Shown here piece after piece: positions 1 to 64,000 of a stretch of 64,000 bases of DNA; the first letter of the stretch is position 1; each line of letters starts with the position of its first letter. Both the position numbers and the translations under genes were made by a program. The stretch comes from a virus: positions 1 to 64,000 of the IMG/VR virus record IMGVR_UViG_3300028569_000016. The stretch is one strand, 5' to 3'. Below the pieces are notes generated by a model. It was not told the origin of the DNA and ran no database searches. It saw nothing but the letters and a program-made list of their open reading frames with translations.

Positions 1-122
1 AATCGCCCCCATTATTGAGCGTAATTCATCGGTGCAGGAAATCCTGACTAATAGATGAAGTAGAGGCTCAGGACGATCCCATTAGCGATCAACCTAATGG
101 AGTCGGTTAATTCCGATCTTGT

Positions 123-332
123 TCATTCTAATCCCATTTCTTGATCTAATTCACTAAGTTTTTCTAGTGCTTTATATCTTTGATAGTTCAATCCTGCCAC
201 AAATCCACACTCAAAATAATAATAATCGTTTTTGTTACCCTCGTTATCCATGCTTATCCAAAGCTCTTTGGCTAAATGTCGGGCTTCACTATAGTGTTGT
301 CTCATCTTTTCTAAGAGTTCTTCACTAGGCAT
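123..332 (-). CDS. Small hypothetical protein, 69 aa
   Basis: Last gene of the leftward operon that starts at the promoter near 2,350. The protein is helical and charged, with a central aromatic patch (DYYYFECGFVAG). I recognise no family. The 122 bases beyond its stop hold only a short CAGGA/TCCTG dyad and no convincing gene. Confidence 0.7.
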   Translation of the reverse strand: MPSEELLEKMRQHYSEARHLAKELWISMDNEGNKNDYYYFECGFVAGLNYQRYKALEKLSELDQEMGLE

Positions 333-360
333 GAGTCACCTTCTTTCTTATTTTGAATTT

Positions 361-549
361 TCATAATAGGTCATGTTCTTTAAGAGTTTGATATAGATTT
401 TTTACTTCTTTTTCATCCAGACGTAGTTCACTGGGATCAGTATTATTATATGAAAAAACCCTCACCAAGTAAGGTTTATTTTTCAAAAGCTCATTATAAT
501 GAATCTCAACAAGATCATATTCAAGAATCAAAGTTCTCAGTAGAGTCAT
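361..549 (-). CDS. Small hypothetical protein, 62 aa
   Basis: The open frame extends further upstream but there it overlaps the better-supported gene at 521-739. I place the start at the ATG at 549, giving a protein that begins MTLLRTLILEYD and ends KEHDLL. It overlaps the upstream gene by about 30 bases, consistent with translational coupling. TTG at 531 is an alternative start. Family unknown. Confidence 0.55.
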   Translation of the reverse strand: MTLLRTLILEYDLVEIHYNELLKNKPYLVRVFSYNNTDPSELRLDEKEVKNLYQTLKEHDLL

Positions 550-739
550 TATCAAAATCCAATAAATCAGGATTAATAAGGTCAATAATATAGTCTTTCG
601 CCGCATCAAACATAATTTCACCGCCCACATCAACTAGAAGATCACTAAGATCAAATACTATTTTATCTGCCAGCTTACAAACTGCCATAAAATCATTATG
701 ATCAAGATTTTGTAGTTCTTTTTTAAGGTTGACTTCCAT
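521..739 (-). CDS. Small acidic hypothetical protein, 72 aa
   Basis: Begins MEVNLKKELQNLDHNDF and has an acidic tail (DLLDFDNDSTENFDS). It lies in the middle of a tightly packed leftward operon, 6 bases after the preceding gene. No ribosome-binding site is obvious, so coupling is likely. Family unknown. Confidence 0.7.
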   Translation of the reverse strand: MEVNLKKELQNLDHNDFMAVCKLADKIVFDLSDLLVDVGGEIMFDAAKDYIIDLINPDLLDFDNDSTENFDS

Positions 740-745
740 TTTTAT

Positions 746-934
746 TCAAATATTAGGATTGTACAATGTGGTTGAAGTTAGAAAATAGTCAATACTATTA
801 AAGTGTTTTTCGCCCCATTCTATTGCTTCCTCGCCGTCATCAAATGGTCCGAAATATTTTGTTTTTTCATTTGAATCAACAACAATTAGAACAAATTTCC
901 AATCTTTTTCTAAAGTCTTTTCATCTTTGTTCAT
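746..934 (-). CDS. Small hypothetical protein, 62 aa
   Basis: Begins MNKDEKTLEKDWKFVLIVVD and contains KYFGPFDDGEEAIEWGEKH, which resembles the short beta-alpha phage proteins that respond to a display or time field, but no family can be named. The start overlaps the stop of the upstream gene in an ATGA arrangement. Confidence 0.75.
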   Translation of the reverse strand: MNKDEKTLEKDWKFVLIVVDSNEKTKYFGPFDDGEEAIEWGEKHFNSIDYFLTSTTLYNPNI

Positions 935-1122
935 AGCATTCTTTCAATCTTTAATGGTTTATTTTCGATAATCTCAATAAGAACATCAGTAGATTCATTC
1001 ATACCATAAATAAATGCTGCTATAATTGGATCATCTGCTTCTCTACATTTAGCAAATACCGTACAAGTTTCCTTCATAGTTTTCAATACAGTAAGACAAG
1101 CTTCTTTATCTTCATTAGTCAT
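931..1122 (-). CDS. Small hypothetical protein, 63 aa
   Basis: Start set at ATG 1122 (MTNEDKEACLTVL) because a GGGGAG site sits 9 bases upstream. A longer frame from 1149 lacks such a site. This start overlaps the TAA of the 29-aa gene upstream (TAATG). The protein is helical with three cysteines. Family unknown. Confidence 0.75.
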   Translation of the reverse strand: MTNEDKEACLTVLKTMKETCTVFAKCREADDPIIAAFIYGMNESTDVLIEIIENKPLKIERML

Positions 1123-1211
1123 TAAAATAACTCCCCATATCCATTCCACAAATCATAAATTCGTATACAAGCCATATATCCTAATATACCAAACAATACA
1201 AGAGCAGTCAT
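1122..1211 (-). CDS. Tiny membrane peptide, 29 aa
   Basis: An open frame beginning MTALVLFGILGYMACIRIY, forming one hydrophobic segment, and ending in GELF. A GGGAG site lies 8 bases before the ATG. The stop overlaps the next gene (TAATG), which supports real translation. It is probably an inner-membrane peptide. Function unknown. Confidence 0.6.
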   Translation of the reverse strand: MTALVLFGILGYMACIRIYDLWNGYGELF

Positions 1212-1278
1212 TAGAGATTCTCCCAATTTTTCTCGATAATATTAGCGGGCCGCTTTAATAATAGGATATTTGGAACTA

Positions 1279-1377
1279 TTATTTCACGATTCGGTCTGGT
1301 TTAGTCTCCCGTAGGTAAGGATACGCCTTATCATCATGGAAAGTCCCATGCGACTCATTATAATCAATAATCATCAT
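1279..1377 (-). CDS. Tiny hypothetical protein, 32 aa
   Basis: Frame starting MMIIDYNESHGTF inside the last codons of the gene at 1364-1582 and ending RETKPDRIVK. There is no ribosome-binding site, so it would depend on coupling. The composition looks coding-like, but the call is tentative. The 67 bases downstream contain a perfect AGCGG/CCGCT dyad near 1,245. Confidence 0.4.
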   Translation of the reverse strand: MMIIDYNESHGTFHDDKAYPYLRETKPDRIVK

Positions 1378-1582
1378 ATTTAAAATAACATTCTTCACTA
1401 CAAAACCAACCAAGCAAACTTTGAACACCACCCTTATGAATGGGGCATCTATAATCATTGGGAATTTTATAGGGAATCAACCCATCTTTGCCCCACTCTT
1501 GTTTTTCGCATGTATAGACCGCACCACCACACACCACACATTTCTCAATAGGAGCGGTAGGATCACAACATTCAAGTTTCAT
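1364..1582 (-). CDS. Putative zinc-binding protein, 72 aa
   Basis: Contains CVVC, then RCPIHKG, then FCSEECYFKY, a cysteine/histidine pattern that could coordinate zinc (a TRASH/MYM-like FCSxxC ending). It is the third gene of the operon and its start overlaps the stop of the gene before it (TAATG). Binding partner unknown. Confidence 0.7.
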   Translation of the reverse strand: MKLECCDPTAPIEKCVVCGGAVYTCEKQEWGKDGLIPYKIPNDYRCPIHKGGVQSLLGWFCSEECYFKYDDY

Positions 1583-1818
1583 TAGTGTTTTTCCAAATAC
1601 CCAAGAATAAACTTTACTACATCTTGTAGTTCATATCTATCAACAAACACAACATGATTATTGGTTTCGTCAGTAAATCCAGAAGCAAAATAATTAAAAG
1701 AATTAGGAGTACCTTTGTACCATCCTTCACCTACCCATACTGGCTGAATATTCTTTTGATACTTTTCATATTCACTGATAATAATTTCTTGTATAAAGTC
1801 CTTAGTAATGGCGTCCAT
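1582..1818 (-). CDS. Hypothetical protein, 78 aa
   Basis: Begins MDAITKDFIQEIIISEYEKY and includes two tryptophans (PVWVGEGWYKG). The start codon overlaps the stop of the upstream gene by one base and its stop overlaps the next start, so the three genes are coupled. Family unknown. Confidence 0.75.
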   Translation of the reverse strand: MDAITKDFIQEIIISEYEKYQKNIQPVWVGEGWYKGTPNSFNYFASGFTDETNNHVVFVDRYELQDVVKFILGYLEKH

Positions 1819-2066
1819 TAATTATTCTCCTTCTCAAGCCTATTCTTTCTCAGATAATCAATAATACCATTGGCCGCATTATTTACACTGTCATTAGTCA
1901 TGTAATGAAGTCTGATAACATTAGTAACAGTATTCTTTTCATGGTCTGTTATCGAGGCTTTTATCATATTCAAATCACTATCCGAACCCCCATATTCCAT
2001 CTCTATATAATTGGTTACTTTGATAGCATATCTCTTCCAGCCATTAGTATTTGATTTCTTTTTCAT
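1818..2066 (-). CDS. Hypothetical protein, 82 aa
   Basis: Begins MKKKSNTNGWKRYAIKVTNY. A predicted beta-rich first half is followed by a helical, charged C-terminus (GIIDYLRKNRLEKENN). Second gene of the operon. Family unknown. Confidence 0.75.
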   Translation of the reverse strand: MKKKSNTNGWKRYAIKVTNYIEMEYGGSDSDLNMIKASITDHEKNTVTNVIRLHYMTNDSVNNAANGIIDYLRKNRLEKENN

Positions 2067-2084
2067 TTGTTAAATAGAATGGGT

Positions 2085-2270
2085 TCATTTACCATAGAAG
2101 GCTATTTGATTAGCCCCTTGATGGGCCTTAATCCCACTAATATGACGTAAAATAATGTGAGCATTATTGATTTGGAAGCCCGGTTTATCCTGTTTTTGGT
2201 CAATATAATACTGGATCATAGAGGCTAAAAGCTCTAGTTCCTTATTGGTTAATTGAATCTGCTTATACAT
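2085..2270 (-). CDS. Hypothetical protein, 61 aa; first gene of operon
   Basis: Begins MYKQIQLTNKELELLASMIQ, a compact helical protein. A GAGG site lies upstream and the operon promoter is about 60 bases away. It leads a run of about ten overlapping genes down to position 123. Family unknown. Confidence 0.75.
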   Translation of the reverse strand: MYKQIQLTNKELELLASMIQYYIDQKQDKPGFQINNAHIILRHISGIKAHQGANQIAFYGK

Positions 2271-2327
2271 CTCAAAACCTCAAATTTCCCCCGTTTTATT
2301 ACTATTTCTACCACTACTCATAGTACC

Positions 2328-2356
2328 AGTATACCAAACAAGTAACGCTGTGTCAA
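2328..2356 (-). promoter_or_regulatory. Early sigma70-type promoter
   Basis: On the minus strand TTGACA is followed by 17 bases and TATACT. It lies just upstream of the 2085-2270 gene and fits the consensus seen before almost every leftward operon here. Confidence 0.8.
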
Positions 2357-2373
2357 GTATCGGATAATGGGGG

Positions 2374-2402
2374 TTGACAACTTTATTCAAATCCTGTAGA
2401 AT
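2374..2402 (+). promoter_or_regulatory. Divergent sigma70-type promoter, rightward
   Basis: TTGACA, a 17-base spacer and TAGAAT on the plus strand, back to back with the leftward promoter at 2328-2356. No rightward gene follows before the ATPase fragment at 2,871, so the product, if any, is a non-coding or antisense RNA. Confidence 0.5.
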
Positions 2403-2465
2403 AGTCCTGTTAGCCTTAAATTTCACCACCGGCTAATGCAATAAGCGAATTTTAATCACTTTAGA

Positions 2466-2499
2466 CGCAAAATAAGGTTTAATAGATAAGAAAAGCCTT
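2466..2499 (-). terminator. Probable intrinsic terminator
   Basis: Leftward, AAGGCTTT pairs imperfectly with AAACCTT and is followed by ATTTTG. It overlaps the last bases of the membrane-protein gene at 2498-2677. Confidence 0.45.
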
Positions 2500-2677
2500 A
2501 ATCGGGGTTGATCTGGGAACTGGTATGTGTTATAATGGGGGTATTTGTCATGGTTGGAAGGTAAGAAAATAGAAAATATCTTACTGAAATCATAGAAACT
2601 ATAGTAACTAGCCCCACAAAAACCAGATTCTTAATGAAAGGGATGTGAAAATCTTCTTTTTTTGAAATTTTACTCAT
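2498..2677 (-). CDS. Small membrane protein, 59 aa
   Basis: Start chosen at MSKISKKEDFHIPF because TGAGGA lies 6 bases upstream. A short charged N-terminus leads into one hydrophobic stretch at roughly residues 14-37 (LVFVGLVTIVSMISVRYFLF), then a Thr/Ser-rich tail. Single-pass membrane protein of unknown role. No strong promoter is visible upstream. Confidence 0.6.
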   Translation of the reverse strand: MSKISKKEDFHIPFIKNLVFVGLVTIVSMISVRYFLFSYLPTMTNTPIITHTSSQINPD

Positions 2678-2816
2678 TATAGTCCTCATACAAAAAATAC
2701 TCTAAATACCAGATCAACAGTGATCGAATTATTATGCAGGAAAGAATGATATGTGGGCCAGGGCTTAGTGCCTCAAAGCGTGAATGAGTCATCGCTTGCG
2801 TCTAAGAATCAAATAA

Positions 2817-2859
2817 GGTAAAGTGGCTTTATCTCTTTATGGTAAAGTGGCTTTATCTC
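2817..2859. repeat. Two tandem copies of a 19-bp unit
   Basis: GGTAAAGTGGCTTTATCTC occurs at 2817-2835 and again at 2841-2859, separated by TTTAT. The pair lies immediately before a broken ATPase gene and may mark a recombination junction. Confidence 0.85.
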
Positions 2860-2870
2860 ACGGGGACGAC

Positions 2871-2978
2871 ATGGCCGACTGGAAATTCTACGGACGAAGG
2901 GAGCAGCTTGCGGATTTGGAGCGAATGCTCGACCGCAAACGCTGGTTCTTTGCCAAGGTCACGGGTCGTCGCCGATAG
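2871..2978 (+). pseudogene. 5' fragment of a bacterial ATPase gene
   Basis: A 35-codon GC-rich frame reads MADWKFYGRREQLADLERML and then ends KVTGRRR-stop. This matches the extreme N-terminus of AAA/DUF234-type ATPases, which start FYGR-x-x-E-L and continue GRRRIGKTT into the P-loop. The frame breaks exactly before the P-loop. It is on the opposite strand to its neighbours and is far richer in GC, so it looks like debris of a transferred gene. Confidence 0.6.
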
Positions 2979-3058
2979 TACCTTGGGCCGGCCATTAGCA
3001 ATAAGTAATAATTCGGCGAATTTAGTGAAAACTATAAGCTATTAGGCTTTAAAACCCC

Positions 3059-3211
3059 TTATTCAAGCTCATACATATTTGCCCTAAACTTAAAATGACC
3101 ATATTTTATTGACCCAGTAGAAGATAAGATACTATTGGGCGGACTATTACCATTAGGGATAGTGTTATTATGGCTACAAATAGTAATTCTGGTAGAAAAA
3201 TGATGATTTTC
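3059..3211 (-). pseudogene. Open frame without a start codon, possible gene remnant
   Basis: Fifty codons are open from 3,211 to the TAA at 3059-3061 with coding-like composition (ending GSIKYGHFKFRANMYELE). The only ATG is near the end, and TAG-TAA stops precede the frame. It may be the tail of a decayed gene. The rest of 2,979-3,230 shows no supported gene. Confidence 0.25.
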
Positions 3212-3229
3212 TTACTATTTTAGTATTCT

Positions 3230-3444
3230 TCAAGATTCGTTATTCTCTGGAGGTTTTATGAAAAGATATCGTATATAATCAAAAAATCCTGTGGTCTTTG
3301 GTCGAATAGGTTCTGGTGGCAATGAAACTACCTGAGTCTCAACGGGTTTTTTGTGACTCTTTTAGCCGATTTCTTTTTGTCAGAAGATTTAGTATTCTTA
3401 ACAGGAGGCTTAACTTTTTTCTTACTAATTTTTTTGGGACTCAT
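3230..3444 (-). CDS. Lysine-rich small protein with candidate programmed -1 frameshift (38 aa, or 71 aa after shift)
   Basis: The zero frame starts at 3,444 (MSPKKISKKKVKPP), 2 bases after the upstream stop, and ends at TAG 3328-3330 (38 aa). At 3346-3352 the minus strand reads A AAA AAC in the zero frame, the classic -1 slippery heptamer. Slipping gives ...VTKN-P-VETQVVSLPPEPIRP and continues to TGA at 3230-3232, 71 aa in all. A 6-bp hairpin (TGAGAC/GTTTCA) starts about 4 bases after the site. A plain indel in the A run is the alternative. The shifted half ends with an aromatic segment (GFFDYIRYLFIKPPE). Confidence 0.5.
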
Positions 3445-3446
3445 AA

Positions 3447-3635
3447 TTACTTTCTTAGTGAACACTTGCCGTTCTTACAACCATTATGAACAAAAGTTTT
3501 AATTGGCTTAATGACTTTATTAGTAACAGTAGCAACAGGTTTATTTGATAGTATCTTACACTTACCATTTACACAATCATTAGCAAAAGTTTGTGCAGAA
3601 AGAAAGGTCAACATAATGATAAGAATATATTTCAT
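3447..3635 (-). CDS. Secreted cysteine-rich mini-protein, 62 aa
   Basis: Start at ATG 3635 (MKYILIIMLTFLSAQTFA), with AAGGA 8 bases upstream. Residues 1-18 form a typical signal peptide ending S-A-Q-T-F-A, likely cut before NDC. The mature part has two similar cysteine units, DCVNGKCK and GCKNGKCS, suggesting two disulfide loops. An exported phage peptide of unknown function. Its promoter is at 3692-3720 and it is followed at once by the frameshift gene. Confidence 0.65.
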   Translation of the reverse strand: MKYILIIMLTFLSAQTFANDCVNGKCKILSNKPVATVTNKVIKPIKTFVHNGCKNGKCSLRK

Positions 3636-3691
3636 AATTAAAATCCTTTTGTTAAAAGTAATCAATAGCCCGATATGTTTTCTCATGGTTT

Positions 3692-3720
3692 ATACTATTA
3701 GAGGGGATAGTGATTGTCAA
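3692..3720 (-). promoter_or_regulatory. Early sigma70-type promoter
   Basis: TTGACA, 17 bases, TAGTAT on the minus strand. The -35 box overlaps the stop of the 3717-3899 gene. It drives the secreted peptide and frameshift genes. Confidence 0.75.
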
Positions 3721-3899
3721 TGATTTTCGATATTTAGAATCTGGTCTTGAATAGTTCCATCTGAGAATTGGGTAATATTAATATTTAATAGGGCGTTAGT
3801 TAAGCTTCCATTTTCCTTTGCATAACTATTAACTAAATTCTGTATTAGCTTACAAATATTTTCACAGGCTATATCTTTGTCTAACCTTATACCAATCAT
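3717..3899 (-). CDS. Hypothetical protein, 60 aa
   Basis: Begins MIGIRLDKDIACENICKLIQ with an AGAGGT site just upstream. Helical N-terminal half, then NALLNINITQFSDGT. Family unknown. A family B repeat lies directly upstream. Confidence 0.65.
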   Translation of the reverse strand: MIGIRLDKDIACENICKLIQNLVNSYAKENGSLTNALLNINITQFSDGTIQDQILNIENH

Positions 3900-3914
3900 A
3901 AGACCTCTATTTTT

Positions 3915-3962
3915 CGCTGACTAAGTTCAACCGGGGCAAACCTATAGGATAAGCTAAGACAA
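3915..3962 (-). repeat. Family B structured repeat, copy 1
   Basis: Plus-strand reading CGCTGACTA, then a small CCTA/TAGG hairpin, then GATAAGCTAAGACAAG. It shares its ends with four other copies while the inner stem varies in sequence but stays paired. It lies between a gene end (3971) and the next gene start (3899). Confidence 0.55.
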
Positions 3963-3970
3963 GTGTTTTC

Positions 3971-4165
3971 TTATAGTTCATTAGTATAGAAATCATATGT
4001 TGTAATGTATAGCTCATCATGAATAGATGTTTTTATCTCCGGCTTTTCGTCTTCAATATATTCTATTTCTTCAAAATCCTTTTCAAAGAATGATATACAT
4101 ATGGATAATAATCCAAATCCTGATATTGAACCCAATATTAATGTTAAAATAACGCTCTCGTTCAT
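3971..4165 (-). CDS. Small membrane protein, 64 aa
   Basis: Begins MNESVILTLILGSISGFGLL, one transmembrane segment at about residues 4-27, followed by an acidic cytoplasmic-type tail (EKDFEEIEYIEDEKPE). GAGGAA lies upstream of the ATG. A possible promoter (TTGTCA-16-TATCAT) precedes it. Function unknown. Confidence 0.7.
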   Translation of the reverse strand: MNESVILTLILGSISGFGLLSICISFFEKDFEEIEYIEDEKPEIKTSIHDELYITTYDFYTNEL

Positions 4166-4252
4166 CTTTGTTCCTCGTATCCTTATGATACTGAAAGGCT
4201 CTAAGATGACAAGAAACCAATCCTTATGTAAAACTCAAAGACCTCCACCATT

Positions 4253-4300
4253 CGCTGACTATGAGCAACTAACGCAACCTTATATGTTAAGGTAACACAA
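4253..4300 (-). repeat. Family B structured repeat, copy 2
   Basis: CGCTGACTATGAGCAAC is followed by an AACCTTA/TAAGGT hairpin and ACACAAAT. Same layout as the copies at 3915 and 6402. It lies after the stop of the 4317-4574 gene. Confidence 0.55.
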
Positions 4301-4316
4301 ATAGTGTTAACCTAAT

Positions 4317-4574
4317 CTAGAATTTTGGTTTAATAGTTTCTGTTTGAGAAATAATAGTCAGTTCGTTATCGTCAAGTTTAGCAAAACAACTATATGATAT
4401 CTTTCTACTATCAATACCATCTACTATATATTTAGTATAAACATTGATACGATATCGGTTATCCCACAGGTTGATCGCTCTGCACGTTATTAAGTTCTTG
4501 GGGCGACCGATAGTCTTCATTAAAAGATCGCACACCAGACCATCAGCCTCGATGCTCAAAGGGTCTTTTTTCAT
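4317..4574 (-). CDS. Hypothetical protein, 85 aa
   Basis: Start at ATG 4574 (MKKDPLSIEADGLVCDLLMK) because a strong AGGAGGAG site lies 5 bases upstream. The longer frame from 4625 lacks one. The C-terminal half is beta-rich (RYRINVYTKYIVDG), which could be a small barrel. Family unknown. Confidence 0.75.
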   Translation of the reverse strand: MKKDPLSIEADGLVCDLLMKTIGRPKNLITCRAINLWDNRYRINVYTKYIVDGIDSRKISYSCFAKLDDNELTIISQTETIKPKF

Positions 4575-4658
4575 TGTCTCCTCCTGGTGCTTCTGCGGTT
4601 TGGTTTTTGTTTTATAAGAATTCATCCTAATGGCCTTTTTGTTATAGAGTTTGTTGGC

Positions 4659-4686
4659 TTGACAACTTCAAATAGAGACATATAAT
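4659..4686 (+). promoter_or_regulatory. Possible rightward promoter
   Basis: TTGACA-16-TATAAT on the plus strand, facing the leftward genes. No rightward gene follows. It may be a chance match in AT-rich DNA or drive an antisense RNA. Confidence 0.3.
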
Positions 4687-4710
4687 TAGTGCAGGACCGG
4701 GGATGATATA

Positions 4711-4812
4711 CTATACAATACACCCTTTTAGTCCCCAAGTAGTACCAGAACAAGAAGCAACACTATCATGGTTTTCCTCAAAAAATTTCTTGTTGACTAG
4801 AATAAGACTCAC
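4711..4812 (-). CDS. Possible tiny protein, 33 aa (GTG start)
   Basis: Frame from GTG 4812 reading SLILVNKKFFEENHDSVASC and ending LKGCIV. No good ribosome-binding site. In another frame a 13-aa hydrophobic peptide (MIVLLLVLVLLGD) begins after a strong GAGGAAAACC site within this stretch. Only one of the two is likely real. Confidence 0.3.
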   Translation of the reverse strand: MSLILVNKKFFEENHDSVASCSGTTWGLKGCIV

Positions 4813-4823
4813 GATACAATAGA

Positions 4824-4919
4824 TTAGACCCACTCTCTTGCTTCCTCGTAGTTTATTTTTATGAGAGATGGGTTTATTAGAGTAAGATAATATAAATCAA
4901 AGATAAGACTGTAATCCAT
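4824..4919 (-). CDS. Tiny hypothetical protein, 31 aa
   Basis: ATG 4919 is preceded by AAGGGAGAA at ideal spacing. The protein begins MDYSLIFDLYYLTLINPS and ends INYEEAREWV. A consensus-like promoter lies about 50 bases upstream. Family unknown. Confidence 0.55.
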   Translation of the reverse strand: MDYSLIFDLYYLTLINPSLIKINYEEAREWV

Positions 4920-4967
4920 TTAAGTTCTCCCTTGCATAACTAACATGACCATGTCTACCATATTGGT

Positions 4968-4996
4968 ATTATATCCGATGGGCGACTACTGGTCAA
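4968..4996 (-). promoter_or_regulatory. Early sigma70-type promoter
   Basis: TTGACC, 17 bases, TATAAT on the minus strand. It serves the 31-aa gene at 4824-4919. Confidence 0.7.
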
Positions 4997-5037
4997 TGAG
5001 TGGATATTACAGGACTAGACTATTAAATCAAACCATC

Positions 5038-5247
5038 TCAATCGGTAGTAATTATTGACTCTGGAAAATTACAAATAGCAATAGTTTTGATATTATCTGT
5101 TAGATTCAAATCAGACATCTGATACCAGATATAGTCAATACAATTTTCATAAGGAATTTCATAAGGAACTAAAACCATCTGAGTATCCCAGGTATTATCA
5201 TTTTTAATACGATAATATTCAACATTTCTAAAGTCTCTTAGTGGCAT
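5038..5247 (-). CDS. Hypothetical protein, 69 aa
   Basis: Begins MPLRDFRNVEYYRIKNDNTW. Beta-rich with an aromatic core, of the type often seen as small phage accessory proteins. Last gene of the leftward operon that begins at the promoter near 6,330. Confidence 0.7.
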   Translation of the reverse strand: MPLRDFRNVEYYRIKNDNTWDTQMVLVPYEIPYENCIDYIWYQMSDLNLTDNIKTIAICNFPESIITTD

Positions 5248-5250
5248 ATT

Positions 5251-5328
5251 TTATTTACTCTCATATAGTGTCATATAACATATTAAAATAATACAGAAAA
5301 GGGAGACCATCATGAAAACATAAGTCAT
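5251..5328 (-). CDS. Tiny membrane peptide, 25 aa
   Basis: ATG 5328 follows a GGGGGA site. The sequence MTYVFMMVSLFCIILICYMT is a single hydrophobic helix ending LYESK. Its ribosome-binding site lies within the last codons of the upstream gene, so the two are translationally linked. Function unknown. Confidence 0.6.
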   Translation of the reverse strand: MTYVFMMVSLFCIILICYMTLYESK

Positions 5329-5475
5329 TTATTCCCCCTTAATTACTTCTTTGAGTTTTTTAGAGATACTATCAAAAGTTTTATGAACAGTTCCGGTAAC
5401 AGTATAATCCTTCATATATGCTTTAACAGCATCTATTAGCTTCCATGCTTCTTGCTTTGTAATATCAATTTCCAT
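5329..5475 (-). CDS. Hypothetical protein, 48 aa
   Basis: Reads MEIDITKQEAWKLIDAVKAY and ends KLKEVIKGE, an amphipathic all-helical protein. Its ATG overlaps the stop of the upstream 39-aa gene (TAATG). Family unknown. Confidence 0.65.
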   Translation of the reverse strand: MEIDITKQEAWKLIDAVKAYMKDYTVTGTVHKTFDSISKKLKEVIKGE

Positions 5476-5594
5476 TAGTTCTCCAGAATTAAGAATACAT
5501 CAAAAGAAAAGTAATCCACAAGAATAGTATGGTTATATGCCAGAAGTTTCTTGGACTTTGCAAGAGTATCATAATACATCTCCCGTAAGGACAT
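5475..5594 (-). CDS. Tiny hypothetical protein, 39 aa
   Basis: Reads MSLREMYYDTLAKSKKLLAY and ends FDVFLILEN. The LEN ending matches the two paralogous proteins upstream, so it may be a truncated relative. TAATG overlap with the next gene supports translation. Confidence 0.55.
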   Translation of the reverse strand: MSLREMYYDTLAKSKKLLAYNHTILVDYFSFDVFLILEN

Positions 5595-5611
5595 ATTATA
5601 ATACACTAATC

Positions 5612-5800
5612 TTATTCAGAGTCAGGATAGATGGCTATACTAGAGTTGTCAAAACTTTGAAATAATCCGTCCACATCTTCTTCAGAGTAAGGATAGATAT
5701 CTGGTAGACCAAACATTTTTCTGTTTTTAATACTGTCGCTCAAGAGTTCCAGAGCATCTAGAATCATTTCCATATCATGTTTTTCAATAAAATAGTTCAT
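5612..5800 (-). CDS. Hypothetical protein, 62 aa
   Basis: Start set at ATG 5800 (MNYFIEKHDMEMILDALELL), which overlaps the region of the upstream stop (TAATATG) and follows CTGGAAA. The longer frame to 5845 would run into the upstream gene. Ends YPYSEEDVDGLFQSFDNS plus a short tail. Family unknown. Confidence 0.65.
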   Translation of the reverse strand: MNYFIEKHDMEMILDALELLSDSIKNRKMFGLPDIYPYSEEDVDGLFQSFDNSSIAIYPDSE

Positions 5801-5801
5801 A

Positions 5802-5993
5802 TTAATTTTCCAGCAAAGAAGGATAAGTATCATTAATCTCAGCAATTAGAGCAACATTACTCATTTTGCTTTTTTCATCATAAATATAATCAGTAAGAAG
5901 ACTTTTAATCTCACTATCAGTAAGCTCATTAATAATAAGCTCAACATAATCTTCAATCAAAGTTACTCTATTAGACTCATTAACAGTAATCAT
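5802..5993 (-). CDS. Small paralogous protein A, 63 aa
   Basis: Begins MITVNESNRVTLIEDYVELI. The C-terminus (ALIAEINDTYPSLLEN) matches the neighbouring 5994-6176 protein (MLEDQIADYYPDILEN), so the two arose by tandem duplication. Such short helical proteins ending Y-P-x-(L/I)-L-E-N are of unknown function. Confidence 0.7.
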   Translation of the reverse strand: MITVNESNRVTLIEDYVELIINELTDSEIKSLLTDYIYDEKSKMSNVALIAEINDTYPSLLEN

Positions 5994-6176
5994 TTAGTTC
6001 TCCAGAATATCAGGGTAGTAATCAGCAATCTGGTCTTCCAACATTTTATTAGTCAACCCACTCTTATTATCCCTCAACATATCATAAGCAAAATTGTAAA
6101 GAGTATCAAAGTCCATGTCATCCAAAAGTCTACTGCAATAGACACTAGTAATATCTGGCCTATTATTATCGGTCAC
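5994..6176 (-). CDS. Small paralogous protein B, 60 aa (GTG start)
   Basis: Uses GTG at 6176 with AAGGAAAG upstream. Begins MTDNNRPDITSVYCSRLLDD. Paralogue of the downstream protein. First gene of this operon, about 130 bases after the promoter near 6,330. The leader between them includes a short peptide frame and a TTAGATA/TATCTAA hairpin at about 6,231-6,255. Confidence 0.65.
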   Translation of the reverse strand: MTDNNRPDITSVYCSRLLDDMDFDTLYNFAYDMLRDNKSGLTNKMLEDQIADYYPDILEN

Positions 6177-6315
6177 AATAATCTTTCCTTCTGCATCACA
6201 AGGGCTCCCGGTTTGGCCTGACTATGAGATTAGATAACAATATCTAACCTTCTTTATCTATTGAGAATTAGTCTCAACAATCATCATCTTTGTTACTATC
6301 GTTGTTACACTCTCT

Positions 6316-6344
6316 AGTATACCACACTCTAAGACTGTACGCAA
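6316..6344 (-). promoter_or_regulatory. Early sigma70-type promoter
   Basis: TTGCGT, 17 bases, TATACT on the minus strand, upstream of the 5994-6176 operon. Confidence 0.65.
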
Positions 6345-6401
6345 GTGGTTGGCTCATAAGAACTTACAAACAGTGACTCATGTTATTATAGCCACCATTC
6401 T

Positions 6402-6450
6402 CGCTGACTATCAGCAACGTCAGCAATCCGGCGGGATTAGGCGATACAAA
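6402..6450 (-). repeat. Family B structured repeat, copy 3
   Basis: CGCTGACTATCAGCAACG, then an ATCC-GGCG-GGAT hairpin, then TAGGCGATACAAAT. It sits upstream of the 6316 promoter. The stretch 6,451-6,600 has no supported gene, only a 25-codon frame without a ribosome-binding site. Confidence 0.6.
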
Positions 6451-6600
6451 TTCGGGCTTGAAAAATATACAACCCATTATTATAATTCTATTACTATTTT
6501 AACCTAAACCCTTGCCACCAAACACTTTACGTCCATATACAGTATATCGGTATCCTAACCCATTGACAACACACATCTTATGAGATTCTTTGACTAAATT

Positions 6601-6688
6601 GACGTAAGTCGTTGGTACCAAATAACTTAGAGAAAATTCGGCCGGCCCGCCTTGTCGTAAGTCCTTTGCTGATAAGGGTTTACGTCAA
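6601..6688 (-). repeat. Family R double-hairpin element, copy 1
   Basis: Starts GACGTAAGTCGTTGG and ends GGGTTTACGTCAA around a GC core (CGGCCGGCCCGCC). Two stem-loops flank the core. It lies beyond the DUF932 gene, after that gene's own terminator. Confidence 0.8.
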
Positions 6689-6699
6689 GTGGCCTAGAA

Positions 6700-6736
6700 A
6701 TAAAAAGAACCGCCACCCATTGCTGAGTGGCGGCTC
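6700..6736 (-). terminator. Strong intrinsic terminator of the DUF932 gene
   Basis: Leftward, GCCGCCAC pairs with GGTGGCGG around TCAGCAATG and is followed by TTCTTTTTATTTC. It is placed 26 bases after the stop codon. Confidence 0.9.
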
Positions 6737-6761
6737 CCGTGTCAACCCCCATGACGAGGGA

Positions 6762-7712
6762 TTACAGTGCTTGGGCGAACTGCATAGCTTTTTCCAAAGC
6801 CTTGACATTGTCGTTCGCGTTCAGTCCGAACCACAGGCTGTCGAGCCGATTGTCTTCGGTGCGACCCTTGTGATAATTTAGATACTCATTATATCCGTTC
6901 ATTGCGGCCCACCATGTGCCTCTCACGCCCGTAGCACTCTGCTTCGGGCCTTCGACCAGATTCAAAATCTCGTCCATAATATTACGGGTACGAGTCTTGA
7001 TCTGATCGTCCGGCGTACCGTCGATGTCGAGCATCACCTTGACATAGCGACGAACGTCGGCCTGATTGAAGTTCTTTGACGCGAGGAACCTGAATTGCTC
7101 CGCAGTCGCTTCAAACTCCATGTTGATGTTGTCCATGATATCTCGCACATTTTCCAGATTGGTCTTGCTGGAACGTGTGTGACGAATCCGAATCAGCTTG
7201 GAACCACTACTCTTGCTATGGGCCATTGCCATTGTGTTTGCACACACAACCCGAATCGGCGTATAGCCAACCCGGATAGCGGTCGTGCCATCGTGCGAGT
7301 TGCTGAGGAGAATAAACTTCCCAACCTCGTCACCCTTCACGATTTCGCTATTGCTCCGATTCAACTGGGCAAGCACCCACACCTTCTGACCACTGTGGAG
7401 AGAACCCGCAGTATGCAGATTGCACTCACCAGCGTCGAGAAACGGCTGGAACCAATCGAATGCCTCGCTGTTTTGCAGGGGAGTATACCGTGGGCCGACA
7501 ACGCCCAAAATGCTATCGTCAGTCTTTCGGTAGGTAGCACGAGCCGGGACGGGCTGGCCGTCAGTCGTGACCAAATCCTTCAAGCCGACTTCCCAATCCA
7601 AACCAGCAGCAGTGATTGCTTCCGAAATCGTGGGAGCTTGGTCGAGTTCATTACCCAGACCGTGCCACGGGGTCGCACCAACAAACATCATCTGTTCAAC
7701 TGCATGAGCCAT
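6762..7712 (-). CDS. DUF932 (phage/plasmid-like TIGR03299) protein, 316 aa
   Basis: The N-terminus (MAHAVEQMMFVGATPWHGLG) and the central VGYTPIRVVCANTMAMA segment are characteristic of the DUF932/TIGR03299 family found in many phages and plasmids. The biochemical role is unproven; a link to DNA metabolism or recombination has been suggested for the family. The start at 7712 rather than 7718 gives 8-base spacing from GAGGA. Full length for the family. Its GC content is higher than that of the structural genes. Monocistronic: own promoter at 7755 and a strong terminator. Confidence 0.9.
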   Translation of the reverse strand: MAHAVEQMMFVGATPWHGLGNELDQAPTISEAITAAGLDWEVGLKDLVTTDGQPVPARATYRKTDDSILGVVGPRYTPLQNSEAFDWFQPFLDAGECNLHTAGSLHSGQKVWVLAQLNRSNSEIVKGDEVGKFILLSNSHDGTTAIRVGYTPIRVVCANTMAMAHSKSSGSKLIRIRHTRSSKTNLENVRDIMDNINMEFEATAEQFRFLASKNFNQADVRRYVKVMLDIDGTPDDQIKTRTRNIMDEILNLVEGPKQSATGVRGTWWAAMNGYNEYLNYHKGRTEDNRLDSLWFGLNANDNVKALEKAMQFAQAL

Positions 7713-7754
7713 TTTCATATCCTCTTAGTGTTTTTCAATCGTTCCTATGCTAGC

Positions 7755-7783
7755 ATTCTACAGTATGTTATCGTCACTGTCAA
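7755..7783 (-). promoter_or_regulatory. Early sigma70-type promoter
   Basis: TTGACA, 17 bases, TAGAAT on the minus strand, 40 bases ahead of the DUF932 start. Confidence 0.85.
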
Positions 7784-7809
7784 GCGAAAACTTTGGAAAA
7801 ATTCTTTTC

Positions 7810-7892
7810 GTCGTAAGTGGTTGGTAGATAAGGACTTACGGCGACCGGGGCCGGGCGGCTTTGCCCTAAGTCCTTTGTGGAAAGGAGTTTAG
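7810..7892 (-). repeat. Family R double-hairpin element, copy 2
   Basis: GTCGTAAGTGG pairs with AAGGACTTACGGC. The GC core is CGGGGCCGGGCGGC. The right stem starts CCCTAAGTCCTTT and ends AAAGGAGTTTAGAG. It overlaps the 3' end of the phosphoribosyltransferase gene and precedes the next promoter. Confidence 0.8.
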
Positions 7893-8357
7893 AGCAGGGA
7901 AGCCGAAGTCCCGTTTAAAGAGCTTAGAGCCTTCTTTACCAAAATAATTACATTCATCTGGTAAGTAGAAGTAAGCTCCCACGCATATAGAGCGTGGACA
8001 TTCATTGTGTAGAGTATTCTGAATTAGTTTTACAGTGGTTCCTGAACAAGTAAGATCATCAACAATAATATAATGATAAGGTGCTACTCCTTCTATATCA
8101 AAAACTGAATAACGTTTATCATCTGGTTTACGAACTACTACTATATGCTTATCTAGTACCTCAGCTATTTGTGGAACAACCATTAATCCACTAGTACCAC
8201 AACAAGCAATGCTATCAAAATTATAGTTACGCAGGTCCTTCACTGCGTCCATAATAATCTTATTTCTATACTGATGATTCAGTATAATAGATGTGTGAGA
8301 GGAACCCTGAATTACTTTACCATCGTTAGTCTTTCTGTGGCTATCAATGGTAAACAT
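7866..8357 (-). CDS. Phosphoribosyltransferase-fold protein, 163 aa
   Basis: Residues about 106-122 read YIIVDDLTCSGTTVKLI, the PRPP-binding loop of type I phosphoribosyltransferases (hydrophobic strand, two acidic residues, then T/S-G-T-T). The upstream SIACCGTSGLMVVPQIAE segment matches the conserved first strand and helix. It may salvage nucleobases or make nucleotides; the substrate is not predictable. The start at 8357 lies only 4 bases from a tRNA-like element, so both may share one transcript. The C-terminus runs into an R element. Confidence 0.8.
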   Translation of the reverse strand: MFTIDSHRKTNDGKVIQGSSHTSIILNHQYRNKIIMDAVKDLRNYNFDSIACCGTSGLMVVPQIAEVLDKHIVVVRKPDDKRYSVFDIEGVAPYHYIIVDDLTCSGTTVKLIQNTLHNECPRSICVGAYFYLPDECNYFGKEGSKLFKRDFGFPALNSFPQRT

Positions 8358-8361
8358 AAAA

Positions 8362-8442
8362 GTGGATGGTACGATTCGAACGTACAGCTAATTAAGAAAG
8401 AAATAAAGAATATATAGTCTAGACCCACCTAGAAGCATCCAC
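8362..8442 (-). tRNA. tRNA-like element with abnormal anticodon arm
   Basis: A 7-bp acceptor stem (GTGGATG/CATCCAC), a D-arm-like TCTA/TAGA stem and a T arm (GTACG-TTCGAAT-CGTAC) are clear on the minus strand. Between D and T arms about 32 AU-rich bases form no standard 5-bp anticodon stem. It may be a degenerate tRNA, a tRNA mimic, or a substrate for RNase P or Z. Directly upstream of the phosphoribosyltransferase gene. Confidence 0.5.
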
Positions 8443-8446
8443 GATA

Positions 8447-8621
8447 TTAATCGTCATCATCTTCCGAAATTCCTGGATAATAATTCTTTCCATAGGACGG
8501 AACTTCATCATCCTCTTCTGCATCTTGCATCCAAGGTTCTTCATCTATACCAAGATCCTCAGTATTCTCTTAAGAGATCGTCGTAGTTATAATTATATCC
8601 ATCATAATCTTCATATCGCAT
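8447..8621 (-). CDS. Small acidic protein split by a +1 frame change
   Basis: AAAGGA precedes ATG 8621. The first frame reads MRYEDYDGYNYNYDDLLREY and stops at TGA (8559-8561). Shifting +1 at that stop opens EDLGIDEEPWMQDAEEDDE through to TAA at 8447-8449, giving an acidic protein of about 57 residues. A +1 shift on UGA is how bacterial prfB is decoded, but a mutation or an assembly error is equally possible. Confidence 0.5.
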
Positions 8622-8643
8622 AGCAAATCCTTTTCTTATCCCT

Positions 8644-8672
8644 ATTCTACACTAACTAACAACAATTGTCAA
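8644..8672 (-). promoter_or_regulatory. Early sigma70-type promoter
   Basis: TTGACA, 17 bases, TAGAAT on the minus strand, directly after the tRNA-Lys 3' end. It drives the acidic gene, the tRNA-like element and the phosphoribosyltransferase. Confidence 0.85.
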
Positions 8673-8673
8673 G

Positions 8674-8746
8674 TGGGCCCTCGGGGACTCGAACCCCGAA
8701 CCTAAGAGTTAAAAGCTCCTTGCTCTGCCAATTGAGCTAAAGGCCC
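8674..8746 (-). tRNA. tRNA-Lys (UUU)
   Basis: Cloverleaf on the minus strand: acceptor GGGCCTT/AGGGCCC, anticodon loop CTTTTAA, T arm GGTTCGAGTCC type. CCA is not encoded. It sits 6 bases downstream of the 8753-8926 gene. Confidence 0.93.
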
Positions 8747-8752
8747 GCCGTA

Positions 8753-8926
8753 TTATTCGGTTACGGTAATTTCTTCGTAGGAATAACTTTGAATATTCTC
8801 AGTTGTAAAATCATATAGCTTATCGAATACATCAGCCCAATCAAAATCCTCTTGCATGGACAGTTGAATGTCGGCCAGAGTCTTACCATCCTCAGTCAAA
8901 ATATCATAGATGCGAAGGTTCTTCAT
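8753..8926 (-). CDS. Hypothetical protein, 57 aa
   Basis: The start at 8926 (MKNLRIYDILTEDGKTLADI) follows GAAAGGAAA. The longer frame to 8950 would begin at the predicted transcription start, so I reject it. The protein is acidic (FDWADVFDKLYDF). It is transcribed with tRNA-Lys downstream. Family unknown. Confidence 0.75.
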   Translation of the reverse strand: MKNLRIYDILTEDGKTLADIQLSMQEDFDWADVFDKLYDFTTENIQSYSYEEITVTE

Positions 8927-8951
8927 CGTCACTTTCCTTTCTTGTTCCAAC

Positions 8952-8980
8952 AGTCTACCATACTCTTATTGGCTTGTCAA
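8952..8980 (-). promoter_or_regulatory. Early sigma70-type promoter
   Basis: TTGACA, 17 bases, TAGACT on the minus strand. Confidence 0.8.
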
Positions 8981-9000
8981 GGATTCAGAGTTGAAAAATT

Positions 9001-9207
9001 TTATTTTTCTAGTCCTATATAGTTAATAGGCTTAACTCTTTGACTCATAACAGGATAGCTATCACAAGATTCTTGTTCAGATGTCTTGTCTATAAAATTA
9101 ACATAATACCCATCGACATTAGTTCCAGTAATTCTTGCTCTGCTAGCAGAATATTCTGTAGTTTCTACCCATACCATATCGCCAACATCATGCCTAATAT
9201 GAAACAT
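9001..9207 (-). CDS. Hypothetical SH3-like protein, 68 aa
   Basis: Begins MFHIRHDVGDMVWVETTEYS, a G-D-x-V-W-V pattern typical of small SH3/KOW-like beta barrels. It starts 8 bases after the tRNA-Glu gene with no good ribosome-binding site, implying a shared tRNA-mRNA transcript cut by tRNA processing. Function unknown. Confidence 0.65.
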   Translation of the reverse strand: MFHIRHDVGDMVWVETTEYSASRARITGTNVDGYYVNFIDKTSEQESCDSYPVMSQRVKPINYIGLEK

Positions 9208-9214
9208 TATTAAA

Positions 9215-9286
9215 TGACCCTATTGAGAATCGAACTCAAATCTACAGCGTGAAAGGCTGTCGTCCTAGCCGTTAGACTATAGGGCC
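9215..9286 (-). tRNA. tRNA-Glu (UUC)
   Basis: Acceptor GGCCCTA/TAGGGTC, anticodon stem ACAGC/GCTGT with loop CTTTCAC. CCA not encoded. Confidence 0.93.
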
Positions 9287-9317
9287 AGCCATCATAACCC
9301 AAACATCAGCCTCCGAG

Positions 9318-9393
9318 TAGGGCGTGTACGAGTCGAACGTACCTATGATCACCTTATAAGAGTGACGGATGCTACCGGCTTACCTTACGCCCC
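9318..9393 (-). tRNA. tRNA-Ile (UAU)
   Basis: Acceptor GGGGCGT/ACGCCCT, anticodon loop CTTATAA, T arm GTACG-TTCGACT-CGTAC. A UAU anticodon reads AUA directly, unlike the usual bacterial CAU tRNA, which needs lysidine modification. CCA not encoded. Confidence 0.9.
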
Positions 9394-9403
9394 GTGTTGT
9401 TCA

Positions 9404-9432
9404 ATCATACTCTGTGTATCGACAAGAGTCAA
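9404..9432 (-). promoter_or_regulatory. Early sigma70-type promoter for tRNA-Ile/Glu
   Basis: TTGACT, 17 bases, TATGAT on the minus strand, just ahead of tRNA-Ile. Confidence 0.75.
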
Positions 9433-9450
9433 GACCAACCTTTAAAAAAT

Positions 9451-9530
9451 CCTAAGTCGTTATGGGGTAAGCACTTACGTCAAACGCGGCCCGCCACATT
9501 CGTTCTAAGTCCTTTCATACCAACAACTTA
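9451..9530 (-). repeat. Family R double-hairpin element, copy 3
   Basis: CCTAAGTCGTTATGGGGTAAGCACTTACGTC-type left stem; core GCGGCCCGCC; a weaker right stem (TTCTAAGTCC). It follows the five-tRNA cluster and precedes the next tRNA promoter. Confidence 0.7.
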
Positions 9531-9531
9531 G

Positions 9532-9614
9532 TGGTAGATGCTGGGTTCGAACCAGCGAAGGCGATAGCCAGCAGATTTACAGTCTGCCCTCGTTGTCCAC
9601 TTGAGTAATCTACC
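9532..9614 (-). tRNA. tRNA-Tyr (GUA)
   Basis: Acceptor GGTAGAT/ATCTACC, anticodon stem GCAGA/TCTGC with loop CTGTAAA, and a long variable arm as expected for bacterial tRNA-Tyr. CCA not encoded. Confidence 0.93.
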
Positions 9615-9617
9615 TAA

Positions 9618-9704
9618 CGGAATACGAAAGAATCGAACTTTCACCGGGTTTATCCGGACAGCTTTAGCAAAGCTGCGTAACAAGCCAGTATTTACCTGTA
9701 TTCC
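9618..9704 (-). tRNA. tRNA-Ser (GCU)
   Basis: Acceptor GGAATAC/GTATTCC, anticodon loop TTGCTAA, and a class II variable arm (CCGG-ATAAA-CCGG). Confidence 0.92.
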
Positions 9705-9717
9705 ATTTTATTATAAG

Positions 9718-9789
9718 CTGTGAGGGTCAGAGTCGGACTGACATTGACCAAATTAACAGTTTGGGGCATTACCATTATGCTACCTCACA
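9718..9789 (-). tRNA. tRNA-Asn (GUU)
   Basis: Acceptor TGTGAGG/CCTCACA, anticodon stem CCAAA/TTTGG with loop CTGTTAA, T arm GTCAG-TCCGACT-CTGAC. The T loop starts TCC rather than TTC. Confidence 0.9.
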
Positions 9790-9794
9790 TCAAG

Positions 9795-9865
9795 TTCCGG
9801 GACTACGACTTGAACGTAGAAAAAAAGAATCAAAATCTTTTGTGATACCATTTCACCATCCCGGA
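9795..9865 (-). tRNA. tRNA-Gln (UUG)
   Basis: Acceptor TCCGGGA/TCCCGGA, anticodon stem AAAGA/TCTTT with loop TTTTGAT, T arm CTACG-TTCAAGT-CGTAG. Confidence 0.92.
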
Positions 9866-9866
9866 G

Positions 9867-9940
9867 AGCTCCTGGCCGGGTACGATCCGGCGACATTTAG
9901 TTCACAAAACTAACACTCTACCAACTGAGTTACAGGAGCC
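9867..9940 (-). tRNA. tRNA-His (GUG)
   Basis: Acceptor GCTCCTG/CAGGAGC with an extra 5' G (the -1 G typical of tRNA-His), anticodon stem TTAGT/ACTAA with loop TTTGTGA. First of a five-tRNA transcript; one base separates it from tRNA-Gln. Confidence 0.92.
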
Positions 9941-9948
9941 TACTAACT

Positions 9949-9977
9949 ATTATAATCAATACTCCCCACTATCGCAA
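9949..9977 (-). promoter_or_regulatory. tRNA cluster promoter
   Basis: TTGCGA, 17 bases, TATAAT on the minus strand, ending a few bases before tRNA-His. Confidence 0.75.
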
Positions 9978-9989
9978 GCCCGCCTATTT

Positions 9990-10349
9990 TCAGCGGATCG
10001 GGTTCGTGTTCGCTTGGGGCGATTGTCCATAACGGTGTGACGGTGTTCCTTGTGTCCCGTAGGAACCTGCCACTGCGGACGAACCTTGATTTTGATATGG
10101 TTGCGGCGTGGTCTGGTATCGTCGTTGTTGTGGAGCGTAATCATGCCAAATTCCGGTTTCATGTAAGTAAAAAACTTTGTCAATATTAGGATCGTAACCC
10201 ATTAAGCAATATTGTATCGGGTAGACTGGTTTTGTCAAGACTTGTTTTTGTGGAAGTCTGGATAATTTTATATCACCTTTTTGATAATCTTTTACACCAT
10301 TATAAGCCAATCCTAAAACAGCAATCAGAATCCCAACCCACTGGATCAT
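9990..10349 (-). CDS. Membrane-anchored low-complexity protein, 119 aa
   Basis: The start at 10349 (MIQWVGILIAVLGLAYNGV) is chosen because AAGGAA lies 8 bases upstream. The first about 19 residues form a signal anchor. The middle holds a folded-looking YCLMGYDPNIDKVFYLHETG. The last about 50 residues are Gln/Pro/Ser/Gly-rich and probably disordered. No clear promoter is seen. Function unknown; it could be a membrane tether. Confidence 0.7.
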   Translation of the reverse strand: MIQWVGILIAVLGLAYNGVKDYQKGDIKLSRLPQKQVLTKPVYPIQYCLMGYDPNIDKVFYLHETGIWHDYAPQQRRYQTTPQPYQNQGSSAVAGSYGTQGTPSHRYGQSPQANTNPIR

Positions 10350-10439
10350 CTGTCCGTTCCTTTTTGGTTCTCTCTTCGTTTCCATACCATATTATCGACC
10401 AATCCAGCAGGGAAACTTTAGAAGATTTTTGAATTTACT

Positions 10440-10522
10440 CTAAAGTGTTGTGGAATAAGGACTTACGTCAAAGTCGGGCGGCCCCGCTCGCCCTAAGTGC
10501 TTACGCAGTAAGGGTTTGCGGA
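10440..10522 (-). repeat. Family R double-hairpin element, copy 4
   Basis: Left stem around AAAGTGTTGTGGAATAAGGACTT, core GTCGGGCGGCCCCGC, right stem CCCTAAGTGCTTACG/GTAAGGGTTTGCG. It begins 5 bases after the stop of the 10528-10758 gene. Confidence 0.75.
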
Positions 10523-10527
10523 AAGTC

Positions 10528-10758
10528 TTATTCGATACTCCATCCTGCATCTTTTAGAATATGAGTAGTATGCAATACACAAGTATGTCCATCAGCATTT
10601 TTATAGTCTCTATATCCACGTTCATCAAGATAGATATGCTCATCTAGTGTATCATTTTCATTTGTTTCCCAGATAGCATCCATCGCAGCATCCCGTGGAC
10701 ATTTATTACAAGAGTAAATTATTTCTAGAGTTCCACACTTGATATAATACTTTGCCAT
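10528..10758 (-). CDS. Hypothetical protein, 76 aa
   Basis: Begins MAKYYIKCGTLEIIYSCNKC, with a CNKC pair and later C and H residues that could bind a metal. AGGGGA lies upstream of the ATG and it starts 2 bases after the kinase-like gene, so the two are co-transcribed. Family unknown. Confidence 0.75.
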   Translation of the reverse strand: MAKYYIKCGTLEIIYSCNKCPRDAAMDAIWETNENDTLDEHIYLDERGYRDYKNADGHTCVLHTTHILKDAGWSIE

Positions 10759-10760
10759 TA

Positions 10761-11339
10761 TTATCCCCTGTCTCTAAATTGTTGGCAGCGAACACAATTA
10801 CAAACCCCATAACTATCAACATAGTTGTCATCATCAGCATCGTAATCAAACTCTCCATAAATATCTGCAACCCATGAACTGAAACTTTCAACCCCAAGGT
10901 CGATAGCAACCGGAACCCATGAACCCCTGCGTCGAACATAACCAAAATTACCCTTATGGCTATCGTTATAGTCTAGTCCATGTTCATTCAAGTCATAAAC
11001 TAATTCAGAAATAGTAGTACCATTACTACATTCACTCTGAAAACATTCACCATCACAATTTTCATCATCATGACACACCGGCATAGGTTTAGCAACTTCG
11101 GTCAAATAACCATAAGCAGTTAATTCCCCATCGTGTCTACGAATCATACCAACATCCCCATATACCATAGGGGCCAAATCAAATTGAGCCAGATGCTTTT
11201 GAACCCGATGGGCAAACTCGGCCTCTTGTTTATTCTCAAACTCTTTGAAGCCCACACGCTTCCGGCCAATCTTCTTATCTTTGATAATATAGAAAGCATT
11301 TTTACTTCCTGCATCATCATACAATCCAACGTAGCTCAT
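10761..11339 (-). CDS. Protein-kinase-fold-like protein, 192 aa
   Basis: Start at 11339 (MSYVGLYDDAGSKNAFYII) with AAGGA upstream. The C-terminal half has LNEHGLDYNDSHKGNFGYV followed by VAIDLGVESF, which parallels the catalytic loop (H/L-x-D-x-x-x-x-N) and metal-binding (DFG-like) segment of kinase folds. The Gly-rich loop and Lys are not evident, so activity is doubtful. A cysteine cluster (CHDDENCDGECFQSEC) sits at about residue 93 and CNCVRC near the C-terminus. It could bind zinc. Co-transcribed with the downstream 76-aa gene. Confidence 0.6.
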   Translation of the reverse strand: MSYVGLYDDAGSKNAFYIIKDKKIGRKRVGFKEFENKQEAEFAHRVQKHLAQFDLAPMVYGDVGMIRRHDGELTAYGYLTEVAKPMPVCHDDENCDGECFQSECSNGTTISELVYDLNEHGLDYNDSHKGNFGYVRRRGSWVPVAIDLGVESFSSWVADIYGEFDYDADDDNYVDSYGVCNCVRCQQFRDRG

Positions 11340-11350
11340 ACCAATTCCTT

Positions 11351-12064
11351 TCAATGATTTAAAAACAAAACATTCGCAAGCCCCTTGACGCAGAGATTAC
11401 ATTCTATCGAATCTTTCGTCCCGGTGCAAGTGACACCACCAGCTTGTCGGCCCCGTCGCATTTCTGGACAAGTGACATATCGTTCATCGTCGATAATAGC
11501 AAGTTTGGGGAGAGATTTTCTCCACGCTTCGATCTTAGCTTTTCCTCTTGGCTTTTTGGTACTGTAGACATTAGCAGTGTCACACCATGCGAAATATTTG
11601 AATCCCGCTCGACTTGCTGCCTCTTTATGATCTCGATTATGAACACTAGCATATACCACCATATACTTTCCAAGCATGGTAATAATCCGTTCATCGTAGA
11701 TATGAGTATAGACCCACATCTCTGGGAGAGTCTTACCATCGGCAAGAATACTCTCACAAGCCCACACGATATTCTGGACATATTCAATATCCAGTTCATT
11801 GTTTTTCATGAAATCTCCGCGTTCGTGATAGCGGATAGCAACATTTTTCTTGATAGCTTCCAGAATCATAGCACGAATCAGATTCTTGTCTGTAATGATA
11901 TTTCGCAAACCAACAGCCCGACTATTCTTGAAAAGATTTTCCGTAGCTTCGGCATAACAGCCGTCGCCCAAGAAATCGCAAGATGGAGGACAAGTATCGC
12001 CCACCGCACGACTCACGACCAAACAACCGTCACCCAACTTCTCATTACCCTTACTGAACTGCAT
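11351..12064 (-). CDS. GP88-family phage protein, 237 aa
   Basis: Matches the pattern of the actinophage gene product 88 family that I recall: FSKGNEKLGDGCLVVSR near the start, CPPSCDFLGDGCYAEA, IRYHERGDF, VYTHIYD, and a C-terminus with CPEMRRGRQAGGVTCTGT then CNLCVKGLANVLF. The conserved cysteines suggest metal or iron-sulfur binding. Function is unknown in the family. AGGAG precedes the start and it has its own promoter. Confidence 0.85.
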   Translation of the reverse strand: MQFSKGNEKLGDGCLVVSRAVGDTCPPSCDFLGDGCYAEATENLFKNSRAVGLRNIITDKNLIRAMILEAIKKNVAIRYHERGDFMKNNELDIEYVQNIVWACESILADGKTLPEMWVYTHIYDERIITMLGKYMVVYASVHNRDHKEAASRAGFKYFAWCDTANVYSTKKPRGKAKIEAWRKSLPKLAIIDDERYVTCPEMRRGRQAGGVTCTGTKDSIECNLCVKGLANVLFLNH

Positions 12065-12089
12065 AGCGTTTTCTCCTAGTGATACCTGG

Positions 12090-12118
12090 ATTGTATACCA
12101 TTAGTATCGGAGTGTCAA
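12090..12118 (-). promoter_or_regulatory. Early sigma70-type promoter
   Basis: TTGACA, 17 bases, TACAAT on the minus strand, for the GP88-like gene and probably the kinase-like genes beyond. Confidence 0.8.
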
Positions 12119-12145
12119 GAGATAATCTTGAAGAAATTATGTTTT

Positions 12146-12231
12146 GATGCAAACCCTTGTGGCATAAGCACTTACGACGCGGCGGGCCGCCCGGCTTTGC
12201 TCTAAGTCTTTACTGGCAAAGAGTTTACAAC
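12146..12231 (-). repeat. Family R double-hairpin element, copy 5
   Basis: Left arm ends ATAAGCACTTACGACG; core CGGCGGGCCGCCCGGC, itself nearly palindromic; right arm CTCTAAGTCTTTACTG ending AAAGAGTTTACAA. It lies between the tRNA-Asp 3' end and the next promoter. Confidence 0.75.
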
Positions 12232-12234
12232 AAA

Positions 12235-12308
12235 CGAGAGTGACGGGACTCGAACCCGCAACCTTCGGCTTGACAAGCCGACGATCTAACCAATTGATCT
12301 ACACCCCC
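12235..12308 (-). tRNA. tRNA-Asp (GUC)
   Basis: Acceptor GGGGGTG/CACTCTC with two G-U pairs, anticodon stem TCGGC/GCCGA with loop TTGTCAA, T arm GCGGG-TTCGAGT-CCCGT. Confidence 0.92.
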
Positions 12309-12313
12309 AACAA

Positions 12314-12387
12314 TAACCCCGGAGGGACTCGAACCCCCAACCTAGCGGATAGAAGCCGCTCGCTCTATCCAATTGAGCTACGGAGTC
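12314..12387 (-). tRNA. tRNA-Arg (UCU)
   Basis: Acceptor GACTCCG/CGGGGTT, anticodon stem AGCGG/CCGCT with loop CTTCTAT, reading AGA/AGG. Shares a transcript with tRNA-Asp. Confidence 0.9.
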
Positions 12388-12400
12388 GTCTCGTCAATAC

Positions 12401-12433
12401 CGCAAGCCCCCACAGCGTCCTGTGGAGGCTCGC
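12401..12433 (-). terminator. Strong hairpin after the 12459-12719 gene
   Basis: GCGAGCCTCCACAG pairs with CTGTGGGGGCTTGCG leftward. No U tract follows, so it may be an attenuator or processing site ahead of the tRNAs rather than a full terminator. Confidence 0.6.
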
Positions 12434-12458
12434 AGTCATTATAACTCCTTAGAGTCTA

Positions 12459-12719
12459 TCACGCAACCGCTTCCGCTGTTGCCTTACCAGACTTCGTTGC
12501 CTTGTGGCCGTCACCGGCCTCCTTGACACCGATCCCGAACTTACGGTTACGGGCAACCTTCCAACCCTGCTCACTATACTCCTTCACGCCATCGGCCTTG
12601 ACGAGAGCAAGAGTCTCGCTCGGCAGACCATCAGCAAGAGCCTGACGCAGCGTATCTTCCACCACATCCGTATCAAGAACATCCGAAGCAATCGTCACGT
12701 TGAAACTAAAAGCCTTCAT
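12459..12719 (-). CDS. Hypothetical protein, 86 aa, GC-rich
   Basis: Begins MKAFSFNVTIASDVLDTDVV with GGAGG upstream. A folded beta-alpha first part is followed by a Lys/Ala/Gly-rich tail (HKATKSGKATAEAVA). Its codon usage is much richer in GC than the late genes. Two tandem promoters precede it, suggesting high expression. Family unknown. Confidence 0.75.
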   Translation of the reverse strand: MKAFSFNVTIASDVLDTDVVEDTLRQALADGLPSETLALVKADGVKEYSEQGWKVARNRKFGIGVKEAGDGHKATKSGKATAEAVA

Positions 12720-12769
12720 AATATAAAACCTCCAAAGTAATTGTAAAACTAACTCAATCGTACGGTATC

Positions 12770-12798
12770 AGTATACGCTACTAATACTCACTTGTCAA
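12770..12798 (-). promoter_or_regulatory. Early sigma70-type promoter (proximal)
   Basis: TTGACA, 17 bases, TATACT on the minus strand. Confidence 0.85.
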
Positions 12799-12859
12799 GT
12801 CCGTCGTGATGGTTTCTTATGTTGTGCATCGTCGTGGGGTCTTGACTTGTGATACTCTC

Positions 12860-12888
12860 ATTCTACAGTATAGTATCGTCATTGTCAA
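12860..12888 (-). promoter_or_regulatory. Early sigma70-type promoter (distal)
   Basis: TTGACA, 17 bases, TAGAAT on the minus strand, 90 bases upstream of the proximal one. Confidence 0.8.
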
Positions 12889-12925
12889 GGGCGAACTTGA
12901 GCGTTGTTGAAAGATTTTTGATTTT

Positions 12926-13013
12926 GTCCTAAGTTGTTTGGTAGTAAGGACTTACGTCAAATTCGGCCGCCCCGCCTCGCCCTAAGTTCTTTAGGGACAA
13001 GGCTTTAGGTCAA
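12926..13013 (-). repeat. Family R double-hairpin element, copy 6
   Basis: Left stem AAGTTGTTT/AAGGACTT, core TCGGCCGCCCCGCC, right stem CCTAAG...CTTTAGG. Here the usual CGTAA/TTACG pairing is replaced by CCTAA/TTAGG, a compensatory change. It overlaps the last bases of the 13010-13384 gene. Confidence 0.8.
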
Positions 13014-13384
13014 GAGAGAAAACCCTCGCAACCCAAGGTGGTCAACTCACGAAGCAAAGCCTCTGCCGCTTCTGGCGTTTTCAGAGTCATACTCTGCTTG
13101 GTGTTCTCTGGGGCAGGATACCACTTGTCGTACTTCCAGCCACCAACCAGATAATCACTCCAATCTTTGGCCTCTTTGAGACCCCATCCGGTGTGCAGTC
13201 GGATAGCCTTGATGCAGTGGATACGGTTATCCAGAGTCATACCGCCCGTGATGGTCACCATACGACGCTGGTTCACACCCAGTGCCACTTCCAACGAACA
13301 AACAATCTTCTCGAACATATCCAGACTGCAACCATTAGCAATCATGTTCAACGACTCACGCACGCTCATTTCGATTTTGATCAT
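13010..13384 (-). CDS. Protein with L7/L12 C-terminal-like domain, 124 aa
   Basis: Start at 13384 (MIKIEMSVRESLNMIANGCS). The central IHCIKAIRLHTGWGLKEAKD resembles the conserved helix of ribosomal protein L7/L12 C-terminal domains (IKxVRxxTGLGLKEAK), the surface that recruits translation factors. Phage proteins with this motif exist, but their role is unknown. It may contact translation GTPases. Co-transcribed with the two genes upstream. Confidence 0.65.
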   Translation of the reverse strand: MIKIEMSVRESLNMIANGCSLDMFEKIVCSLEVALGVNQRRMVTITGGMTLDNRIHCIKAIRLHTGWGLKEAKDWSDYLVGGWKYDKWYPAPENTKQSMTLKTPEAAEALLRELTTLGCEGFLS

Positions 13385-13865
13385 AAATTCCAAAACTTTC
13401 TGTATACTTAGGGTCTATGTCGTAAACGCTGTCAAAATTTTCTTCGTGTTCTTCCAGAATATGCACCTGTCGCCCATCCGTCACCAGACTAGCATACTCA
13501 CTATCATCCCACACAAACTGTCCATCGTCACTTTCCCTACGCCAATGTATATCTTTGATTGGGTTATAATACAACTTTTCAAGATTGTCAATAGGCAAAG
13601 TTGGATAAAAATCCTTGCGAATCATCACTTCTTCACACTGCACCCACCCACTCACATTCTTCTTCTGTTTTTTGTTCACATACCTTGCCCGAGCAACCTT
13701 ATTGACCAGCTTACAGCCCCTCATCTCCAACTGGTATTCGGTCGGATCGACATAAAATTGGTCAACCCTTTTCTTTCCTTGCATAACATTAACTTGCCAT
13801 TTCCGGTAATTTTTACCGTTAAGCAAATGAAACCGTACTTCAGCGTGTGGTTCAACCTTTTTCAT
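13356..13865 (-). CDS. Hypothetical protein, 169 aa
   Basis: Start at 13865 (MKKVEPHAEVRFHLLNGKNY), preceded by GGGAGAGG. The upstream gene stop overlaps it (ATGA). Mixed basic N-terminus (ARARYVNKKQKKN) and acidic C-terminus (ILEEHEENFDSVYDID). The long segment HWRRESDDGQFVWDDSEYAS looks globular. Family unknown. Confidence 0.75.
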   Translation of the reverse strand: MKKVEPHAEVRFHLLNGKNYRKWQVNVMQGKKRVDQFYVDPTEYQLEMRGCKLVNKVARARYVNKKQKKNVSGWVQCEEVMIRKDFYPTLPIDNLEKLYYNPIKDIHWRRESDDGQFVWDDSEYASLVTDGRQVHILEEHEENFDSVYDIDPKYTESFGIYDQNRNERA

Positions 13866-14104
13866 TTTCCTCTCCCGATAACAATGCAATTGACAGGCTG
13901 ATCTCCAACCATATCGCTATAATATGCTGCGTGTCGTCCATTATACCAATAAAACTTCTCTTGTCCATCCCAGTTGTCGTTTTCAACAAGCGTGGAAGTA
14001 CAGATATTTGGGTTGTCGTAACCACCCTCGTAGCCAGGAATCACCACCATGCTATCCTGTGGCACCATCTTCAGTTCTTCGATCAGTTCAGCAACAGTCA
14101 TCAT
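13862..14104 (-). CDS. Conserved phage-type hypothetical protein, 80 aa
   Basis: Begins MMTVAELIEELKMVPQDSMV and continues VIPGYEGGYDNP. The pattern T-V-x-E-L-I-E-x-L then P-x-D-x-x-V recurs in many small phage and bacterial proteins of unknown role. First gene of a three-gene operon; promoter at 14125. Confidence 0.75.
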   Translation of the reverse strand: MMTVAELIEELKMVPQDSMVVIPGYEGGYDNPNICTSTLVENDNWDGQEKFYWYNGRHAAYYSDMVGDQPVNCIVIGRGK

Positions 14105-14124
14105 ATTCCCTTTCGTGTTACCAC

Positions 14125-14153
14125 TATCTTACACTACTATTATCGACAAGTCA
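14125..14153 (-). promoter_or_regulatory. Early sigma70-type promoter
   Basis: TTGACT, 17 bases, TAAGAT on the minus strand. Confidence 0.75.
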
Positions 14154-14180
14154 AGAGATAATCTTGAAAAAATATGGCTA

Positions 14181-14268
14181 AACGTAAAGTCTTTGTAGAT
14201 AAGGACTTATGACGAATCCGGCCGGTCGCCCTTGAGCTAAGTACTTTAGCAGCAAGGACTTATGTCAA
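14181..14268 (-). repeat. Family R double-hairpin element, copy 7
   Basis: AACGTAAAGTC...GACTTATGACG left stem, core CCGGCCGGTCGCC, right stem AGCTAAGTACTTTAG ending AAGGACTTATGTCAA. It overlaps the stop of the 14265-14519 gene. Confidence 0.75.
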
Positions 14269-14519
14269 CCACTAGGATAATCGGGTGGGTAAGGCTGTTC
14301 TGGTGGAGGCGGTTTGGTCTGTCCCTCATCGGACTGCCACCAAGGGGCATCCATACGATCTACGACACCGGGAGCTTCATGACAGAATATACGGTGTGGA
14401 CTAAAAGGATCGTTCTCACAGTAAGAATACTCACCAGCCCACACGCCAATATACTCACCATAATACCAGATACCTTGACCATGTTCTGGTTTACGATCAA
14501 AGAAACTAATCCATTCCAT
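14265..14519 (-). CDS. DUF551-like hypothetical protein, 84 aa
   Basis: Start at 14519 (MEWISFFDRKPEHGQGIWYY) after GAGGA. The W-I-S-x-x-D-R-x-P-E-x-G-Q opening is typical of DUF551-like phage proteins. The C-terminus is Pro-rich (KPPPPEQPYPPDYPSG). Role unknown. Confidence 0.75.
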   Translation of the reverse strand: MEWISFFDRKPEHGQGIWYYGEYIGVWAGEYSYCENDPFSPHRIFCHEAPGVVDRMDAPWWQSDEGQTKPPPPEQPYPPDYPSG

Positions 14520-14521
14520 TA

Positions 14522-14686
14522 TTATATCCTCATTGCCATCTTTTCCCAAACTTCGATCAAATCTCTAACAGTTATACCATGAACTTCTGCTAAAGTCAAT
14601 GCTTCTTCTTTATTGGGCTTACACACAACCATCATGGCACTTTTCAAAACCTTCAAAACCTTAATGATTGCCTCATCTTTAGTCAT
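14522..14686 (-). CDS. Hypothetical helical protein, 54 aa
   Basis: ATG 14686 follows AAAGGAGAAG. Reads MTKDEAIIKVLKVLKSAMMV, then LTLAEVHGITVRDLIEVWE, which resembles a short helix-turn-helix. Stops 3 bases before the next start. Family unknown. Confidence 0.7.
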   Translation of the reverse strand: MTKDEAIIKVLKVLKSAMMVVCKPNKEEALTLAEVHGITVRDLIEVWEKMAMRI

Positions 14687-14701
14687 CTCTTCTCCTTTGT
14701 A

Positions 14702-14954
14702 TTAAACGTGGCGAGGACGCGACCCCCATAAATTGGCATTACTATCTAGTGCGTAACCAGCACCATCAGCCCCATCGCTGCCGCGACATGCGGGGCTTAT
14801 CGTAATGAGTTACCCAACCTAGTCCAAGGCATAGACCCACGAGTTTTGTATTGTAAAGCAGATAGGGTTGAGCCATACTCGACAGCCATTTAACCGTGGC
14901 TTCTTTGATATCATTCTGCCAGCGGCCCTCATCTGCTTGTTTTTTAAATATACC
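14702..14954 (-). pseudogene. In-frame extension beyond an amber codon, then a frame change
   Basis: Directly after TAG 14955-14957 the same frame stays open for 62 codons (GIFKKQADEGRWQNDIKEAT ... WLSSMAQPYLL ... RQRWG) to TGA at 14766-14768. Near 14,780 another frame continues as RGSDGADGAGYALDSNANL to TAA at 14702-14704. Both look protein-coding, and neither has a start codon with a ribosome-binding site. Most likely a decayed extension of the 14955-15161 gene. Stop-codon readthrough is the alternative. Confidence 0.45.
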
Positions 14955-15161
14955 CTATAGTTTTCCTTTGTCAAGCCCTCTTCGCCTAATTTCATCTGCA
15001 CAATAGCAGATTTCATCCGTATAGTATCCATAATTGGATTGATCAGGCCATGCTTTTAAAACTTCCTTACAGTCATTAATAGTGAACAAAAGCTCAGAAT
15101 GGGTCATTTTCTTGACCTTGCGAGCATAAGCAGCATGATCCATAAACTTAGTAGCAAACAT
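14955..15161 (-). CDS. Hypothetical protein, 68 aa (amber stop)
   Basis: Begins MFATKFMDHAAYARKVKKMT after TGGAGGA. Helical; residues 24-60 read LLFTINDCKEVLKAWPDQSN then YCADEIRRRGLDKGKL, common in small phage proteins. Ends in TAG with an open extension behind it. Confidence 0.7.
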   Translation of the reverse strand: MFATKFMDHAAYARKVKKMTHSELLFTINDCKEVLKAWPDQSNYGYYTDEICYCADEIRRRGLDKGKL

Positions 15162-15181
15162 AAATCCTCCAGTGTTTCTGA

Positions 15182-15210
15182 ATTCTACCCTATCAAAGAC
15201 TCTTTGTCAA
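15182..15210 (-). promoter_or_regulatory. Early sigma70-type promoter
   Basis: TTGACA, 17 bases, TAGAAT on the minus strand. Confidence 0.85.
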
Positions 15211-15222
15211 GCCCCGACTATT

Positions 15223-15271
15223 GGCTGACTAAACCCATCCAGCCCGACCCCGTAGGGTTAGGCGGGACAAA
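15223..15271 (-). repeat. Family B structured repeat, copy 4
   Basis: GGCTGACTAAACCCATCC, then ACCCC-GTA-GGGTT hairpin, then AGGCGGGACAAAC. It overlaps the stop of the 15258-15407 gene and abuts the next promoter. Confidence 0.65.
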
Positions 15272-15407
15272 CACGAGAGATGCGTTCAAGCATCAAATTC
15301 TTCCCGTATAGCTTTTCGGCCATAGCCAGGGCATGATAAGTGCTATATGCTTCCACATAGCCCACAATCTTATTACCCTTCATTACCATATAGGTATCGG
15401 TATTCAT
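15258..15407 (-). CDS. Hypothetical protein, 49 aa
   Basis: Start at 15407 (MNTDTYMVMKGNKIVGYVEA) with GGAGGAGGA upstream. ATGA overlap with the preceding gene. The pattern V-G-Y-V-E-A-x-S-x-x-x-A-L-A-x-A-E-x-x-Y-G is common in phage accessory proteins of unknown role. Confidence 0.75.
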   Translation of the reverse strand: MNTDTYMVMKGNKIVGYVEAYSTYHALAMAEKLYGKNLMLERISRVCPA

Positions 15408-15673
15408 ACTTCCTCCTCCTCTGATCCTGCAAACATCTCTTCCCAATCTTGAGCATCAAACCCTGTTTTGAGAATCTCACGATCATCAGCACCAAGATAC
15501 GGGAAGCAATTCTGAATCAAACCACCATTCAGCCACTCGTTAGCATCACTGAGTTTGGTTGCAATACAGAATGGACGACCACCAACACTGTAGCCGCTGA
15601 ACCTAATCATATCGCCTTCCACAGTGCGAGTCACAGTATCTCTCAAAGCATACGGTTTACCGAGCATAAACAT
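15404..15673 (-). CDS. Hypothetical protein, 89 aa
   Basis: Begins MFMLGKPYALRDTVTRTVEG with AAGGAGAAAAAGA upstream. A beta-rich first half (GDMIRFSGYSVGGRPFCIAT) and an acidic end (EEMFAGSEEEEV). Family unknown. Confidence 0.75.
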   Translation of the reverse strand: MFMLGKPYALRDTVTRTVEGDMIRFSGYSVGGRPFCIATKLSDANEWLNGGLIQNCFPYLGADDREILKTGFDAQDWEEMFAGSEEEEV

Positions 15674-15700
15674 CTTCTTTTTCTCCTTTTGATTCCCTGT

Positions 15701-15729
15701 ATTCTACACTACTATTATCGGCCTGTCAA
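15701..15729 (-). promoter_or_regulatory. Early sigma70-type promoter
   Basis: TTGACA, 17 bases, TAGAAT on the minus strand, fully consensus -35. Confidence 0.88.
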
Positions 15730-15756
15730 GAGGAAAAACTTGAGGAATAAAAGATT

Positions 15757-15841
15757 GTCGTAAAGTGTTGGGGCATAAAGACTTACGACGACGCGGGCCG
15801 GCCGACCTCGCCCTAAGTCCTTTGGTGCCAAAGGGTTAGGG
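15757..15841 (-). repeat. Family R double-hairpin element, copy 8
   Basis: GTCGTAAAGTGTT/AAGACTTACGAC left stem; core GCGGGCCGGCCGACC; right stem CCCTAA...TTAGGG, again a compensatory variant of CGTAA/TTACG. Confidence 0.8.
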
Positions 15842-15874
15842 GTTGGTCAGTTAGTAGGCAGAGACTGCTAGTTT

Positions 15875-16279
15875 TTAGAACAGGTTAGCAAACCCGCTCT
15901 TGAACAAAGCACCAGCCAGCAACGGCTTTCGGCACTTCGTTACACGCTCTGCATAGAAATTACGCACCTTACCATCCGCAGTCCGACACGTTACCAGATT
16001 ACTGGTACGGATAAACTCAGGATCATTGATACGATACCGACTCTTGCGATTCAGTCTCGCAATCTGGTCAGCAGTCAACGTCTGCTTACCGATCACCTTA
16101 GCAAGAAAACGCTCATGCGTTCCGTGCAACGGCTGCTCGTAAACAAAGTTATAGACTTGACCCTCTTGAGCATTCGCCAAACTAGCCTTCGATCCACCAT
16201 AGACCGAATAGAAGACGAAACCCACAACAGCAGCGGCAACAGCCGCAAGAATCGAACCAAACAAAATCACATCGTTCAT
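15875..16279 (-). CDS. Membrane-anchored basic protein, 134 aa
   Basis: Start at 16279 (MNDVILFGSILAAVAAAVVG) after GAAAGGG. One transmembrane segment (residues 4-25), then a soluble basic domain with ADQIARLNRKSRYRINDPEF and CRTADGKVRNFYAERVTKCR. Two tandem promoters upstream. Might act at the inner membrane. Family unknown. Confidence 0.75.
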   Translation of the reverse strand: MNDVILFGSILAAVAAAVVGFVFYSVYGGSKASLANAQEGQVYNFVYEQPLHGTHERFLAKVIGKQTLTADQIARLNRKSRYRINDPEFIRTSNLVTCRTADGKVRNFYAERVTKCRKPLLAGALFKSGFANLF

Positions 16280-16324
16280 AGAAACCCTTTCAAATTGAAA
16301 ATCGATCACAACATCCATACGCCA

Positions 16325-16353
16325 AGTCTACACTAATTATCGTCATTTGTCAA
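16325..16353 (-). promoter_or_regulatory. Early sigma70-type promoter (proximal)
   Basis: TTGACA, 17 bases, TAGACT on the minus strand. Confidence 0.8.
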
Positions 16354-16396
16354 GCGGGAACTTTAGAAAAATTTTCTTCCCTTTCTTGTATACGTC

Positions 16397-16425
16397 ATTC
16401 TACTATAGAGTATCGTCAATTGCAA
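16397..16425 (-). promoter_or_regulatory. Early sigma70-type promoter (distal)
   Basis: TTGCAA, 17 bases, TAGAAT on the minus strand. A perfect CTTACAA/TTGTAAG dyad lies just upstream at 16441-16456. Confidence 0.7.
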
Positions 16426-16460
16426 GGGGTAATCTTGAATCTTACAAGATTGTAAGGATC

Positions 16461-16547
16461 GACGTAAAGTGTTGATGCATAAGGACTTACGTCAAATGAG
16501 GCCCGCCCCGTCGGCCCTAAGTGCTTACGCACAAAGGGTTTACGACG
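16461..16547 (-). repeat. Family R double-hairpin element, copy 9
   Basis: GACGTAAAGTGTT/AAGGACTTACGTC left stem, core GAGGCCCGCCCCGTCGGCC, right arm CCCTAAGTGCTTACG ending AAAGGGTTTACGACG. Confidence 0.78.
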
Positions 16548-16562
16548 AGGGATGAGAGATGT

Positions 16563-16793
16563 TTACTCAAAATCAACAAAGATGATTTGAGCATAGCCAC
16601 GAGGCTTAACGGTATAGCCGTCGCCATAGTCATAGGTTTCAGACTTGACCGCTGTCATACCGGCCAGAGCCTTAGCCTTACGAACAACACTACGCTGAGA
16701 AGCATTCTTCTTGGGAATGAACTCATAACGATTCACCCAACCAAAGTTAGCTTCACCACCATAGGTATCGGTATGTGTAACGACGCACTTCAT
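16563..16793 (-). CDS. Hypothetical protein, 76 aa
   Basis: Begins MKCVVTHTDTYGGEANFGWV, beta-rich with a basic centre (VVRKAKALAGM). The ATG overlaps the stop of the 45-aa gene (ATGA). Last gene of the operon from the promoter near 17,470. Family unknown. Confidence 0.75.
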   Translation of the reverse strand: MKCVVTHTDTYGGEANFGWVNRYEFIPKKNASQRSVVRKAKALAGMTAVKSETYDYGDGYTVKPRGYAQIIFVDFE

Positions 16794-16927
16794 TTAACAA
16801 GTTCCTTTGCTTTCATGGTTTCAAGATACAACTGTTCCAACATCTTCACACGATTCATCGCACGAACAGCTTCACGATTCATAAGTATAACCGCTTTCTG
16901 GTGTGCTGTCAATGGTTTCTTTTTCAT
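16790..16927 (-). CDS. Small basic helical protein, 45 aa
   Basis: Reads MKKKPLTAHQKAVILMNREA, then MNRVKMLEQLYLETMKA and ends KELVK. All-helical and positively charged. A GTAAG-type weak ribosome-binding site lies upstream. Family unknown. Confidence 0.65.
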   Translation of the reverse strand: MKKKPLTAHQKAVILMNREAVRAMNRVKMLEQLYLETMKAKELVK

Positions 16928-16940
16928 CTTACTAACTCTC

Positions 16941-17192
16941 TCAATCTTCATAAGGCCCATCCTCGTTATAGTCTACGAATCCTACAGCCTCATCGGCGTG
17001 GAAATCTTCTACTCCGTCGTCACCATAGTAGCCATATGATTCGTCCAAACCCCATCCACATGACTCGAACGCAGATTCAGCATCACCATCCATACTATCA
17101 TCAAACGAATCATCCTCAACCTCATAATCAGAAAGGTCGGTGTCCATGCACTCGCCGTAGAAATCTTCAACATCGTCATACTCGTAGCTCAT
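16941..17192 (-). CDS. Highly acidic Tyr/Asp/Glu-rich protein, 83 aa
   Basis: Start at 17192 (MSYEYDDVEDFYGECMDTDL) with GAGGGA upstream. About 40 percent Asp plus Glu, and many Tyr and Gly, as in DNA-mimic proteins, though no fold can be assigned. It overlaps the upstream 23-aa gene closely. A DNA-mimic anti-restriction role is speculation. Confidence 0.7.
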   Translation of the reverse strand: MSYEYDDVEDFYGECMDTDLSDYEVEDDSFDDSMDGDAESAFESCGWGLDESYGYYGDDGVEDFHADEAVGFVDYNEDGPYED

Positions 17193-17194
17193 GG

Positions 17195-17266
17195 TCAATC
17201 CCTCACAATGGTAGTAACGTAGAACAAACCGACATAACCCACAACAAAAGCAATTGCACTAAGCAT
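17195..17266 (-). CDS. Tiny membrane peptide, 23 aa
   Basis: ATG 17266 is preceded by GAGGAG. Reads MLSAIAFVVGYVGLFYVTTI then VRD, a single hydrophobic helix. It overlaps the end of the gene upstream. Function unknown. Confidence 0.6.
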   Translation of the reverse strand: MLSAIAFVVGYVGLFYVTTIVRD

Positions 17267-17420
17267 TAGTATACTCCTCGGGAACAAATTCGTCAATGAC
17301 ACCCACAACATCGGCCCAATCCCAAAAATTGACTTCTACGCTCGGGTCACCGATAGGCTCAACAATACCCGCTTCGGCCATGTCATTCAGAATAGCATTG
17401 ATCTCGTCGAAGTTCAGCAT
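17259..17420 (-). CDS. Small acidic protein, 53 aa
   Basis: ATG 17420 follows AAGGAA. Reads MLNFDEINAILNDMAEAGIV, then EVNFWDWADVVGVIDEF. First gene of a five-gene operon. Family unknown. Confidence 0.7.
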   Translation of the reverse strand: MLNFDEINAILNDMAEAGIVEPIGDPSVEVNFWDWADVVGVIDEFVPEEYTNA

Positions 17421-17458
17421 GATTCTGTTCCTTGGTGGTTTCCGTTCGTGATGTTGGT

Positions 17459-17487
17459 ATTCTACACTTATTATCGGCTAGTGTCAA
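17459..17487 (-). promoter_or_regulatory. Early sigma70-type promoter
   Basis: TTGACA, 17 bases, TAGAAT on the minus strand. Confidence 0.85.
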
Positions 17488-17547
17488 GCAGCAACTTGGG
17501 AAATTCCAGAATATAATTTCATGCCAAAGATGAAAAATCTTTTAGTT

Positions 17548-17635
17548 GACGTAAAGTGTTGTGGGATAAGCACTTAGGACACGGCGGGCCGGCCGGTCTC
17601 GACGTAAGTCCTTACTGGTGAAGGAGATACGTCAA
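17548..17635 (-). repeat. Family R double-hairpin element, copy 10
   Basis: GACGTAAAGTGTT/AAGCACTTAGGAC left stem, core CGGCGGGCCGGCCGGTC, right stem GACGTAAGTCCTT/AAGGAGATACGTC. The 3' end of a small membrane-peptide gene runs into it. Confidence 0.8.
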
Positions 17636-17692
17636 GCCACACCCTAGAAGAAAACACATCCCTAATAGAATATAATCACTGATTTTCATCAT
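17612..17692 (-). CDS. Tiny membrane peptide, 26 aa
   Basis: ATG 17692 follows a strong GGAGGAAA site. Reads MMKISDYILLGMCFLLGCGL then TYLLHQ. I prefer this and the 36-aa gene upstream over one longer frame through both, because each has its own ribosome-binding site. Resembles small lipoprotein or membrane peptides (LLGCG), but function is unknown. Confidence 0.5.
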   Translation of the reverse strand: MMKISDYILLGMCFLLGCGLTYLLHQ

Positions 17693-17786
17693 TTTCCTCC
17701 ATATACATGATATTTGACATACTAGCATAAAGAATAATGCCGCAAATATAACCAAAGGCAACACTGATAAAATCAAACTGATACAT
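17676..17786 (-). CDS. Tiny membrane peptide, 36 aa
   Basis: ATG 17786 follows GGAGATACAGG. Reads MYQFDFISVAFGYICGIILY then ASMSNIMYMEENDENQ, one hydrophobic segment with an acidic tail. It overlaps the next gene by 17 bases. Confidence 0.5.
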   Translation of the reverse strand: MYQFDFISVAFGYICGIILYASMSNIMYMEENDENQ

Positions 17787-17813
17787 CCCTGTATCTCCAT
17801 TTTGTTTAAGTGG

Positions 17814-17987
17814 TCAATCCCCGTATCCGACCCAGAAATCATCACCCTTATCATTCTTCATAAGAGTATAACCCCTAGACTTCATATTCTCATACTCATT
17901 GATTCGTTGCCAAACTTCACAGAGAGTTTCCATAACTTTAAGGAAAGCCCCCATAACCCACACAAACGGATATTCGATCATTCTCAT
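17814..17987 (-). CDS. Hypothetical protein, 57 aa
   Basis: Start at 17987 (MRMIEYPFVWVMGAFLKVME) after AAGGAG. An amphipathic or membrane-associated N-terminal helix, then a charged end (MKNDKGDDFWVGYGD). First gene after the promoter at 18007. Confidence 0.65.
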   Translation of the reverse strand: MRMIEYPFVWVMGAFLKVMETLCEVWQRINEYENMKSRGYTLMKNDKGDDFWVGYGD

Positions 17988-18006
17988 AATTTGCTCCTTC
18001 TGCACC

Positions 18007-18035
18007 ATTCTATACTATTGTTATCGGTTCGTCAA
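18007..18035 (-). promoter_or_regulatory. Early sigma70-type promoter
   Basis: TTGACG, 17 bases, TAGAAT on the minus strand. Confidence 0.8.
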
Positions 18036-18050
18036 GGGCTCTGACTTTAG

Positions 18051-18098
18051 GCTGACTATACCCACCTTACCCAAATCCGGAGGATTAGGAGAGACTGT
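18051..18098 (-). repeat. Family B structured repeat, copy 5
   Basis: GCTGACTATACCCACC, then ATCC-GGA-GGAT hairpin, then TAGGAGAGACTGTCA. It lies between a gene stop (18098) and the next promoter, the same place an R element takes elsewhere. Confidence 0.6.
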
Positions 18099-18274
18099 CA
18101 ATTCCCTTTATTTTTGCTCAGAGCAGCATGAGATACGATCTGATCAAACGTATACCAGCTACCATCATCGTATCGGCCAGAAAGTAGAATTTTGATATTC
18201 TTTCCGACAATTTGCTGGACACTACCATATCCATCGACTACTTGAACCACATCACCAACTTTAATTTTTTGCAT
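18098..18274 (-). CDS. SH3-like hypothetical protein, 58 aa
   Basis: Start at 18274 (MQKIKVGDVVQVVDGYGSVQ) after GAGGAAA. The K-V-G-D-V-V-x-V opening and Gly-rich turns suggest a small SH3/KOW beta barrel. Function unknown. Confidence 0.7.
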   Translation of the reverse strand: MQKIKVGDVVQVVDGYGSVQQIVGKNIKILLSGRYDDGSWYTFDQIVSHAALSKNKGN

Positions 18275-18291
18275 CTTTTCCTCTTTCAAGT

Positions 18292-18320
18292 ATTCTACCA
18301 GACTTTTTTGCTGCCGTCAA
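18292..18320 (-). promoter_or_regulatory. Early sigma70-type promoter
   Basis: TTGACG, 17 bases, TAGAAT on the minus strand. Its -35 box touches the hairpin at the end of the upstream gene. Confidence 0.75.
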
Positions 18321-18341
18321 CCCCCTCATACGGGGGTCGGT
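18319..18341 (-). terminator. C-rich hairpin spanning a stop codon
   Basis: CCCCC-TCATAC-GGGGG on the plus strand. The TGA of the 18326-18544 gene is in its loop, and no U run follows. Similar C-rich hairpins end the genes at 19925 and 20373. Confidence 0.5.
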
Positions 18342-18544
18342 TGTGAACGATAATATTTTGCCCACAATTCATCCATCACAAATTGGACAATCCGATCATG
18401 ACTACCACGACAAACGTAGTATCCCATGTGAATGTCGAACAGAGCAAACGTTCCATCCTCTTTCGGATGATAGGTAAACCCACACTTGTAGGCATAACCA
18501 TTGATTTTACCCTTGACAGTCTCAATCTTAGGAGGCTTTCTCAT
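18326..18544 (-). CDS. Hypothetical protein, 72 aa
   Basis: Start at 18544 (MRKPPKIETVKGKINGYAYK) rather than the ATG 6 bases earlier, for spacing to AAGGA. Beta-rich; contains YHPKEDGTFALFDIHMGYYV. Family unknown. Confidence 0.7.
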   Translation of the reverse strand: MRKPPKIETVKGKINGYAYKCGFTYHPKEDGTFALFDIHMGYYVCRGSHDRIVQFVMDELWAKYYRSQPTPV

Positions 18545-18572
18545 TTTCATTCCTTTTCTTTCTTGTTCTATC

Positions 18573-18601
18573 ATTATACCAGTATTATCGTCCAATGTCA
18601 A
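18573..18601 (-). promoter_or_regulatory. Early sigma70-type promoter
   Basis: TTGACA, 17 bases, TATAAT on the minus strand: a perfect consensus. Confidence 0.9.
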
Positions 18602-18642
18602 TAGCCTAGACTAGAAAATCTTTCCTTACATTTTCGTAAGGT

Positions 18643-18846
18643 TCAGATTCTCCACTCCAGAAAAACCAGTGTGAAGTTTTGGTTAGGATACTTTTCGGAA
18701 ATATACCTTTCGGCAGTTTCTTTCCTATTGTCACTAGCTGACACACCCTGAACAACTTTCCCATCTATCATAACTTGCCAAATTTTACGCTTCCGAATTT
18801 TGGGAAGCGAACCGATGAAACCATTCACACTCATTGTCTTTTCCAT
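18643..18846 (-). CDS. Small paralogous protein C, 67 aa
   Basis: Reads MEKTMSVNGFIGSLPKIRKR and includes SASDNRKETAERYISEKY. Clear paralogue of the 19925-20143 protein (FINSLPRIVQ, GATDNRKSTAQDYIDDKY). Both have the same leader, GAGAATGAAAATGG. Function unknown. A CCTTAC/GTAAGG hairpin follows the stop. Confidence 0.7.
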   Translation of the reverse strand: MEKTMSVNGFIGSLPKIRKRKIWQVMIDGKVVQGVSASDNRKETAERYISEKYPNQNFTLVFLEWRI

Positions 18847-18892
18847 TTTCATTCTCTCTTTTCTTTCTTTCTGTCTTACTTCTTATATCGAC

Positions 18893-18920
18893 ATTATACC
18901 AAAGTTTCTTTAGTTTGCAA
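18893..18920 (-). promoter_or_regulatory. Early promoter with upstream A/T tract
   Basis: TTGCAA, 16 bases, TATAAT on the minus strand, preceded directly by a run of nine T, like an UP element. The same tract precedes the promoters near 20,200 and 21,000. Confidence 0.75.
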
Positions 18921-18984
18921 GAAAAAAAAATATGGAATTTTCCAAGAATATTTTATAGTGATTGGCACAACATTTGCTAGATGC

Positions 18985-19072
18985 GACGTAAGTCGTTGTG
19001 GCGTAAGCACTTACGTCAAAAATGCGGGCGCCCCCTCGTCGTAAGTCCTTTAGCAGTAAGGGTTTACGTCAA
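18985..19072 (-). repeat. Family R double-hairpin element, copy 11
   Basis: GACGTAAGTCGTT/AAGCACTTACGTC left stem (9 bp perfect), core ATGCGGGCGCCCCC, right stem GTCGTAAGTCC ending GGGTTTACGTCAA. It overlaps the stop of the 47-aa gene. Confidence 0.85.
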
Positions 19073-19212
19073 GCTTTACGTTTGCGCCTATACACACGTT
19101 CAGTACCCACCCAAACGGGGAGGTAGAGTTTAGGATACAAGTGCACATATGTGCTCTTTACCCATCGCTCAGTCTCTAGTATAACATCGTACACTAGTAT
19201 ACAATAGTTCAT
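19069..19212 (-). CDS. Small basic protein, 47 aa
   Basis: The ATG at 19212 overlaps the upstream stop (ATGA). Reads MNYCILVYDVILETERWVKS, then HLYPKLYLPVWVGTERVY and ends RRKRKA. Coding composition and coupling support it. An RNA-binding tail is possible. Family unknown. Confidence 0.65.
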   Translation of the reverse strand: MNYCILVYDVILETERWVKSTYVHLYPKLYLPVWVGTERVYRRKRKA

Positions 19213-19592
19213 TCATCTTCTCCCTTGAAGCTGAACGGACTGATTTCTTCACCGCAGGCTGCGATGGCCGCATACTGCCTTGCCAATTCTTCCACACGTT
19301 CACGGCTACCGGGCTTACCTACCGGAACGATCATGGTATCCTCACCCCCTACATAGCGGGGATCGGCCTTTTCCTTGCGAACCTTTCCGATATTCTTCAA
19401 GGCAGTACGATTGAACTTGAGAACCTTTTTGGTCACAACGTAACGCTTCTGATCATCCACACCGTAGACGTAATCGGTATCTTCCGTGATTCGATCATCG
19501 GGAATCTCGACCAGCATAGGGATTGCAATACCCTTGAAAATCATACGGGCTTGACGCTTGGCATTTTCGATGATGGGGAACTTGGTTTTCAT
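19209..19592 (-). CDS. Hypothetical protein, 127 aa
   Basis: Begins MKTKFPIIENAKRQARMIFK. Mixed alpha/beta with RYVVTKKVLKFNRTALKNIG and a helical end (RVEELARQYAAIAACGEE). Its GC content is high relative to the late genes. First gene of a two-gene operon. Family unknown. Confidence 0.75.
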   Translation of the reverse strand: MKTKFPIIENAKRQARMIFKGIAIPMLVEIPDDRITEDTDYVYGVDDQKRYVVTKKVLKFNRTALKNIGKVRKEKADPRYVGGEDTMIVPVGKPGSRERVEELARQYAAIAACGEEISPFSFKGEDE

Positions 19593-19634
19593 TGTCTTTT
19601 TCTCTCTTAGGGTCTATCGTTCTCTTGTTCGTGT

Positions 19635-19662
19635 ATTATACCAAACTGTTTTTCAATTTCAA
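19635..19662 (-). promoter_or_regulatory. Early sigma70-type promoter
   Basis: TTGAAA, 16 bases, TATAAT on the minus strand. Confidence 0.7.
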
Positions 19663-19675
19663 GAGAAAAGTTTCC

Positions 19676-19861
19676 TTACAATATCGCAAGGATACCATTT
19701 TCTTTTTCGTAGCAGTCTAAATAAATGAACTGATCGACCCTATCTTGGTATTCAGTTTTGATAGTCCAAACATGACCTTCATCGTAATGATAGGAAACAA
19801 TTTTTCCAGAAATTTCACGACCATCATCATTCACCACAACATTTTCACCAACTTCAAACAT
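19676..19861 (-). CDS. SH3/KOW-like hypothetical protein, 61 aa
   Basis: Begins MFEVGENVVVNDDGREISGK, then IVSYHYDEGHVWTIKTEY. The V-G-x-x-V-V-V-N-D-x-G-x-x-x-x-G-K-I-V pattern points to a small beta barrel. Function unknown. A CCTTGC/GTAAGG hairpin overlaps its 3' end. Confidence 0.7.
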   Translation of the reverse strand: MFEVGENVVVNDDGREISGKIVSYHYDEGHVWTIKTEYQDRVDQFIYLDCYEKENGILAIL

Positions 19862-19887
19862 TTTTTCTCTCTTTTCTTTCTTCTAGT

Positions 19888-19915
19888 ATTCTACCAAAGT
19901 TTTTCTTTTCTTCAA
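19888..19915 (-). promoter_or_regulatory. Early sigma70-type promoter
   Basis: TTGAAG, 16 bases, TAGAAT on the minus strand. Confidence 0.65.
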
Positions 19916-19934
19916 CCCCCTCTATTAGAGGGTC
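19916..19934 (-). terminator. C-rich hairpin at gene end
   Basis: CCCTCT-ATT-AGAGGG perfect stem overlapping the stop of the 19925-20143 gene. No U tract follows. Confidence 0.5.
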
Positions 19935-20143
19935 ATCAATCCCTTGAAGTGCGAGAACGTCAGGGTCAAGGATTGTCCGACATATTTGTCGTCAATGTAA
20001 TCTTGTGCAGTGCTTTTCCGATTATCGGTAGCACCAACATACTGAACAACCGTACCATTCTGATCGGTTACTTTCCATACTTTCTTCTGAACAATCCTAG
20101 GCAGGCTGTTGATGAAATCGTTTGTTGAAATTGCTTTTTCCAT
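19925..20143 (-). CDS. Small paralogous protein D, 72 aa
   Basis: Begins MEKAISTNDFINSLPRIVQK. Paralogue of the 18643-18846 protein over most of its length, with a different C-terminus (TLTFSHFKGLMTL). An identical leader precedes both. Function unknown. Confidence 0.7.
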   Translation of the reverse strand: MEKAISTNDFINSLPRIVQKKVWKVTDQNGTVVQYVGATDNRKSTAQDYIDDKYVGQSLTLTFSHFKGLMTL

Positions 20144-20177
20144 TTTCATTCTCTCTTTTCTTTTTCTTTATATCGAC

Positions 20178-20205
20178 ATTATACACTCTGTATCTTGATT
20201 GGCAA
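20178..20205 (-). promoter_or_regulatory. Early promoter with upstream A/T tract
   Basis: TTGCCA, 16 bases, TATAAT on the minus strand with a T-rich run immediately upstream. Confidence 0.7.
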
Positions 20206-20258
20206 GAAAAAAAAATATGGCAAAAAAATATTTTTTATGGCACGATATTTGCTCATGC

Positions 20259-20346
20259 GACGTAAGTCGTTGGTACATAAGCACTTACGTCAAAAAAGCG
20301 GGCGCGTTTTCGTTGTAAGTCCTTTGGTAGCAAGGGTTTATGTCGA
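20259..20346 (-). repeat. Family R double-hairpin element, copy 12
   Basis: GACGTAAGTCGTT/AAGCACTTACGTC left stem, a reduced core (GCGGGCGCG), right stem TTGTAAGTCCTTTGG ending AAGGGTTTATGTCGA. The flank TGGCACGATATTTGCT is shared with copy 11. Confidence 0.82.
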
Positions 20347-20372
20347 ATCGTTGTACAGTAGTGTACGGGTGA

Positions 20373-20576
20373 TCACCCCCTCTTACTAGGGGAGCTACCC
20401 TTACCAATCGTCATCCAGCCATCATTTACGGCTTGAATCGTAAACTTTGCATGATTGATCATTTCAGACTCAGTGAACGTATGACCATTACGATACACAC
20501 GAACAATCTGAATTTCCTTACCGATCATTTGGTAATCAGCATAAACACCACCTACTGCAATCATCATCGTTTTCAT
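20373..20576 (-). CDS. Hypothetical protein, 67 aa
   Basis: Start at 20576 (MKTMMIAVGGVYADYQMIGK), spaced properly from AGAGAA. Beta-rich, followed by TFTESEMINHAKFTIQAVND. The last codons (SPSKRG) also form a CCCCT/AGGGG hairpin at 20376-20394. Family unknown. Confidence 0.65.
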   Translation of the reverse strand: MKTMMIAVGGVYADYQMIGKEIQIVRVYRNGHTFTESEMINHAKFTIQAVNDGWMTIGKGSSPSKRG

Positions 20577-20633
20577 ATTCATTCTCTTTTTTCTATTGAA
20601 CATTCTATCAAGTTTTCGCCGCCTCAACCTAGT

Positions 20634-20945
20634 CTACCGATACCGGCGACTAGGACGGACACCATACTTGACCAGACTATTATCTTTCAAGGCATCATAT
20701 CCATCATCGGTATTCTTAAAGGCCGGACGGACATTGTAGAACATAACGTCTTGAGCTTTTTCAAAGTAAATGGAACGGAAGCCGTCTACGGTCTCAATGA
20801 CCAGCAGATTACCCTTACCCTCAATTTTACGTTGACTCTTGACGATACCCTCAATTTTGAGGGGGGAAGGATCCTTGACACCCTGATAGGTGCAAACAAT
20901 CTTGCAACCGACAACATTCTTACCATTTTTGCTTACTGTAATCAT
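20634..20945 (-). CDS. Hypothetical protein, 103 aa
   Basis: Begins MITVSKNGKNVVGCKIVCTY. Beta-rich first two-thirds (GNLLVIETVDGFRSIYFEKA), basic C-terminus (KYGVRPSRRYR). An AT-rich promoter region lies at 20,988-21,020. Family unknown. Confidence 0.75.
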   Translation of the reverse strand: MITVSKNGKNVVGCKIVCTYQGVKDPSPLKIEGIVKSQRKIEGKGNLLVIETVDGFRSIYFEKAQDVMFYNVRPAFKNTDDGYDALKDNSLVKYGVRPSRRYR

Positions 20946-21069
20946 TTTCTTTCTCTTTTCTTTCTTTCTTTGTCTTTCGTTTCACCGATTATACATTATA
21001 GTATCGTCAAAGCAACAAAAAAAAATTAGAAAAAGAAATATTTTATATGGCATGGCATTTGCTACCAGC

Positions 21070-21102
21070 TTCCCCCACAAGTAGGGGGGTTTTTCTGTTT
21101 TT
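21070..21102 (+). terminator. Intrinsic terminator, rightward
   Basis: CCCCC-ACAAGTA-GGGGG followed by GTTTTTCTGTTTTT on the plus strand. No rightward gene precedes it, so it may stop antisense transcription. Leftward it would be a hairpin without a U tract. The rest of 20,946-21,193 holds AT-rich promoter DNA and no gene. Confidence 0.7.
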
Positions 21103-21193
21103 CGATGGTATTGAGAATAAATCTCAAAAAGCGCCGGGTGGTCCAAAAACAATAAGCTCACTATAAATCAAATGTATTACCTAAACTTCCTTC

Positions 21194-22207
21194 TTAGCCC
21201 ATCAACTTATTAGATACCAGATACTTGTGCCAAGTATACGAGCTTTCTAAACTATGTTCCAATGGTATGATGCACTCAAAATCCATATCTCTTTTGATTT
21301 TACTTCCACTAGCATATATCTTATCAATATCGCCCAACCTTCTTGGCCCAGTTTCCACCACCTTATTCTTAATACTATTAACTTCCAGATATTTATTCAC
21401 TAATTGTTTAACAGATATTCCGCTCCCAGTCCCCACATTATACTTATCATAAAACCCACCTTTCTGCATAACAAATTCTAAGCATTTGACATGACATCTT
21501 GATAAATCCCCCACATCCAAATAGTCCCTGATTGCACTGCCGTCTTCCGTATCATAGTCGTCTCCGTATATTTTAAAATCATCCAACCCAAAGACCCACC
21601 TATTTAAACGACTCATTAGACTCTCATAGCCCCCTGGTGGATTTTCCCCTATTGGTATGCTATCGTAACCCCCTATGGGATTAAAATATCTTAAACTCAC
21701 AATATTTACCCACCCATTTCTTGCATAAAAATCTTCTAATATTCTTTCACATATAATTTTACTTTGACCATATGGACTAGAACTATTTTTAATACTTTCA
21801 TTTTCCCCCACAGGAACAGAATCAGGCCACCCATAAACTGTGCAACTACTAGAAAAAATCAGATTCGGTATTTTATATCTTTCAACATATTCCAACACTC
21901 TTAATAAACTATTAATATTATTATTATAATACTTTAAAGGATCCCTCACACTTTCCCCCACATTCTTAGATGCCGCAAAATGAATTATTCCACTAACATC
22001 GCGCGGCTCAAATCTTTCAATATTCTCACAATCCCCGTAATATACAAACATTTTCTGCATAAATTTTCTACTAATATTATCCAGATTTAAAGTTGAACTA
22101 TTACTTAAATTATCTAACACTATAACATTATAATTTTTATTTAACAGATCATAAGTAACATGAGATCCTATATAGCCAGCTCCGCCGGTAACAATGATTT
22201 TGCTCAT
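21194..22207 (-). CDS. galE: UDP-glucose 4-epimerase-like SDR enzyme, 337 aa
   Basis: Start at 22207 (MSKIIVTGGAGYIGSHVTYD), giving the usual GalE length. TGGAGYIGS is the NAD-binding Rossmann motif. FSSSCTVYG and SSPYGQSK carry the catalytic Ser/Thr-Tyr-x-x-x-Lys set. RYFNPIGG matches the substrate region. It interconverts UDP-glucose and UDP-galactose in the cytoplasm. In phages such genes may change host surface sugars or feed glycan modification. Last leftward gene before the switch to rightward transcription. AT-rich like its surroundings. Confidence 0.92.
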   Translation of the reverse strand: MSKIIVTGGAGYIGSHVTYDLLNKNYNVIVLDNLSNSSTLNLDNISRKFMQKMFVYYGDCENIERFEPRDVSGIIHFAASKNVGESVRDPLKYYNNNINSLLRVLEYVERYKIPNLIFSSSCTVYGWPDSVPVGENESIKNSSSPYGQSKIICERILEDFYARNGWVNIVSLRYFNPIGGYDSIPIGENPPGGYESLMSRLNRWVFGLDDFKIYGDDYDTEDGSAIRDYLDVGDLSRCHVKCLEFVMQKGGFYDKYNVGTGSGISVKQLVNKYLEVNSIKNKVVETGPRRLGDIDKIYASGSKIKRDMDFECIIPLEHSLESSYTWHKYLVSNKLMG

Positions 22208-22224
22208 AATAATTCTTTCTTTAC

Positions 22225-22252
22225 TTGACATTGGGCCACAATATATTATATT
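22225..22252 (+). promoter_or_regulatory. Rightward sigma70-like promoter at the strand switch
   Basis: TTGACA, 16 bases, TATATT on the plus strand in the 95-base divergent gap between galE and the 22303 gene. Confidence 0.6.
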
Positions 22253-22302
22253 AATAATAACCGGTTAGTCATCTTTTTGATCCTAGAAAAAAAGGGAAAA
22301 TT

Positions 22303-22905
22303 ATGAAACTTAATACTACAATAAATGTTTTGCCGCCGCCATTTTCTGATAATAGCGGCAATGTTACACGACCAGAAGCTATAGTTGCTGATACTCTTAA
22401 TGTGGCTTTTAATATTGATGTTAAGGGCAAATATATTAGTGGTCAGATAGAGCAATTTCCTAATCCACTATATTTATATACTGGTCAGGCATTTGAAGAC
22501 CTTAATGGATTTTGGAATCAGGAACTTTTAGAAAGACGAGTTCTTCAATTATTAGGAGATAATCCTAGCGCCACATTACGATCATTATTTCCTAAAACTA
22601 TGGAAGAAGAACCATATGGGCCAGGAACAGTATTATCAACCATGATCAAGAGTCTTGGTATTCAAATGAGCGATAGTTGTTCGTGCAGACGACATGCCCT
22701 GACCATGAATGAAAAGGGTAATGACTGGTGTGAACAAAATCTTGATACCGTGGTGGGTTGGCTAAGAGAAGAGGCTACTCGCAGAGGATTACCATTTGTT
22801 GATATGATTGGGAGAGTTATGGTTAATAGGGCAGTTAAAAAGTCACGAAAGTTATTGGCCAATCAGCCAGTACCAGAAAATGACGAAGAGTTAGATAAAG
22901 AATAA
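22303..22905 (+). CDS. Hypothetical protein, 200 aa
   Basis: Begins MKLNTTINVLPPPFSDNSGN. The C-terminal half is more conserved-looking: MSDSCSCRRHALTMNEKGND, then WLREEATRRGLPFVDMIGRV and a basic helix. C-S-C plus H might bind metal. First gene of the rightward block, with a strong terminator behind it. Family unknown. Confidence 0.8.
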   Translation: MKLNTTINVLPPPFSDNSGNVTRPEAIVADTLNVAFNIDVKGKYISGQIEQFPNPLYLYTGQAFEDLNGFWNQELLERRVLQLLGDNPSATLRSLFPKTMEEEPYGPGTVLSTMIKSLGIQMSDSCSCRRHALTMNEKGNDWCEQNLDTVVGWLREEATRRGLPFVDMIGRVMVNRAVKKSRKLLANQPVPENDEELDKE

Positions 22906-22941
22906 TATTCTTTTAATCTATAATTCTTAGAAACTAAGATT

Positions 22942-22978
22942 AAACCGCATCAATAATACTGGTGCGGTTTATTTTTTT
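22942..22978 (+). terminator. Intrinsic terminator
   Basis: AAACCGCATC pairs with GGTGCGGTTT around AATAATACT, followed by ATTTTTTT. Confidence 0.92.
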
Positions 22979-23001
22979 GGTGTATGTAATGGATAATATT
23001 G
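22979..23001 (+). promoter_or_regulatory. Candidate late promoter motif 1
   Basis: GGTGTATGTAATGGATAATA, first of about nine similar motifs ahead of rightward transcription units. Confidence 0.55.
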
Positions 23002-23030
23002 TATTATCATTATAAATTTTAAGGTGTACT

Positions 23031-24122
23031 ATGGCCGATAATCTTTTACGTGGTGACAAAACTGTCGAAATTGCTAGAGCTAAAAAAGTTGTTGATTGTT
23101 CAAAAGGCTCTCCAGAGTGTGAAGGGCCTAACATTATATGCAAAGTTATAAGAGATGGAAATGCTCCGGGAGTAGCTACTGTTGTATATAATCCTGAAGA
23201 TATAGCTAATGGGCTTCCAATTAGAAGAAACAGCGGGCCACGGCTCATAGGAATTACAGATGTTGGTCCCATTCCTTGTCAGATGTGCGCCGATAATACA
23301 TTATCCAATGGTAGAACTGTGGCTATGGATAATCTATTACATCCAGCCATAAGAGATCAGGATGACCAAACATTTAGAAACAATCATGATGGTCAGTCCA
23401 AAGCAGAATATTTACAACAGGATATGCTTAGGGCTTGTATGGAATGGATGGGAGGAAGCGAGAGTGCAATAAAAGCATTTTATGATTTGGTTAATCCTAA
23501 TTTTAATAGTCAATGTGGAACACCCTATATTTTTGAAACAGCAGCTTTAAGAATTGTAATTACAGTATCTATGAATGTTTACTGGTTTACTAATAATTGT
23601 GTAAGACAAGAAAAGACCATTACTGCTAATAGAACCGTTAGCATAGGGCGTAGGACTTTTGCATTAGATACATTAAAAGGGGCTAGGGTAAGTTATGCTG
23701 GTAATAGAGGTAAGGGTGTCAGATATGGTATCGAGTATGACTGTTCACAACATAAAGCGACTTTAATGTGTGGTACATGTTATTATACTAAAGATGCAGG
23801 AGGTTTCCTACAACCAAATTGTTTTGAGCCAGATGGAGTTAGGTTTTTAGAAACTGTAGCTAGACGAGCGGATGCCGACCTTTTTGATAAAAACGGAGCA
23901 CCTACTAGGCCTTTTGACGACGCTAAAAGGACTAGGGATAGTATTGCATCAGAAATTGAAGCAGAATTACCAGCCAAAGTAAGAAGTGCTGCTCTGCAAC
24001 TGGTCGAAACGGCTTCGACAATGGCGGCTGGTGGATACATAGACTGTACTCCTGTGTGTGGTCTTGGATATGAATTAGCTGATGATATAGAAGTTGAGTA
24101 TAGACTAATTGGCAATAGTTAA
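23031..24122 (+). CDS. Hypothetical cysteine-containing protein, 363 aa
   Basis: Begins MADNLLRGDKTVEIARAKKV. Cysteines are scattered along its length, with CQMC at about residue 83 and CGTC near residue 247. It is in the late block next to beta-rich virion-like proteins, so a structural role is plausible. AAGGTGTACT precedes the ATG. Family unknown. Confidence 0.75.
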   Translation: MADNLLRGDKTVEIARAKKVVDCSKGSPECEGPNIICKVIRDGNAPGVATVVYNPEDIANGLPIRRNSGPRLIGITDVGPIPCQMCADNTLSNGRTVAMDNLLHPAIRDQDDQTFRNNHDGQSKAEYLQQDMLRACMEWMGGSESAIKAFYDLVNPNFNSQCGTPYIFETAALRIVITVSMNVYWFTNNCVRQEKTITANRTVSIGRRTFALDTLKGARVSYAGNRGKGVRYGIEYDCSQHKATLMCGTCYYTKDAGGFLQPNCFEPDGVRFLETVARRADADLFDKNGAPTRPFDDAKRTRDSIASEIEAELPAKVRSAALQLVETASTMAAGGYIDCTPVCGLGYELADDIEVEYRLIGNS

Positions 24123-24147
24123 ACTTAAAAATAATAAATAATAAATA

Positions 24148-25368
24148 ATGAATCATATATATAATCCTATCAATTTAAATAGTATTCCACCAAAACTATC
24201 CATGTATGGTCTATCTGACGATGTATTCACAGTATATGATAATGGTAATAATTTTACTCTTGATACGAGATTAGTTTTTCCTGATTTTAAGCCAGGACTA
24301 CCATCAGAAACTGTGCTTCTGTTAAGAATTAATAATGATACCTCAAAAATTTTATTCTTTACCGACACAGTATGGTTACAAAATATTACTAAATTTTATC
24401 ATATCATATATGATGCAAATGCTATTGTTAGTCAATATACATCTGATAGAGTAGCCTGTGTAGAATATACATATAATAATAGTACCAAGGTATTAAATTC
24501 TAATATTATTTCTAGTGGTAAGCTGACAGCTAATAAATATTTATTTGATCAAGAACTATGGAATATATACCAAGGCTCTCCTATAAGTTCTTCGGATCTG
24601 GATAATGAAATAAAAGAACATAATAGTTCTCATGCTTATTTTAATAATACTATAGGATATAGTGTACAAAATGTTAATGTTTTTGGATCAGGTGCTGGAT
24701 ATAAATTAAATAGCACCTTTTTCTTACGCAGATCAGAGTTGATGAGCGAAGTATTACCAGATAACTGTGTTCTCTCAGCACCCTTACAGCTGTGCTCAGG
24801 CACTGTCGTAATTACTGGGGGCGTTAATTATAAAGTAGGAGATACTTTTACTATCAATAACGTAAATGCTGCAGGTTGTTTTGGTTTGGTACAAGTTATA
24901 GAAACCAATCGGACAGGAAGTATTTTACGTACACAATTAATTAATCCTGGTTGTAATTTTACGTCTTTACCAACGGCAACAGACAATAGTTCCACTGGTT
25001 CTGGAGCCCTAATATCTATTAATAATTCATTTGGCATAGATGTTTGTCGAATTATAGACGGTGGCAATGGATATATCCCAGGAGAACATACTATAGGATG
25101 TAAACTGAGCGGTACAGAATATGAGCCTAGTGTCTATGCCAAGGCAATTACACAAATAAATCAATTAGATATAGTACCACTATTAAAAAATAATTTTTCA
25201 ATAGACTCAGTATCTGTTATAGCTGCTGGTAATAATGTTTCAGAAGTTCAATTTGATTTGATAAATAATAATCATATTATAGATAATAACTATATTTCAA
25301 TAGATAATAATAATTTAATTAAAACTCAAAATACAGGCGTTTCTAATAGACCAAGATTTTTTATCTGA
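24148..25368 (+). CDS. Probable virion structural protein, 406 aa
   Basis: Asn/Ser/Thr-rich and beta-rich. Repeats of the type GVNYKVGDTFTINN, GCNFTSLPTA and GGNGYIPGEHTIG resemble the G-x-G-Y-x-x-x-P-x-V-x-I modules in baseplate and tail-fibre proteins of marine phages. AT-rich. Weak ribosome-binding site; it lies 25 bases after the preceding gene. Confidence 0.65.
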   Translation: MNHIYNPINLNSIPPKLSMYGLSDDVFTVYDNGNNFTLDTRLVFPDFKPGLPSETVLLLRINNDTSKILFFTDTVWLQNITKFYHIIYDANAIVSQYTSDRVACVEYTYNNSTKVLNSNIISSGKLTANKYLFDQELWNIYQGSPISSSDLDNEIKEHNSSHAYFNNTIGYSVQNVNVFGSGAGYKLNSTFFLRRSELMSEVLPDNCVLSAPLQLCSGTVVITGGVNYKVGDTFTINNVNAAGCFGLVQVIETNRTGSILRTQLINPGCNFTSLPTATDNSSTGSGALISINNSFGIDVCRIIDGGNGYIPGEHTIGCKLSGTEYEPSVYAKAITQINQLDIVPLLKNNFSIDSVSVIAAGNNVSEVQFDLINNNHIIDNNYISIDNNNLIKTQNTGVSNRPRFFI

Positions 25369-25387
25369 TATAAGAGAAACATAAACT

Positions 25388-26377
25388 ATGGGTACATGTT
25401 GTAGTCAAGATTGTTGTCCAACAAAAGACATGAAGAGTGGCTGGGGGGGAGGGCGCGTTCCTCCTAACTATGCTTCTGGATATGTATACAATGATATTGA
25501 TCCTAGTGAAAATTGTTGCAAGTGTGTTTTTACTAATGCTTTTTGTAGGGGTATAGACTCCAAATATCCTCATGCCGGGAGTGATTGTGGTCCGTGTAAT
25601 TGTGACTATAAAAAAGTTATGACACAGAGAGCTGGTTTCGACAACTGCTTAAAGCCCGTTCCTCCAGCTACCTGGAGATGTCCGCCAGATAAACCGGTAT
25701 GGAAAGATCCAAATGATGATATGTGTGAATGCGTTTGCGATAAATCACCAGGTGATTGTCAACCATATGAAACATTTAGGGCTGATTTTTGTAGATGCAT
25801 ATGTGAAAAAGATCTTATAGTATGTGATGGTGGAGATCCTTGTAGCAGCGCACCATTTTTAGAGAATCCTACTCCAAATTACCATCCAGAAGATTGTAGC
25901 TGTAAGTGTGATCTTGATGTTGCTAATGGTGGACCTGGATGTACTGGCAACCCAAGAAAACCACAATTTAATTCTGCTAAGTGTGAGTGTGAATGTATAT
26001 ACGATGTTGGTCCTGATAAATGCTCAGAGCGTTATCCTTATATTATGAAAGATGCTTGTGATTGTGAATGTCCAGATAGTGTAGCAGAGTCTTGTACATC
26101 TGATCAAGAATTTGATACGGATACTTGCTCATGCAAACCATGTCCTGAACCCTGTAAATTTGCACAAACAAGAAAACCTGGTAGTTGTGATTGCGAATGC
26201 CTTAAGAAAAGATCCGATTGTCCTAAAGATCAACCAATTTTCGATGATGTTAGTTGCGAATGTTATTGTCCATTATCAATTCAGATGTGGTGTACTGGAC
26301 GCCATAAGCGCTATGATTCTTCAAAATGCGAATGTGTATATGATGCTAGTGTAATGTCAATTTTATTGGAGCCATAA
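25388..26377 (+). CDS. Cysteine-rich CxCxC-repeat protein (BR3P/VEGF-C silk-like), 329 aa
   Basis: About 45 cysteines. From residue about 95 it has roughly seven repeats of 25-35 residues, each ending C-x-C-x-C (CECVCD, CRCICE, CSCKCD, CECECI, CDCECP, CDCECL, CECYCP). This is the layout of Balbiani-ring-3 silk and VEGF-C propeptide repeats, which form disulfide-linked rods outside cells. No signal peptide is present, so it more likely sits on the virion. I know of no established phage function. Confidence 0.7.
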   Translation: MGTCCSQDCCPTKDMKSGWGGGRVPPNYASGYVYNDIDPSENCCKCVFTNAFCRGIDSKYPHAGSDCGPCNCDYKKVMTQRAGFDNCLKPVPPATWRCPPDKPVWKDPNDDMCECVCDKSPGDCQPYETFRADFCRCICEKDLIVCDGGDPCSSAPFLENPTPNYHPEDCSCKCDLDVANGGPGCTGNPRKPQFNSAKCECECIYDVGPDKCSERYPYIMKDACDCECPDSVAESCTSDQEFDTDTCSCKPCPEPCKFAQTRKPGSCDCECLKKRSDCPKDQPIFDDVSCECYCPLSIQMWCTGRHKRYDSSKCECVYDASVMSILLEP

Positions 26378-26381
26378 TTTT

Positions 26382-26555
26382 ATGAATATATTATATGCGA
26401 GTATTTTAAAAAGTAGATTAAAAACAAAAAATATTGAAAGAAATAATACTAATACAACAAAAGCATTAGACGGAGTCACATATCCATCTAAAGTAGATAG
26501 TAGAATTTTTGTACCAATTTTAAATAAAGCAGTATTAGCTTTAGCAAATGATTAG
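26382..26555 (+). CDS. Small hypothetical protein, 57 aa
   Basis: Reads MNILYASILKSRLKTKNIER and ends ILNKAVLALAND. It starts 4 bases after the cysteine-rich gene, and its stop overlaps the end of the opposing AT-hook gene. Basic N-terminus. Family unknown. Confidence 0.6.
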   Translation: MNILYASILKSRLKTKNIERNNTNTTKALDGVTYPSKVDSRIFVPILNKAVLALAND

Positions 26556-26749
26556 ATGCTAGTTTTAGGTCTTCCACGCTTTCTTCCAAGCTGTAGCTTG
26601 CGTCTTTGTCGTCGTATCATACTAATACTAATACTTTGTCCAGAAATCTTAGCCATCGTTTCTGACATCTCTTTATCGGTCATTTTATCATAATTATTCT
26701 TGATAAAGTCCAAATCAGAATCGTCCCATTTCTTATATGTTTTGTTCAT
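26552..26749 (-). CDS. AT-hook / SANT-like DNA-binding protein, 65 aa
   Basis: Begins MNKTYKKWDDSDLDFIKNNY, with a tryptophan-containing three-helix pattern like SANT/Myb or HTH domains, and ends GRKRGRPKTSI, an AT-hook core (R-G-R-P) that binds the minor groove of AT-rich DNA. It is the only leftward gene in the rightward block and has its own early-type promoter. A regulator of the adjacent late promoter is a reasonable inference. Confidence 0.75.
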   Translation of the reverse strand: MNKTYKKWDDSDLDFIKNNYDKMTDKEMSETMAKISGQSISISMIRRQRRKLQLGRKRGRPKTSI

Positions 26750-26771
26750 TATTAGTTACTTCCTTTACATT

Positions 26772-26792
26772 GGTGTAATTATACCTATAATA
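26772..26792 (+). promoter_or_regulatory. Candidate late promoter motif 2
   Basis: GGTGTAATTATACCTATAAT, upstream of the packaging gene set and overlapping the regulator's leader. Confidence 0.5.
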
Positions 26793-26797
26793 GATAT

Positions 26798-26825
26798 ATT
26801 ATAGACCATTTTTTCTAACAGGCAA
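26798..26825 (-). promoter_or_regulatory. Early-type promoter for the AT-hook gene
   Basis: TTGCCT, 16 bases, TATAAT on the minus strand. It lies just past late motif 2, so the two promoters face away from each other within 60 bases. Confidence 0.65.
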
Positions 26826-26841
26826 CACGCCCAAGGCTTTT

Positions 26842-27006
26842 ATGAAAGATATTAAATTTAATGTTGTTGGATCAACAATGAAGGTTGTAGCATCCTCTAA
26901 GGTTAATATTGAAAAAGATTTAGAGCAGGATAATGATCAGGAACATAAAACTATAGCAGAATTACTTGATGAGCAAAAAACAAAACAAGAAACCACAGAT
27001 AAATAA
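26842..27006 (+). CDS. Small hypothetical protein, 54 aa
   Basis: Reads MKDIKFNVVGSTMKVVASSK and ends LLDEQKTKQETTDK. It overlaps the sigma-like gene by 38 bases. Family unknown. Confidence 0.6.
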   Translation: MKDIKFNVVGSTMKVVASSKVNIEKDLEQDNDQEHKTIAELLDEQKTKQETTDK

Positions 27007-27595
27007 AGAAGTTTCTGAAGAGGATTTTCTAAAGACACTAGAGATTATTACTAAAAAATTAGTATATAAATTTAAGTTTGGATATCACGACGTTGATGAT
27101 ATGAGACAGCAAGCAGCAATATTTGCTTTGGAGGGTTTAGACCATTATGACTATTCTAGACCTTTAGAAAACTTCTTATGGACACATGTAAGAAATCGTT
27201 TATTTAATTACAAAAGAGATAATTACCAGAGACCAGACAAGCCGTGTCTTACCTGTCCATTATATAGACCAAATAGTGAAGGTTCTGATTGTGCACAGTT
27301 TAAGGATAAATTAAATTGTAATGCTTACAAGGTTTGGTTTAAGCGTAATAATAGTAAAAAAAATATAATGAAACCAGGATACATCGAGGATTACGATCCT
27401 GAACAATCTAATAATAATTTTATAGAATCTATTTCTAATCAAGAAATTATAGATTATTTAGAAGATAATTTACCAACCAAATATAGAGAGATTTATTTAA
27501 AGCTAAAACATGGAACTAAAATCTCTAAGAACGATAAAACCAAATTACAGAACTATATAAAAAATAATATTTTACCTAAATTTAAAAAAGACTAA
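26969..27595 (+). CDS. Sigma-factor-like protein with zinc motif, 208 aa
   Basis: ATG 26969 follows inside the preceding gene. Residues about 40-80 (VDDMRQQAAIFALEGLDHYD then RPLENFLWTHVRNRLFNYKR) match sigma70 region 2, which binds core RNA polymerase and the -10 element. Next comes CLTCPLY with later C-x(8)-C residues, a probable zinc knuckle. A C-terminal helical part (EIIDYLEDNLPTKYREIYLK) looks like region 4 or an HTH. T4 gp55-like late sigma factors are the nearest concept. It sits at the head of the packaging genes and could direct late transcription. Confidence 0.7.
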   Translation: MSKKQNKKPQINKEVSEEDFLKTLEIITKKLVYKFKFGYHDVDDMRQQAAIFALEGLDHYDYSRPLENFLWTHVRNRLFNYKRDNYQRPDKPCLTCPLYRPNSEGSDCAQFKDKLNCNAYKVWFKRNNSKKNIMKPGYIEDYDPEQSNNNFIESISNQEIIDYLEDNLPTKYREIYLKLKHGTKISKNDKTKLQNYIKNNILPKFKKD

Positions 27596-27596
27596 C

Positions 27597-28412
27597 ATGA
27601 CTAAAAAACGTGGACAACTAAGTTTAGAAGAAGAAAAATATATCAGAGAGAATATAGAGCAGCAAACTGTGGAAGATATAGCTTCTTCTTTGAATCGTAA
27701 TCCTGATCCTATTAAAAAATATATAGAGTCAGAAAATTCATTTCCCCCAAAAGGAGAGCAACACGAAAACGAAATTCTAAAACTTAAATTACGATCCAAG
27801 TCATTCTGGCAAGAAGTATGTAAGCAGTTTGATAAAGAAACTGGAGAATTACAGTATTTTGAAAATACATGGGTTAATTTAGTTAAACAGTTCCGTGAGG
27901 ACGTTTTACCAGCAGAAGAATTACAAATCAAACAATTTATTACTATCGATATTCTAATTAACCGAAGTATGAAAGAAAGAAAAAGACATATCGCAGAAAC
28001 GGAGAAGCTCCAAAAACAAGTCGATAAAGAATATGATAAACCAGAAGACCAAAGAGATATTGCTAGATTAGCTAATATGGAAACTCAATTAAGTTTTGCT
28101 AGGAATAGTATAGCAAGTTATACAAATGAGTATACTAAATTATTATCAGAACAACAAAAAATTAGTAAGGATCTTAAGGCTACCAGAGAGCAGCGTATTA
28201 AAAGAATTGAGGACGGTAAAAGCTCTTGGACTGGACTTATTCGTATGCTAGAAGAAGAAGAGATAAGAGAAAAAGAAGGTAGACAGCTTGAGATTCTTAA
28301 AATGGCAACTGATAAATCCAGAGCTACTTTATATGACTTACATTCGTACCAGGATGGTCAGTTAGATAGACCCATACTTAATCATGAATCGGTATTAGAA
28401 GATGACTCGTAG
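27597..28412 (+). CDS. HTH plus coiled-coil protein, candidate small terminase, 271 aa
   Basis: N-terminal residues 7-46 (LSLEEEKYIRENIEQQTVED then IASSLNRNPDPIKKYI) form a helix-turn-helix. Residues about 120-250 are long charged helices suited to coiled-coil oligomers. HTH plus oligomerising helix, upstream of the large terminase, fits a small terminase subunit that recognises DNA for packaging. Direct sequence identity is not evident. Confidence 0.5.
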   Translation: MTKKRGQLSLEEEKYIRENIEQQTVEDIASSLNRNPDPIKKYIESENSFPPKGEQHENEILKLKLRSKSFWQEVCKQFDKETGELQYFENTWVNLVKQFREDVLPAEELQIKQFITIDILINRSMKERKRHIAETEKLQKQVDKEYDKPEDQRDIARLANMETQLSFARNSIASYTNEYTKLLSEQQKISKDLKATREQRIKRIEDGKSSWTGLIRMLEEEEIREKEGRQLEILKMATDKSRATLYDLHSYQDGQLDRPILNHESVLEDDS

Positions 28413-28680
28413 ATATTATGATAGACAATATAAACAATGGATTAAAAGTATTTTTGAAAGAGACAATCATGGTTGTCAGTGGCCTCATTGTGTACAGCCG
28501 CATAAAAAACTTAATGCTCACCATATAAAAAAGTGGGCAGACTATCCAGGCTTACGTTTTCATTTATCCAATGGTATTACTCTGTGTAAATATCATCATG
28601 ATCTAATTAAAAACAATGAAGAAAACTACGAGCTTTTTTTCTTAAAACTTTTATTAAACAAAAATGATGACAACAAGTAA
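28402..28680 (+). CDS. HNH endonuclease, 92 aa
   Basis: CQWPHC, then LNAHHIKKW, then NGITLCKYHHDLI, the His-Asn-His set with two zinc-binding Cys pairs. HNH nucleases next to terminases often assist cos or pac cleavage. It overlaps both neighbours by a few bases, so it is part of the packaging operon rather than an inserted homing gene. Confidence 0.88.
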   Translation: MTRRYYDRQYKQWIKSIFERDNHGCQWPHCVQPHKKLNAHHIKKWADYPGLRFHLSNGITLCKYHHDLIKNNEENYELFFLKLLLNKNDDNK

Positions 28681-29353
28681 TAATGCCTATTTATATAATT
28701 TAATATTATCATCATCATTAATAAACTATGATGATCAATATACAGCCATATCTGGCATGGATGCTTCGCTAGCATTATATTTATTGAGCTATTCTAGAGA
28801 ACTATTTTTCTCCTATATTACTAAGTTTAATGAGTGTTCTATAGTTGCCGATACTGATTTATTTTTTAATGTTTGTCTTGGTATTATACATACTATACCG
28901 TCGGTTTCTCATATAGTTTATAATAACGAGCGTATTAGGTTTCAGTATTTAAATAGATTCAATTTTAATATTTATAGTCCTAGTAATTTATCTCCATTTA
29001 ATATACTATATAATTCTAATGAACCTATCGAATATCTTTATAATGGTATTTTATTTAGAGTTCCTAGTATAGAGTCTGTAATCACTTATTGTATTTATCA
29101 ATATGGAGAGCTAAACAAAAATTTAGAATATTTAACCAATGTTGCTGTGTTATCTACCATTTATAAGTCATCTATTATAACTAATAATATACTGATTAAT
29201 ATACTTAAACTTAATATTAATATACAAAAAACCATTAAGAGTATGATTAAAGATATATCATCTGATAAAATAATGCCTGTTCCTTTTTTAAACTTTTCTA
29301 ACAATGTTGTAAAAAAAAGAACAGTAGAAATATTAGAGTTTTGTTATGGATAG
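28664..29353 (+). CDS. Hypothetical protein, 229 aa
   Basis: Begins MMTTSNNAYLYNLILSSSLI, rich in Asn, Ile and Tyr. LYNGILFRVPSIESVITYCI resembles the strand-helix segment of some nucleotidyltransferase-like phage proteins, but catalytic residues are not clear. It overlaps the HNH gene by 17 bases and the ERCC4 gene by 8. Confidence 0.7.
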   Translation: MMTTSNNAYLYNLILSSSLINYDDQYTAISGMDASLALYLLSYSRELFFSYITKFNECSIVADTDLFFNVCLGIIHTIPSVSHIVYNNERIRFQYLNRFNFNIYSPSNLSPFNILYNSNEPIEYLYNGILFRVPSIESVITYCIYQYGELNKNLEYLTNVAVLSTIYKSSIITNNILINILKLNINIQKTIKSMIKDISSDKIMPVPFLNFSNNVVKKRTVEILEFCYG

Positions 29354-29819
29354 TAAATATAGTTTTAATATTGTTGTTGATACTAGAGAACAAAAACCAT
29401 GGGCTTTTGCTGAGTGTAATACTATTCATAAAAAGCTTGATACTGGAGACTATTCAATTGAAGGTCTCGAAAATTTCTTATGTATTGAGCGTAAGAATTC
29501 AGTAAGTGAAATAGCTAATAATATTTCAGAACAAAGATTCAGGGATGAGATCGAAAGGATGTCAAACTATTTATATAAGTTTATTTTGTTAGAATTTAGT
29601 TTACAGGATGTTTTAGACTATCCTAAAGGTTCTAATGTTCCTCCTAAGATGTGGTCCAAAATTAAAATTAGACCACTGTATATTTTAAAATTTTTAACAG
29701 AATTACAGATCAAAGATAATATACATGTCATCTTTTGTGATCGTCCAGCAGCAGCTGAACAGATGGCATTTTCTATAATTAAACGAGTAAATGAGATGCA
29801 TACTAATGGTAAACTATAA
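29346..29819 (+). CDS. ERCC4-type nuclease, 157 aa
   Basis: VVDTREQKPWAF, then DTGDYSIEG, then CIERKNS: the D-x-R-E-x-x, G-D-Y and E-R-K motifs of the XPF/ERCC4 nuclease domain, with active-site residues intact. It cuts branched or flap DNA. In phages it probably processes replication or recombination intermediates before packaging. It overlaps the terminase start. Confidence 0.88.
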   Translation: MDSKYSFNIVVDTREQKPWAFAECNTIHKKLDTGDYSIEGLENFLCIERKNSVSEIANNISEQRFRDEIERMSNYLYKFILLEFSLQDVLDYPKGSNVPPKMWSKIKIRPLYILKFLTELQIKDNIHVIFCDRPAAAEQMAFSIIKRVNEMHTNGKL

Positions 29820-31830
29820 TCAACTTGATAATGCTTGGTTGGGGCTGGGAGATACAAATATCCTATCTCTACCTAAGAATTTAATGATTAATAGGTCGCA
29901 AAAAGACATAGAAAATCCTGATAGATTTTTAATCAAGCTTATGCGAGACCCAGCTAACTTTAGTACAACAGTAAAGCTACTGATGGATATAGAATTACAT
30001 CCTATACAGATAGCTATCATACAAGAATTTTGGGATAGGCCATTTCCAATGTTTATTGCTAGTCGTGGTTTTGGTAAATCTTTTTTATTAGCATTATATT
30101 GTACCTTAAAATGTATTTTTGTACCAGGAACTAAGATAGTAGTTGTTGGCGCTGCTTTTAGACAGAGTAAAGTGGTTTTTGAATATATGGAAAATATATG
30201 GCGAAAATCATCTATTATGAGAACGATTTTCAATGGTAATGATGATGGTCCTAGAAGAGATGTTGATAGATGTACTATGAGATATGGAGATAGTTGGACT
30301 ATTGCTATTCCTCTTGGTGACGGTAGCAAAATTAGAGGTTTAAGAGCGCACATTATTATTGCTGACGAATTTGCTTCCATATCTCCAGAAGTTTATGAAA
30401 CAGTAGTCTCAGGTTTCGCTGCTGTATCTGCTGATCCTATTGGTAATGTTAAAGCAGAGGCTAAAAAAGATCTTATGAAAGAACTAGGGATATGGTCTGA
30501 AGAATTAGAGGATTTACAATATCGTCGTAGCAATCAAGCTATTGTTGCTGGTACAGCAGACTACTCTTTCAAGCACTTTGCCTCTTACTGGGAAAGATAT
30601 AAAGCAATTATCCATAGTCGTGGTGATGATAGAGTACTAGCTGATCTTTTCAAAGGAGAAGTTCCATTAAATTTTAATTGGAAAGACTACAGTATAGTTA
30701 GAATGCCCTATGAGCTTATTCCTAAGGGATTTATGGATGATAGACAGGTGGCTAGAGCTAAAGCTACCATTCATAGTGGTATATATAATATGGAATATGC
30801 CGCATGTTTTACTAAAGATAGTAGTGGTTTTTTTCGCAGGAGTTTAATAGAAAGCTGTGTCTCTGATGTTAAAAATCCTATATTAATTAATAATCAACCT
30901 ATTATTTTTGATGCTAAGGTGGTTGGAGATCCTAATAGAAAATATATTTATGGAATTGACCCTGCTAGTGAACAAGATAATTTTAGTATTATTATTTTAG
31001 AAATTCATCCTAATCATACTAGGATAGTATATTGCTGGACCACCAATCGAGCTAATTTTAAACAGAGGCAGCAAACTGGCTTAGTCAATGAGAATGATTT
31101 TTATGGATTTTGCGCTAGAAAAATTCGCAATCTAATGAAAGTATTTCCTTGTGAGCGAATAGGCCTTGACGCTCAGGGTGGAGGAGTAGCTATTGAAGAA
31201 GCTTTACATGATACTACAAAAATTAATGCAGATGAGATTCCAATTTGGCCTATCATTAACGAAGCTAAAGATAAAGACACAGACAGTAAACCAGGACTAC
31301 ATATACTAGAACTTGTTCAGTTTGCTAGGGCCGAGTGGACAAGCCATGCTAATCATGGTCTCAGAAAAGACTTTGAGGATAAAGTATTATTATTCCCAAC
31401 GTTCGATAATTTAACTCTTGGACTAGCTCTAGCTAATGAATCACAAGATATTTTATCTACTAATTTAGACCCTATTTATGATACTGTAAGTGAGTGCATA
31501 TTGGAAATCGAAGAGCTTAAAAATGAATTAACTACTATAGTCATGACACAAACTAGCAATAGTTCTGGAGCTAGAGAAAGATGGGATACTCCAGAAATTA
31601 AAGGATCTAACGGCAGAAGAGGAAGATTACGAAAAGACCGATATAGCGCACTAGTTATAGCTAATACTTTAGCAAGATCTCTTATCAGAGCTGATACCCC
31701 AATTACTTATGACGTAATCGGTTCAACCAAGAATTCCTCTTTAAGCAAAGAGAAAATCTTATACAGAGGACCATCTTGGTTTACAGAAGCTGCTAATGAA
31801 GATTTATACCTTGGTATTTATAAAAAATAG
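29806..31830 (+). CDS. terL: Terminase large subunit, 674 aa
   Basis: Walker A ASRGFGKSF at residues 85-93, Walker B IIIADE at 183-188, and RNase H-like nuclease acidic residues in YGIDPASE (D385) and RIGLDAQGGG (D455). This is the motor that pumps DNA into proheads and cuts concatemers. The start is at ATG 29806; an in-frame ATG at 29791 is possible, and both overlap the ERCC4 gene. Slightly longer than typical. Confidence 0.93.
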   Translation: MVNYNQLDNAWLGLGDTNILSLPKNLMINRSQKDIENPDRFLIKLMRDPANFSTTVKLLMDIELHPIQIAIIQEFWDRPFPMFIASRGFGKSFLLALYCTLKCIFVPGTKIVVVGAAFRQSKVVFEYMENIWRKSSIMRTIFNGNDDGPRRDVDRCTMRYGDSWTIAIPLGDGSKIRGLRAHIIIADEFASISPEVYETVVSGFAAVSADPIGNVKAEAKKDLMKELGIWSEELEDLQYRRSNQAIVAGTADYSFKHFASYWERYKAIIHSRGDDRVLADLFKGEVPLNFNWKDYSIVRMPYELIPKGFMDDRQVARAKATIHSGIYNMEYAACFTKDSSGFFRRSLIESCVSDVKNPILINNQPIIFDAKVVGDPNRKYIYGIDPASEQDNFSIIILEIHPNHTRIVYCWTTNRANFKQRQQTGLVNENDFYGFCARKIRNLMKVFPCERIGLDAQGGGVAIEEALHDTTKINADEIPIWPIINEAKDKDTDSKPGLHILELVQFARAEWTSHANHGLRKDFEDKVLLFPTFDNLTLGLALANESQDILSTNLDPIYDTVSECILEIEELKNELTTIVMTQTSNSSGARERWDTPEIKGSNGRRGRLRKDRYSALVIANTLARSLIRADTPITYDVIGSTKNSSLSKEKILYRGPSWFTEAANEDLYLGIYKK

Positions 31831-31850
31831 TGTATTATAAGTATAAATTG
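31829..31850 (+). promoter_or_regulatory. Candidate late promoter motif 3
   Basis: AGTGTATTATAAGTATAAAT beginning on the terminase stop codon, 35 bases before the portal gene. Confidence 0.5.
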
Positions 31851-31884
31851 AATAATACCATTACAATGGGAATACAATACTATT

Positions 31885-34110
31885 ATGGCTAGAAAACGAA
31901 CAAAAAATAACGCGATTCCTGATGCCCAGCCCAATAATGAAAAATTAGAAGCTTATGTAACATGGGGGGACGATCTAGAATCTAAGAAAAACGCACTAAA
32001 TGAATCATCAGCTTCTTTAGATGAGTATAGCGGTATCCAGAAAACTACGGGTTATGCTAGGTATAGTAGGGATTTTTCTAATCTATCAGGAGACACATCT
32101 GGTAGGCCAGGATTAACAAGATCGGATTATGACTATTTTAGACCAAGTGAATCTGTACCCCAACAAATCAAGAATGTTATCAGAACTGCTGATGTTGTAT
32201 ATCAGAGGGTGGGTTTGGTAAAAAACGTTATTGATCTCATGGGAGATTTTGCTAGTCAAGGTATTAGACTAGTACATAGAAATAAAAGAATTGAAAGATT
32301 TTATCGTAATTGGTTTAATAAAGTGCGTGGACAAGAAAGATCAGAAAGATTTTTAAATAATATTTATCGTGTTGGTAATGTTGTGATAAATAGACAAACA
32401 GCAAAAATTACTAAAAAGGTTGCAGATAATCTATACAAGGCATCTGGTAAAGCGGATATTATTTTATCTGAAGACGAGTTGATCGTAGAAAAAAAAGAAA
32501 TTCCATGGAGATATACTTTTATCGATCCTTTCTATGTTGATGTTGTTGGAGATAGTTTATCTTCTTTTGTTGGTAAAAGAATTTATGAGATAGCTCTTCC
32601 CGGACAATTACGTAAAACTATCAACAGTCCTAAAAATGATTTGGAAAGAAATATAATTTCTCAATTACCAGATGATATTCTTCAAGCAGCTAAAAATAAA
32701 ACCTCATATCTATTAAATGCTGATAAGACTTTAGTCTTTCACTATAAAAAAGATGACTGGCAGATATGGGCTTATCCCATGATTTATGCCATTATGGATG
32801 ATATTAATATTATTGAAAAGCTTAAGTTAGCAGACTTAGCAGCTCTTGATGGAGCCATTTCTAATCTTCGTATTTTTAAACTAGGAAGTTTAGAGCACAA
32901 GATAGCTCCTACAAAAGCGGCAGCTTCTAAATTATCTAGTATACTACAAAATAATGTTGGTGGCGGAACAATGGATTTAATTTGGGGTCCAGATATTGAG
33001 TTAATAGAAAGTAAAACACAAGTACATCAGTTTCTTGGAGAAGGTAAATACACCCCTCACTTAAATAGTATTTATGCTGGGTTAGGTATTCCCCCAACAC
33101 TAACTGGTACATATGGAGCAGCCGGAACAACCAATAATTTTATCAGTCTAAAGACATTAACACAAAGACTTCAGTATGGTCGCAGTATACTTTTGGATTT
33201 TTGGACAAAAGAAATTGAAATTGTTCAGAAGGCTATGGGATTCACATATCCAGCCAAATTAGAATTTGATACAATGGATTTGAGTAATGAAGATACTGAA
33301 AAAGCATTATTAATACAGTTGGTTGATCGTAATTTAATTAGTGATGAATTTATTCAAACTAGATTTGGTTGTGATCCAGATATTGAGAAAACCAGAATTA
33401 ATCGTGAAGACAGAGAGAGATCGTCACAGAGAAGAACTCAAAAAGCAGGTCCATGGTACGATCCTCAGTTTGATAATAGTCTTAAGAAAATAGTACTACA
33501 AACTGGCGTAGCTACACCTAGCCAAGTTGGTCTAGAACTTGACTCAAAGAAAAAGGGAGAAAAAACTTTATATGACCTTAAACTTGAGACGGCCCCTAAG
33601 CCAATTGGAGCACCACCTTCCGGTGGCCCCACAACGAAGTTGGTAAAAGATTTGCAAGAATCTTTACCTGGTGTTCCAGGTCAGGGTAGACCCAAAAACT
33701 CAAAAGACTCAGAGAAACGAAAAGAAAAAACATTTAAACCCCGTACAGGCGCTACCCTAAATGTTTGGGCGCAACAAGCTCAAGATAAAATTAGTGATAT
33801 CATAAATCCACTTATTTTAGAATTCTTTGAAAAGAAAAATCTAAGATCTTTGTCTAATGAAGAAAGTAAATACTTAGAAAATTTAAAAACTCAAGTGCTA
33901 TTTTCTATTAAGCCATACTCTAATATCGATGATAATCAAATTAGTCTTAATATTAAAGCTTCCATAAATCAAGACAAAAGTACCATATCGGGGTATGAGT
34001 ATTGGTTAAGGTCTATATCGAATGATTTGAATAGACCATTGACCACGGACGAACAAAAAACTGTTAAGTCAATGTATTATTCAACAATTCATACAACACT
34101 AGAGATTTAA
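31885..34110 (+). CDS. Portal protein, 741 aa
   Basis: Long acidic N-terminus, then VYQRVGLVKNVIDLMGDFAS and IPWRYTFIDPFYVDVVG typical of the portal clip and stem region, and GLGIPPTLTGTYGAAGTTNN, a hallmark portal segment. Its position between terminase and protease supports the call. It forms the dodecameric DNA gate. The C-terminal about 180 residues, with a Pro/Gly/Lys-rich linker and a separate helical domain, are longer than in most portals. Confidence 0.85.
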   Translation: MARKRTKNNAIPDAQPNNEKLEAYVTWGDDLESKKNALNESSASLDEYSGIQKTTGYARYSRDFSNLSGDTSGRPGLTRSDYDYFRPSESVPQQIKNVIRTADVVYQRVGLVKNVIDLMGDFASQGIRLVHRNKRIERFYRNWFNKVRGQERSERFLNNIYRVGNVVINRQTAKITKKVADNLYKASGKADIILSEDELIVEKKEIPWRYTFIDPFYVDVVGDSLSSFVGKRIYEIALPGQLRKTINSPKNDLERNIISQLPDDILQAAKNKTSYLLNADKTLVFHYKKDDWQIWAYPMIYAIMDDINIIEKLKLADLAALDGAISNLRIFKLGSLEHKIAPTKAAASKLSSILQNNVGGGTMDLIWGPDIELIESKTQVHQFLGEGKYTPHLNSIYAGLGIPPTLTGTYGAAGTTNNFISLKTLTQRLQYGRSILLDFWTKEIEIVQKAMGFTYPAKLEFDTMDLSNEDTEKALLIQLVDRNLISDEFIQTRFGCDPDIEKTRINREDRERSSQRRTQKAGPWYDPQFDNSLKKIVLQTGVATPSQVGLELDSKKKGEKTLYDLKLETAPKPIGAPPSGGPTTKLVKDLQESLPGVPGQGRPKNSKDSEKRKEKTFKPRTGATLNVWAQQAQDKISDIINPLILEFFEKKNLRSLSNEESKYLENLKTQVLFSIKPYSNIDDNQISLNIKASINQDKSTISGYEYWLRSISNDLNRPLTTDEQKTVKSMYYSTIHTTLEI

Positions 34111-34112
34111 CT

Positions 34113-35723
34113 ATGCATATATATCAAGATGAGTATAAAGCTAACATAGCTGATAAAATCTTAGCCAATACAACACTGGCTTATTCCACAGAAGCTTTAC
34201 TCTGCACAAAAAAAGATATAAGCTTTGCCAAGGCTAATTTAACAGATAATAAAACAATAAGTAGTTTTGATGATGAGGATCTCTACTATGTTCAATCAAT
34301 TTTAGTTTCATCTTCTTGGAATAAGAATGATGATATTTTTGATAAAAAAGAAGTTTGGGCAGCAAGATATACTCCAGAAGATAAGCCCACAAACTTAGAA
34401 CATGATGAAGATCAGATTGTAGGACATATTATTTCTAATTGGCCAATTGATATGGATGGTATCACATTGGCAGAGAATATGGATATTAATGAGCTACCAG
34501 ATAAATTTCATATCGTAACCGGATCTGTAATATATCGCAATTTTACATCACCAGAACTTAGAGATAGATCAGAAAATTTAATTAAAGAAATTGAGGCAGG
34601 ACAAAAGTATGTTAGTATGGAATGTTTTTTTGATAATTTTGATTATGGTTTAGTTGATAAGAGTACTGGAGAATATAAAATATTAACAAGAGATGATAAG
34701 ACTTCATACTTAAGTAAACATCTAAGAGCTTATGGTGGGCTTGGAGAATATGATAACTATAAAGTTGGTAGAGTATTAAGAAATATTAATTTTTCTGGCA
34801 AGGGTTTTGTTAATAAACCAGCAAATCCGGAGAGTATAATTTTTGATATAGATGTGACTAAAAAAATATTAACCAAAAAAAATGTCCATTTTGATAATAA
34901 TAGTGTATCTAGTATAACAGAATCCCTTAACCAGGAGACAGATAAAATGAGTTTAGAAAAAGATATTCAATCACTGAAAGAAAAGGTCGAAGCCATGAGC
35001 GATTGTGGAACTATTGTAAAAGAAGCCTATAGTCGTATTAATGAGCTAGAGACCAAGATGCTTGAAACAGAATCGGCTATGAAAAAATATCAAGAAGATA
35101 TGAACATGAAAGATAAAGAAATGGCCGAAAAAGATAAATTCTTAGAAGAATATAAGAATAAGATGCAATATGACGTAGCTTCTGCTGAAGCGGGTAAAGC
35201 TAATGAACTACAATCATTACAGACCGTTCATGAAGAAGTGGTTAAGGCTAAAGATTTAGAAATCGAAACACTTAAGAACGAACTTTCTGCCACGAGTGAG
35301 GTCATTGATGCATATAAGACTAAAGAAGTCGAAATGATCAAACAGGCTAAAATTATGAGTAGAGTTTCTGAACTTGTTCAAGCTGGTGTAGATTCTACTG
35401 TAGCAGAAGCTACGGTGAGCAAATTCGAAACACTAGATGACGAGGCATTTGCTACAATTAAATCTTTGGTACTCTCTCATATGCCAGAGTGGATTAAACC
35501 AGTTGCTACTAGCGAAGTAACAACTGAATCAACCACTGAGGCTTCTGAAGAGAAAACTGGCTCCGCTGTTATAGAAGATGTTTTAGAAAACGCTGAAGTT
35601 GAACCAGGTGTTGATCTCAGTGTTGGTAGTGAAGATGACTCGGAAGTACAAAATACTAGAGCATCACTAATAGATTTTGTATATTCTAGACTAGGCAAAC
35701 CACAACTTAATAAGGGAGAATGA
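34113..35723 (+). CDS. Prohead protease fused to scaffold, 536 aa
   Basis: Residues about 90-110 (NLEHDEDQIVGHIISNWPID) and YVSMECFF (about residue 168) carry the His and Ser of prohead serine proteases. VGRVLRNINFSGKGFVNKPA is also typical. From residue about 279 a long coiled coil (SLEKDIQSLKEKVEAMSD onward) looks like a scaffold, and the C-terminus is acidic. It starts 2 bases after the portal stop. An internal start could yield free scaffold. Confidence 0.82.
   Translation: MHIYQDEYKANIADKILANTTLAYSTEALLCTKKDISFAKANLTDNKTISSFDDEDLYYVQSILVSSSWNKNDDIFDKKEVWAARYTPEDKPTNLEHDEDQIVGHIISNWPIDMDGITLAENMDINELPDKFHIVTGSVIYRNFTSPELRDRSENLIKEIEAGQKYVSMECFFDNFDYGLVDKSTGEYKILTRDDKTSYLSKHLRAYGGLGEYDNYKVGRVLRNINFSGKGFVNKPANPESIIFDIDVTKKILTKKNVHFDNNSVSSITESLNQETDKMSLEKDIQSLKEKVEAMSDCGTIVKEAYSRINELETKMLETESAMKKYQEDMNMKDKEMAEKDKFLEEYKNKMQYDVASAEAGKANELQSLQTVHEEVVKAKDLEIETLKNELSATSEVIDAYKTKEVEMIKQAKIMSRVSELVQAGVDSTVAEATVSKFETLDDEAFATIKSLVLSHMPEWIKPVATSEVTTESTTEASEEKTGSAVIEDVLENAEVEPGVDLSVGSEDDSEVQNTRASLIDFVYSRLGKPQLNKGE
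34947..35723 (+). CDS. Possible separate scaffold protein from an internal start, 258 aa
   Basis: In-frame ATG 34947 is preceded by AGGAG at 9-base spacing, exactly where the protease domain ends and the coiled coil begins (MSLEKDIQSLKEKVEAMSD). Nested scaffold genes such as lambda Nu3 inside C work this way. Alternative: all scaffold is released by cleavage. Confidence 0.5.
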   Translation: MSLEKDIQSLKEKVEAMSDCGTIVKEAYSRINELETKMLETESAMKKYQEDMNMKDKEMAEKDKFLEEYKNKMQYDVASAEAGKANELQSLQTVHEEVVKAKDLEIETLKNELSATSEVIDAYKTKEVEMIKQAKIMSRVSELVQAGVDSTVAEATVSKFETLDDEAFATIKSLVLSHMPEWIKPVATSEVTTESTTEASEEKTGSAVIEDVLENAEVEPGVDLSVGSEDDSEVQNTRASLIDFVYSRLGKPQLNKGE

Positions 35724-35725
35724 AC

Positions 35726-36184
35726 ATGGCTTTAAAAGCAGATCGCGTTGAAAGTTTCACAGATATTTCCTACTTCATGAATACGACCGGCGACAGAGGT
35801 GGCATTGTTGTGTTTAGTACTGGCGGCGTTGGATCGGCTATGGACGATGCTGATGCTGTTGTACGTTATCCAACAAGTGGTCCATCTGGTACTGTACCAG
35901 CTGGTGTTTTACTAAACGACGTTGTGAATCTTGATCTAACAAGACAGCACATCAATTGGCACAAAGACGAGACTCAAGTTGGCGGCAAGGTGTCAATTCT
36001 CCGTAGAGGTCAGGTCAGTACAGACATGATTGTTACTGGTCAAACCCCAGCTGCTGGCAATGCTGCTTACTATGGTACTGACGGAAAATTTACTACCGTT
36101 TCAACCAATAGTGTTAAAGTTGGCACCTTCTTGAGTAGTAAAGATACCGAAGGTTACGTTAAAGTAGACATCAATATTACCTGA
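35726..36184 (+). CDS. Capsid decoration/stabilising protein, 152 aa
   Basis: Begins MALKADRVESFTDISYFMNT. The start at 35726 has better spacing to GGGAGA than 35720. Beta-rich with GGIVVFSTGGVGSAMDD and PSGTVPAGVLLNDVVNLDL, typical of head-decoration proteins between protease and capsid. Its composition is less AT-biased, as expected for a highly expressed gene. Confidence 0.7.
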   Translation: MALKADRVESFTDISYFMNTTGDRGGIVVFSTGGVGSAMDDADAVVRYPTSGPSGTVPAGVLLNDVVNLDLTRQHINWHKDETQVGGKVSILRRGQVSTDMIVTGQTPAAGNAAYYGTDGKFTTVSTNSVKVGTFLSSKDTEGYVKVDINIT

Positions 36185-36202
36185 AACTAGGAGATAAAAA
36201 TA

Positions 36203-37207
36203 ATGGCAAATACTAGATTTGAACCGACATCAGAACTTACAGAACTTTTAGTGCGCAGCGGCTCTGCTGAAAAAGATCAGTCTTTATCAGCAAATAGAGA
36301 GTTTGCTAAAGCACTAGAGCTTCCTCTACGTCAGGCTCTCCTTAATGGAGATATTCTGAATGGTATTTTTGAGCCAATCAAGTTAGCTCAAAGTGCTACT
36401 CCAGAATTTCCATTAGACTTTTTAGCTCCTGGTACTGAGAAAGACTTTGTTGCTTATACAATTCCAAACCACGGTTATATTCCAGAGCGTCATGTCGAGG
36501 GTGATTACGTGATGGTGCCAACATATGATATTGGCGCTAGCATTGATTATCTTCTCAAATATGCTCGTGATGCCCGCTGGGACGTTGTTGGCAGAGCAAT
36601 GGAAGTCCTAGAGGCCCAGTTTGTTAAGAAGATGAACGACGACGGCTGGCACACACTATTGGCTGCTGGCGTTGATCGTAATATTGTTGTTTATGATAGC
36701 GATGCTGCTGCTGGTCAGTTTACAAAGAGATTAGTTTCTCTTATGAAAACTGTAATGCGTAGAAATGGTGGAGGTAACTCTGCTAGTAATAACAGAGGCA
36801 TCCTCACTGATCTCTATGTTTCTCCAGAAGCAATGGAAGATATCAGAAACTGGGGTATTGATCAGGTTGACGAGATTACTCGTCGTGAGATTTATACCGC
36901 TGCTGATGGTACTCTCAACAGAGTTTTCGGTATTAACCTACATGATCTTGATGAACTTGGCGAAGGTCAAGAATATCAAGAGTTCTATGACAATGTTCTT
37001 AGCGGCACATTGCCCGGTGGCGATACTGAAGTCGTTGTTGGTCTTGATCTTCGTAAGAGAGACAGTTTCATTATGCCAGTTCGTCAAGAAGTTCAGATTT
37101 TTGAAGATGATACCCTTCATCGTCAGAAGCGAGCTGGCTTTTACGGCTGGAGTGAGCAAGGCTTTGCTGTTCTAGATAACAGAAGAGTAGTACTCGGCTC
37201 TCTTTGA
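36203..37207 (+). CDS. Major capsid protein, 334 aa
   Basis: Located between decoration protein and a strong terminator. MANTRFEPTSELTELLVRSG opens the N-arm; SAEKDQSLSANREFAKALEL and LRQALLNGDILNGIFEPIKL follow, and AGFYGWSEQGFAVLDNRRVV is the typical C-terminal HK97-fold ending. Size and codon quality fit. It builds the icosahedral shell. Confidence 0.88.
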   Translation: MANTRFEPTSELTELLVRSGSAEKDQSLSANREFAKALELPLRQALLNGDILNGIFEPIKLAQSATPEFPLDFLAPGTEKDFVAYTIPNHGYIPERHVEGDYVMVPTYDIGASIDYLLKYARDARWDVVGRAMEVLEAQFVKKMNDDGWHTLLAAGVDRNIVVYDSDAAAGQFTKRLVSLMKTVMRRNGGGNSASNNRGILTDLYVSPEAMEDIRNWGIDQVDEITRREIYTAADGTLNRVFGINLHDLDELGEGQEYQEFYDNVLSGTLPGGDTEVVVGLDLRKRDSFIMPVRQEVQIFEDDTLHRQKRAGFYGWSEQGFAVLDNRRVVLGSL

Positions 37208-37236
37208 TTTAAAGCTGTGTTGTTGTTCCAAAAGAA

Positions 37237-37265
37237 AAGGCTGGCCTTCTGGCCGGCCTTTTTTT
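37237..37265 (+). terminator. Intrinsic terminator after capsid gene
   Basis: AAGGCTGGCC pairs with GGCCGGCCTT around TTCT, followed by TTTTT. Confidence 0.95.
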
Positions 37266-37267
37266 AT

Positions 37268-37290
37268 GGTGTATATAATATTATTATTCA
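37268..37290 (+). promoter_or_regulatory. Candidate late promoter motif 4
   Basis: GGTGTATATAATATTATTAT directly after the capsid terminator. Confidence 0.55.
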
Positions 37291-37312
37291 TAATTAACTA
37301 CTGGATATAACT

Positions 37313-37714
37313 ATGGCAGCAAGTAAATACGATTTTTCTATAGAACAAGGCACGTCTTTTAGAATTGCTCTCACATATAAAGATGATAAAAAAAATCCAA
37401 TAGATATCACGGGCTATTGCTCAAGACTAATATGGACCACCAACACCGGTCAAATTCAGGTATTTTCTACAGAAAACACTGATCCCAGTTTATATAGATT
37501 TACTATTGGTGGAGTAGATGGTAAGATTACTTTAATGTTACCGGCAACTATAACTAATACATTTAATTTTACTTTAGCAAAATATGATTTGGAATTAAGG
37601 TCTGATACTGATTTATATATTGGAGGAGGCAAAGAAATTTCTAGAATACTTTATGGCACTATTACTATAGTAAAAAGAAACAGTAAGATAATATCTGAAA
37701 TTAACTGTCAATGA
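37313..37714 (+). CDS. Beta-sandwich virion-associated protein, 133 aa
   Basis: Begins MAASKYDFSIEQGTSFRIAL; continues NPIDITGYCSRLIW and KYDLELRSD, ending with ILYGTITIVKR. This layout (F-x-I-E-Q-G-x-T, D-L-T-G-Y, Y-D-L-E-L, G-x-I-x-V) recurs in small proteins next to phage fibre genes. Probably a baseplate or fibre-associated sandwich. Role unproven. Confidence 0.65.
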   Translation: MAASKYDFSIEQGTSFRIALTYKDDKKNPIDITGYCSRLIWTTNTGQIQVFSTENTDPSLYRFTIGGVDGKITLMLPATITNTFNFTLAKYDLELRSDTDLYIGGGKEISRILYGTITIVKRNSKIISEINCQ

Positions 37715-37736
37715 GGTGTATGATACTATATAAATT
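37715..37736 (+). promoter_or_regulatory. Candidate late promoter motif 5
   Basis: GGTGTATGATACTATATAAA immediately after the preceding stop codon. Confidence 0.5.
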
Positions 37737-37773
37737 TATAATTTTGTCCATAATACTTTTAAGAAAATTTTAA

Positions 37774-38052
37774 ATGGCTTTATCCCAACAATCTATAACA
37801 ACAGTAGAAAGCTCAGATAAAAAAAACTATATCTTAGTTATTGATACTTTTTCAGAATCTGATTTGGGAAGTGTTGTTATAGAGCAATATGATACATATA
37901 ATTTGGAAATTATTAATACTAATGGTATTATTCAATATGTTCTACCATACAATTTAACTTTAGAGAGTTTAGCTGGCAACTTACCTGTTTCCAGAATAAG
38001 TGGACTTGATGAATATTTAGATTCTTATATATTCGACTGCGGTACGCCATAA
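37774..38052 (+). CDS. Hypothetical protein, 92 aa
   Basis: Begins MALSQQSITTVESSDKKNYI. Acidic and beta-rich, followed 16 bases later by a fibre gene. Possibly a fibre adaptor. Family unknown. Confidence 0.65.
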   Translation: MALSQQSITTVESSDKKNYILVIDTFSESDLGSVVIEQYDTYNLEIINTNGIIQYVLPYNLTLESLAGNLPVSRISGLDEYLDSYIFDCGTP

Positions 38053-38068
38053 ATAAAGGAGAAAAATT

Positions 38069-40435
38069 ATGCCAGCATTAACTACTATTCAACTTAGAAG
38101 AGGCACCTCTGCTGAGTGGTCAGCTTCTATTAGTCCATTAGCTATGGGTGAAGTTGGATATGATACAATATTAAAGAAATTTAAGATAGGCGATGGAACC
38201 AGTTTATGGGGCAGTTTAGCTTTTGCTAATATATTACCATCAGAACTTGATGAGTTGGTAGACGATAGGGTTGCTTCTTTAATTGTTGCTGGTTCAGGTA
38301 TTACCACATCATATAATGATGCTAGTAATACGTTAACAATTAATTCTTCTCTAGATACTGAAAGCGTTCAGGATATTATTGGCGCTATGGTAACTGCTGG
38401 TAGTGGAATTAGTGTCAACTACAACGATCCTTCTGGTACTTTGACTGTATCTCTTAGTGATCCAACAATACAATCTACAGATATTACAGATTTTAATACC
38501 GCAGTAAGTGGACTATTAGGTGTTAAGAGTCTGGTTCAAGGTACTGGTATAGATATTTCGAATGTTGCAGGAAATCATACAATTAGTGTTACTGGTATAA
38601 CAACATCTTTAATTACTAACTTTGCTAGTGGCGTTAATACTCTTATTGATAATGCTGTTAGTACAAGTATTGTTGGTGGTAGTGGTGTTGACATTATATA
38701 TAGCAGTGGAACTAATACTCTTACTATTAGTAGTGCCTTAACAGCAGGAAGTGGTATCTCTCTTACTCAAAATAGTGGTAACTATACTATTACCTTAACT
38801 GATCCTACTATCCAACTAGCAGATATTACTGATTTACCATCAGACGCTAGAACTTTTTTAACTACCTCAAGTAGTAGTAATTTAAGAGCCTTAGTAACAG
38901 ATGAAACAGGATCCGGGAATCTAGTATTTTCTGATAGTCCAACATTAGTTAGTCCAACCTTAGGCGCAGCCAGTGCTACTACTGTAAATAAGCTTACTAT
39001 TACTGCTCCAGCAACTGGATCGACATTAACTGTTGCTGATGGAAAAACTCTTACTGCTAATAATACTTTAACATTTACTGGTACAGATTCTAGTTCTGTT
39101 GCTTTCGGAGCAGGCGGAACGGTAGTTTATACTAGTAATAAACTAAGTTCACTATCGTCTACAACTTCGTCTGAACTAGCCGGGGTTATTAGCGATGAAA
39201 CGGGAACAGGAGCATTAGTATTTGCAAATAATCCAACAATGAGTGGGGTTATTGTTAATGGTGATCTTACTGTTAGTGGAAGTGGTCTAGTTGCTAGTAA
39301 CATTAATGACTTTAATACCTCCGTAAGAACTAATCGTTTAGATCAAATGGCTGTTCCTACAAGTGACGTATCCTTTAATAGCTTTAAGATTACTAGCTTG
39401 GCAGACCCAGTTAGTGCTCAAGATGCTGCTACAAAGGCCTATGTTGATGCTGCGCGAATGGGTCTTGATGTTAAACAAAGTGTTCGGGCTGCCACCACAG
39501 CTAGCATAACTCTATCTGGGACACAAACTATCGACGGGGTTGCTGTTGCAGCTGGTGACAGGGTATTAGTGAAAAACCAAAGCACAGCTAGCCAAAACGG
39601 TATCTATACAGTAGCTGTTGGATCTTGGAGCAGAGCATCTGATGCTGATTCTGATTCTGAAGTTACTGCTGGGCTATTTACTTTCGTGTCTGAAGGTGCT
39701 GCTAATGCTGATAGTGGATGGGTATTGACTACGAATGATACTATCACTCTTGGAACAACGGGTCTAGCCTTTGCTCAATTCTCTGGTGCCGGTCAAATAA
39801 CTGCTGGTGCTGGTCTAACAAAGAATGGTAATACTATAGATGCTGTTGGTACAGCTGGTCGTATAGTTGTTAATGCTGATAGTATCGATCTTGATACTGT
39901 GAGTCAAACAGACGGTAGTGGTTCAGCTGGTACCAGTTTTATACAGAGTGTTACAAGAGACTCTTATGGGCGAGTAACAGGAGTAACATCAGCTTCGGTA
40001 CAAGATGCCACGACTTCAGCTAAAGGTATAGCTAGTTTTGATAGTGGAGATTTTAGTGTTTCTTCTGGCGCCGTTAGTATCAAAGCTAGTGGCGTTGATA
40101 ATTCTCAATTAGTTAATAGTTCTTTTACAATTGGTTCAACATTAGTTAGTCTTGGCGGAATCGCCACTTCTGTATCAGGATTAACTAGTGTCTCTAGCAC
40201 ATCATTTGTTGGTGATTTAAGTGGTACAGCTACCAATGCCTTGAATATTGAGGTGGATGTAGCAACTAGTGGAACTAATAATCTGGTTTTTGTAAATGGT
40301 ACTGACGGGAATTTAAAGCCAGTCGTTAATGATAAATTAAGAATTAATTTGAATGCTAATGAACTATTAGGCTCTTCAAATACTACCCCAACAATGACTC
40401 TCAAATACTTTATTATAGATGGTGGAATGCCATAA
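38069..40435 (+). CDS. Tail fibre protein, 788 aa
   Basis: The N-terminus (TTIQLRRGTSAEWSASISPL, then MGEVGYDT ... FKIGDGTSLWGSL) is the tropism-determinant/hyaluronidase-type fibre head domain. The shaft has many repeats of GSGI-x-(I/V) and TITDFNT. ATKAYVDAARMGLDVKQSVR at about residue 460 starts a domain widespread in phage fibres. Probably a trimer that touches the host surface. GGAG precedes the start. Confidence 0.85.
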   Translation: MPALTTIQLRRGTSAEWSASISPLAMGEVGYDTILKKFKIGDGTSLWGSLAFANILPSELDELVDDRVASLIVAGSGITTSYNDASNTLTINSSLDTESVQDIIGAMVTAGSGISVNYNDPSGTLTVSLSDPTIQSTDITDFNTAVSGLLGVKSLVQGTGIDISNVAGNHTISVTGITTSLITNFASGVNTLIDNAVSTSIVGGSGVDIIYSSGTNTLTISSALTAGSGISLTQNSGNYTITLTDPTIQLADITDLPSDARTFLTTSSSSNLRALVTDETGSGNLVFSDSPTLVSPTLGAASATTVNKLTITAPATGSTLTVADGKTLTANNTLTFTGTDSSSVAFGAGGTVVYTSNKLSSLSSTTSSELAGVISDETGTGALVFANNPTMSGVIVNGDLTVSGSGLVASNINDFNTSVRTNRLDQMAVPTSDVSFNSFKITSLADPVSAQDAATKAYVDAARMGLDVKQSVRAATTASITLSGTQTIDGVAVAAGDRVLVKNQSTASQNGIYTVAVGSWSRASDADSDSEVTAGLFTFVSEGAANADSGWVLTTNDTITLGTTGLAFAQFSGAGQITAGAGLTKNGNTIDAVGTAGRIVVNADSIDLDTVSQTDGSGSAGTSFIQSVTRDSYGRVTGVTSASVQDATTSAKGIASFDSGDFSVSSGAVSIKASGVDNSQLVNSSFTIGSTLVSLGGIATSVSGLTSVSSTSFVGDLSGTATNALNIEVDVATSGTNNLVFVNGTDGNLKPVVNDKLRINLNANELLGSSNTTPTMTLKYFIIDGGMP

Positions 40436-40515
40436 TTTATCTTCAAAGTTTTATACTTTAAACTATTGTTTTTACATAATCATAACTAAATTCCTTTTTT
40501 TGAAATAGATATAAC

Positions 40516-40908
40516 ATGAAAAATGGTAAAGTATTTATTAAAAATGGTCAAGCTTTAATACCACCAGTTCGTTTAGAGAATGGTGTTTGGGTAGCTTATG
40601 TTGATGGAGTTACGGCTACCACAACAACCACGGCCGCTCCGACCACCACCACAACAACAGCTGCGCCCACAACAACCACCACCACAACGGCCGCTCCTAC
40701 GACGACTACGACAACAACCACAACAGCTGCTCCTACAACAACCACTACAACAATACCGCCTAACACATATAATGTAACCAATAATGGTTTTGGAAACTAT
40801 TTAATAAATGGTAGTTCAAACCCAACACTAACCTTAACAGCGGGTCAAACATATACATTTAATATAAACGCTGCCGGCGGGTGTATTAACAGTTATCATA
40901 CCGTATAG
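40516..40908 (+). CDS. Poly-threonine linker adhesin, 130 aa, probably truncated
   Basis: Residues 1-34 are a small head. Residues about 35-85 are T(n)AAPT(n) low-complexity repeats. The end reads TYNVTNNGFGNYLINGSSNP then TLTLTAGQTYTFNINAAGG, which is the start of a cupredoxin-like domain common in marine phage proteins (normally continuing GHPFWIKT). Here it stops after CINSYHTV, so the domain seems cut off. Confidence 0.7.
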   Translation: MKNGKVFIKNGQALIPPVRLENGVWVAYVDGVTATTTTTAAPTTTTTTAAPTTTTTTTAAPTTTTTTTTTAAPTTTTTTIPPNTYNVTNNGFGNYLINGSSNPTLTLTAGQTYTFNINAAGGCINSYHTV

Positions 40909-40937
40909 TATTCATAAAAATAGGACTACTTTCCAAG

Positions 40938-42905
40938 ATGGCCGTAAATGATCTTATTACATTTCGCAAAGGACCAGCATCTCAATGGATATCGGTCAAT
41001 CCCGTATTAGCTAGTGGTGAGCCAGGATATGATTTAACAAATAGTATTCTTAAGATAGGGGATGGAGTTTCAAATTGGGTAGCTCTTAGTGGAATTGGGT
41101 CAACAAGCGTTGGCGGGTCATCATCTTCCTCTGTTGGAGTTAGAGGAACAATAAGCACAACGGGCACATTGAGCAGCTTCTCTGTATCAGGAGGTTACTC
41201 CCCTGGGTATTTAGATTTGTTTCAGAATGGCGTGAAACTATTAAATAACAGCGATTTTATAGCAACTAACGGTACTTCAGTCACACTAACTAATAGTGTA
41301 CCATCTGGAACAGTATTAGAGTATATTAGTTTGGGAACCTCAGTATCCTCCTCTGATTATACTAAATTAGATAGTATTAGTTCATCTTTTAATGGATCGT
41401 CTACGTCATTCGGATTAGCAGTTAGTGGAACACCATATTATCCTGTTAGTGCTAATACTTTGGGGATTTATGTGGGCGGCGTTGCTCAAGAACCCATTTC
41501 TTCATATAGTGTTAGCGGATCTAATATAATTTTTACTGAAGCTCCAGCTAGTGGTTTAACTTTCTGGGGAGTTGGCTATGGAACAACAGCTGTGGCCACT
41601 TTGAATGGTATAGCTCCAGGCTCAGTATCGTCTCCAGCCATTAGTTCATCAAATGATCTGAGTACAGGGTTTTATTTTCCATCTAGTGGATCATTAGCAA
41701 TAGCTAGTTCTGGAGTTGATAGATTTAAGATTGATAATAAAGGAGATATTTTTGTTGGTGGAGAAAATATTAATAGTTTAAGATATTTAGACATTAATAA
41801 TATTAACTCTGGTTCAAATGCTGGAAGTATTTTAAGACTTATTACTGCTAATGTTTCTGGTGTGAGTAATGTCTCAGCAGATATTATTAAACGTAAAAAT
41901 GGTCAATTTTCTATCAACAACAGCGAAACAGACTCTGCTGCTTTTACAAGTTTTGATGTTGGTAATTCAGAACACTTACGAATAACGTCTTCAGGAAATG
42001 TTGGAATTGGCACCACGACACCAACAACTAAGCTTCATGTTGTGGGTGGTATTAGTGCTACTAGTGGTAATTTTACTAATACTTTACAAGTTAATAATGT
42101 TAATGTTAGCGTTAGTGGTCATACCCATACATCTTCTGATATAACTAATTTTAATACTAGTGTTAGTGGTTTATTACCAATTACTAATATAATTGCTGGA
42201 AGTGGAATTAATGTTGCTATTAGTGGAACAACAGCTATTATAACTGGTGATGATATTAGGTGGAATTTTTTATTACCGTCCGCGCCTACGGCCTTGACCG
42301 CAACTGTCGGAAACGCGCAAGTATCGCTGACGTGGACGGCACCGACCGGCGTGATTGCTCAGGCGCCGATCACGGACTACGTTGTTCAGTTCAGCAGTAA
42401 CTCTGGATCGTCATGGACTACGTTCAGCGACGGAACATCCACGGCGACGAGTGCCACCGTGACGGGGCTGACAAACGGCACGGCGCATGTGTTCCGAGTC
42501 GCGGGCATCAACGGGATCGGCACTGGGGCGTATAGCACGGCGAGTGCTGCGGTGACGCCGAGTGTGCCTCCGCCTGTCACATTAAACTCTGGCTCTGGTT
42601 CCGGCACTGCCGCAAGTAAGTGGAACCAATCCACCAGCCCGTGGCCCAATTGCGATTTTCAAGGACGTTTCATCACAGCTAATGCTACAGTGACTGTGCT
42701 AGTTGACAGCTACACCCAGGGCGACTCATGTGGCTGCGACGGGGAAAACTACTATACAATACAGCACAGAAACGCAAGTAATGCTGTTCTTGTTAACGAT
42801 TACAATCAGACTTTCAGCAACAGGTCGTTTACATTAGCCGCAGGTGACTACTTATATATTGACATAACATGTAATTTGCGCGGCTACAGAGCGTGGGTGC
42901 CATGA
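40938..42905 (+). CDS. Tail fibre with C-terminal FN3 and adhesin module, 655 aa
   Basis: Residues 1-55 repeat the fibre head domain (LITFRKGPASQWISVNPVLA ... LKIGDGVSNW). The middle is an AT-rich shaft ending GNVGIGTTTPTTKLHVVGGI. At residue about 436 the DNA turns GC-rich and encodes an FN3 domain (PSAPTALTATVGNAQVSLTW), then a cysteine-containing tip (GDSCGCDGENYYTIQHRN). The GC-rich part is repeated at 43,483. Likely receptor-binding tip acquired by recombination. Confidence 0.85.
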   Translation: MAVNDLITFRKGPASQWISVNPVLASGEPGYDLTNSILKIGDGVSNWVALSGIGSTSVGGSSSSSVGVRGTISTTGTLSSFSVSGGYSPGYLDLFQNGVKLLNNSDFIATNGTSVTLTNSVPSGTVLEYISLGTSVSSSDYTKLDSISSSFNGSSTSFGLAVSGTPYYPVSANTLGIYVGGVAQEPISSYSVSGSNIIFTEAPASGLTFWGVGYGTTAVATLNGIAPGSVSSPAISSSNDLSTGFYFPSSGSLAIASSGVDRFKIDNKGDIFVGGENINSLRYLDINNINSGSNAGSILRLITANVSGVSNVSADIIKRKNGQFSINNSETDSAAFTSFDVGNSEHLRITSSGNVGIGTTTPTTKLHVVGGISATSGNFTNTLQVNNVNVSVSGHTHTSSDITNFNTSVSGLLPITNIIAGSGINVAISGTTAIITGDDIRWNFLLPSAPTALTATVGNAQVSLTWTAPTGVIAQAPITDYVVQFSSNSGSSWTTFSDGTSTATSATVTGLTNGTAHVFRVAGINGIGTGAYSTASAAVTPSVPPPVTLNSGSGSGTAASKWNQSTSPWPNCDFQGRFITANATVTVLVDSYTQGDSCGCDGENYYTIQHRNASNAVLVNDYNQTFSNRSFTLAAGDYLYIDITCNLRGYRAWVP

Positions 42906-43294
42906 TTGAACTTCCAGCAAGGCCAAACGAGATTCCGCACGTAGGCGAGAAGCAGCCATCCATCGCGCCGCCAGAGACTGACACTCCTAAAGCGACGAGC
43001 TACGTCTGTAGGGTCTTTTTAGAAGCCGATAGATTCGGCAGCTTGACAACAAACTCTATTTGGTATCCGCCCGGTGGATTTATGGACTGGCACACCAACA
43101 GCGACAACCCCGGCAAGAGGTTGTATGTGTCATGGAGCGAAACCGGCGACAGCGGTATGAGGTGGTACAGAGACGGAGAGGTTGTTGACGACCCCGACCA
43201 GCCGGGATGGAACGTCAGGATTTTCGAAACGCCTCAGTGGCACATGGTATATGCGAACTGCTGGCGGTTTAGTGTTGGGTGGAAAGTAGATTAG
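42893..43294 (+). CDS. 2OG-Fe(II)-oxygenase-like protein, copy 1, 133 aa
   Basis: IWYPPGGFMDWHTNSDNPGK, then RLYVSWSE, and near the end WHMVYANCWRFSVGWKVD. The H-x-N/D in WHTN and the distal WH, followed by R-x-S-x-G, match cyanophage 2-oxoglutarate/iron oxygenase-like proteins encoded beside fibres. The HxD aspartate is replaced by Asn here, so activity is uncertain. It overlaps the fibre end by 13 bases. It may hydroxylate or help fold the fibre. Confidence 0.7.
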   Translation: MGAMIELPARPNEIPHVGEKQPSIAPPETDTPKATSYVCRVFLEADRFGSLTTNSIWYPPGGFMDWHTNSDNPGKRLYVSWSETGDSGMRWYRDGEVVDDPDQPGWNVRIFETPQWHMVYANCWRFSVGWKVD

Positions 43295-43297
43295 ATA

Positions 43298-43320
43298 GGT
43301 GTATTATTAGGTATTAGAAA
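43298..43320 (+). promoter_or_regulatory. Candidate late promoter motif 6
   Basis: GGTGTATTATTAGGTATTAG, inside the duplicated cassette; an identical copy lies at 44537. Confidence 0.5.
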
Positions 43321-43329
43321 GTCATTATT

Positions 43330-43380
43330 ATGTCATTATCATATAACAATTCAATCTTAGCTCAAAAAGACACCGAGTGA
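43330..43380 (+). pseudogene. Truncated 5' end of the 44569 fibre gene
   Basis: Reads MSLSYNNSILAQKDTE-stop. The first 12 residues equal those of the protein starting at 44569, after which the reading diverges. It is the remnant left at the edge of the duplication. Confidence 0.75.
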
Positions 43381-43448
43381 AGATATACTATCAGCGTAAT
43401 AATAGTTCCAACATAGCCATTTCTGATTATAGTACTTAAGGAATAATT

Positions 43449-44144
43449 ATGCCTCTTTCAAGAATACAAACAACTTTATTGTCTGGTGATGATATTAGGT
43501 GGAATTTTTTATTACCGTCCGCGCCTACGGCCTTGACCGCAACTGTCGGAAACGCGCAAGTATCGCTGACGTGGACGGCCCCGACCGGCGTGATTGCTCA
43601 GGCGCCGATCACGGACTACGTTGTTCAGTTCAGCAGTAACTCTGGATCGTCATGGACTACGTTCAGCGACGGAACATCCACGGCGACGAGTGCCACCGTG
43701 ACGGGGCTGACAAACGGCACGGCGCATGTGTTCCGAGTCGCGGGCATCAACGGGATCGGCACTGGGGCGTATAGCACGGCGAGTGCTGCGGTGACGCCGA
43801 GTGTGCCTCCGCCTGTCACATTAAACTCTGGCTCTGGTTCCGGCACTGCCGCAAGTAAGTGGAACCAATCCACCAGCCCGTGGCCCAATTGCGATTTTCA
43901 AGGACGTTTCATCACAGCTAATGCTACAGTGACTGTGCTAGTTGACAGCTACACCCAGGGCGACTCATGTGGCTGCGACGGGGAAAACTACTATACAATA
44001 CAGCACAGAAACGCAAGTAATGCTGTTCTTGTTAACGATTACAATCAGACTTTCAGCAACAGGTCGTTTACATTAGCCGCAGGTGACTACTTATATATTG
44101 ACATAACATGTAATTTGCGCGGCTACAGAGCGTGGGTGCCATGA
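43449..44144 (+). CDS. Short FN3 adhesin, 231 aa
   Basis: New N-terminus MPLSRIQTTLLSGDD (a typical fibre start) joined to the same FN3 and cysteine-containing tip as the 655-aa fibre. AAGGAATAATT precedes the ATG. It has no shaft, so it could be a free or alternative receptor-binding tip. GC-rich except at the 5' end. Confidence 0.82.
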   Translation: MPLSRIQTTLLSGDDIRWNFLLPSAPTALTATVGNAQVSLTWTAPTGVIAQAPITDYVVQFSSNSGSSWTTFSDGTSTATSATVTGLTNGTAHVFRVAGINGIGTGAYSTASAAVTPSVPPPVTLNSGSGSGTAASKWNQSTSPWPNCDFQGRFITANATVTVLVDSYTQGDSCGCDGENYYTIQHRNASNAVLVNDYNQTFSNRSFTLAAGDYLYIDITCNLRGYRAWVP

Positions 44145-44573
44145 TTGAACTTCCAGCAAGGCCAAACGAGATTCCGCACGTAGGCGAGAAGCAGCCATCC
44201 ATCGCGCCGCCAGAGACTGACACTCCTAAAGCGACGAGCTACGTCTGTAGGGTCTTTTTAGAAGCCGATAGATTCGGCAGCTTGACAACAAACTCTATTT
44301 GGTATCCGCCCGGTGGATTTATGGACTGGCACACCAACAGCGACAACCCCGGCAAGAGGTTGTATGTGTCATGGAGCGAAACCGGCGACAGCGGTATGAG
44401 GTGGTACAGAGACGGAGAGGTTGTTGACGACCCCGACCAGCCGGGATGGAACGTCAGGATTTTCGAAACGCCTCAGTGGCACATGGTATATGCGAACTGC
44501 TGGCGGTTTAGTGTTGGGTGGAAAGTAGATTAGATAGGTGTATTATTAGGTATTAGAAAGTCATTATTATGTC
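43483..44573 (+). repeat. 1.09-kb GC-rich direct repeat, copy 2
   Basis: Second copy of the fibre-tip/oxygenase cassette; see 42244-43334. At its left end it is fused to a different start; at its right end it continues into an intact copy of the next gene. Confidence 0.95.
44132..44533 (+). CDS. 2OG-Fe(II)-oxygenase-like protein, copy 2, 133 aa
   Basis: Identical in sequence to the protein at 42893-43294, with the same 13-base overlap with the adhesin upstream. Two identical genes imply a recent duplication or gene conversion. Confidence 0.7.
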   Translation: MGAMIELPARPNEIPHVGEKQPSIAPPETDTPKATSYVCRVFLEADRFGSLTTNSIWYPPGGFMDWHTNSDNPGKRLYVSWSETGDSGMRWYRDGEVVDDPDQPGWNVRIFETPQWHMVYANCWRFSVGWKVD

Positions 44574-44769
44574 ACTATCATATAACAACTCAATACTAGC
44601 TCAAACTATTAGTGTTAGTGGATCTAATACTAATGTTAGTGGAGTTTTAACTGCTACTAGTGGAAATTTTACTAATAATTTGTCTATTGGAACCAATTCT
44701 TTGACAACAACTAACACACTTAATATAATAAATAGTTCAAATCTTTATTTATGGTCTAATTTCAGATAG
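44569..44769 (+). CDS. Small fibre-like protein, 66 aa
   Basis: Begins MSLSYNNSILAQTISVSGSN; contains GVLTATSGNFTNNLSIGTNS, the same shaft style as the 655-aa fibre. Probably a short fibre segment or fibre remnant. Confidence 0.6.
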   Translation: MSLSYNNSILAQTISVSGSNTNVSGVLTATSGNFTNNLSIGTNSLTTTNTLNIINSSNLYLWSNFR

Positions 44770-44778
44770 GAGATTATC

Positions 44779-45162
44779 ATGGCAGCTAGTCCAGTTTTCG
44801 CAGTTACTCCAAGAATAGGAAACGTATCAATAGCTACTGCTGAAGCTAGTTATACAGCACCAACAAATTTTGGAACTTTAATAACAGGAGCAGCAACAGG
44901 AACACGAATAGCAGAAATAGTAGTAAAGATGGCCGCAACTAGTGCTGCTGCTATTGTTAGAATATTTTTATATGATGGTACCACATACTGGCATTTTGAC
45001 GAAATAACAGTTACCGCAGCCACAGGATCAGCAACTGTTCAACAAAACAGAGTATCTACTACGTATAATAATCTAATACTACCAAGTGCGTCATGGTCAG
45101 TAAGAGTAACAACATCAGTATCTCAGGTTACTCATGTTACAGCCTTAGGAGCAGATCTATAA
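44779..45162 (+). CDS. Virion-associated protein, 127 aa
   Basis: Begins MAASPVFAVTPRIGNVSIAT. All-beta, with RIFLYDGTTYWHFDEITVTA. Proteins of this type lie among fibre genes in marine phages and are probably fibre or decoration components. GGAG lies upstream. The stop overlaps the next start. Confidence 0.65.
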   Translation: MAASPVFAVTPRIGNVSIATAEASYTAPTNFGTLITGAATGTRIAEIVVKMAATSAAAIVRIFLYDGTTYWHFDEITVTAATGSATVQQNRVSTTYNNLILPSASWSVRVTTSVSQVTHVTALGADL

Positions 45163-46028
45163 TGAATCAAGGTATTTATGCAATTGGAAGTGCCACAATA
45201 GCTTCGGTACCATATGGCGTTAATGGTATTCCTCTACCCTCTATTATTTCAGTATTGGTTGTTGGTGGTGGAGGAGGTGGCGGAGGTGGATTATTTTCCG
45301 GAAATCCAAATTTTCGTGGAGCGGCTGGAGGAGCAGGAGGTTTTATAGAATCTTTGTATATAATATCTTTGGGAACTAGCTATACAGTAACTATCGGGGC
45401 TGGGGGTTCCGGTTCGCATGCAACAGGATTAAAGGGAGGCGACAGCTTATTCTCAACTTTTACTGCTGTTGGAGGTGGTGGTGGTGGAGGCTTTTATTAT
45501 AGTGCCAATGGTAATACTCCATCATATTGGAACTCATCAATGGGTGGTATAGGTGGCTCTGGCGGAGGAGCAGCAATAACTGGAAATATGCCTGTTGCAA
45601 ATTCTATAGGAGGAAGAGCAATATTAGGACAAGGAAATGTTGGAGGAAGTGGTTTTTACAGTGCTACTGGTCCAGTTCATTTTGTTGGTGGTGCGGGAGG
45701 GGCTGGTAGTGCTGGTGGAAATGCATCTTCTGGTGGTAACGGCACGGCGGGGACTGGCAAGGCATCAACATTAAATAACGTTACATATGCGGCTGGCGGA
45801 AGTTTGTCCTCTGGAGCTAACGCAAGTGTTAATACAGGTAACGGAGGAAACAATAATGGATCAACCACTTTTAATGGAACAAACGGAGGTTCTGGTGTTA
45901 TCGTTGTAAGATTTAACAACGCTCTAAACATTAGATTAGGTGTTGGCTTGACATATGCCTCAATAATATCTGGCTCAGACAGGATTATTACAATCACAGC
46001 AGGAACAGGTACTGTTACTTTTTTTTAA
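45162..46028 (+). CDS. Glycine-rich adhesin, 288 aa
   Basis: Start at ATG 45162 (MNQGIYAIGSATIASVPYGV), overlapping the previous stop (TAATG). From residue 30 it is very Gly-rich (VLVVGGGGGGGGG, then GGAGGAGSAGGNASSGGNG) and ends GTNGGSGVIVVRF. Such proteins fold as stacked glycine-rich loops or polyglycine II helices, as in T-even adhesins at fibre tips. Likely receptor binding. Confidence 0.8.
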   Translation: MNQGIYAIGSATIASVPYGVNGIPLPSIISVLVVGGGGGGGGGLFSGNPNFRGAAGGAGGFIESLYIISLGTSYTVTIGAGGSGSHATGLKGGDSLFSTFTAVGGGGGGGFYYSANGNTPSYWNSSMGGIGGSGGGAAITGNMPVANSIGGRAILGQGNVGGSGFYSATGPVHFVGGAGGAGSAGGNASSGGNGTAGTGKASTLNNVTYAAGGSLSSGANASVNTGNGGNNNGSTTFNGTNGGSGVIVVRFNNALNIRLGVGLTYASIISGSDRIITITAGTGTVTFF

Positions 46029-46039
46029 AGGATTACTAC

Positions 46040-46354
46040 ATGGCACATTATGCATTTTTAGACGAAAATAATATTGTTAGTGAAGTTATAGTTGGTAAAA
46101 ATGAAAATGAAGATGGTATTGATTGGGAAAAATACTATGGAGAATTTAGAGGACAAACTTGTAAACGAACTTCATATAATACGGTTGGCGGAGTTCACAA
46201 CAATGGCGGAGTTCCATATAGAAAAAATTATGCGGGGATAGGTTATCTTTTTAGAGAAGACATAAATGCTCCAGAAGGAGCTTTTGTTGCACCTTGTCTC
46301 GGAGATGATTATGTTTTAGACGAAAATACTGGACTGTGGATAATTAAAAGTTAA
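46040..46354 (+). CDS. Conserved small fibre-associated protein, 104 aa
   Basis: MAHYAFLDENNIVSEVIVGK, then TCKRTSYNTVGGVHNNGGVP and RKNYAGIGYLFREDINAPEG, ending DENTGLWIIKS. This layout is very common in cyanophage and pelagiphage genomes near fibres. Probable fibre assembly or virion protein; exact role unknown. Confidence 0.7.
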   Translation: MAHYAFLDENNIVSEVIVGKNENEDGIDWEKYYGEFRGQTCKRTSYNTVGGVHNNGGVPYRKNYAGIGYLFREDINAPEGAFVAPCLGDDYVLDENTGLWIIKS

Positions 46355-46367
46355 CTAGTCAATATAA

Positions 46368-46390
46368 GGTGTATTAAAGTATTAGATATT
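46368..46390 (+). promoter_or_regulatory. Candidate late promoter motif 7
   Basis: GGTGTATTAAAGTATTAGAT before the neck-gene group. Confidence 0.55.
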
Positions 46391-46417
46391 CCTATATAAT
46401 TTAAAAGGGGTCAAAAT

Positions 46418-46948
46418 ATGAGCTGGCAAGCAGAAATACCCATTATTGTAAGAACCCTTATTAATGACTTGGATCAAAATAATCAAAATTACTCGGACGA
46501 AAGACTTCTGCAAGTCATAGCCGTAGCAGCTAAATATGTTCAGTTTGATATATCTTTAGAAAGTAATTATATAATTGATGTTGTTAATTTAAATATATCT
46601 CCAGATCCCACAGCGAATGATGATAGTCTTTTTATTAGTCTAACCGGTCTCAGGGCTGCTTGCATTATTGATCAAAGTGCTCTTAGAACCAAAGCAGCAT
46701 TAGAAGGAATAAGAGCATCTTTAGGTCCAGCGCAATTATCTGTTGCTGGTAGTCTTGCTGGCTTTGACTTAATTTTAGAGAAGGGTCCGTGTGCTGCTTA
46801 TAAAGAATTTATAGCCTATTGGGATGTTAAAGAAGCAACTGCTGTTAGGGCGATTCTCAGTCCGTTTGCTGGAAATAAATTTGATCCAACTTATTTACAG
46901 TCTTCGGATCTACCAGCCAGAAGCACAAGAGATGGATTTTACTCATGA
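46418..46948 (+). CDS. Putative head-tail connector (neck) protein, 176 aa
   Basis: Begins MSWQAEIPIIVRTLINDLDQ; all-helical with YSDERLLQVIAVAAKYVQFD, then a helical C-terminus. Size, fold style and place between capsid and tail genes fit a head-completion protein. The next gene overlaps by ATGA. AAGGGG upstream. Confidence 0.6.
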   Translation: MSWQAEIPIIVRTLINDLDQNNQNYSDERLLQVIAVAAKYVQFDISLESNYIIDVVNLNISPDPTANDDSLFISLTGLRAACIIDQSALRTKAALEGIRASLGPAQLSVAGSLAGFDLILEKGPCAAYKEFIAYWDVKEATAVRAILSPFAGNKFDPTYLQSSDLPARSTRDGFYS

Positions 46949-47448
46949 ATTTAGATTTAACACCATTTAAAGCCCTTTATAACGATGCTATAGATAATCT
47001 ATTATCAAGCACAGGACTGACCACCCCATGTAAACTTATATTTGAGTCTACTAAATTACAGCAATGTCCTAATTGTATTTATGATACTATTACTAAAAAA
47101 TCATCCAATAGATATAAATCTGGTGGACCGATTAATTTTAGCAATGGCCAAGCATGTCCTTATTGTCTTGGAGTGGGCACAACATCTAATTCGCTAGCAG
47201 AAGAGTCCGTATACTTTGCTTTAATAATAAACTCTAAAAATTTTCTTGGAACAGTAAATACCCCAGACATAGTTGCCCAAACAATTTGTAATATAGATTA
47301 TCTATCTAAAATACGTCAATGTTCGAAAATTATTTTTAATACTGATATAGCTGGCCTTAGTAATAATATTTTTATTAGAAGTAATGAGCCACAACCAGTG
47401 GGTCTCGGAGATAATCGATATATTTTTACTAATTGGAAAAGACCATGA
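46945..47448 (+). CDS. Zinc-ribbon-like neck protein, 167 aa
   Basis: QCPNCIYDT at about residue 37 and ACPYCLGVG at about residue 71 form two CxxC pairs of a probable zinc ribbon with a beta-rich rest. Similar CPNC/CPYC proteins occur between neck genes in T4-like and other large phages. ATGA overlap with both neighbours. Confidence 0.65.
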   Translation: MNLDLTPFKALYNDAIDNLLSSTGLTTPCKLIFESTKLQQCPNCIYDTITKKSSNRYKSGGPINFSNGQACPYCLGVGTTSNSLAEESVYFALIINSKNFLGTVNTPDIVAQTICNIDYLSKIRQCSKIIFNTDIAGLSNNIFIRSNEPQPVGLGDNRYIFTNWKRP

Positions 47449-48083
47449 CGTATCTTCATATTAATATATTAGAGTCTAATGATGAAATTAGTCAAAAAAT
47501 ATTAAAAGCTTTATTACCAGAAGTTACTAAATATTTTAATAAAGCATTTAATCAGTGTAAAAAAGAAATTGCTACTATTGTTAGTAATGCTATTGTAAGC
47601 TCACCAGAATATCAGTCAATAATGTCTGGTAAGCTAAAATATGAATTTGGTTTGCCAGATTCTGGTAGTAGACTATCATCTATTCTATCTTTCTGGAAAT
47701 ATTTAGACATACAATATGATAAACCTAAAATTATTAAAAATCAAATTAATAGCTATTTTACTTTATCTATGATCAGATCTGATTACTCCGACGTTTTATC
47801 ATCAGCAGCAGCAGTTTTTAAAACAGAAAAAGGTAGTGATCTTGCATGGTTACAATGGTTATTATTATTTGGGGATAAAGTAATTATAAAAGATTATTCT
47901 GTAGAGATGGGGCCAAATCCCAGATCAAGAACAGGTAATGCTATTATGGTTGGAAATACAAGAGGTAGATGGAGTGTTCCTCCAGAATTTTCTGGTACGG
48001 CACAAAACAATTGGATCACAAGAGCCATAGATAGTGTAGATAGTGATATTAACGAACTATTAAATAAATGCCTAAAGGTTTAA
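47445..48083 (+). CDS. Putative neck/tail-completion protein, 212 aa
   Basis: The ATG at 47445 overlaps the upstream stop (ATGA); a TTG at 47433 is less likely. Begins MTYLHINILESNDEISQKIL. The middle reads DLAWLQWLLLFGDKVIIKDY. The pattern resembles head-closure or tail-completion proteins. Family uncertain. Confidence 0.6.
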   Translation: MTYLHINILESNDEISQKILKALLPEVTKYFNKAFNQCKKEIATIVSNAIVSSPEYQSIMSGKLKYEFGLPDSGSRLSSILSFWKYLDIQYDKPKIIKNQINSYFTLSMIRSDYSDVLSSAAAVFKTEKGSDLAWLQWLLLFGDKVIIKDYSVEMGPNPRSRTGNAIMVGNTRGRWSVPPEFSGTAQNNWITRAIDSVDSDINELLNKCLKV

Positions 48084-48090
48084 ATTTTAT

Positions 48091-49038
48091 ATGGTAGCTG
48101 GAGATGAAAAATTCACTGGAGTATCCTCCATAAATGACTATTTACTTATTTCTAACCTAGAAAATAATCTACATTCATTTTTAGACTGGGGATTTTTAAA
48201 CATTGGCGGATTTATTAATGTGAGTGGGGCTACTACTGATTATAGCTCTAATCCTAACCAGTTAGGCATTGTGATAGACCCTAATTATAATGATGGTCAA
48301 GTATGGCAGACTAGGCATTTTAATTGGGTGTGGGAATCTGGCATAACTTTTGGATCCTCTTCTCCCTCAATGATAACGTCAGTTAGTGTGGACGGCACTA
48401 TAGTAAATAGTAGTAATTATATATTAGACTATATGAATAGTAGAGTAATTTTTAATACAGCTATCCCAACAGATAGTATTGTTACTATGAATTACTCCTA
48501 CAAGCTTGTTCAGATACACAAGTCATCTGATATTGCAGCTGCTACGTGGAAACAATTTGAATTAGATATGGCTAACGACACCGCTCAATTTGATGATAAT
48601 ACCGGGGAATATGCTATTTTTGCACAGAATAGGATCCAGTTACCTTGTGTTATTATAGAAACTATTCCTAGGAGTGAATCTAAGCCATATCAATTAGGAA
48701 ATAAATCACTAAGAACATATCAAGATATTCTATTACGTGTGGTAGCATCAAATATGAGCCATCGTAATTCTATAGCTGATATTATTAGATTACAAGATGA
48801 TAAAGTTATATGGCTATATGATACTAATACTATTATTGGCGCTAATATTTTACCATTTAATTTTAATGGATCATTAAATAGTAATAGATTAAATTATGGT
48901 CAAATCGTTAATGATAATGCTTATCGCTGGAAAAGCTGTCATTTGAAAAATTTTATTATCTCAGAAGTAGAGTCACGATATTATTTTGAAGAGGTTAGAA
49001 TACGTATTACAGCTGAAATTATTTTTGATAATATTTAA
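48091..49038 (+). CDS. Putative tail terminator/completion protein, 315 aa
   Basis: Begins MVAGDEKFTGVSSINDYLLI; DGTIVNSSNYILDYMNSRVI and MNYSYKLVQIHKSS suggest beta domains. It lies immediately before the tail tube genes, where tail terminators sit. Larger than most. Family uncertain. Confidence 0.55.
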   Translation: MVAGDEKFTGVSSINDYLLISNLENNLHSFLDWGFLNIGGFINVSGATTDYSSNPNQLGIVIDPNYNDGQVWQTRHFNWVWESGITFGSSSPSMITSVSVDGTIVNSSNYILDYMNSRVIFNTAIPTDSIVTMNYSYKLVQIHKSSDIAAATWKQFELDMANDTAQFDDNTGEYAIFAQNRIQLPCVIIETIPRSESKPYQLGNKSLRTYQDILLRVVASNMSHRNSIADIIRLQDDKVIWLYDTNTIIGANILPFNFNGSLNSNRLNYGQIVNDNAYRWKSCHLKNFIISEVESRYYFEEVRIRITAEIIFDNI

Positions 49039-49044
49039 GCATTT

Positions 49045-49066
49045 GGTGTATAAAACAAATAGTGTT
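49045..49066 (+). promoter_or_regulatory. Candidate late promoter motif 8
   Basis: GGTGTATAAAACAAATAGTG ahead of the first tail tube gene. Confidence 0.5.
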
Positions 49067-49098
49067 ACCACAGTTTCAACTTAAATGGAGATTTTATT

Positions 49099-49992
49099 AT
49101 GCCAAATAATAGAGTGTTTTACGCTTCCCAAGGTGTTAGTGTGGGAGGCACAACGGTTCAGGGCGCTCAAAGCGTCGGAATCACAACAAACTTTAATCTA
49201 GAGCAAGCTTTCCAACTAGGTCAATTGTCCCTTTATGACAATATCTCTCTTGATCCTGAGGTAGAGATCACAGTATCTAAGGTTCTAGATGGTGAAGATT
49301 CAATTTGGAATCTTGCTGGTACCACTGGAACAAGCCTTATTGATAATGCTAATGATAGCACAACAGTAGTAGTTGGTATTGGTAGCGATATTGCCAGCTC
49401 ACTTACTAGTAGTAGTGCTGTTACTTGCACAGGTATGTTCATTTCGTCTGTTAGCTATACGTTCCCTGTTGACGGTAATCTATCAGAAGAAATCACTTTT
49501 ATCGGCAATGCTAAGGCTCTTAGCGGTAGCGTTAGTGCTCCAGGCGTAACATCAAGTCAAGTATTACGTAGACAGAATGTTAATATTGCAGGTTCAACCA
49601 TACCAACAGAAGTTAGTGGTAAGAATATTACAAGCATTACTATCAGTGCTGATCTTGGTAGAGAAACAATGTATAAGCTTGGTAGTCTTGCCCCATTTCA
49701 TCGCTTTGTAAATTTTCCACTCGAAGTTACATGTGAATTTGAAGTTAGTGCCACTGAGCTAGATGGTGTTGCAGTTAGTATTCCAAGTGCTGCTTGTAGC
49801 GGTTTACCAGCTAATGATAGAAGCATTCTTGTTAAGATTTGTGACGCAACTGGTACCGATAGATATGAGTTTGATCTTGGCACCAAATGCAAGCTTACTA
49901 GTGTTAACTATAGTGGTGGCGATACTGGCGGCGGCAATGCCACAGTTACCTACTCCTATAGTACCTACAATGAGCTAGATATCGTCGGCTGA
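49099..49992 (+). CDS. Tail tube protein 1, 297 aa
   Basis: MPNNRVFYASQGVSVGGTTV, then GAQSVGITTNFNLEQAFQLG, with repeated beta segments (SVSYTFPVDGNLSEEITFIG). Layout and position fit a major tail tube. Well-biased codons suggest strong expression. Clear paralogue of the next gene. GGAG upstream. Confidence 0.75.
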   Translation: MPNNRVFYASQGVSVGGTTVQGAQSVGITTNFNLEQAFQLGQLSLYDNISLDPEVEITVSKVLDGEDSIWNLAGTTGTSLIDNANDSTTVVVGIGSDIASSLTSSSAVTCTGMFISSVSYTFPVDGNLSEEITFIGNAKALSGSVSAPGVTSSQVLRRQNVNIAGSTIPTEVSGKNITSITISADLGRETMYKLGSLAPFHRFVNFPLEVTCEFEVSATELDGVAVSIPSAACSGLPANDRSILVKICDATGTDRYEFDLGTKCKLTSVNYSGGDTGGGNATVTYSYSTYNELDIVG

Positions 49993-50020
49993 TCGTAGTA
50001 TCATATTGTTGGGAACATAG

Positions 50021-50045
50021 TGCGGGGGAGGATTCTTCCCCCGCA
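50021..50045 (+). terminator. Perfect 9-bp hairpin between tube genes
   Basis: TGCGGGGGA pairs with TCCCCCGCA around GGATTCT. Only TTT follows, so it may reduce rather than stop transcription into the second tube gene. Confidence 0.65.
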
Positions 50046-50074
50046 TTTCACTTATATTTAGGAGTAGTCACAAC

Positions 50075-50935
50075 ATGGGTAATAGAATTTTTTATGCTTG
50101 CCAAGCTGTGGCAATCAATGGGGCCCCCGTTAATGGCGCTCAAAGTGTTGGTATTACCACGAGTTTTGATTTAGAACCGGTATTTCAATTGGGTCAGATC
50201 AAACCGGTTGATATCTTAAATATATCTCCTAATGTTGAAGTCACTCTTACGAGAGCTCTTACTAGTCAAAATGCTACTGTTTGGAGTGGAGATTTTATTA
50301 CTAATGTTGGATCGGCTAATAAGACTATTTGTATAGCTATTGGAGATGACACAGCTCCACTGTTAACTTCCAGTACCGCACAAATATATTGTACTGGTGC
50401 TGGTATTAGTGGTGTAACATATACATTTCCGGTTGATGGAATATTTACCGAAGAAGTCACCTTCGTTGCTCAACATAAACAAATTGGTGGTTGTGCAATT
50501 GTTATGTCTGAAGATACTACTTCAAAAGCAAAAACTAGACAACATTATAGTAGTGGCGCTCCATCTTTGGTTACCAGTGCCGGTAATCTGACAAATATTA
50601 CCATTAGCACATCTGTTGGTCGTGAAAATTTGTTTAAGCTAGGTCAATATCAATCATATCATAATTATGCTAATTTACCAGCTGAAGTAAGTGTGGAATT
50701 TGAAGTTAGCGCAACGTCTACTGATGGTATAGCCCTAGCTACCGCAGGATCTTGTAGTAGTCCTACTGGTGGAGCATTTGATGAACAAAATATTGTTTTA
50801 AATATATGTGGTAAAACATTTACAATGGATAAGTGTAAATTATCTAATGTTACATATGGTGGTGGTGATACAAGTGGTGGAAATGCCACTATCACATTTT
50901 CATATACAACATATAATAATTTAACAGTTAGTTAA
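50075..50935 (+). CDS. Tail tube protein 2, 286 aa
   Basis: MGNRIFYACQAVAINGAPVN, then GAQSVGITTSFDLEPVFQLG. Aligns along its length with tube protein 1, roughly 40-45 percent identical by eye. It could be a minor tube component or initiator. GGAG precedes the start. Confidence 0.72.
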   Translation: MGNRIFYACQAVAINGAPVNGAQSVGITTSFDLEPVFQLGQIKPVDILNISPNVEVTLTRALTSQNATVWSGDFITNVGSANKTICIAIGDDTAPLLTSSTAQIYCTGAGISGVTYTFPVDGIFTEEVTFVAQHKQIGGCAIVMSEDTTSKAKTRQHYSSGAPSLVTSAGNLTNITISTSVGRENLFKLGQYQSYHNYANLPAEVSVEFEVSATSTDGIALATAGSCSSPTGGAFDEQNIVLNICGKTFTMDKCKLSNVTYGGGDTSGGNATITFSYTTYNNLTVS

Positions 50936-50957
50936 TAATTAATTTTTTTAGGAAATT

Positions 50958-51989
50958 ATGCAGGATATTGAAGGACTAGTATATAGAATCATTAATTCAT
51001 ATTATTATGTTGATATTAATAATATAAGTTATAAGGTGTTATCTCCAAGTTTAAAAATTAAACAACAAGCTCATAATATATACTTATCTATTCTAAATAG
51101 TAATAAGTTTGATGATACCAGCTGGATCCGTAAAACTGATGCTCAAGCTATTCTAAATCATAATAAAATCTGGGATAATGAGAAGGATGAACAATTTAAG
51201 ATATTAAGTAATCGTCTTGATGATATGAAAATTGAATTATATCTTAAGTTTCTTGATCCTGTAATGAAGAAGAAAATAAAAGCTAGTATAGAAACTGGTA
51301 AAAATAAAATACAAGAGATGTTACACCTTAAAAATTCTATGGATCATTTAACTCTTGAAAATCATGCAGAGGGTATTAAAAATGAACATATTATATTAAA
51401 TACGGTGTATGATATAAATGATAATTTGGCGATTCAAGATACTGTGGACACGAGATTATTTGAATCATTTGTTGTTGCGATAAATAAAGCATCTATAGGA
51501 ATGGAAATTCTAAGGGAAGTTGCTAGAAGTGACTTATGGAAATCATTCTGGGATGCAGCAAAAGTAAATGTTTTTGAGTTGCCTGCATATAATTGGACAG
51601 ATGAACAAAGACTATTAATTAATTTGAGCAAAATGTATGACTCTGTTAGAGAACATCCTGAATCACCAGAGGATGATGTTATAGCAGATGATGATGCATT
51701 GGATGGATGGATGATGTTTCATAGAAGAAAAATTGAAAAGGAACGTAAGAAAAATAAATTAATGGATAGTGTTGGTGGAAAATATAAGAACGCTGGGGAG
51801 GTATTTATTGTGACGAACTCTGCTGAAGAAGCAAAAGAAATTTATGGTTTAAATGATCCAGAAGCTATGGCAGCAATTAATCATATGAAAACATTAGCAC
51901 AGACTGCTGAACAACCTATTCAATGGGCTGACTTACCTCACGTTAAGGCTGATTTACAGAATAAGCTAAAACAAAAACACAAAAAGTGA
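50958..51989 (+). CDS. Tail assembly chaperone-like protein, 343 aa
   Basis: Helical and highly charged. WIRKTDAQAILNHNKIWDNE then repeated Lys/Glu helices, and MHFRRKIEKERKK-like basic stretch near residue 250. It shares layout with the 291-aa gene before the tape measure. Position between tube and tape measure fits tail assembly chaperones. No slippery site is evident. Confidence 0.5.
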   Translation: MQDIEGLVYRIINSYYYVDINNISYKVLSPSLKIKQQAHNIYLSILNSNKFDDTSWIRKTDAQAILNHNKIWDNEKDEQFKILSNRLDDMKIELYLKFLDPVMKKKIKASIETGKNKIQEMLHLKNSMDHLTLENHAEGIKNEHIILNTVYDINDNLAIQDTVDTRLFESFVVAINKASIGMEILREVARSDLWKSFWDAAKVNVFELPAYNWTDEQRLLINLSKMYDSVREHPESPEDDVIADDDALDGWMMFHRRKIEKERKKNKLMDSVGGKYKNAGEVFIVTNSAEEAKEIYGLNDPEAMAAINHMKTLAQTAEQPIQWADLPHVKADLQNKLKQKHKK

Positions 51990-52011
51990 TATATCTAAAG
52001 GAAAATAATTT

Positions 52012-52323
52012 ATGAAAAATAACCAATCTTCTAGTCGCAGAGAAATTATAGAACAAATTGAAATAAGATTTAAAACTATAATGATAGGCTCTTTAGCAAG
52101 ATTCGAAAAAGAATTTGGTCATTTATGGAATAATAATGCTGAGCCATCCAATAATCAAGAAGAATATTTTAGTGAAAAGTGGGAAGATTTGAGACATGAT
52201 CTATTGGACCATGGAAATAATCAAATCCGTCAAGGAATAGAAGAATTGAATATGTATTTAAATAATGTTGAGAAATATAGACTACAAGTGTTTTATAATC
52301 ATAACAAGGAGAATAATCGATGA
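52012..52323 (+). CDS. Hypothetical helical protein, 103 aa
   Basis: Begins MKNNQSSSRREIIEQIEIRF; all-helical, acidic. ATGA overlap with the next gene; GGAAA upstream. It probably belongs to the tail assembly group. Confidence 0.6.
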   Translation: MKNNQSSSRREIIEQIEIRFKTIMIGSLARFEKEFGHLWNNNAEPSNNQEEYFSEKWEDLRHDLLDHGNNQIRQGIEELNMYLNNVEKYRLQVFYNHNKENNR

Positions 52324-53195
52324 GCGAAACTTTTAAGACAAAGATTCAGGATAAAGAAGTTACATTCTTAGTTAGGATGCCTAACCTACAAAATCAGAGA
52401 GAAGGACAAAAGATCTATAATCAAGCATTCTCGGATGCTGTTAAATCTGGTTCTATTGTTAGAGCTAAATTAGATGATCTATTAACAGAACAAGGATTAT
52501 GGGACGATAATAAACAGGCTAGATTTTTAGCCATTCAAAGAGAGCTTAATGATAGTGAAAAGAAATTGGCTGTTGGTGGTATTTCTCTAAAAGAAGCCAA
52601 AAATATAGCTATTTCTATGAAAAGAGTAAGAGATGAACTAAGAGAGTTAATTTCTGTTAGAACCAACTTAGACACCCATACTGCCGAAGGACAAGCTGAT
52701 AACTCTAGATTTAATTATCTAGTTTCATGTTGTGTGGTGTATAATGATAACAAGAAGTCTTATTTTAATAATTATGAAGATTACTTGAATAGGTCCTCAG
52801 ATCCCGTTGGTATACTTGGTGCACAAAAATTAGCATCAATGTTATATGGATTGGATTCAGATTTTGAGAAAAAACTACCAGAAAATAAGTTTTTATTGGA
52901 TTATAAGTTTATTAATGATGATTTGAGATACATTAATAGAGAAAGTCAGTTGATTGATGAAGATGGCAGACTGGTTGATGAAAATGGAAGATACATTAAT
53001 GATAGTGGGAAATTTGTTGATAGGGAAGGAAATTTGGTTAATGAAAAGGGAGATTATGTTGTAGATTTTACTCCGTTTGTTGATGATGAAGGTAAGCCAA
53101 TAGTATTGGAACAGAAACCAAATGAAAAACCAGTCATTGACCAATCGACTCCGGAACCCAAACCAACAACAGAAACACCCCCTGTTAGCTCATGA
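52320..53195 (+). CDS. Tail assembly chaperone-like protein with DG-turn repeats, 291 aa
   Basis: The first 100 residues (KTKIQDKEVTFLVRMPNLQN, then LLTEQGLWDDNKQARFLAIQ) match the layout of the 343-aa gene. Residues about 203-262 contain tandem 9-10 residue units of the form (L/F/Y)-(V/I)-(D/N)-x-(D/E/N/S)-G-x, such as RLVDENGRYINDSGKFVDRE. The C-terminus is Pro/Thr-rich. GGAG and an ATGA overlap mark the start. Confidence 0.55.
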   Translation: MSETFKTKIQDKEVTFLVRMPNLQNQREGQKIYNQAFSDAVKSGSIVRAKLDDLLTEQGLWDDNKQARFLAIQRELNDSEKKLAVGGISLKEAKNIAISMKRVRDELRELISVRTNLDTHTAEGQADNSRFNYLVSCCVVYNDNKKSYFNNYEDYLNRSSDPVGILGAQKLASMLYGLDSDFEKKLPENKFLLDYKFINDDLRYINRESQLIDEDGRLVDENGRYINDSGKFVDREGNLVNEKGDYVVDFTPFVDDEGKPIVLEQKPNEKPVIDQSTPEPKPTTETPPVSS

Positions 53196-53199
53196 TATC

Positions 53200-53222
53200 A
53201 GTGTAGTATTTGATTATATAAA
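53200..53222 (+). promoter_or_regulatory. Weak candidate late promoter motif 9
   Basis: AGTGTAGTATTTGATTATAT upstream of the tape measure gene; differs from consensus in two positions. Confidence 0.35.
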
Positions 53223-53233
53223 ACCTTGTAATA

Positions 53234-53269
53234 ATCCTCCATATTCCATGAGTATGGGGGATTTTTATT
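53234..53269 (+). terminator. Intrinsic terminator before the tape measure
   Basis: ATCCTCCATA pairs with TATGGGGGAT around TTCCATGAG, followed by TTTTTATTT. Confidence 0.9.
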
Positions 53270-53298
53270 TCATCAATATTATGGAGCTATAATTATAT

Positions 53299-56200
53299 AT
53301 GGCAGCAGCATTTAATTTGACAGCACAGATTAATTTGAGAGGACCAACCAACACAAAATCAATTGCTTCGTCTATTAGAAAGCAATTATCTAATATCAAG
53401 GTTAAGATAGATCTTGATATGAAAGGATCTTCAGCCAAAAGTATAGCTCTGGTTAATAAAGGTTTACAAAGCATAGCTACAAATGCATCTAAAGCTAATT
53501 CTAATATTAATCAACTTAATGCTAGCATTCAACAATTAGCGACTAGTCTTGGTGGACTTGCAGCTTCTAGTCCACAAGCATTAGCGGCCACAGGTAAAGC
53601 GGCAAGTTCAGCTGGTAAGTCTGTTTCTACTGCAACTTCTCAGATGCAAGAATTCGGTAAACAGTCTGGACTAGCTATTCGTAGATTTGCTGCCTTCAGT
53701 ACAGTTACTGGCGTAATTTATAGTTTAACTAATGCTATTACTAGTGCTTTTAAAGAATTTATTACATTTGATAAAGAACTGGTCAGATTATCTCAAGTTA
53801 CTGGATCGAGCATGACTGCTTTATCCGATATTACAAAAGAAATAACCAGACTATCAACTACTCTGGGCGTTACATCTTCTGACTTATTACAAGTTTCTGT
53901 AACCTTAGCTCAAGCCGGCTTATCTGCACAAGATACTAAAACAGCACTTGAAGCATTGGCTAAATCAGCTTTAGCGCCATCTTTCGACGATTTAAATAGT
54001 ACAGTAGAAGGTAGTATTGCTTTAATGAGGCAGTTTGGTATTAGTTCTGGAGAGCTAGAAGGCGCTCTTGGTAGTATCAATGCTGTTGCTGCTGCATTTG
54101 CTGTGGAAGCTAGCGATATTATCGTTGCTATACAAAGAACCGGTGGTGTGTTTGCTGCTGCTAGTAATGGTGTTAGTCAGGGTACGGATGCTCTTAATGA
54201 ATTCATATCAGTATTTACTAGCGTACGAGCTACTACTCGTGAAAGTGCCGAAACTATCGCTACGGGTTTAAGAACAATATTTACCAGAATACAGAGAGGA
54301 GCAACAATAGAAACTCTCAAAGAATATGGTGTTGTATTAACAGACTTAGAAGGGAAATTCGTTGGACCATATGAGGCTGTTCGCAGATTAAGTGAGGGTC
54401 TTAATGGCCTTGATACTCGTGACTTGAGATTCTCTAAGGTTGTTGAAGAACTTGGTGGATTTAGACAAATTGGTAAGGTTATTCCTCTTATCCAGCAGTT
54501 TGCAACAGCAGAAAATGCCTTATCAATTGCTCAAAAGGGTCAGAGTTCTTTGAGTAAGAATGCTGTAGAAGCTCAAAAATCGTTAGCTATTCAGTTTGAA
54601 AAAACTAGACAAGCCTTCGTTGCCCTCATTAGAGATGTTGGCAATAGTAGTACCTTTAGAACAATTGCAACGATAAGTTTAACTACCGCTAATGCTTTCG
54701 TATCTCTTGCATCAGCACTTAAGCCATTGTTACCAATGTTAACGGCTCTTGCTGCTATTAAGGGAGCATCAATTCTTAGTGAATTTACTTCTGGTTTTGT
54801 AGGAGGTCTTGGTAAAGGCGCTCCTGATGGAGGAGACGACGGAGGTGGTGGTGGCGGTGCAGGGGGTGGAGGCTCTGGCGGCGGTGGTTCGGGCGGTAAG
54901 AGTGGCAAGAGTGGCAAGGGGAAAGGTCCAGCAAGCTCTAAGGTTGTAATGGCTAATACCCATGCTACAGCTGCAAATACTTCACAACTATCTATAGTTA
55001 ATACCACATTAGTAGGAATGATTACTAGTTTAAATAACTTAACTCAGATTATTGATAATGCATTTCCACCATCTGGAGGAACCGGATCTGGTCCGACAAC
55101 AGCTAGTAAGGGTGGCAGAATATTAGGATTTAAACGAGGGGGTAGTGTTCCTGGTTATGGTAGAGGAGATAAAGTATCGGCTCTATTAGAACCAAAAGAA
55201 TATGTTATGAGTCGTGATGCTGTTGAGAAATATGGCACGGGTACATTTGATGCCATGAATAGTGGAGGAGCTATTCAGAGATTTAGTGTTGGTGGAGGTA
55301 CTGATGCTATATCAACATATAAAGCAAGCTCTATGGGGCTTAATAGAAGTTTAATGCTTGGAACTCCATTAACTAAAGAACAACAAAAAATCAACAAAGA
55401 CTTAAGTAAACAAGCCAAAGATAAATTACCAAAACAATTATATTCTGGTATCGGAGAAAATAGACTCAACATTATTAAAAAACAGGTTGGAGACAAGCTA
55501 CAAGAATCAAAAGGTAAAACATTTTCACTGCCTGGATTTTTATCTACCAGTTCAGATAGTTCTATTGCAATGGAGTTTGCTCGCCAAGGACTTTTGACTA
55601 TTTTGACCAACCCTAAGAAAAAAGGCATTAATACCAATAAACGAGTGAGCACAGAATATGATCTGGAAAAAGAATTTATATTACCTCAAAATTCTAAATT
55701 TAAAGTCTTAAAAGCAGAACAAAGTCAGTCTGCTGTTCGTCCTGGTAGTTCTTTGAAAAAAGAAAAATCTAATTTAGATGTTCAACAACTAGCTTCGGGT
55801 GGAGCTATACAAAAATTTGGTAAAGGGTCGTCTGGTGGCAAGGGAGTTAAAGCATCTAAGCCTAATAGTCAATCATTAGTTGACCTACCTCCAGACAAGG
55901 ATACGCATTTTACACACCTAGACGCAAGAGTAGAAGCTAAAGATTTCCCCAAAGAATTTCAAAACTATTTAAAGAAAAACAAAAAAACATCAGTCGTTGA
56001 TGCATTATATTCTAGTATGGGTTTAGATTTACCAAGAAACTGGAACCTAGACTGGAGCCAGTCACCTAATAGTGCTGGTTCATCTAGTAAATTGCTATCA
56101 GACTATATATCTAAGCCTAGCAATGAGATATTTAAAACATTATTAGGTAATAGAAAATCCTCTTCTGCGGCTGAAAAATATGGTTTTGAAGGTAGAGAAA

Positions 56201-59200
56201 AGTCTATAGCTGCTGGCTTTCTGTCCGAGGCACAAGATAATATTAGATCTAATTTGGCATCTTTGATTAAAAGTAATAGTAAGAAATTCTATGATACTGA
56301 CAAAGATGATGTCTCCACGACCATGCCTGATCTTTTAGAAAGAAGTATAGGTAAGTCTTTACCTAAATCAAAATCACCAGTGCTTATGGAGGCATTAAAA
56401 ACTAAAATAGCTTATGTAGGCAAGAATAGTAAAGGTAAGGACTATAGAGATAGAATTAATAGGGAAATGAGGAAAGTACTAAACTCAAATAAAAAATCTA
56501 ATGGAGGATTCATACAAAAATTTGCTGATGCTGGAGAAGTTGATATTGATGAAAGCTTATTAAGACCTTATGGACAAGTTGGTGTTTTAGCTAAAAAGAG
56601 TCTTAAGGGTGATGCGGGATTAAGTATAGAAGAGGCCGTTAGGGAGGTTCTAGTTAAACAATTAGCCGGGCTAGGTAATGAAGCTGGTATAGCAGAACTA
56701 ACCGCCATTCCTGCAAACCTACGCAGGAAGCTTAGGAAAGACATGATTTCTAAAGGGCAGATAGATTTACTAGGAGCATCTGATGTAATTAATAATGCTC
56801 TGTCCTCTAAGGGAGTACAAGATGCAGAGTATGCTGCTAAAGTTGAAAAAATGAAAAAGGTTGGTGTTGTTGGATTAGTAGATGGTCAGGGTAAATTAGA
56901 TTATTCTAAAGATTTTGATAATTGGGATATTGGTAATAATCGTACAGTCTACGCTTATGCTAGAGGTTTCAAGTCCCAATATTTTGACGCTGTTACTAAA
57001 ATGCAACAGCAAACAGCATCTGCTAAGGGTCAGTTTGCAGAAAATCTACAATATGCTGATATATTTACTGGTGAACCACTAGCTTTTGATTTTGATGAAA
57101 CTTTAGTTGCTGGAGCAGATATTCTTAATGATAAAGGTAAACCAGATATTCCTAAATATTCTGATAGAACCATTGTGCAAGAAGCTCTAAAGAAGGGTAG
57201 ATTAACAAAACTAGGAGCTAAGTTAAAATCTCTTATAGATGCCGACCCAGACTTTATTAAACAAACTAGAATTCTTACTGCTAGACCACAAAATACTGAA
57301 GATCTTTTGGCACAGACCCTACAGAGTTTTGGACTACCATATAAAGCTGATGATGTTACTGGAGTAAGTCAAGGTCCTGGTACAGATATTGCTGGTGCCA
57401 AAGCGGCTAATTTAAGCAAGACAGAAAAATTAATTGATGATAATCTAGATAATGTTAGGGCTGCTGAAAAATCTGGTAAAAAAGCTTATCAATATAGAGA
57501 ACCAGGATTAGCTCCAGAATATCAAGAATTGATGGGTCAAGGAAATATTGAGGGTGCCGTAGTAGAGGCGGCATTAGCAGAGCTTGGAGCTAGCTTACCG
57601 CCAATCGCCCAACTAGAACAGAATAGAGCCGTAGACTTTGAGAATGGATTAGGCCCAGCTGCTAAATATTTTGGTATCCCAAGCAATATTCCAACAGAAG
57701 TAAAGAGAACTCTTACCGGTTATGCTTTTGATAGAGCTCGTAAAGAGTTTGGTAGATATTATGATGAGAATCCTAGTAAGTGGTTTGAGGGTGGACAAAT
57801 TCAAGCTTTTGATGAGGGGTCTATGGGAGGCGTTAAGCCAGATAGATCAACTAAGAATAAAAGAAGAGGGGCCTATGGTACTCGTGGCTTTACGCCACTG
57901 TCCCCATCAGAGCACTCCTCATTTGCTGCACAAGCTTATAGAGATGCTGATAGTGATGATAGTGTTGAGTGGTCAGATCATTATGGCATGAAGATGCCAA
58001 AAGTATTAGCTGATTATTATGATAAACTTAATAAGTGGACTTTTGAATCTGGTGGTGCTGGTATTGCTATTGGTAAGAAATTGGTTAAGCTACCTGATGA
58101 TATAGATCCAGAAGCTTTAGAAGCACTTAAACCAGATTTAATTAAACAATATGATGGATGGTATACAGAGGTAGAAGAAGTATTACCATTTGGTAGACCA
58201 ACAGAAACAAAGAATCCAGCACTAGCAGCTAAACAAGCTAGAGCATCAGCAGCACTAACGGCAGAAAGTCGTAATACTGCTTATACACAAGCAGAGGATG
58301 CTATAGGTTCATTTAAGAAAACTGGACAATTATCTTTTGATCCATCAATTGATAGTCATATCAAATCATCTTTTCCAAGCTATATTAGTGAATTAGAGGA
58401 TGAATTAAAATCAACAAGTGATCCCGATGAAAAAATCTCTATTCAGCGCAAACTATCTAAGGCACAAAAGGCCTGGCCAGATTACCAGGCACTAACTAAG
58501 GGAACATCAGTACCAAATCAAGGTAGAGTAACAGCGCTATCAGAAACCTTATATACTTTATTAGATCAGTATGGTAGTGGAGATGTTGCCGTATCCGAAC
58601 TAGATAATATTCTTAAGGCTATGGGACAGAAACTACCAGTTAAAAAAGCCCATGGAGGAATACTACAAAAATTTAGTATTGGTGGTAAACTTTCAAGAGG
58701 ATCGAATGTTCAGAATACAACGCAAGGGTTTGCGGTTGGAGGCGAAACAGAAGCTTTAAGTGACCTTAGAGATTGGACAAACGTTCAACAAGATCCAAAC
58801 TTCCAACAAGCTGTTACTGACTTTGAAGGACTCTACGGCAGAAACAACGTCATGAATAAGCCTCAGTTTGATGCTTATGATAAAGATAAGAGTAAAACCC
58901 CCAAAATAGGAATGGACGAAGGATTAAGTGGGGCCTCGTACAAGGTTACTCCGGGAATGATAGAGCAGAAGGGCGCAGAATATCAAGATATTATAGCTAA
59001 TAGGGTAGCAGGATATCGAAAAGCAAATAAAGTTCAGCAAGCAGCGATTGAAAAAAATAAGATTAAGTCCCCAGCACAACAAGCTATGGAGGACGCCCCA
59101 TTCTTTAAAGACGCTCGTATACAAAAGGCTCTTGAGGATCAAGGAAAGGGGATGAGAGACTACGAACCTCGTCCTAAGCAATATGCTATTGGAGGAATAC

Positions 59201-62200
59201 TACAAAAATTTGCAGATGGAGGAGCGCCCGGTAAGAAATATTCTTGGAGAGAAAGTAAAGGAGTTATGGATTCCTTTAATTCTAAAAGGACTTGGTACGA
59301 TGTTTTTGAGCATAATCCAGAGGGTGGGGCTAAAGTTGTTCATAGTGGATCTTTTGATGAAGTATTAAAATTTTTACAAGATAATAGGAGTAAAGATACT
59401 GAGCAAAAATCTAGCGAAGATCCAATGAAAAAACTAGCTGGTGGTGGTCGTATCAAATTATACCATGGATCAAATACTGGTGTCGATGATGCCACACTTA
59501 AAAGTTTTAAAGAAAAGGGGGCTTTGTCAGATGTTGCCCAAGGATATGGTCAAGGTGCTGGCTTTTATGTTTATAGCGGTAAAGAAAAGGCTAAAGAACA
59601 AGCTCAAATGAGAGTTAAGGGTGGACTAGGTTCTTTTGCTGTTGTTAGTGGAGATACTGCTGGTAAGCCGATGGTATTAACTTTTGAAGAAGCACTAGAT
59701 CCAGCTACATGGGACTTAGATTATGAGTTAAATAAAGGTTCGGTAGTTAAATGGTTAGCACAAAATTTTGATAAGATTAAAGATAAAGTTGCTCCTGGCG
59801 AAAAACTAACAGGAATCAAGGATGTTGTTAGTCCTGATAGTTCTAAAGGAATAATGTCACATGGTATTAGAGTACAAAGCGATACTGGGTCTATAAAAAC
59901 CATATATTCCGGTATAGATTCTGATCTTAGAGAAGGAGAGCTTGTTGGACAAATAATGAATCGTCTTCAGTCCAATGATCCAGAGATGGTTCATGGTTTT
60001 GAGAATCAGTTCTTTAAGAGTCCATCACTAGCTAGTGGAGAATGGGATAATTTAGCATTAAAATATGTTGGATCATCTCCATTGAAACCAGTTGATATTG
60101 AAACATTTGCCGCTGGAGGAAGTGTTCAACAATTTGCTAGAGGCGGAGTGCCAGCATTGGTTAGTAATGGTGAGGCTTATATCCCACCCTCAACTGCTAA
60201 AAGTATAGGATATGGAACCTTAAATCGTATGAATCAAGCTGATAAAAATGGTATGGGGCGTTTTGCGGTAGGTGGTGGCGTTGGGGTTTTCAAGGGGCCG
60301 GGTAGCGGCACTAGTGATAGTATCAGAACCAATTTACCAGTTGGTAGTTTTATTTTAAGGGAAAAGGCAACCAAAGCTTTAGGGTTTAATCGTGGTGGCA
60401 GTGTTGGCGTTCGTAAATTTGCCACAGGAGGCGGTGTTGGTGCTGATAGAATGGACTATCTAAATAGAATAGCAGATAAGTTGGGTATTACAGTTCAGCA
60501 GTATGAGCGCAGTATCAGAGAAAAAATCTATAAATCTGCTAAGGGTAGTGCGGAATCTAAAACATCAGCACAATCAGATGTTGGCGATGTTTTAATTAAG
60601 AATTTAGAAAATATTGGAGATGCTAGTGTTGAGCAAGCTACTAGAGAATCATTAACAGAACTTATTAGTAAGATAGATCCAAATATAGATGCTACTAAAC
60701 TTGGATCTACTATTGATGATGTTATTACTGGTATGAAGAATGGTTTATCTGTTGATGAACTCAAACAGACTTCTAGTGATCTTAAAGATATCTTAGAAAA
60801 GGATATTTCTATAGTATCAGAACTTGCTGATGCTCATAAAAAATATGAATCAGAGTTGGGTTTCTTGACAGGTAAGATGAAAGTTAGGGGTATTGATGTT
60901 AGAGCGCAAAAATCTCTCAAAGAGGGTAAGTTTGGAGCATTAGAGTCTGGTAATCTTAGACAAGCACAAAGAAATTTAGAGTCCCCAACAGGACAAAGAA
61001 TAGATAAGTTTGGAGAAGCTCTTAAAACACAAAATATTCCGGGTATGAAATTATTATCTTCTGCTTTTCCAAAAGTTGCAGATCGTCTAACAACACTTGG
61101 AGATAAGATTGGTGGAGTTACCGGTATCATAGGAAGTGGATCAGCATTATTAAGTACTCAAATGCCTGGGTTTTTAAAATCTATTGATGCATTTGCTGGT
61201 ACTGTATCTGAGGCTAGTCCAGCCGTTGCTGGATTGCAAGGAGCTCTCAGAGATGCTGGTTCTTTTGGACTAAGTGGAGCTATTGTTGGTAAACAAGCTT
61301 TTGGAGCCAAGGGTGCTGCTGTTGGTGGTGCTGTTGGATTAGCTGGTGGCGCCGTATCTGGCTTTATTAAAGAGTCAACGTCTAAAGAAGTTGAACTAGC
61401 TATGAAGGGCGTTTCAGCTGCTTCATCAGATTTGGACAAAACACTCAGTCAATTATCAGGCGCTAAAACTTTTGGAGAACGAGCAGAGCTACAAGATAGG
61501 GCTGCTAAAAACTATGAAGCTCTTAATACTGCTTTAGAAAAATCGACCAGTACAATACAACAAAATAAAATTTGGACTTCGTTAGCAAGTGGCCTAGAAG
61601 GCTTTTTAAGCGGACTAACTATGGTTATAGGATTCATGGCCGCTGCTCAAATGGGTGGACCAACTCTTGGTCCTGGCTCTGGTAAAGGCAGTAAAGGCAA
61701 AAAAGGTGGTGGCGGTAAAGGTAAAAAAGCAGCTGGTGGTCCGATAGGATTTGCTAATGGTGGTTTAGTGCCAGTTAAGTTGGCTGACGGAGAGGGAGTT
61801 TTTACTCCTCCATTACCTGCTAGTACTGGCGAAATGAAAAAAATGAATAATGCGGACAGAAATGGTTATAAGCCGTCTTTTTCTGGTGCAATGTCGATTG
61901 TTCCTGGTGGTGGTAGCGGCAAGGTTGATAATTTTGAAACTATGCTACCAGAAGGTTCTTATGTCGTAAGAGCTGATGCTATGAAAGCTATGCAAGAACA
62001 GGAGATGGCAACAAGCAATAAGGGTGGTTCCATAGGAGCACATCAATCTAAGATTAGCATAACAGGTTCGACGCCCAAATTATCTTCCGGTGGAGAAGTA
62101 CAACACTTTGCATCAGGTGGACAAATACAAAGACTAGCTAGTGGAGGAGGAACAAGGGGTTATGCTGTCGGAGGTATTGTTAATCTGATAATGCGAGGAC

Positions 62201-64000
62201 TAAAGATGGGACTAGGTTCTGCCCTTGGTGCGGCTGTGATGAATGGTCTATTAAGTGCTCTTGGTCAATTTTTTGATACAAGCGCACAAGATGTACAACT
62301 ACAAGCAGAACTTCAAGCATTAGATCAATTAAGACGCATAGCAGATAATAGTGAGGCTTTTGCCACTGGAAATAAATCTTATGCTAATAGAATAATGAGA
62401 AATAGTGATGTTGTTGAAAAAGCATCATTAACTCCAGAAGAAAGAAGAGCCTCTTATGGCCGCAAGGAGAGCGGAGGAAAGCTTAATAGCTTAAATATAC
62501 TACAAGAACAGGAGATGAGAAGCTCTCTTGGTGCTGAAGGTATGGTTGTGAATGATCAACAGAGCGTTCAGGAGTATCTCGATACTCTTGGTGCTGGTTC
62601 TGAAAAACGTAAAAAGGCTGATGCAGCTATAGTTAAAGCTCAAGAACGTTTACGTAAAAGAATATATATAGAAGCTCGCGTAAGACAGGGACAAGATAAA
62701 GAAGTTGCTCGTAAAGAATATGAAGGGGCTATTGGTAAAGACGGCAAAGTTCGTAATGCTAAATCTGCTGGTAAAGTTAATAACTTAGTAGATCAAGAAC
62801 TGGGTAGAGAAAATAGATCCCGAGTATTAGCTGATAGATTAGAGATAATAAATAGAGATGTTAAGAAATTTACTCTGAATATTAGCGATGTAATGAGTCG
62901 TTTGTCTTCTTCTATGGCTAGAATAGTTAGTGAGATTGATGCTAGTGCTACTAGGGCTATGAATATTTCTGGAGAGTTTTCTGGTCAAGGAGCAAGAGCT
63001 AATGAACCAGATGCTCAAAATGTAAGAGTTCTTGAAAATATCACAGCATATACCAGAGACGAACTATCTTCTGTTGTTGATAATGTTACTGCTGGTCTTG
63101 GAGATAACGAGCAAACAAAACAAATAGGAAGCTTTGTTAAAGGTCTACAGGCTATTGAACAAGAACTGCCACTGATTCTTAGAGATACAGAAGGAGGAAA
63201 TCTTGAGGCTGGCTCTCGTTCGAATATAGAATCTAGATTGAGCGATATGTTTGCTGGATTAGACATGGCTCCTGGTATTCGTAAAAAATTAGAAGATAGT
63301 GTTTTGGAGTGGATTGATAGTGGAACATCTATTAATAGAAAGGGCATGTCTGTAGATGATCTTGCTGATAATATTCAAGCATTTAAAGAACTTAAAGATT
63401 CTGGAGAAAAAGCTAGGAAAACTTTAGAGGATTATGCTAGAAAACAACTTGAGGTAAATCGTAAGCTTGGAGCTATGTCGGATTCGTTAGCTGCTCAATT
63501 TGATAAGCTAGCAGATAACTCCATTAAAGTTAAAGATATTAACTTACAGGCCGCACTGCAACTTAAGGAAAAATTTGGACAAACACTCTCTCTAAGAGAG
63601 ATGACATCACCATTTGAAGCATCTGTTGGCGGACTAACTGGTGGATTAACTGATCCTGCTACTATTGGTCAAGAAATATCAAAAGCTATTGCAGAAAAGA
63701 GAATTCTAGAAGCTGATCCTTCTAAATCTACTAGCGCTTTGGGTTCTGGAGATATAGCAAAACTCACCTCAAAAATTAATAAGTATACTAAAGCTCTTGA
63801 TCTATTGGCAAACAATACAGATAGGGCCTCTGCTGCTCTTAAGAAAATTGATGAACAATCTCAAATTTCTGCTGGTCGTCGTCGTAGTGTGATGGACTTC
63901 TTTGATATTATAGATAACCCAGAAGCTATGCTGGGTTTTGCTAAAGAGACACAATCATATGGTAGAGTTATGGGTGGTGCTGGTAGTATTGGAGATATTA
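53299..64000 (+). CDS. Giant tape measure protein with embedded enzyme-like domains, partial (3,567 codons, open at the right edge)
   Basis: Open with no stop from ATG 53299 to the window end. Residues about 150-520 are a tape-measure core (IATGLRTIFTRIQRG). RGGSVPGYGRGDKVSALLEP then KEYVMSRDAVEKYGTG is the classic tape-measure motif, and variants recur (RGGVPALVSNGEAYIPPSTA, LPEGSYVVRADAMKAM). Inserted domains: ADP-ribosyltransferase-like at about 680-815, with GFLSTS (746-751) and E-K-E (790-792); HAD-like at 1255-1420, with DFDET (1264-1268), LTAR (1326-1329) and LIDD (1378-1381); and a second ART/DUF3990-like at 2050-2260, with YHGSN (2055) and GFYVY (2088). At least eight linkers of the type GG-x-(I/V)-Q-x-F divide the modules. 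It sets tail length and may deliver the domains into the cell. Confidence 0.9.
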   Translation, partial: MAAAFNLTAQINLRGPTNTKSIASSIRKQLSNIKVKIDLDMKGSSAKSIALVNKGLQSIATNASKANSNINQLNASIQQLATSLGGLAASSPQALAATGKAASSAGKSVSTATSQMQEFGKQSGLAIRRFAAFSTVTGVIYSLTNAITSAFKEFITFDKELVRLSQVTGSSMTALSDITKEITRLSTTLGVTSSDLLQVSVTLAQAGLSAQDTKTALEALAKSALAPSFDDLNSTVEGSIALMRQFGISSGELEGALGSINAVAAAFAVEASDIIVAIQRTGGVFAAASNGVSQGTDALNEFISVFTSVRATTRESAETIATGLRTIFTRIQRGATIETLKEYGVVLTDLEGKFVGPYEAVRRLSEGLNGLDTRDLRFSKVVEELGGFRQIGKVIPLIQQFATAENALSIAQKGQSSLSKNAVEAQKSLAIQFEKTRQAFVALIRDVGNSSTFRTIATISLTTANAFVSLASALKPLLPMLTALAAIKGASILSEFTSGFVGGLGKGAPDGGDDGGGGGGAGGGGSGGGGSGGKSGKSGKGKGPASSKVVMANTHATAANTSQLSIVNTTLVGMITSLNNLTQIIDNAFPPSGGTGSGPTTASKGGRILGFKRGGSVPGYGRGDKVSALLEPKEYVMSRDAVEKYGTGTFDAMNSGGAIQRFSVGGGTDAISTYKASSMGLNRSLMLGTPLTKEQQKINKDLSKQAKDKLPKQLYSGIGENRLNIIKKQVGDKLQESKGKTFSLPGFLSTSSDSSIAMEFARQGLLTILTNPKKKGINTNKRVSTEYDLEKEFILPQNSKFKVLKAEQSQSAVRPGSSLKKEKSNLDVQQLASGGAIQKFGKGSSGGKGVKASKPNSQSLVDLPPDKDTHFTHLDARVEAKDFPKEFQNYLKKNKKTSVVDALYSSMGLDLPRNWNLDWSQSPNSAGSSSKLLSDYISKPSNEIFKTLLGNRKSSSAAEKYGFEGREKSIAAGFLSEAQDNIRSNLASLIKSNSKKFYDTDKDDVSTTMPDLLERSIGKSLPKSKSPVLMEALKTKIAYVGKNSKGKDYRDRINREMRKVLNSNKKSNGGFIQKFADAGEVDIDESLLRPYGQVGVLAKKSLKGDAGLSIEEAVREVLVKQLAGLGNEAGIAELTAIPANLRRKLRKDMISKGQIDLLGASDVINNALSSKGVQDAEYAAKVEKMKKVGVVGLVDGQGKLDYSKDFDNWDIGNNRTVYAYARGFKSQYFDAVTKMQQQTASAKGQFAENLQYADIFTGEPLAFDFDETLVAGADILNDKGKPDIPKYSDRTIVQEALKKGRLTKLGAKLKSLIDADPDFIKQTRILTARPQNTEDLLAQTLQSFGLPYKADDVTGVSQGPGTDIAGAKAANLSKTEKLIDDNLDNVRAAEKSGKKAYQYREPGLAPEYQELMGQGNIEGAVVEAALAELGASLPPIAQLEQNRAVDFENGLGPAAKYFGIPSNIPTEVKRTLTGYAFDRARKEFGRYYDENPSKWFEGGQIQAFDEGSMGGVKPDRSTKNKRRGAYGTRGFTPLSPSEHSSFAAQAYRDADSDDSVEWSDHYGMKMPKVLADYYDKLNKWTFESGGAGIAIGKKLVKLPDDIDPEALEALKPDLIKQYDGWYTEVEEVLPFGRPTETKNPALAAKQARASAALTAESRNTAYTQAEDAIGSFKKTGQLSFDPSIDSHIKSSFPSYISELEDELKSTSDPDEKISIQRKLSKAQKAWPDYQALTKGTSVPNQGRVTALSETLYTLLDQYGSGDVAVSELDNILKAMGQKLPVKKAHGGILQKFSIGGKLSRGSNVQNTTQGFAVGGETEALSDLRDWTNVQQDPNFQQAVTDFEGLYGRNNVMNKPQFDAYDKDKSKTPKIGMDEGLSGASYKVTPGMIEQKGAEYQDIIANRVAGYRKANKVQQAAIEKNKIKSPAQQAMEDAPFFKDARIQKALEDQGKGMRDYEPRPKQYAIGGILQKFADGGAPGKKYSWRESKGVMDSFNSKRTWYDVFEHNPEGGAKVVHSGSFDEVLKFLQDNRSKDTEQKSSEDPMKKLAGGGRIKLYHGSNTGVDDATLKSFKEKGALSDVAQGYGQGAGFYVYSGKEKAKEQAQMRVKGGLGSFAVVSGDTAGKPMVLTFEEALDPATWDLDYELNKGSVVKWLAQNFDKIKDKVAPGEKLTGIKDVVSPDSSKGIMSHGIRVQSDTGSIKTIYSGIDSDLREGELVGQIMNRLQSNDPEMVHGFENQFFKSPSLASGEWDNLALKYVGSSPLKPVDIETFAAGGSVQQFARGGVPALVSNGEAYIPPSTAKSIGYGTLNRMNQADKNGMGRFAVGGGVGVFKGPGSGTSDSIRTNLPVGSFILREKATKALGFNRGGSVGVRKFATGGGVGADRMDYLNRIADKLGITVQQYERSIREKIYKSAKGSAESKTSAQSDVGDVLIKNLENIGDASVEQATRESLTELISKIDPNIDATKLGSTIDDVITGMKNGLSVDELKQTSSDLKDILEKDISIVSELADAHKKYESELGFLTGKMKVRGIDVRAQKSLKEGKFGALESGNLRQAQRNLESPTGQRIDKFGEALKTQNIPGMKLLSSAFPKVADRLTTLGDKIGGVTGIIGSGSALLSTQMPGFLKSIDAFAGTVSEASPAVAGLQGALRDAGSFGLSGAIVGKQAFGAKGAAVGGAVGLAGGAVSGFIKESTSKEVELAMKGVSAASSDLDKTLSQLSGAKTFGERAELQDRAAKNYEALNTALEKSTSTIQQNKIWTSLASGLEGFLSGLTMVIGFMAAAQMGGPTLGPGSGKGSKGKKGGGGKGKKAAGGPIGFANGGLVPVKLADGEGVFTPPLPASTGEMKKMNNADRNGYKPSFSGAMSIVPGGGSGKVDNFETMLPEGSYVVRADAMKAMQEQEMATSNKGGSIGAHQSKISITGSTPKLSSGGEVQHFASGGQIQRLASGGGTRGYAVGGIVNLIMRGLKMGLGSALGAAVMNGLLSALGQFFDTSAQDVQLQAELQALDQLRRIADNSEAFATGNKSYANRIMRNSDVVEKASLTPEERRASYGRKESGGKLNSLNILQEQEMRSSLGAEGMVVNDQQSVQEYLDTLGAGSEKRKKADAAIVKAQERLRKRIYIEARVRQGQDKEVARKEYEGAIGKDGKVRNAKSAGKVNNLVDQELGRENRSRVLADRLEIINRDVKKFTLNISDVMSRLSSSMARIVSEIDASATRAMNISGEFSGQGARANEPDAQNVRVLENITAYTRDELSSVVDNVTAGLGDNEQTKQIGSFVKGLQAIEQELPLILRDTEGGNLEAGSRSNIESRLSDMFAGLDMAPGIRKKLEDSVLEWIDSGTSINRKGMSVDDLADNIQAFKELKDSGEKARKTLEDYARKQLEVNRKLGAMSDSLAAQFDKLADNSIKVKDINLQAALQLKEKFGQTLSLREMTSPFEASVGGLTGGLTDPATIGQEISKAIAEKRILEADPSKSTSALGSGDIAKLTSKINKYTKALDLLANNTDRASAALKKIDEQSQISAGRRRSVMDFFDIIDNPEAMLGFAKETQSYGRVMGGAGSIGDI

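Follow-up and report, generated by a model that had tools for sequence, protein, structure and literature searches.

A 97-bp four-box element at helically phased distances from early promoters in a clade of uncultured phages

A 97-bp, near-symmetric element recurs twelve times in the 64,000-nucleotide stretch of viral DNA analysed here (the window). We propose, with a probability of roughly two in three and judging from sequence, that it is a composite upstream DNA site for a putative phage protein that acts on RNA polymerase, activation being likelier than repression. The preliminary description of these twelve elements had listed four options without choosing among them: protein-dependent terminators, stabilisers of RNA 3′ ends, recombination sites, and sites for a phage DNA-binding protein. 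The last of these is favoured because the element has no indels, its stems do not covary and its distances to promoters follow the DNA helix; the other three are not supported, the two RNA roles at least not as the main one.

The element and its carriers

A profile of the twelve copies found all of them where they had first been placed (E = 2e-18 to 4e-23 each), with no thirteenth full copy in the window. The E-values are circular, the same copies having been used to make the profile, but 12 of 12 were also recovered by an independent blastn search with the consensus (Table 1). Element 1 does lie beyond a true intrinsic terminator, at 6690-6725, as had been noted.

Table 1. Elements, outward promoters and TGGCAY-N5-TTGC motifs in the window
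Feature	Coordinates	Strand	Remark
Element 1, 97 bp	6596..6692	+	behind intrinsic terminator of DUF932 gene
Element 2	7805..7901	+	
Element 3	9444..9540	+	adjoins tRNA genes
Element 4	10432..10528	+	
Element 5	12141..12237	+	
Element 6	12921..13017	+	
Element 7	14176..14272	+	
Element 8	15752..15848	+	
Element 9	16456..16552	+	
Element 10	17543..17639	+	
Element 11	18980..19076	+	TGGCAC-N5-TTGC immediately left
Element 12	20254..20350	+	TGGCAC-N5-TTGC immediately left
Outward sigma70-type promoter	7755..7783	-	21 bp from element 2
Outward sigma70-type promoter	9404..9432	-	11 bp from element 3
Outward sigma70-type promoter	12090..12118	-	22 bp from element 5
Outward sigma70-type promoter	12860..12888	-	32 bp from element 6
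Outward sigma70-type promoter	14126..14154	-	21 bp from element 7
Outward sigma70-type promoter	15701..15729	-	22 bp from element 8
Weaker outward promoter (TTGCAA)	16397..16425	-	30 bp from element 9
Outward sigma70-type promoter	17459..17487	-	55 bp from element 10
Outward promoter (TTGCAA, extended -10)	18893..18920	-	59 bp from element 11 and 42 bp from the TGGCA motif beside it
Outward promoter (TTGCCA)	20178..20205	-	48 bp from element 12 and 32 bp from the TGGCA motif beside it
TGGCAY-N5-TTGC motif	18963..18977	+	left of element 11; sigma54-like by sequence
TGGCAY-N5-TTGC motif	20238..20252	+	left of element 12

The layout first described, two inverted repeats around a GC-rich core, was borne out in a stricter form: the twelve window copies align without a gap over 97 columns and read box-box-GC core-box-box, the box being GTAAGTCSTT. 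Among aligned family members the four boxes are symmetric about position 48.5 with near-invariant AA/TT cores, and the exact profile length is kept in 314 of 378 full-length members. The element also has a polarity, its left end facing the outward promoter. Some relatives carry half-elements that retain the promoter-side dyad and the core, with a CCCC/GGGG hairpin at the place of the right dyad; outward promoters lie 10-11 bp from three of these.

The element is not confined to one genome. The family comprises more than 400 members, and every carrier that was examined falls in a single clade of uncultured phages, with capsid proteins 61-91% identical and the nearest cultured capsid relative at 21%. 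Each genome has 6-17 copies, within one early-gene island of 10-20 kb. Blastn against known phages and plasmids gave no match to the element, and multi-copy occurrence is restricted to phage contigs, host chromosomes having one or two matches each. A scan of 84,980 genomes returned only 28 stretches with the hairpin motif, of which the multi-copy ones were on small contigs; because these carriers sit in MAG bins from unrelated phyla, they look like misbinned phage. An origin as a host element, considered for a likeness to hairpins of planctomycete genomes, was rejected when the scan showed only one or two copies per genome.

Promoter linkage and helical phasing

As first described, the elements stand in the gap that separates the 3′ end of a leftward operon from the next operon's promoter: across 17 islands, 196 of 210 same-oriented copies have a leftward gene on either side, and the median distance between the upstream stop codon and the edge of the element is 2 bp. 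This contact with the upstream operon counts against our best explanation, as a pure upstream site needs none.

On the left flank, 201 of 363 flanks have an outward sigma70-type promoter where about 4 are expected, and almost none occurs on the right. The intervening DNA is A/T-rich and resembles an UP element. About 45% of flanks have no promoter match under the strict pattern, which also weighs against our explanation; weaker promoters are present in some of these.

The distances from element to -35 cluster at 10-11, 21-22, 31-33, 42-44 and 53-56 bp. For 127 non-redundant pairs of downstream gene family and distance, the Rayleigh Z is 43 at a period of about 11 bp, which places the promoters on one face of the helix relative to the element, and jumps of about one helical turn occur inside a single gene family. 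The well-formed promoters of the window lie 11, 21, 21, 22, 22, 32 and 55 bp from their elements. Such a site stands before nearly every early-gene promoter of the clade, and its position at fixed helix turns makes it look like a shared control switch for the first genes.

We predict that a protein, probably phage-encoded, binds the four TAAG-NN-CTTA-type boxes as two dyads around the GGCCGGCC core and from there influences the host's sigma70 RNA polymerase at the outward early promoter next to the element. The contact with polymerase would depend on helix face and span the UP-element-like stretch, presumably through the alpha C-terminal domain, and the element would in this way coordinate the 10-17 early operons of the island. 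A class I-type activator seems likelier than a repressor.

The bound protein and the sign of regulation

Class I activation depends on helix face. Sites of class I activators of the CRP type have their centre at -61.5 or beyond, on the upstream side of the -35, and work via the alpha C-terminal domain (PMC2859248). The element resembles them in lying upstream of a sigma70-type -35 and on one helix face, but it measures 97 bp and has two dyads plus a GC core, against 22 bp and a single dyad for a CRP site.

The same DNA site could have the opposite sign, with a late-made repressor or a nucleoprotein organiser silencing strong early promoters as infection proceeds. There is phage precedent for this in phi29, where p4 and p6 act on a region between A2c, A2b and A3 that has paired imperfect inverted repeats and A-tract DNA, and where the resulting nucleoprotein complex, about 120 bp in extent, alters the activity of RNA polymerase at early as well as late promoters (PMC3100819). 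The element is large enough for a wrapped complex, and because the early promoters are already strong (TTGACA/TAGAAT with UP-like DNA) they may need no activator. However, the sites lie upstream of the promoters and not over them, and their distances and phase fit class I activator positions, with box 1 expected near -61, -71, -82 and -92; we therefore consider silencing unlikely. Phi29 p4 also differs in acting at one locus, on sites that overlap -35 elements, whereas the element recurs 6-17 times, every copy having a promoter of its own downstream, and the p4 half-site (CTTTTT-15 bp-AAAATG) differs in sequence from that of the element.

Two other phage systems share features with the element. 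The operators and stoperators of mycobacteriophage L5 resemble it in being numerous, in lying in short gaps between phage genes and in being oriented with transcription (PMC9283540), but these repressor sites of a temperate phage are 13 bp and asymmetric, whereas the elements are 97-bp near-palindromes, phased to promoters, in phages without recombinases. SPBRE is likewise repeated, found at the promoters of many genes of prophage SPbeta and bound by the master regulator MrpR (PMC10516654); it differs in being a 15-bp motif of a temperate phage, with a repressor of tyrosine-recombinase fold. No member of the Pfam family of the MrpR fold was found in the clade genomes.

Pfam and PHROGs scans of conserved proteins yielded a sigma70-region-2 protein as the only regulator (among the best 25 families in two of the scans). 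A phylogenetic profile against relatives with half-elements or no elements gave too many co-varying genes to pick one. Structure prediction gave no lead to the binding protein: the AlphaFold model of island protein f7 (pLDDT 94) had no PDB match, and that of f0 (pLDDT 61) was unusable. The outcome of these searches counts against our explanation and favours a site for a host protein, either a nucleoid protein or a global activator, as does the consideration that immediate-early promoters would gain from a factor already in the cell. A host regulator should, however, have sites in its own genome, so the scarcity of the motif in the genome scan, with its multi-copy cases on contigs resembling misbinned phage, makes a host protein quite improbable.

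Alternative readings and meaning for early phage genes

The preliminary description had read compensatory changes in the stems as a sign that structure is under selection. In 84 aligned members, however, the two-hairpin covariation score was 0.121 against 0.132 for shuffles, RNAalifold predicted zero pairs, and inner stem positions were anti-correlated. With redundancy removed, covariation was limited to two isolated column pairs, one of which, pair 62-88 at the base of hairpin 2, reached a z of 5.1 at the 80% redundancy cut. Two-hairpin and long-hairpin models were both rejected, as neither pair counts nor mutual information nor redundancy-controlled tests supported the stems as a whole. In an Rfam search thresholds were reached by tRNAs only, with no family match for the element.

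Hairpins at the 3′ ends of operon mRNAs, for protein-assisted stopping of transcription or for 3′-end protection, are consequently very unlikely as the main role, even though the stop codon lies so close, the half-element relatives have a CCCC/GGGG hairpin in place of the right dyad, and pair 62-88 covaries. As had been observed, the element has no conserved T tract, so that the pattern of an intrinsic terminator on the operon strand, a GC hairpin followed by a U tract, is absent; its length is fixed, loops included, copy 1 sits behind a true terminator, and an RNA does not explain the helical phasing to the promoter. The right half of the element may have a minor 3′-end role.

In 51 of 363 flanks (0.0 expected) the TGGCAY-N5-TTGC motif points into the element, and its sequence is close to the -24/-12 signature of sigma54, which would suit a promoter for a small RNA copied from the element. 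This is highly implausible: the motif is present at only ~11-14% of elements, its distances to the outward -35 fall on the same helical lattice (22, 32, 43, 55), and some sites have more than one copy of it, in both orientations. It is probably a second operator.

REPIN and BIME repeats comprise two palindromes in inverse orientation in intergenic DNA. The element shares this arrangement, but they are mobile and enriched in host chromosomes, whereas the elements are phage-only, of fixed length and vertically inherited, orthologous copies being 75% identical, paralogues within a genome 60.5% and unrelated copies 59.3%. Two findings show that the elements are not mobile and do not serve in recombination: orthologues are more alike than paralogues, and none of the 26 clade genomes encodes a tyrosine or serine recombinase. 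The reading as attC-like, resolvase-like or REPIN/MITE-like sites that shuffle gene cassettes is largely refuted, since operon anchors are also syntenic across relatives and promoter phasing would be unexpected, despite palindromic boxes, a single orientation, one copy per operon and genes that shift between operons among relatives.

Palindromic repeats that resemble RNA hairpins can be DNA sites for proteins, and here covariation and helical phasing discriminated between the two. More tentatively, at somewhat under even odds, a large and abundant clade of uncultured virulent phages may run its whole early host-takeover island via a previously undescribed 97-bp four-box nucleoprotein site for a protein of an uncharacterised family, repeated before every operon and helix-phased to the promoter, together with TGGCAY-N5-TTGC and a third motif, CGATA, in the promoter spacer. 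Identification of the protein would add a regulator that works through a 97-bp multi-box site. A comparable approach from regulatory signatures succeeded in archaeal viruses (PMC11065993). Early phage genes often serve host takeover or counter-defence and most of them are uncharacterised; they can be gathered directly by means of a regulatory signature that marks the early operons across hundreds of uncultured phages.

The element as DNA

The twelve positions at which the preliminary description placed the elements proved correct, and the window copies align over 97 columns with no gaps, 23 of them invariant. A consensus blastn search of the parent IMG/VR record (105,876 bases, of which the window is bases 1-64000) recovered all twelve, with no match outside 6.6-20.3 kb. 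A profile of these copies, run on pattern-matched stretches, yielded 453 members; 378 are full length, and 314 of these match the profile length exactly. From 287 distinct members we derived a box anatomy with its centre of symmetry at 48.5, in which boxes 1 and 2 form a left dyad on the promoter side, boxes 3 and 4 form a right dyad, and there is practically no variation in the AA of positions 11-12 and 64-65 or the TT of 32-33. The relatives G044, G038 and G037 (stretches L313, L316 and L315) carry half-elements, which comprise the left dyad and core without the right dyad; in several cases a CCCC/GGGG hairpin lies beyond.

Features of the element, the window and related stretches (L150 and L309 are individual sequence stretches)
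Feature	Position	Sequence or remark
Box 1	element 9-18	GTAAGTCGTT
Box 2	element 26-35	AAGGACTTAC
Core	element 45-52	GGCCGGCC-like
Box 3	element 62-71	STAAGTCCTT
Box 4	element 79-88	AAGGGTTTAC
First to last element	window 6596-6692 to 20254-20350
Ten tRNA genes	window 8673-9939 and 12234-12387	within the element island
Island protein	window 13010-13384	weakly similar to ribosomal protein L7/L12 C-terminal domain (E = 2.6e-5, just below curated cut-off)
Very acidic 83-aa protein	window 16941-17192	in 17/17 islands; possible DNA mimic
Third TGGCAT-N5-TTGC copy	window 21048-21062	no element; intrinsic terminator CCCCCACAAGTAGGGGGG-T5, plus strand, directly after
Conserved 209-aa protein	window 26966-27595	sigma70 region 2 similarity
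Two single dyads and GC core	L309 15673-15785	in G035, which lacks full elements; at element 1 position, behind DUF932 gene
Ribonucleotide reductase-like gene	L150 15540-18812	appears intein-bearing
Polymerase III alpha-like gene		divided over several ORFs (noted with L150)

The same description had presented the elements as double hairpins with compensatory stem changes. Among 84 aligned members, covariation was 0.121 for the two-hairpin structure versus 0.132 +/- 0.006 for shuffles, and 0.154 versus 0.150 for the long hairpin; RNAalifold predicted zero pairs. Pairing at the symmetric inner positions (13-31, 14-30, 66-84, 67-83) of the 287 members fell below expectation, and after redundancy removal only 62-88 and 40-57 covaried consistently. 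Because these tests gave no stem-wide support, the changes noted in two copies are no more than independent columns yield, and we reject an RNA fold.

Distribution and inheritance

The pattern STAAGTSCTT-N7-AAGGGTTTAS occurs in at least 120 stretches of viral contigs, whereas bacterial and archaeal genomes totalling 257 billion bases contain only 28. Multi-copy matches in 'genomes' were short contigs in bins of unrelated phyla; chromosomes proper had one or two matches each. The element matched no Rfam family and nothing in 50,697 phage records or 72,556 plasmids, and no description of it was found in open-access papers. Several planctomycete genomes (L124, L129, L139, L140, L128) contain single hairpins of the form TAAGTCCTT-N7-AAGGGTTTA, possibly at chance level; that in L128 is terminator-like and lies 3' of a tRNA gene.

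Capsid, terminase, portal and replication genes are common to every carrier examined in full, with 61-88% identity between their capsid proteins and that of the window; the closest cultured capsid is that of Bacillus phage G (21%). More than 540 viral stretches, a lower bound, encode a window-type capsid. When 17 contigs were selected by capsid alone, disregarding elements, 11 carried them; judged by capsid gene position, four of the other six seem to stop short of the island, which would leave G035 and G036 as real negatives.

Across 17 islands, 756 of 786 called genes run in one direction (approximate, by our own gene caller), 210 of 232 elements are oriented alike, and in approximately 77.5% of cases no more than 30 bp separate the element from the upstream stop codon. 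Operon order is kept across phages (gene families f21 / f15..f11 / f17 f8 f4 / f5 / f9 f10 / ...), with individual genes shifting between operons. Positional orthologues of the element are 75% identical, same-genome copies 60.5% and unrelated pairs 59.3%; the elements are therefore vertically inherited, and spread by transposition is rejected, orthologues being closer than same-genome copies. No tyrosine or serine recombinase families were found in 26 clade genomes.

Promoters and accompanying motifs

A TTGAC...TA...T promoter pointing away from the element occupies the left flank in 201 of 363 flanks (about 4 expected); right flanks have few. Measured from position 1 of the element, distances to the -35 peak at 10-11, 21-22, 31-33, 42-44 and 53-56 bp. 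When each combination of downstream gene family and distance is counted once, 127 remain, and these give a Rayleigh Z of 43 for a period of close to 11 bp. Distances one turn apart occur within a single gene family (for example 21, 32, 43), and the window's well-formed promoters lie 21, 11, 22, 32, 21, 22 and 55 bp from the element. The 20-bp spacer toward the promoter reads AATTTTTTC.AAAG.TTTTCC, which is UP-element-like. Taking the -35 at about -36, box 1 would be centred near -61, -71, -82 or -92, in the same upstream zone as class I CRP-type sites, whose centres lie at -61.5 or further upstream (PMC2859248).

Two further motifs accompany these promoters. TGGCAY-N5-TTGC adjoins 48 of 430 unique flanks, with a -35 distance of 22, 32, 43 or 55 bp (19 cases); its sequence resembles a sigma54 promoter, but we favour a putative operator because this distance is helically phased. 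The third motif, CGATA, is located within the early promoter itself: clade-wide, 179 of 220 promoters linked to an element have it in the -35/-10 spacer, 3-5 nt past the -35 hexamer (about 3 expected), compared with only 14 of 86 located over 20 kb away.

A proposed bound factor

The constant length, the symmetry of the boxes, the promoter linkage on one side and the helical phase jointly argue for a DNA-bound factor that communicates with RNA polymerase at the next promoter. We infer protein binding, the protein's identity and its regulatory sign. The protein is probably phage-encoded, since the motif is unrepeated in host chromosomes. The conserved clade proteins, by their listed families, include no recognised activator or repressor domain; the sole transcription-related one is the sigma70-region-2 protein, encoded where the late region begins, immediately ahead of a conserved HTH-like 271-aa protein and terminase. 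Gene-presence profiles isolated no single regulator candidate, and structure prediction for two island proteins gave no lead.

The element may also act, secondarily, at the upstream mRNA's 3' end: its right dyad lies directly against the stop codon, and in half-element relatives a hairpin takes that dyad's place. The main rival to activation is a repressor or silencing complex, which would work in the manner modelled by phi29 p4/p6 (PMC3100819). Most likely, the bound protein is an activator that would bind the element as a multimer and act on the promoter via the A/T stretch.
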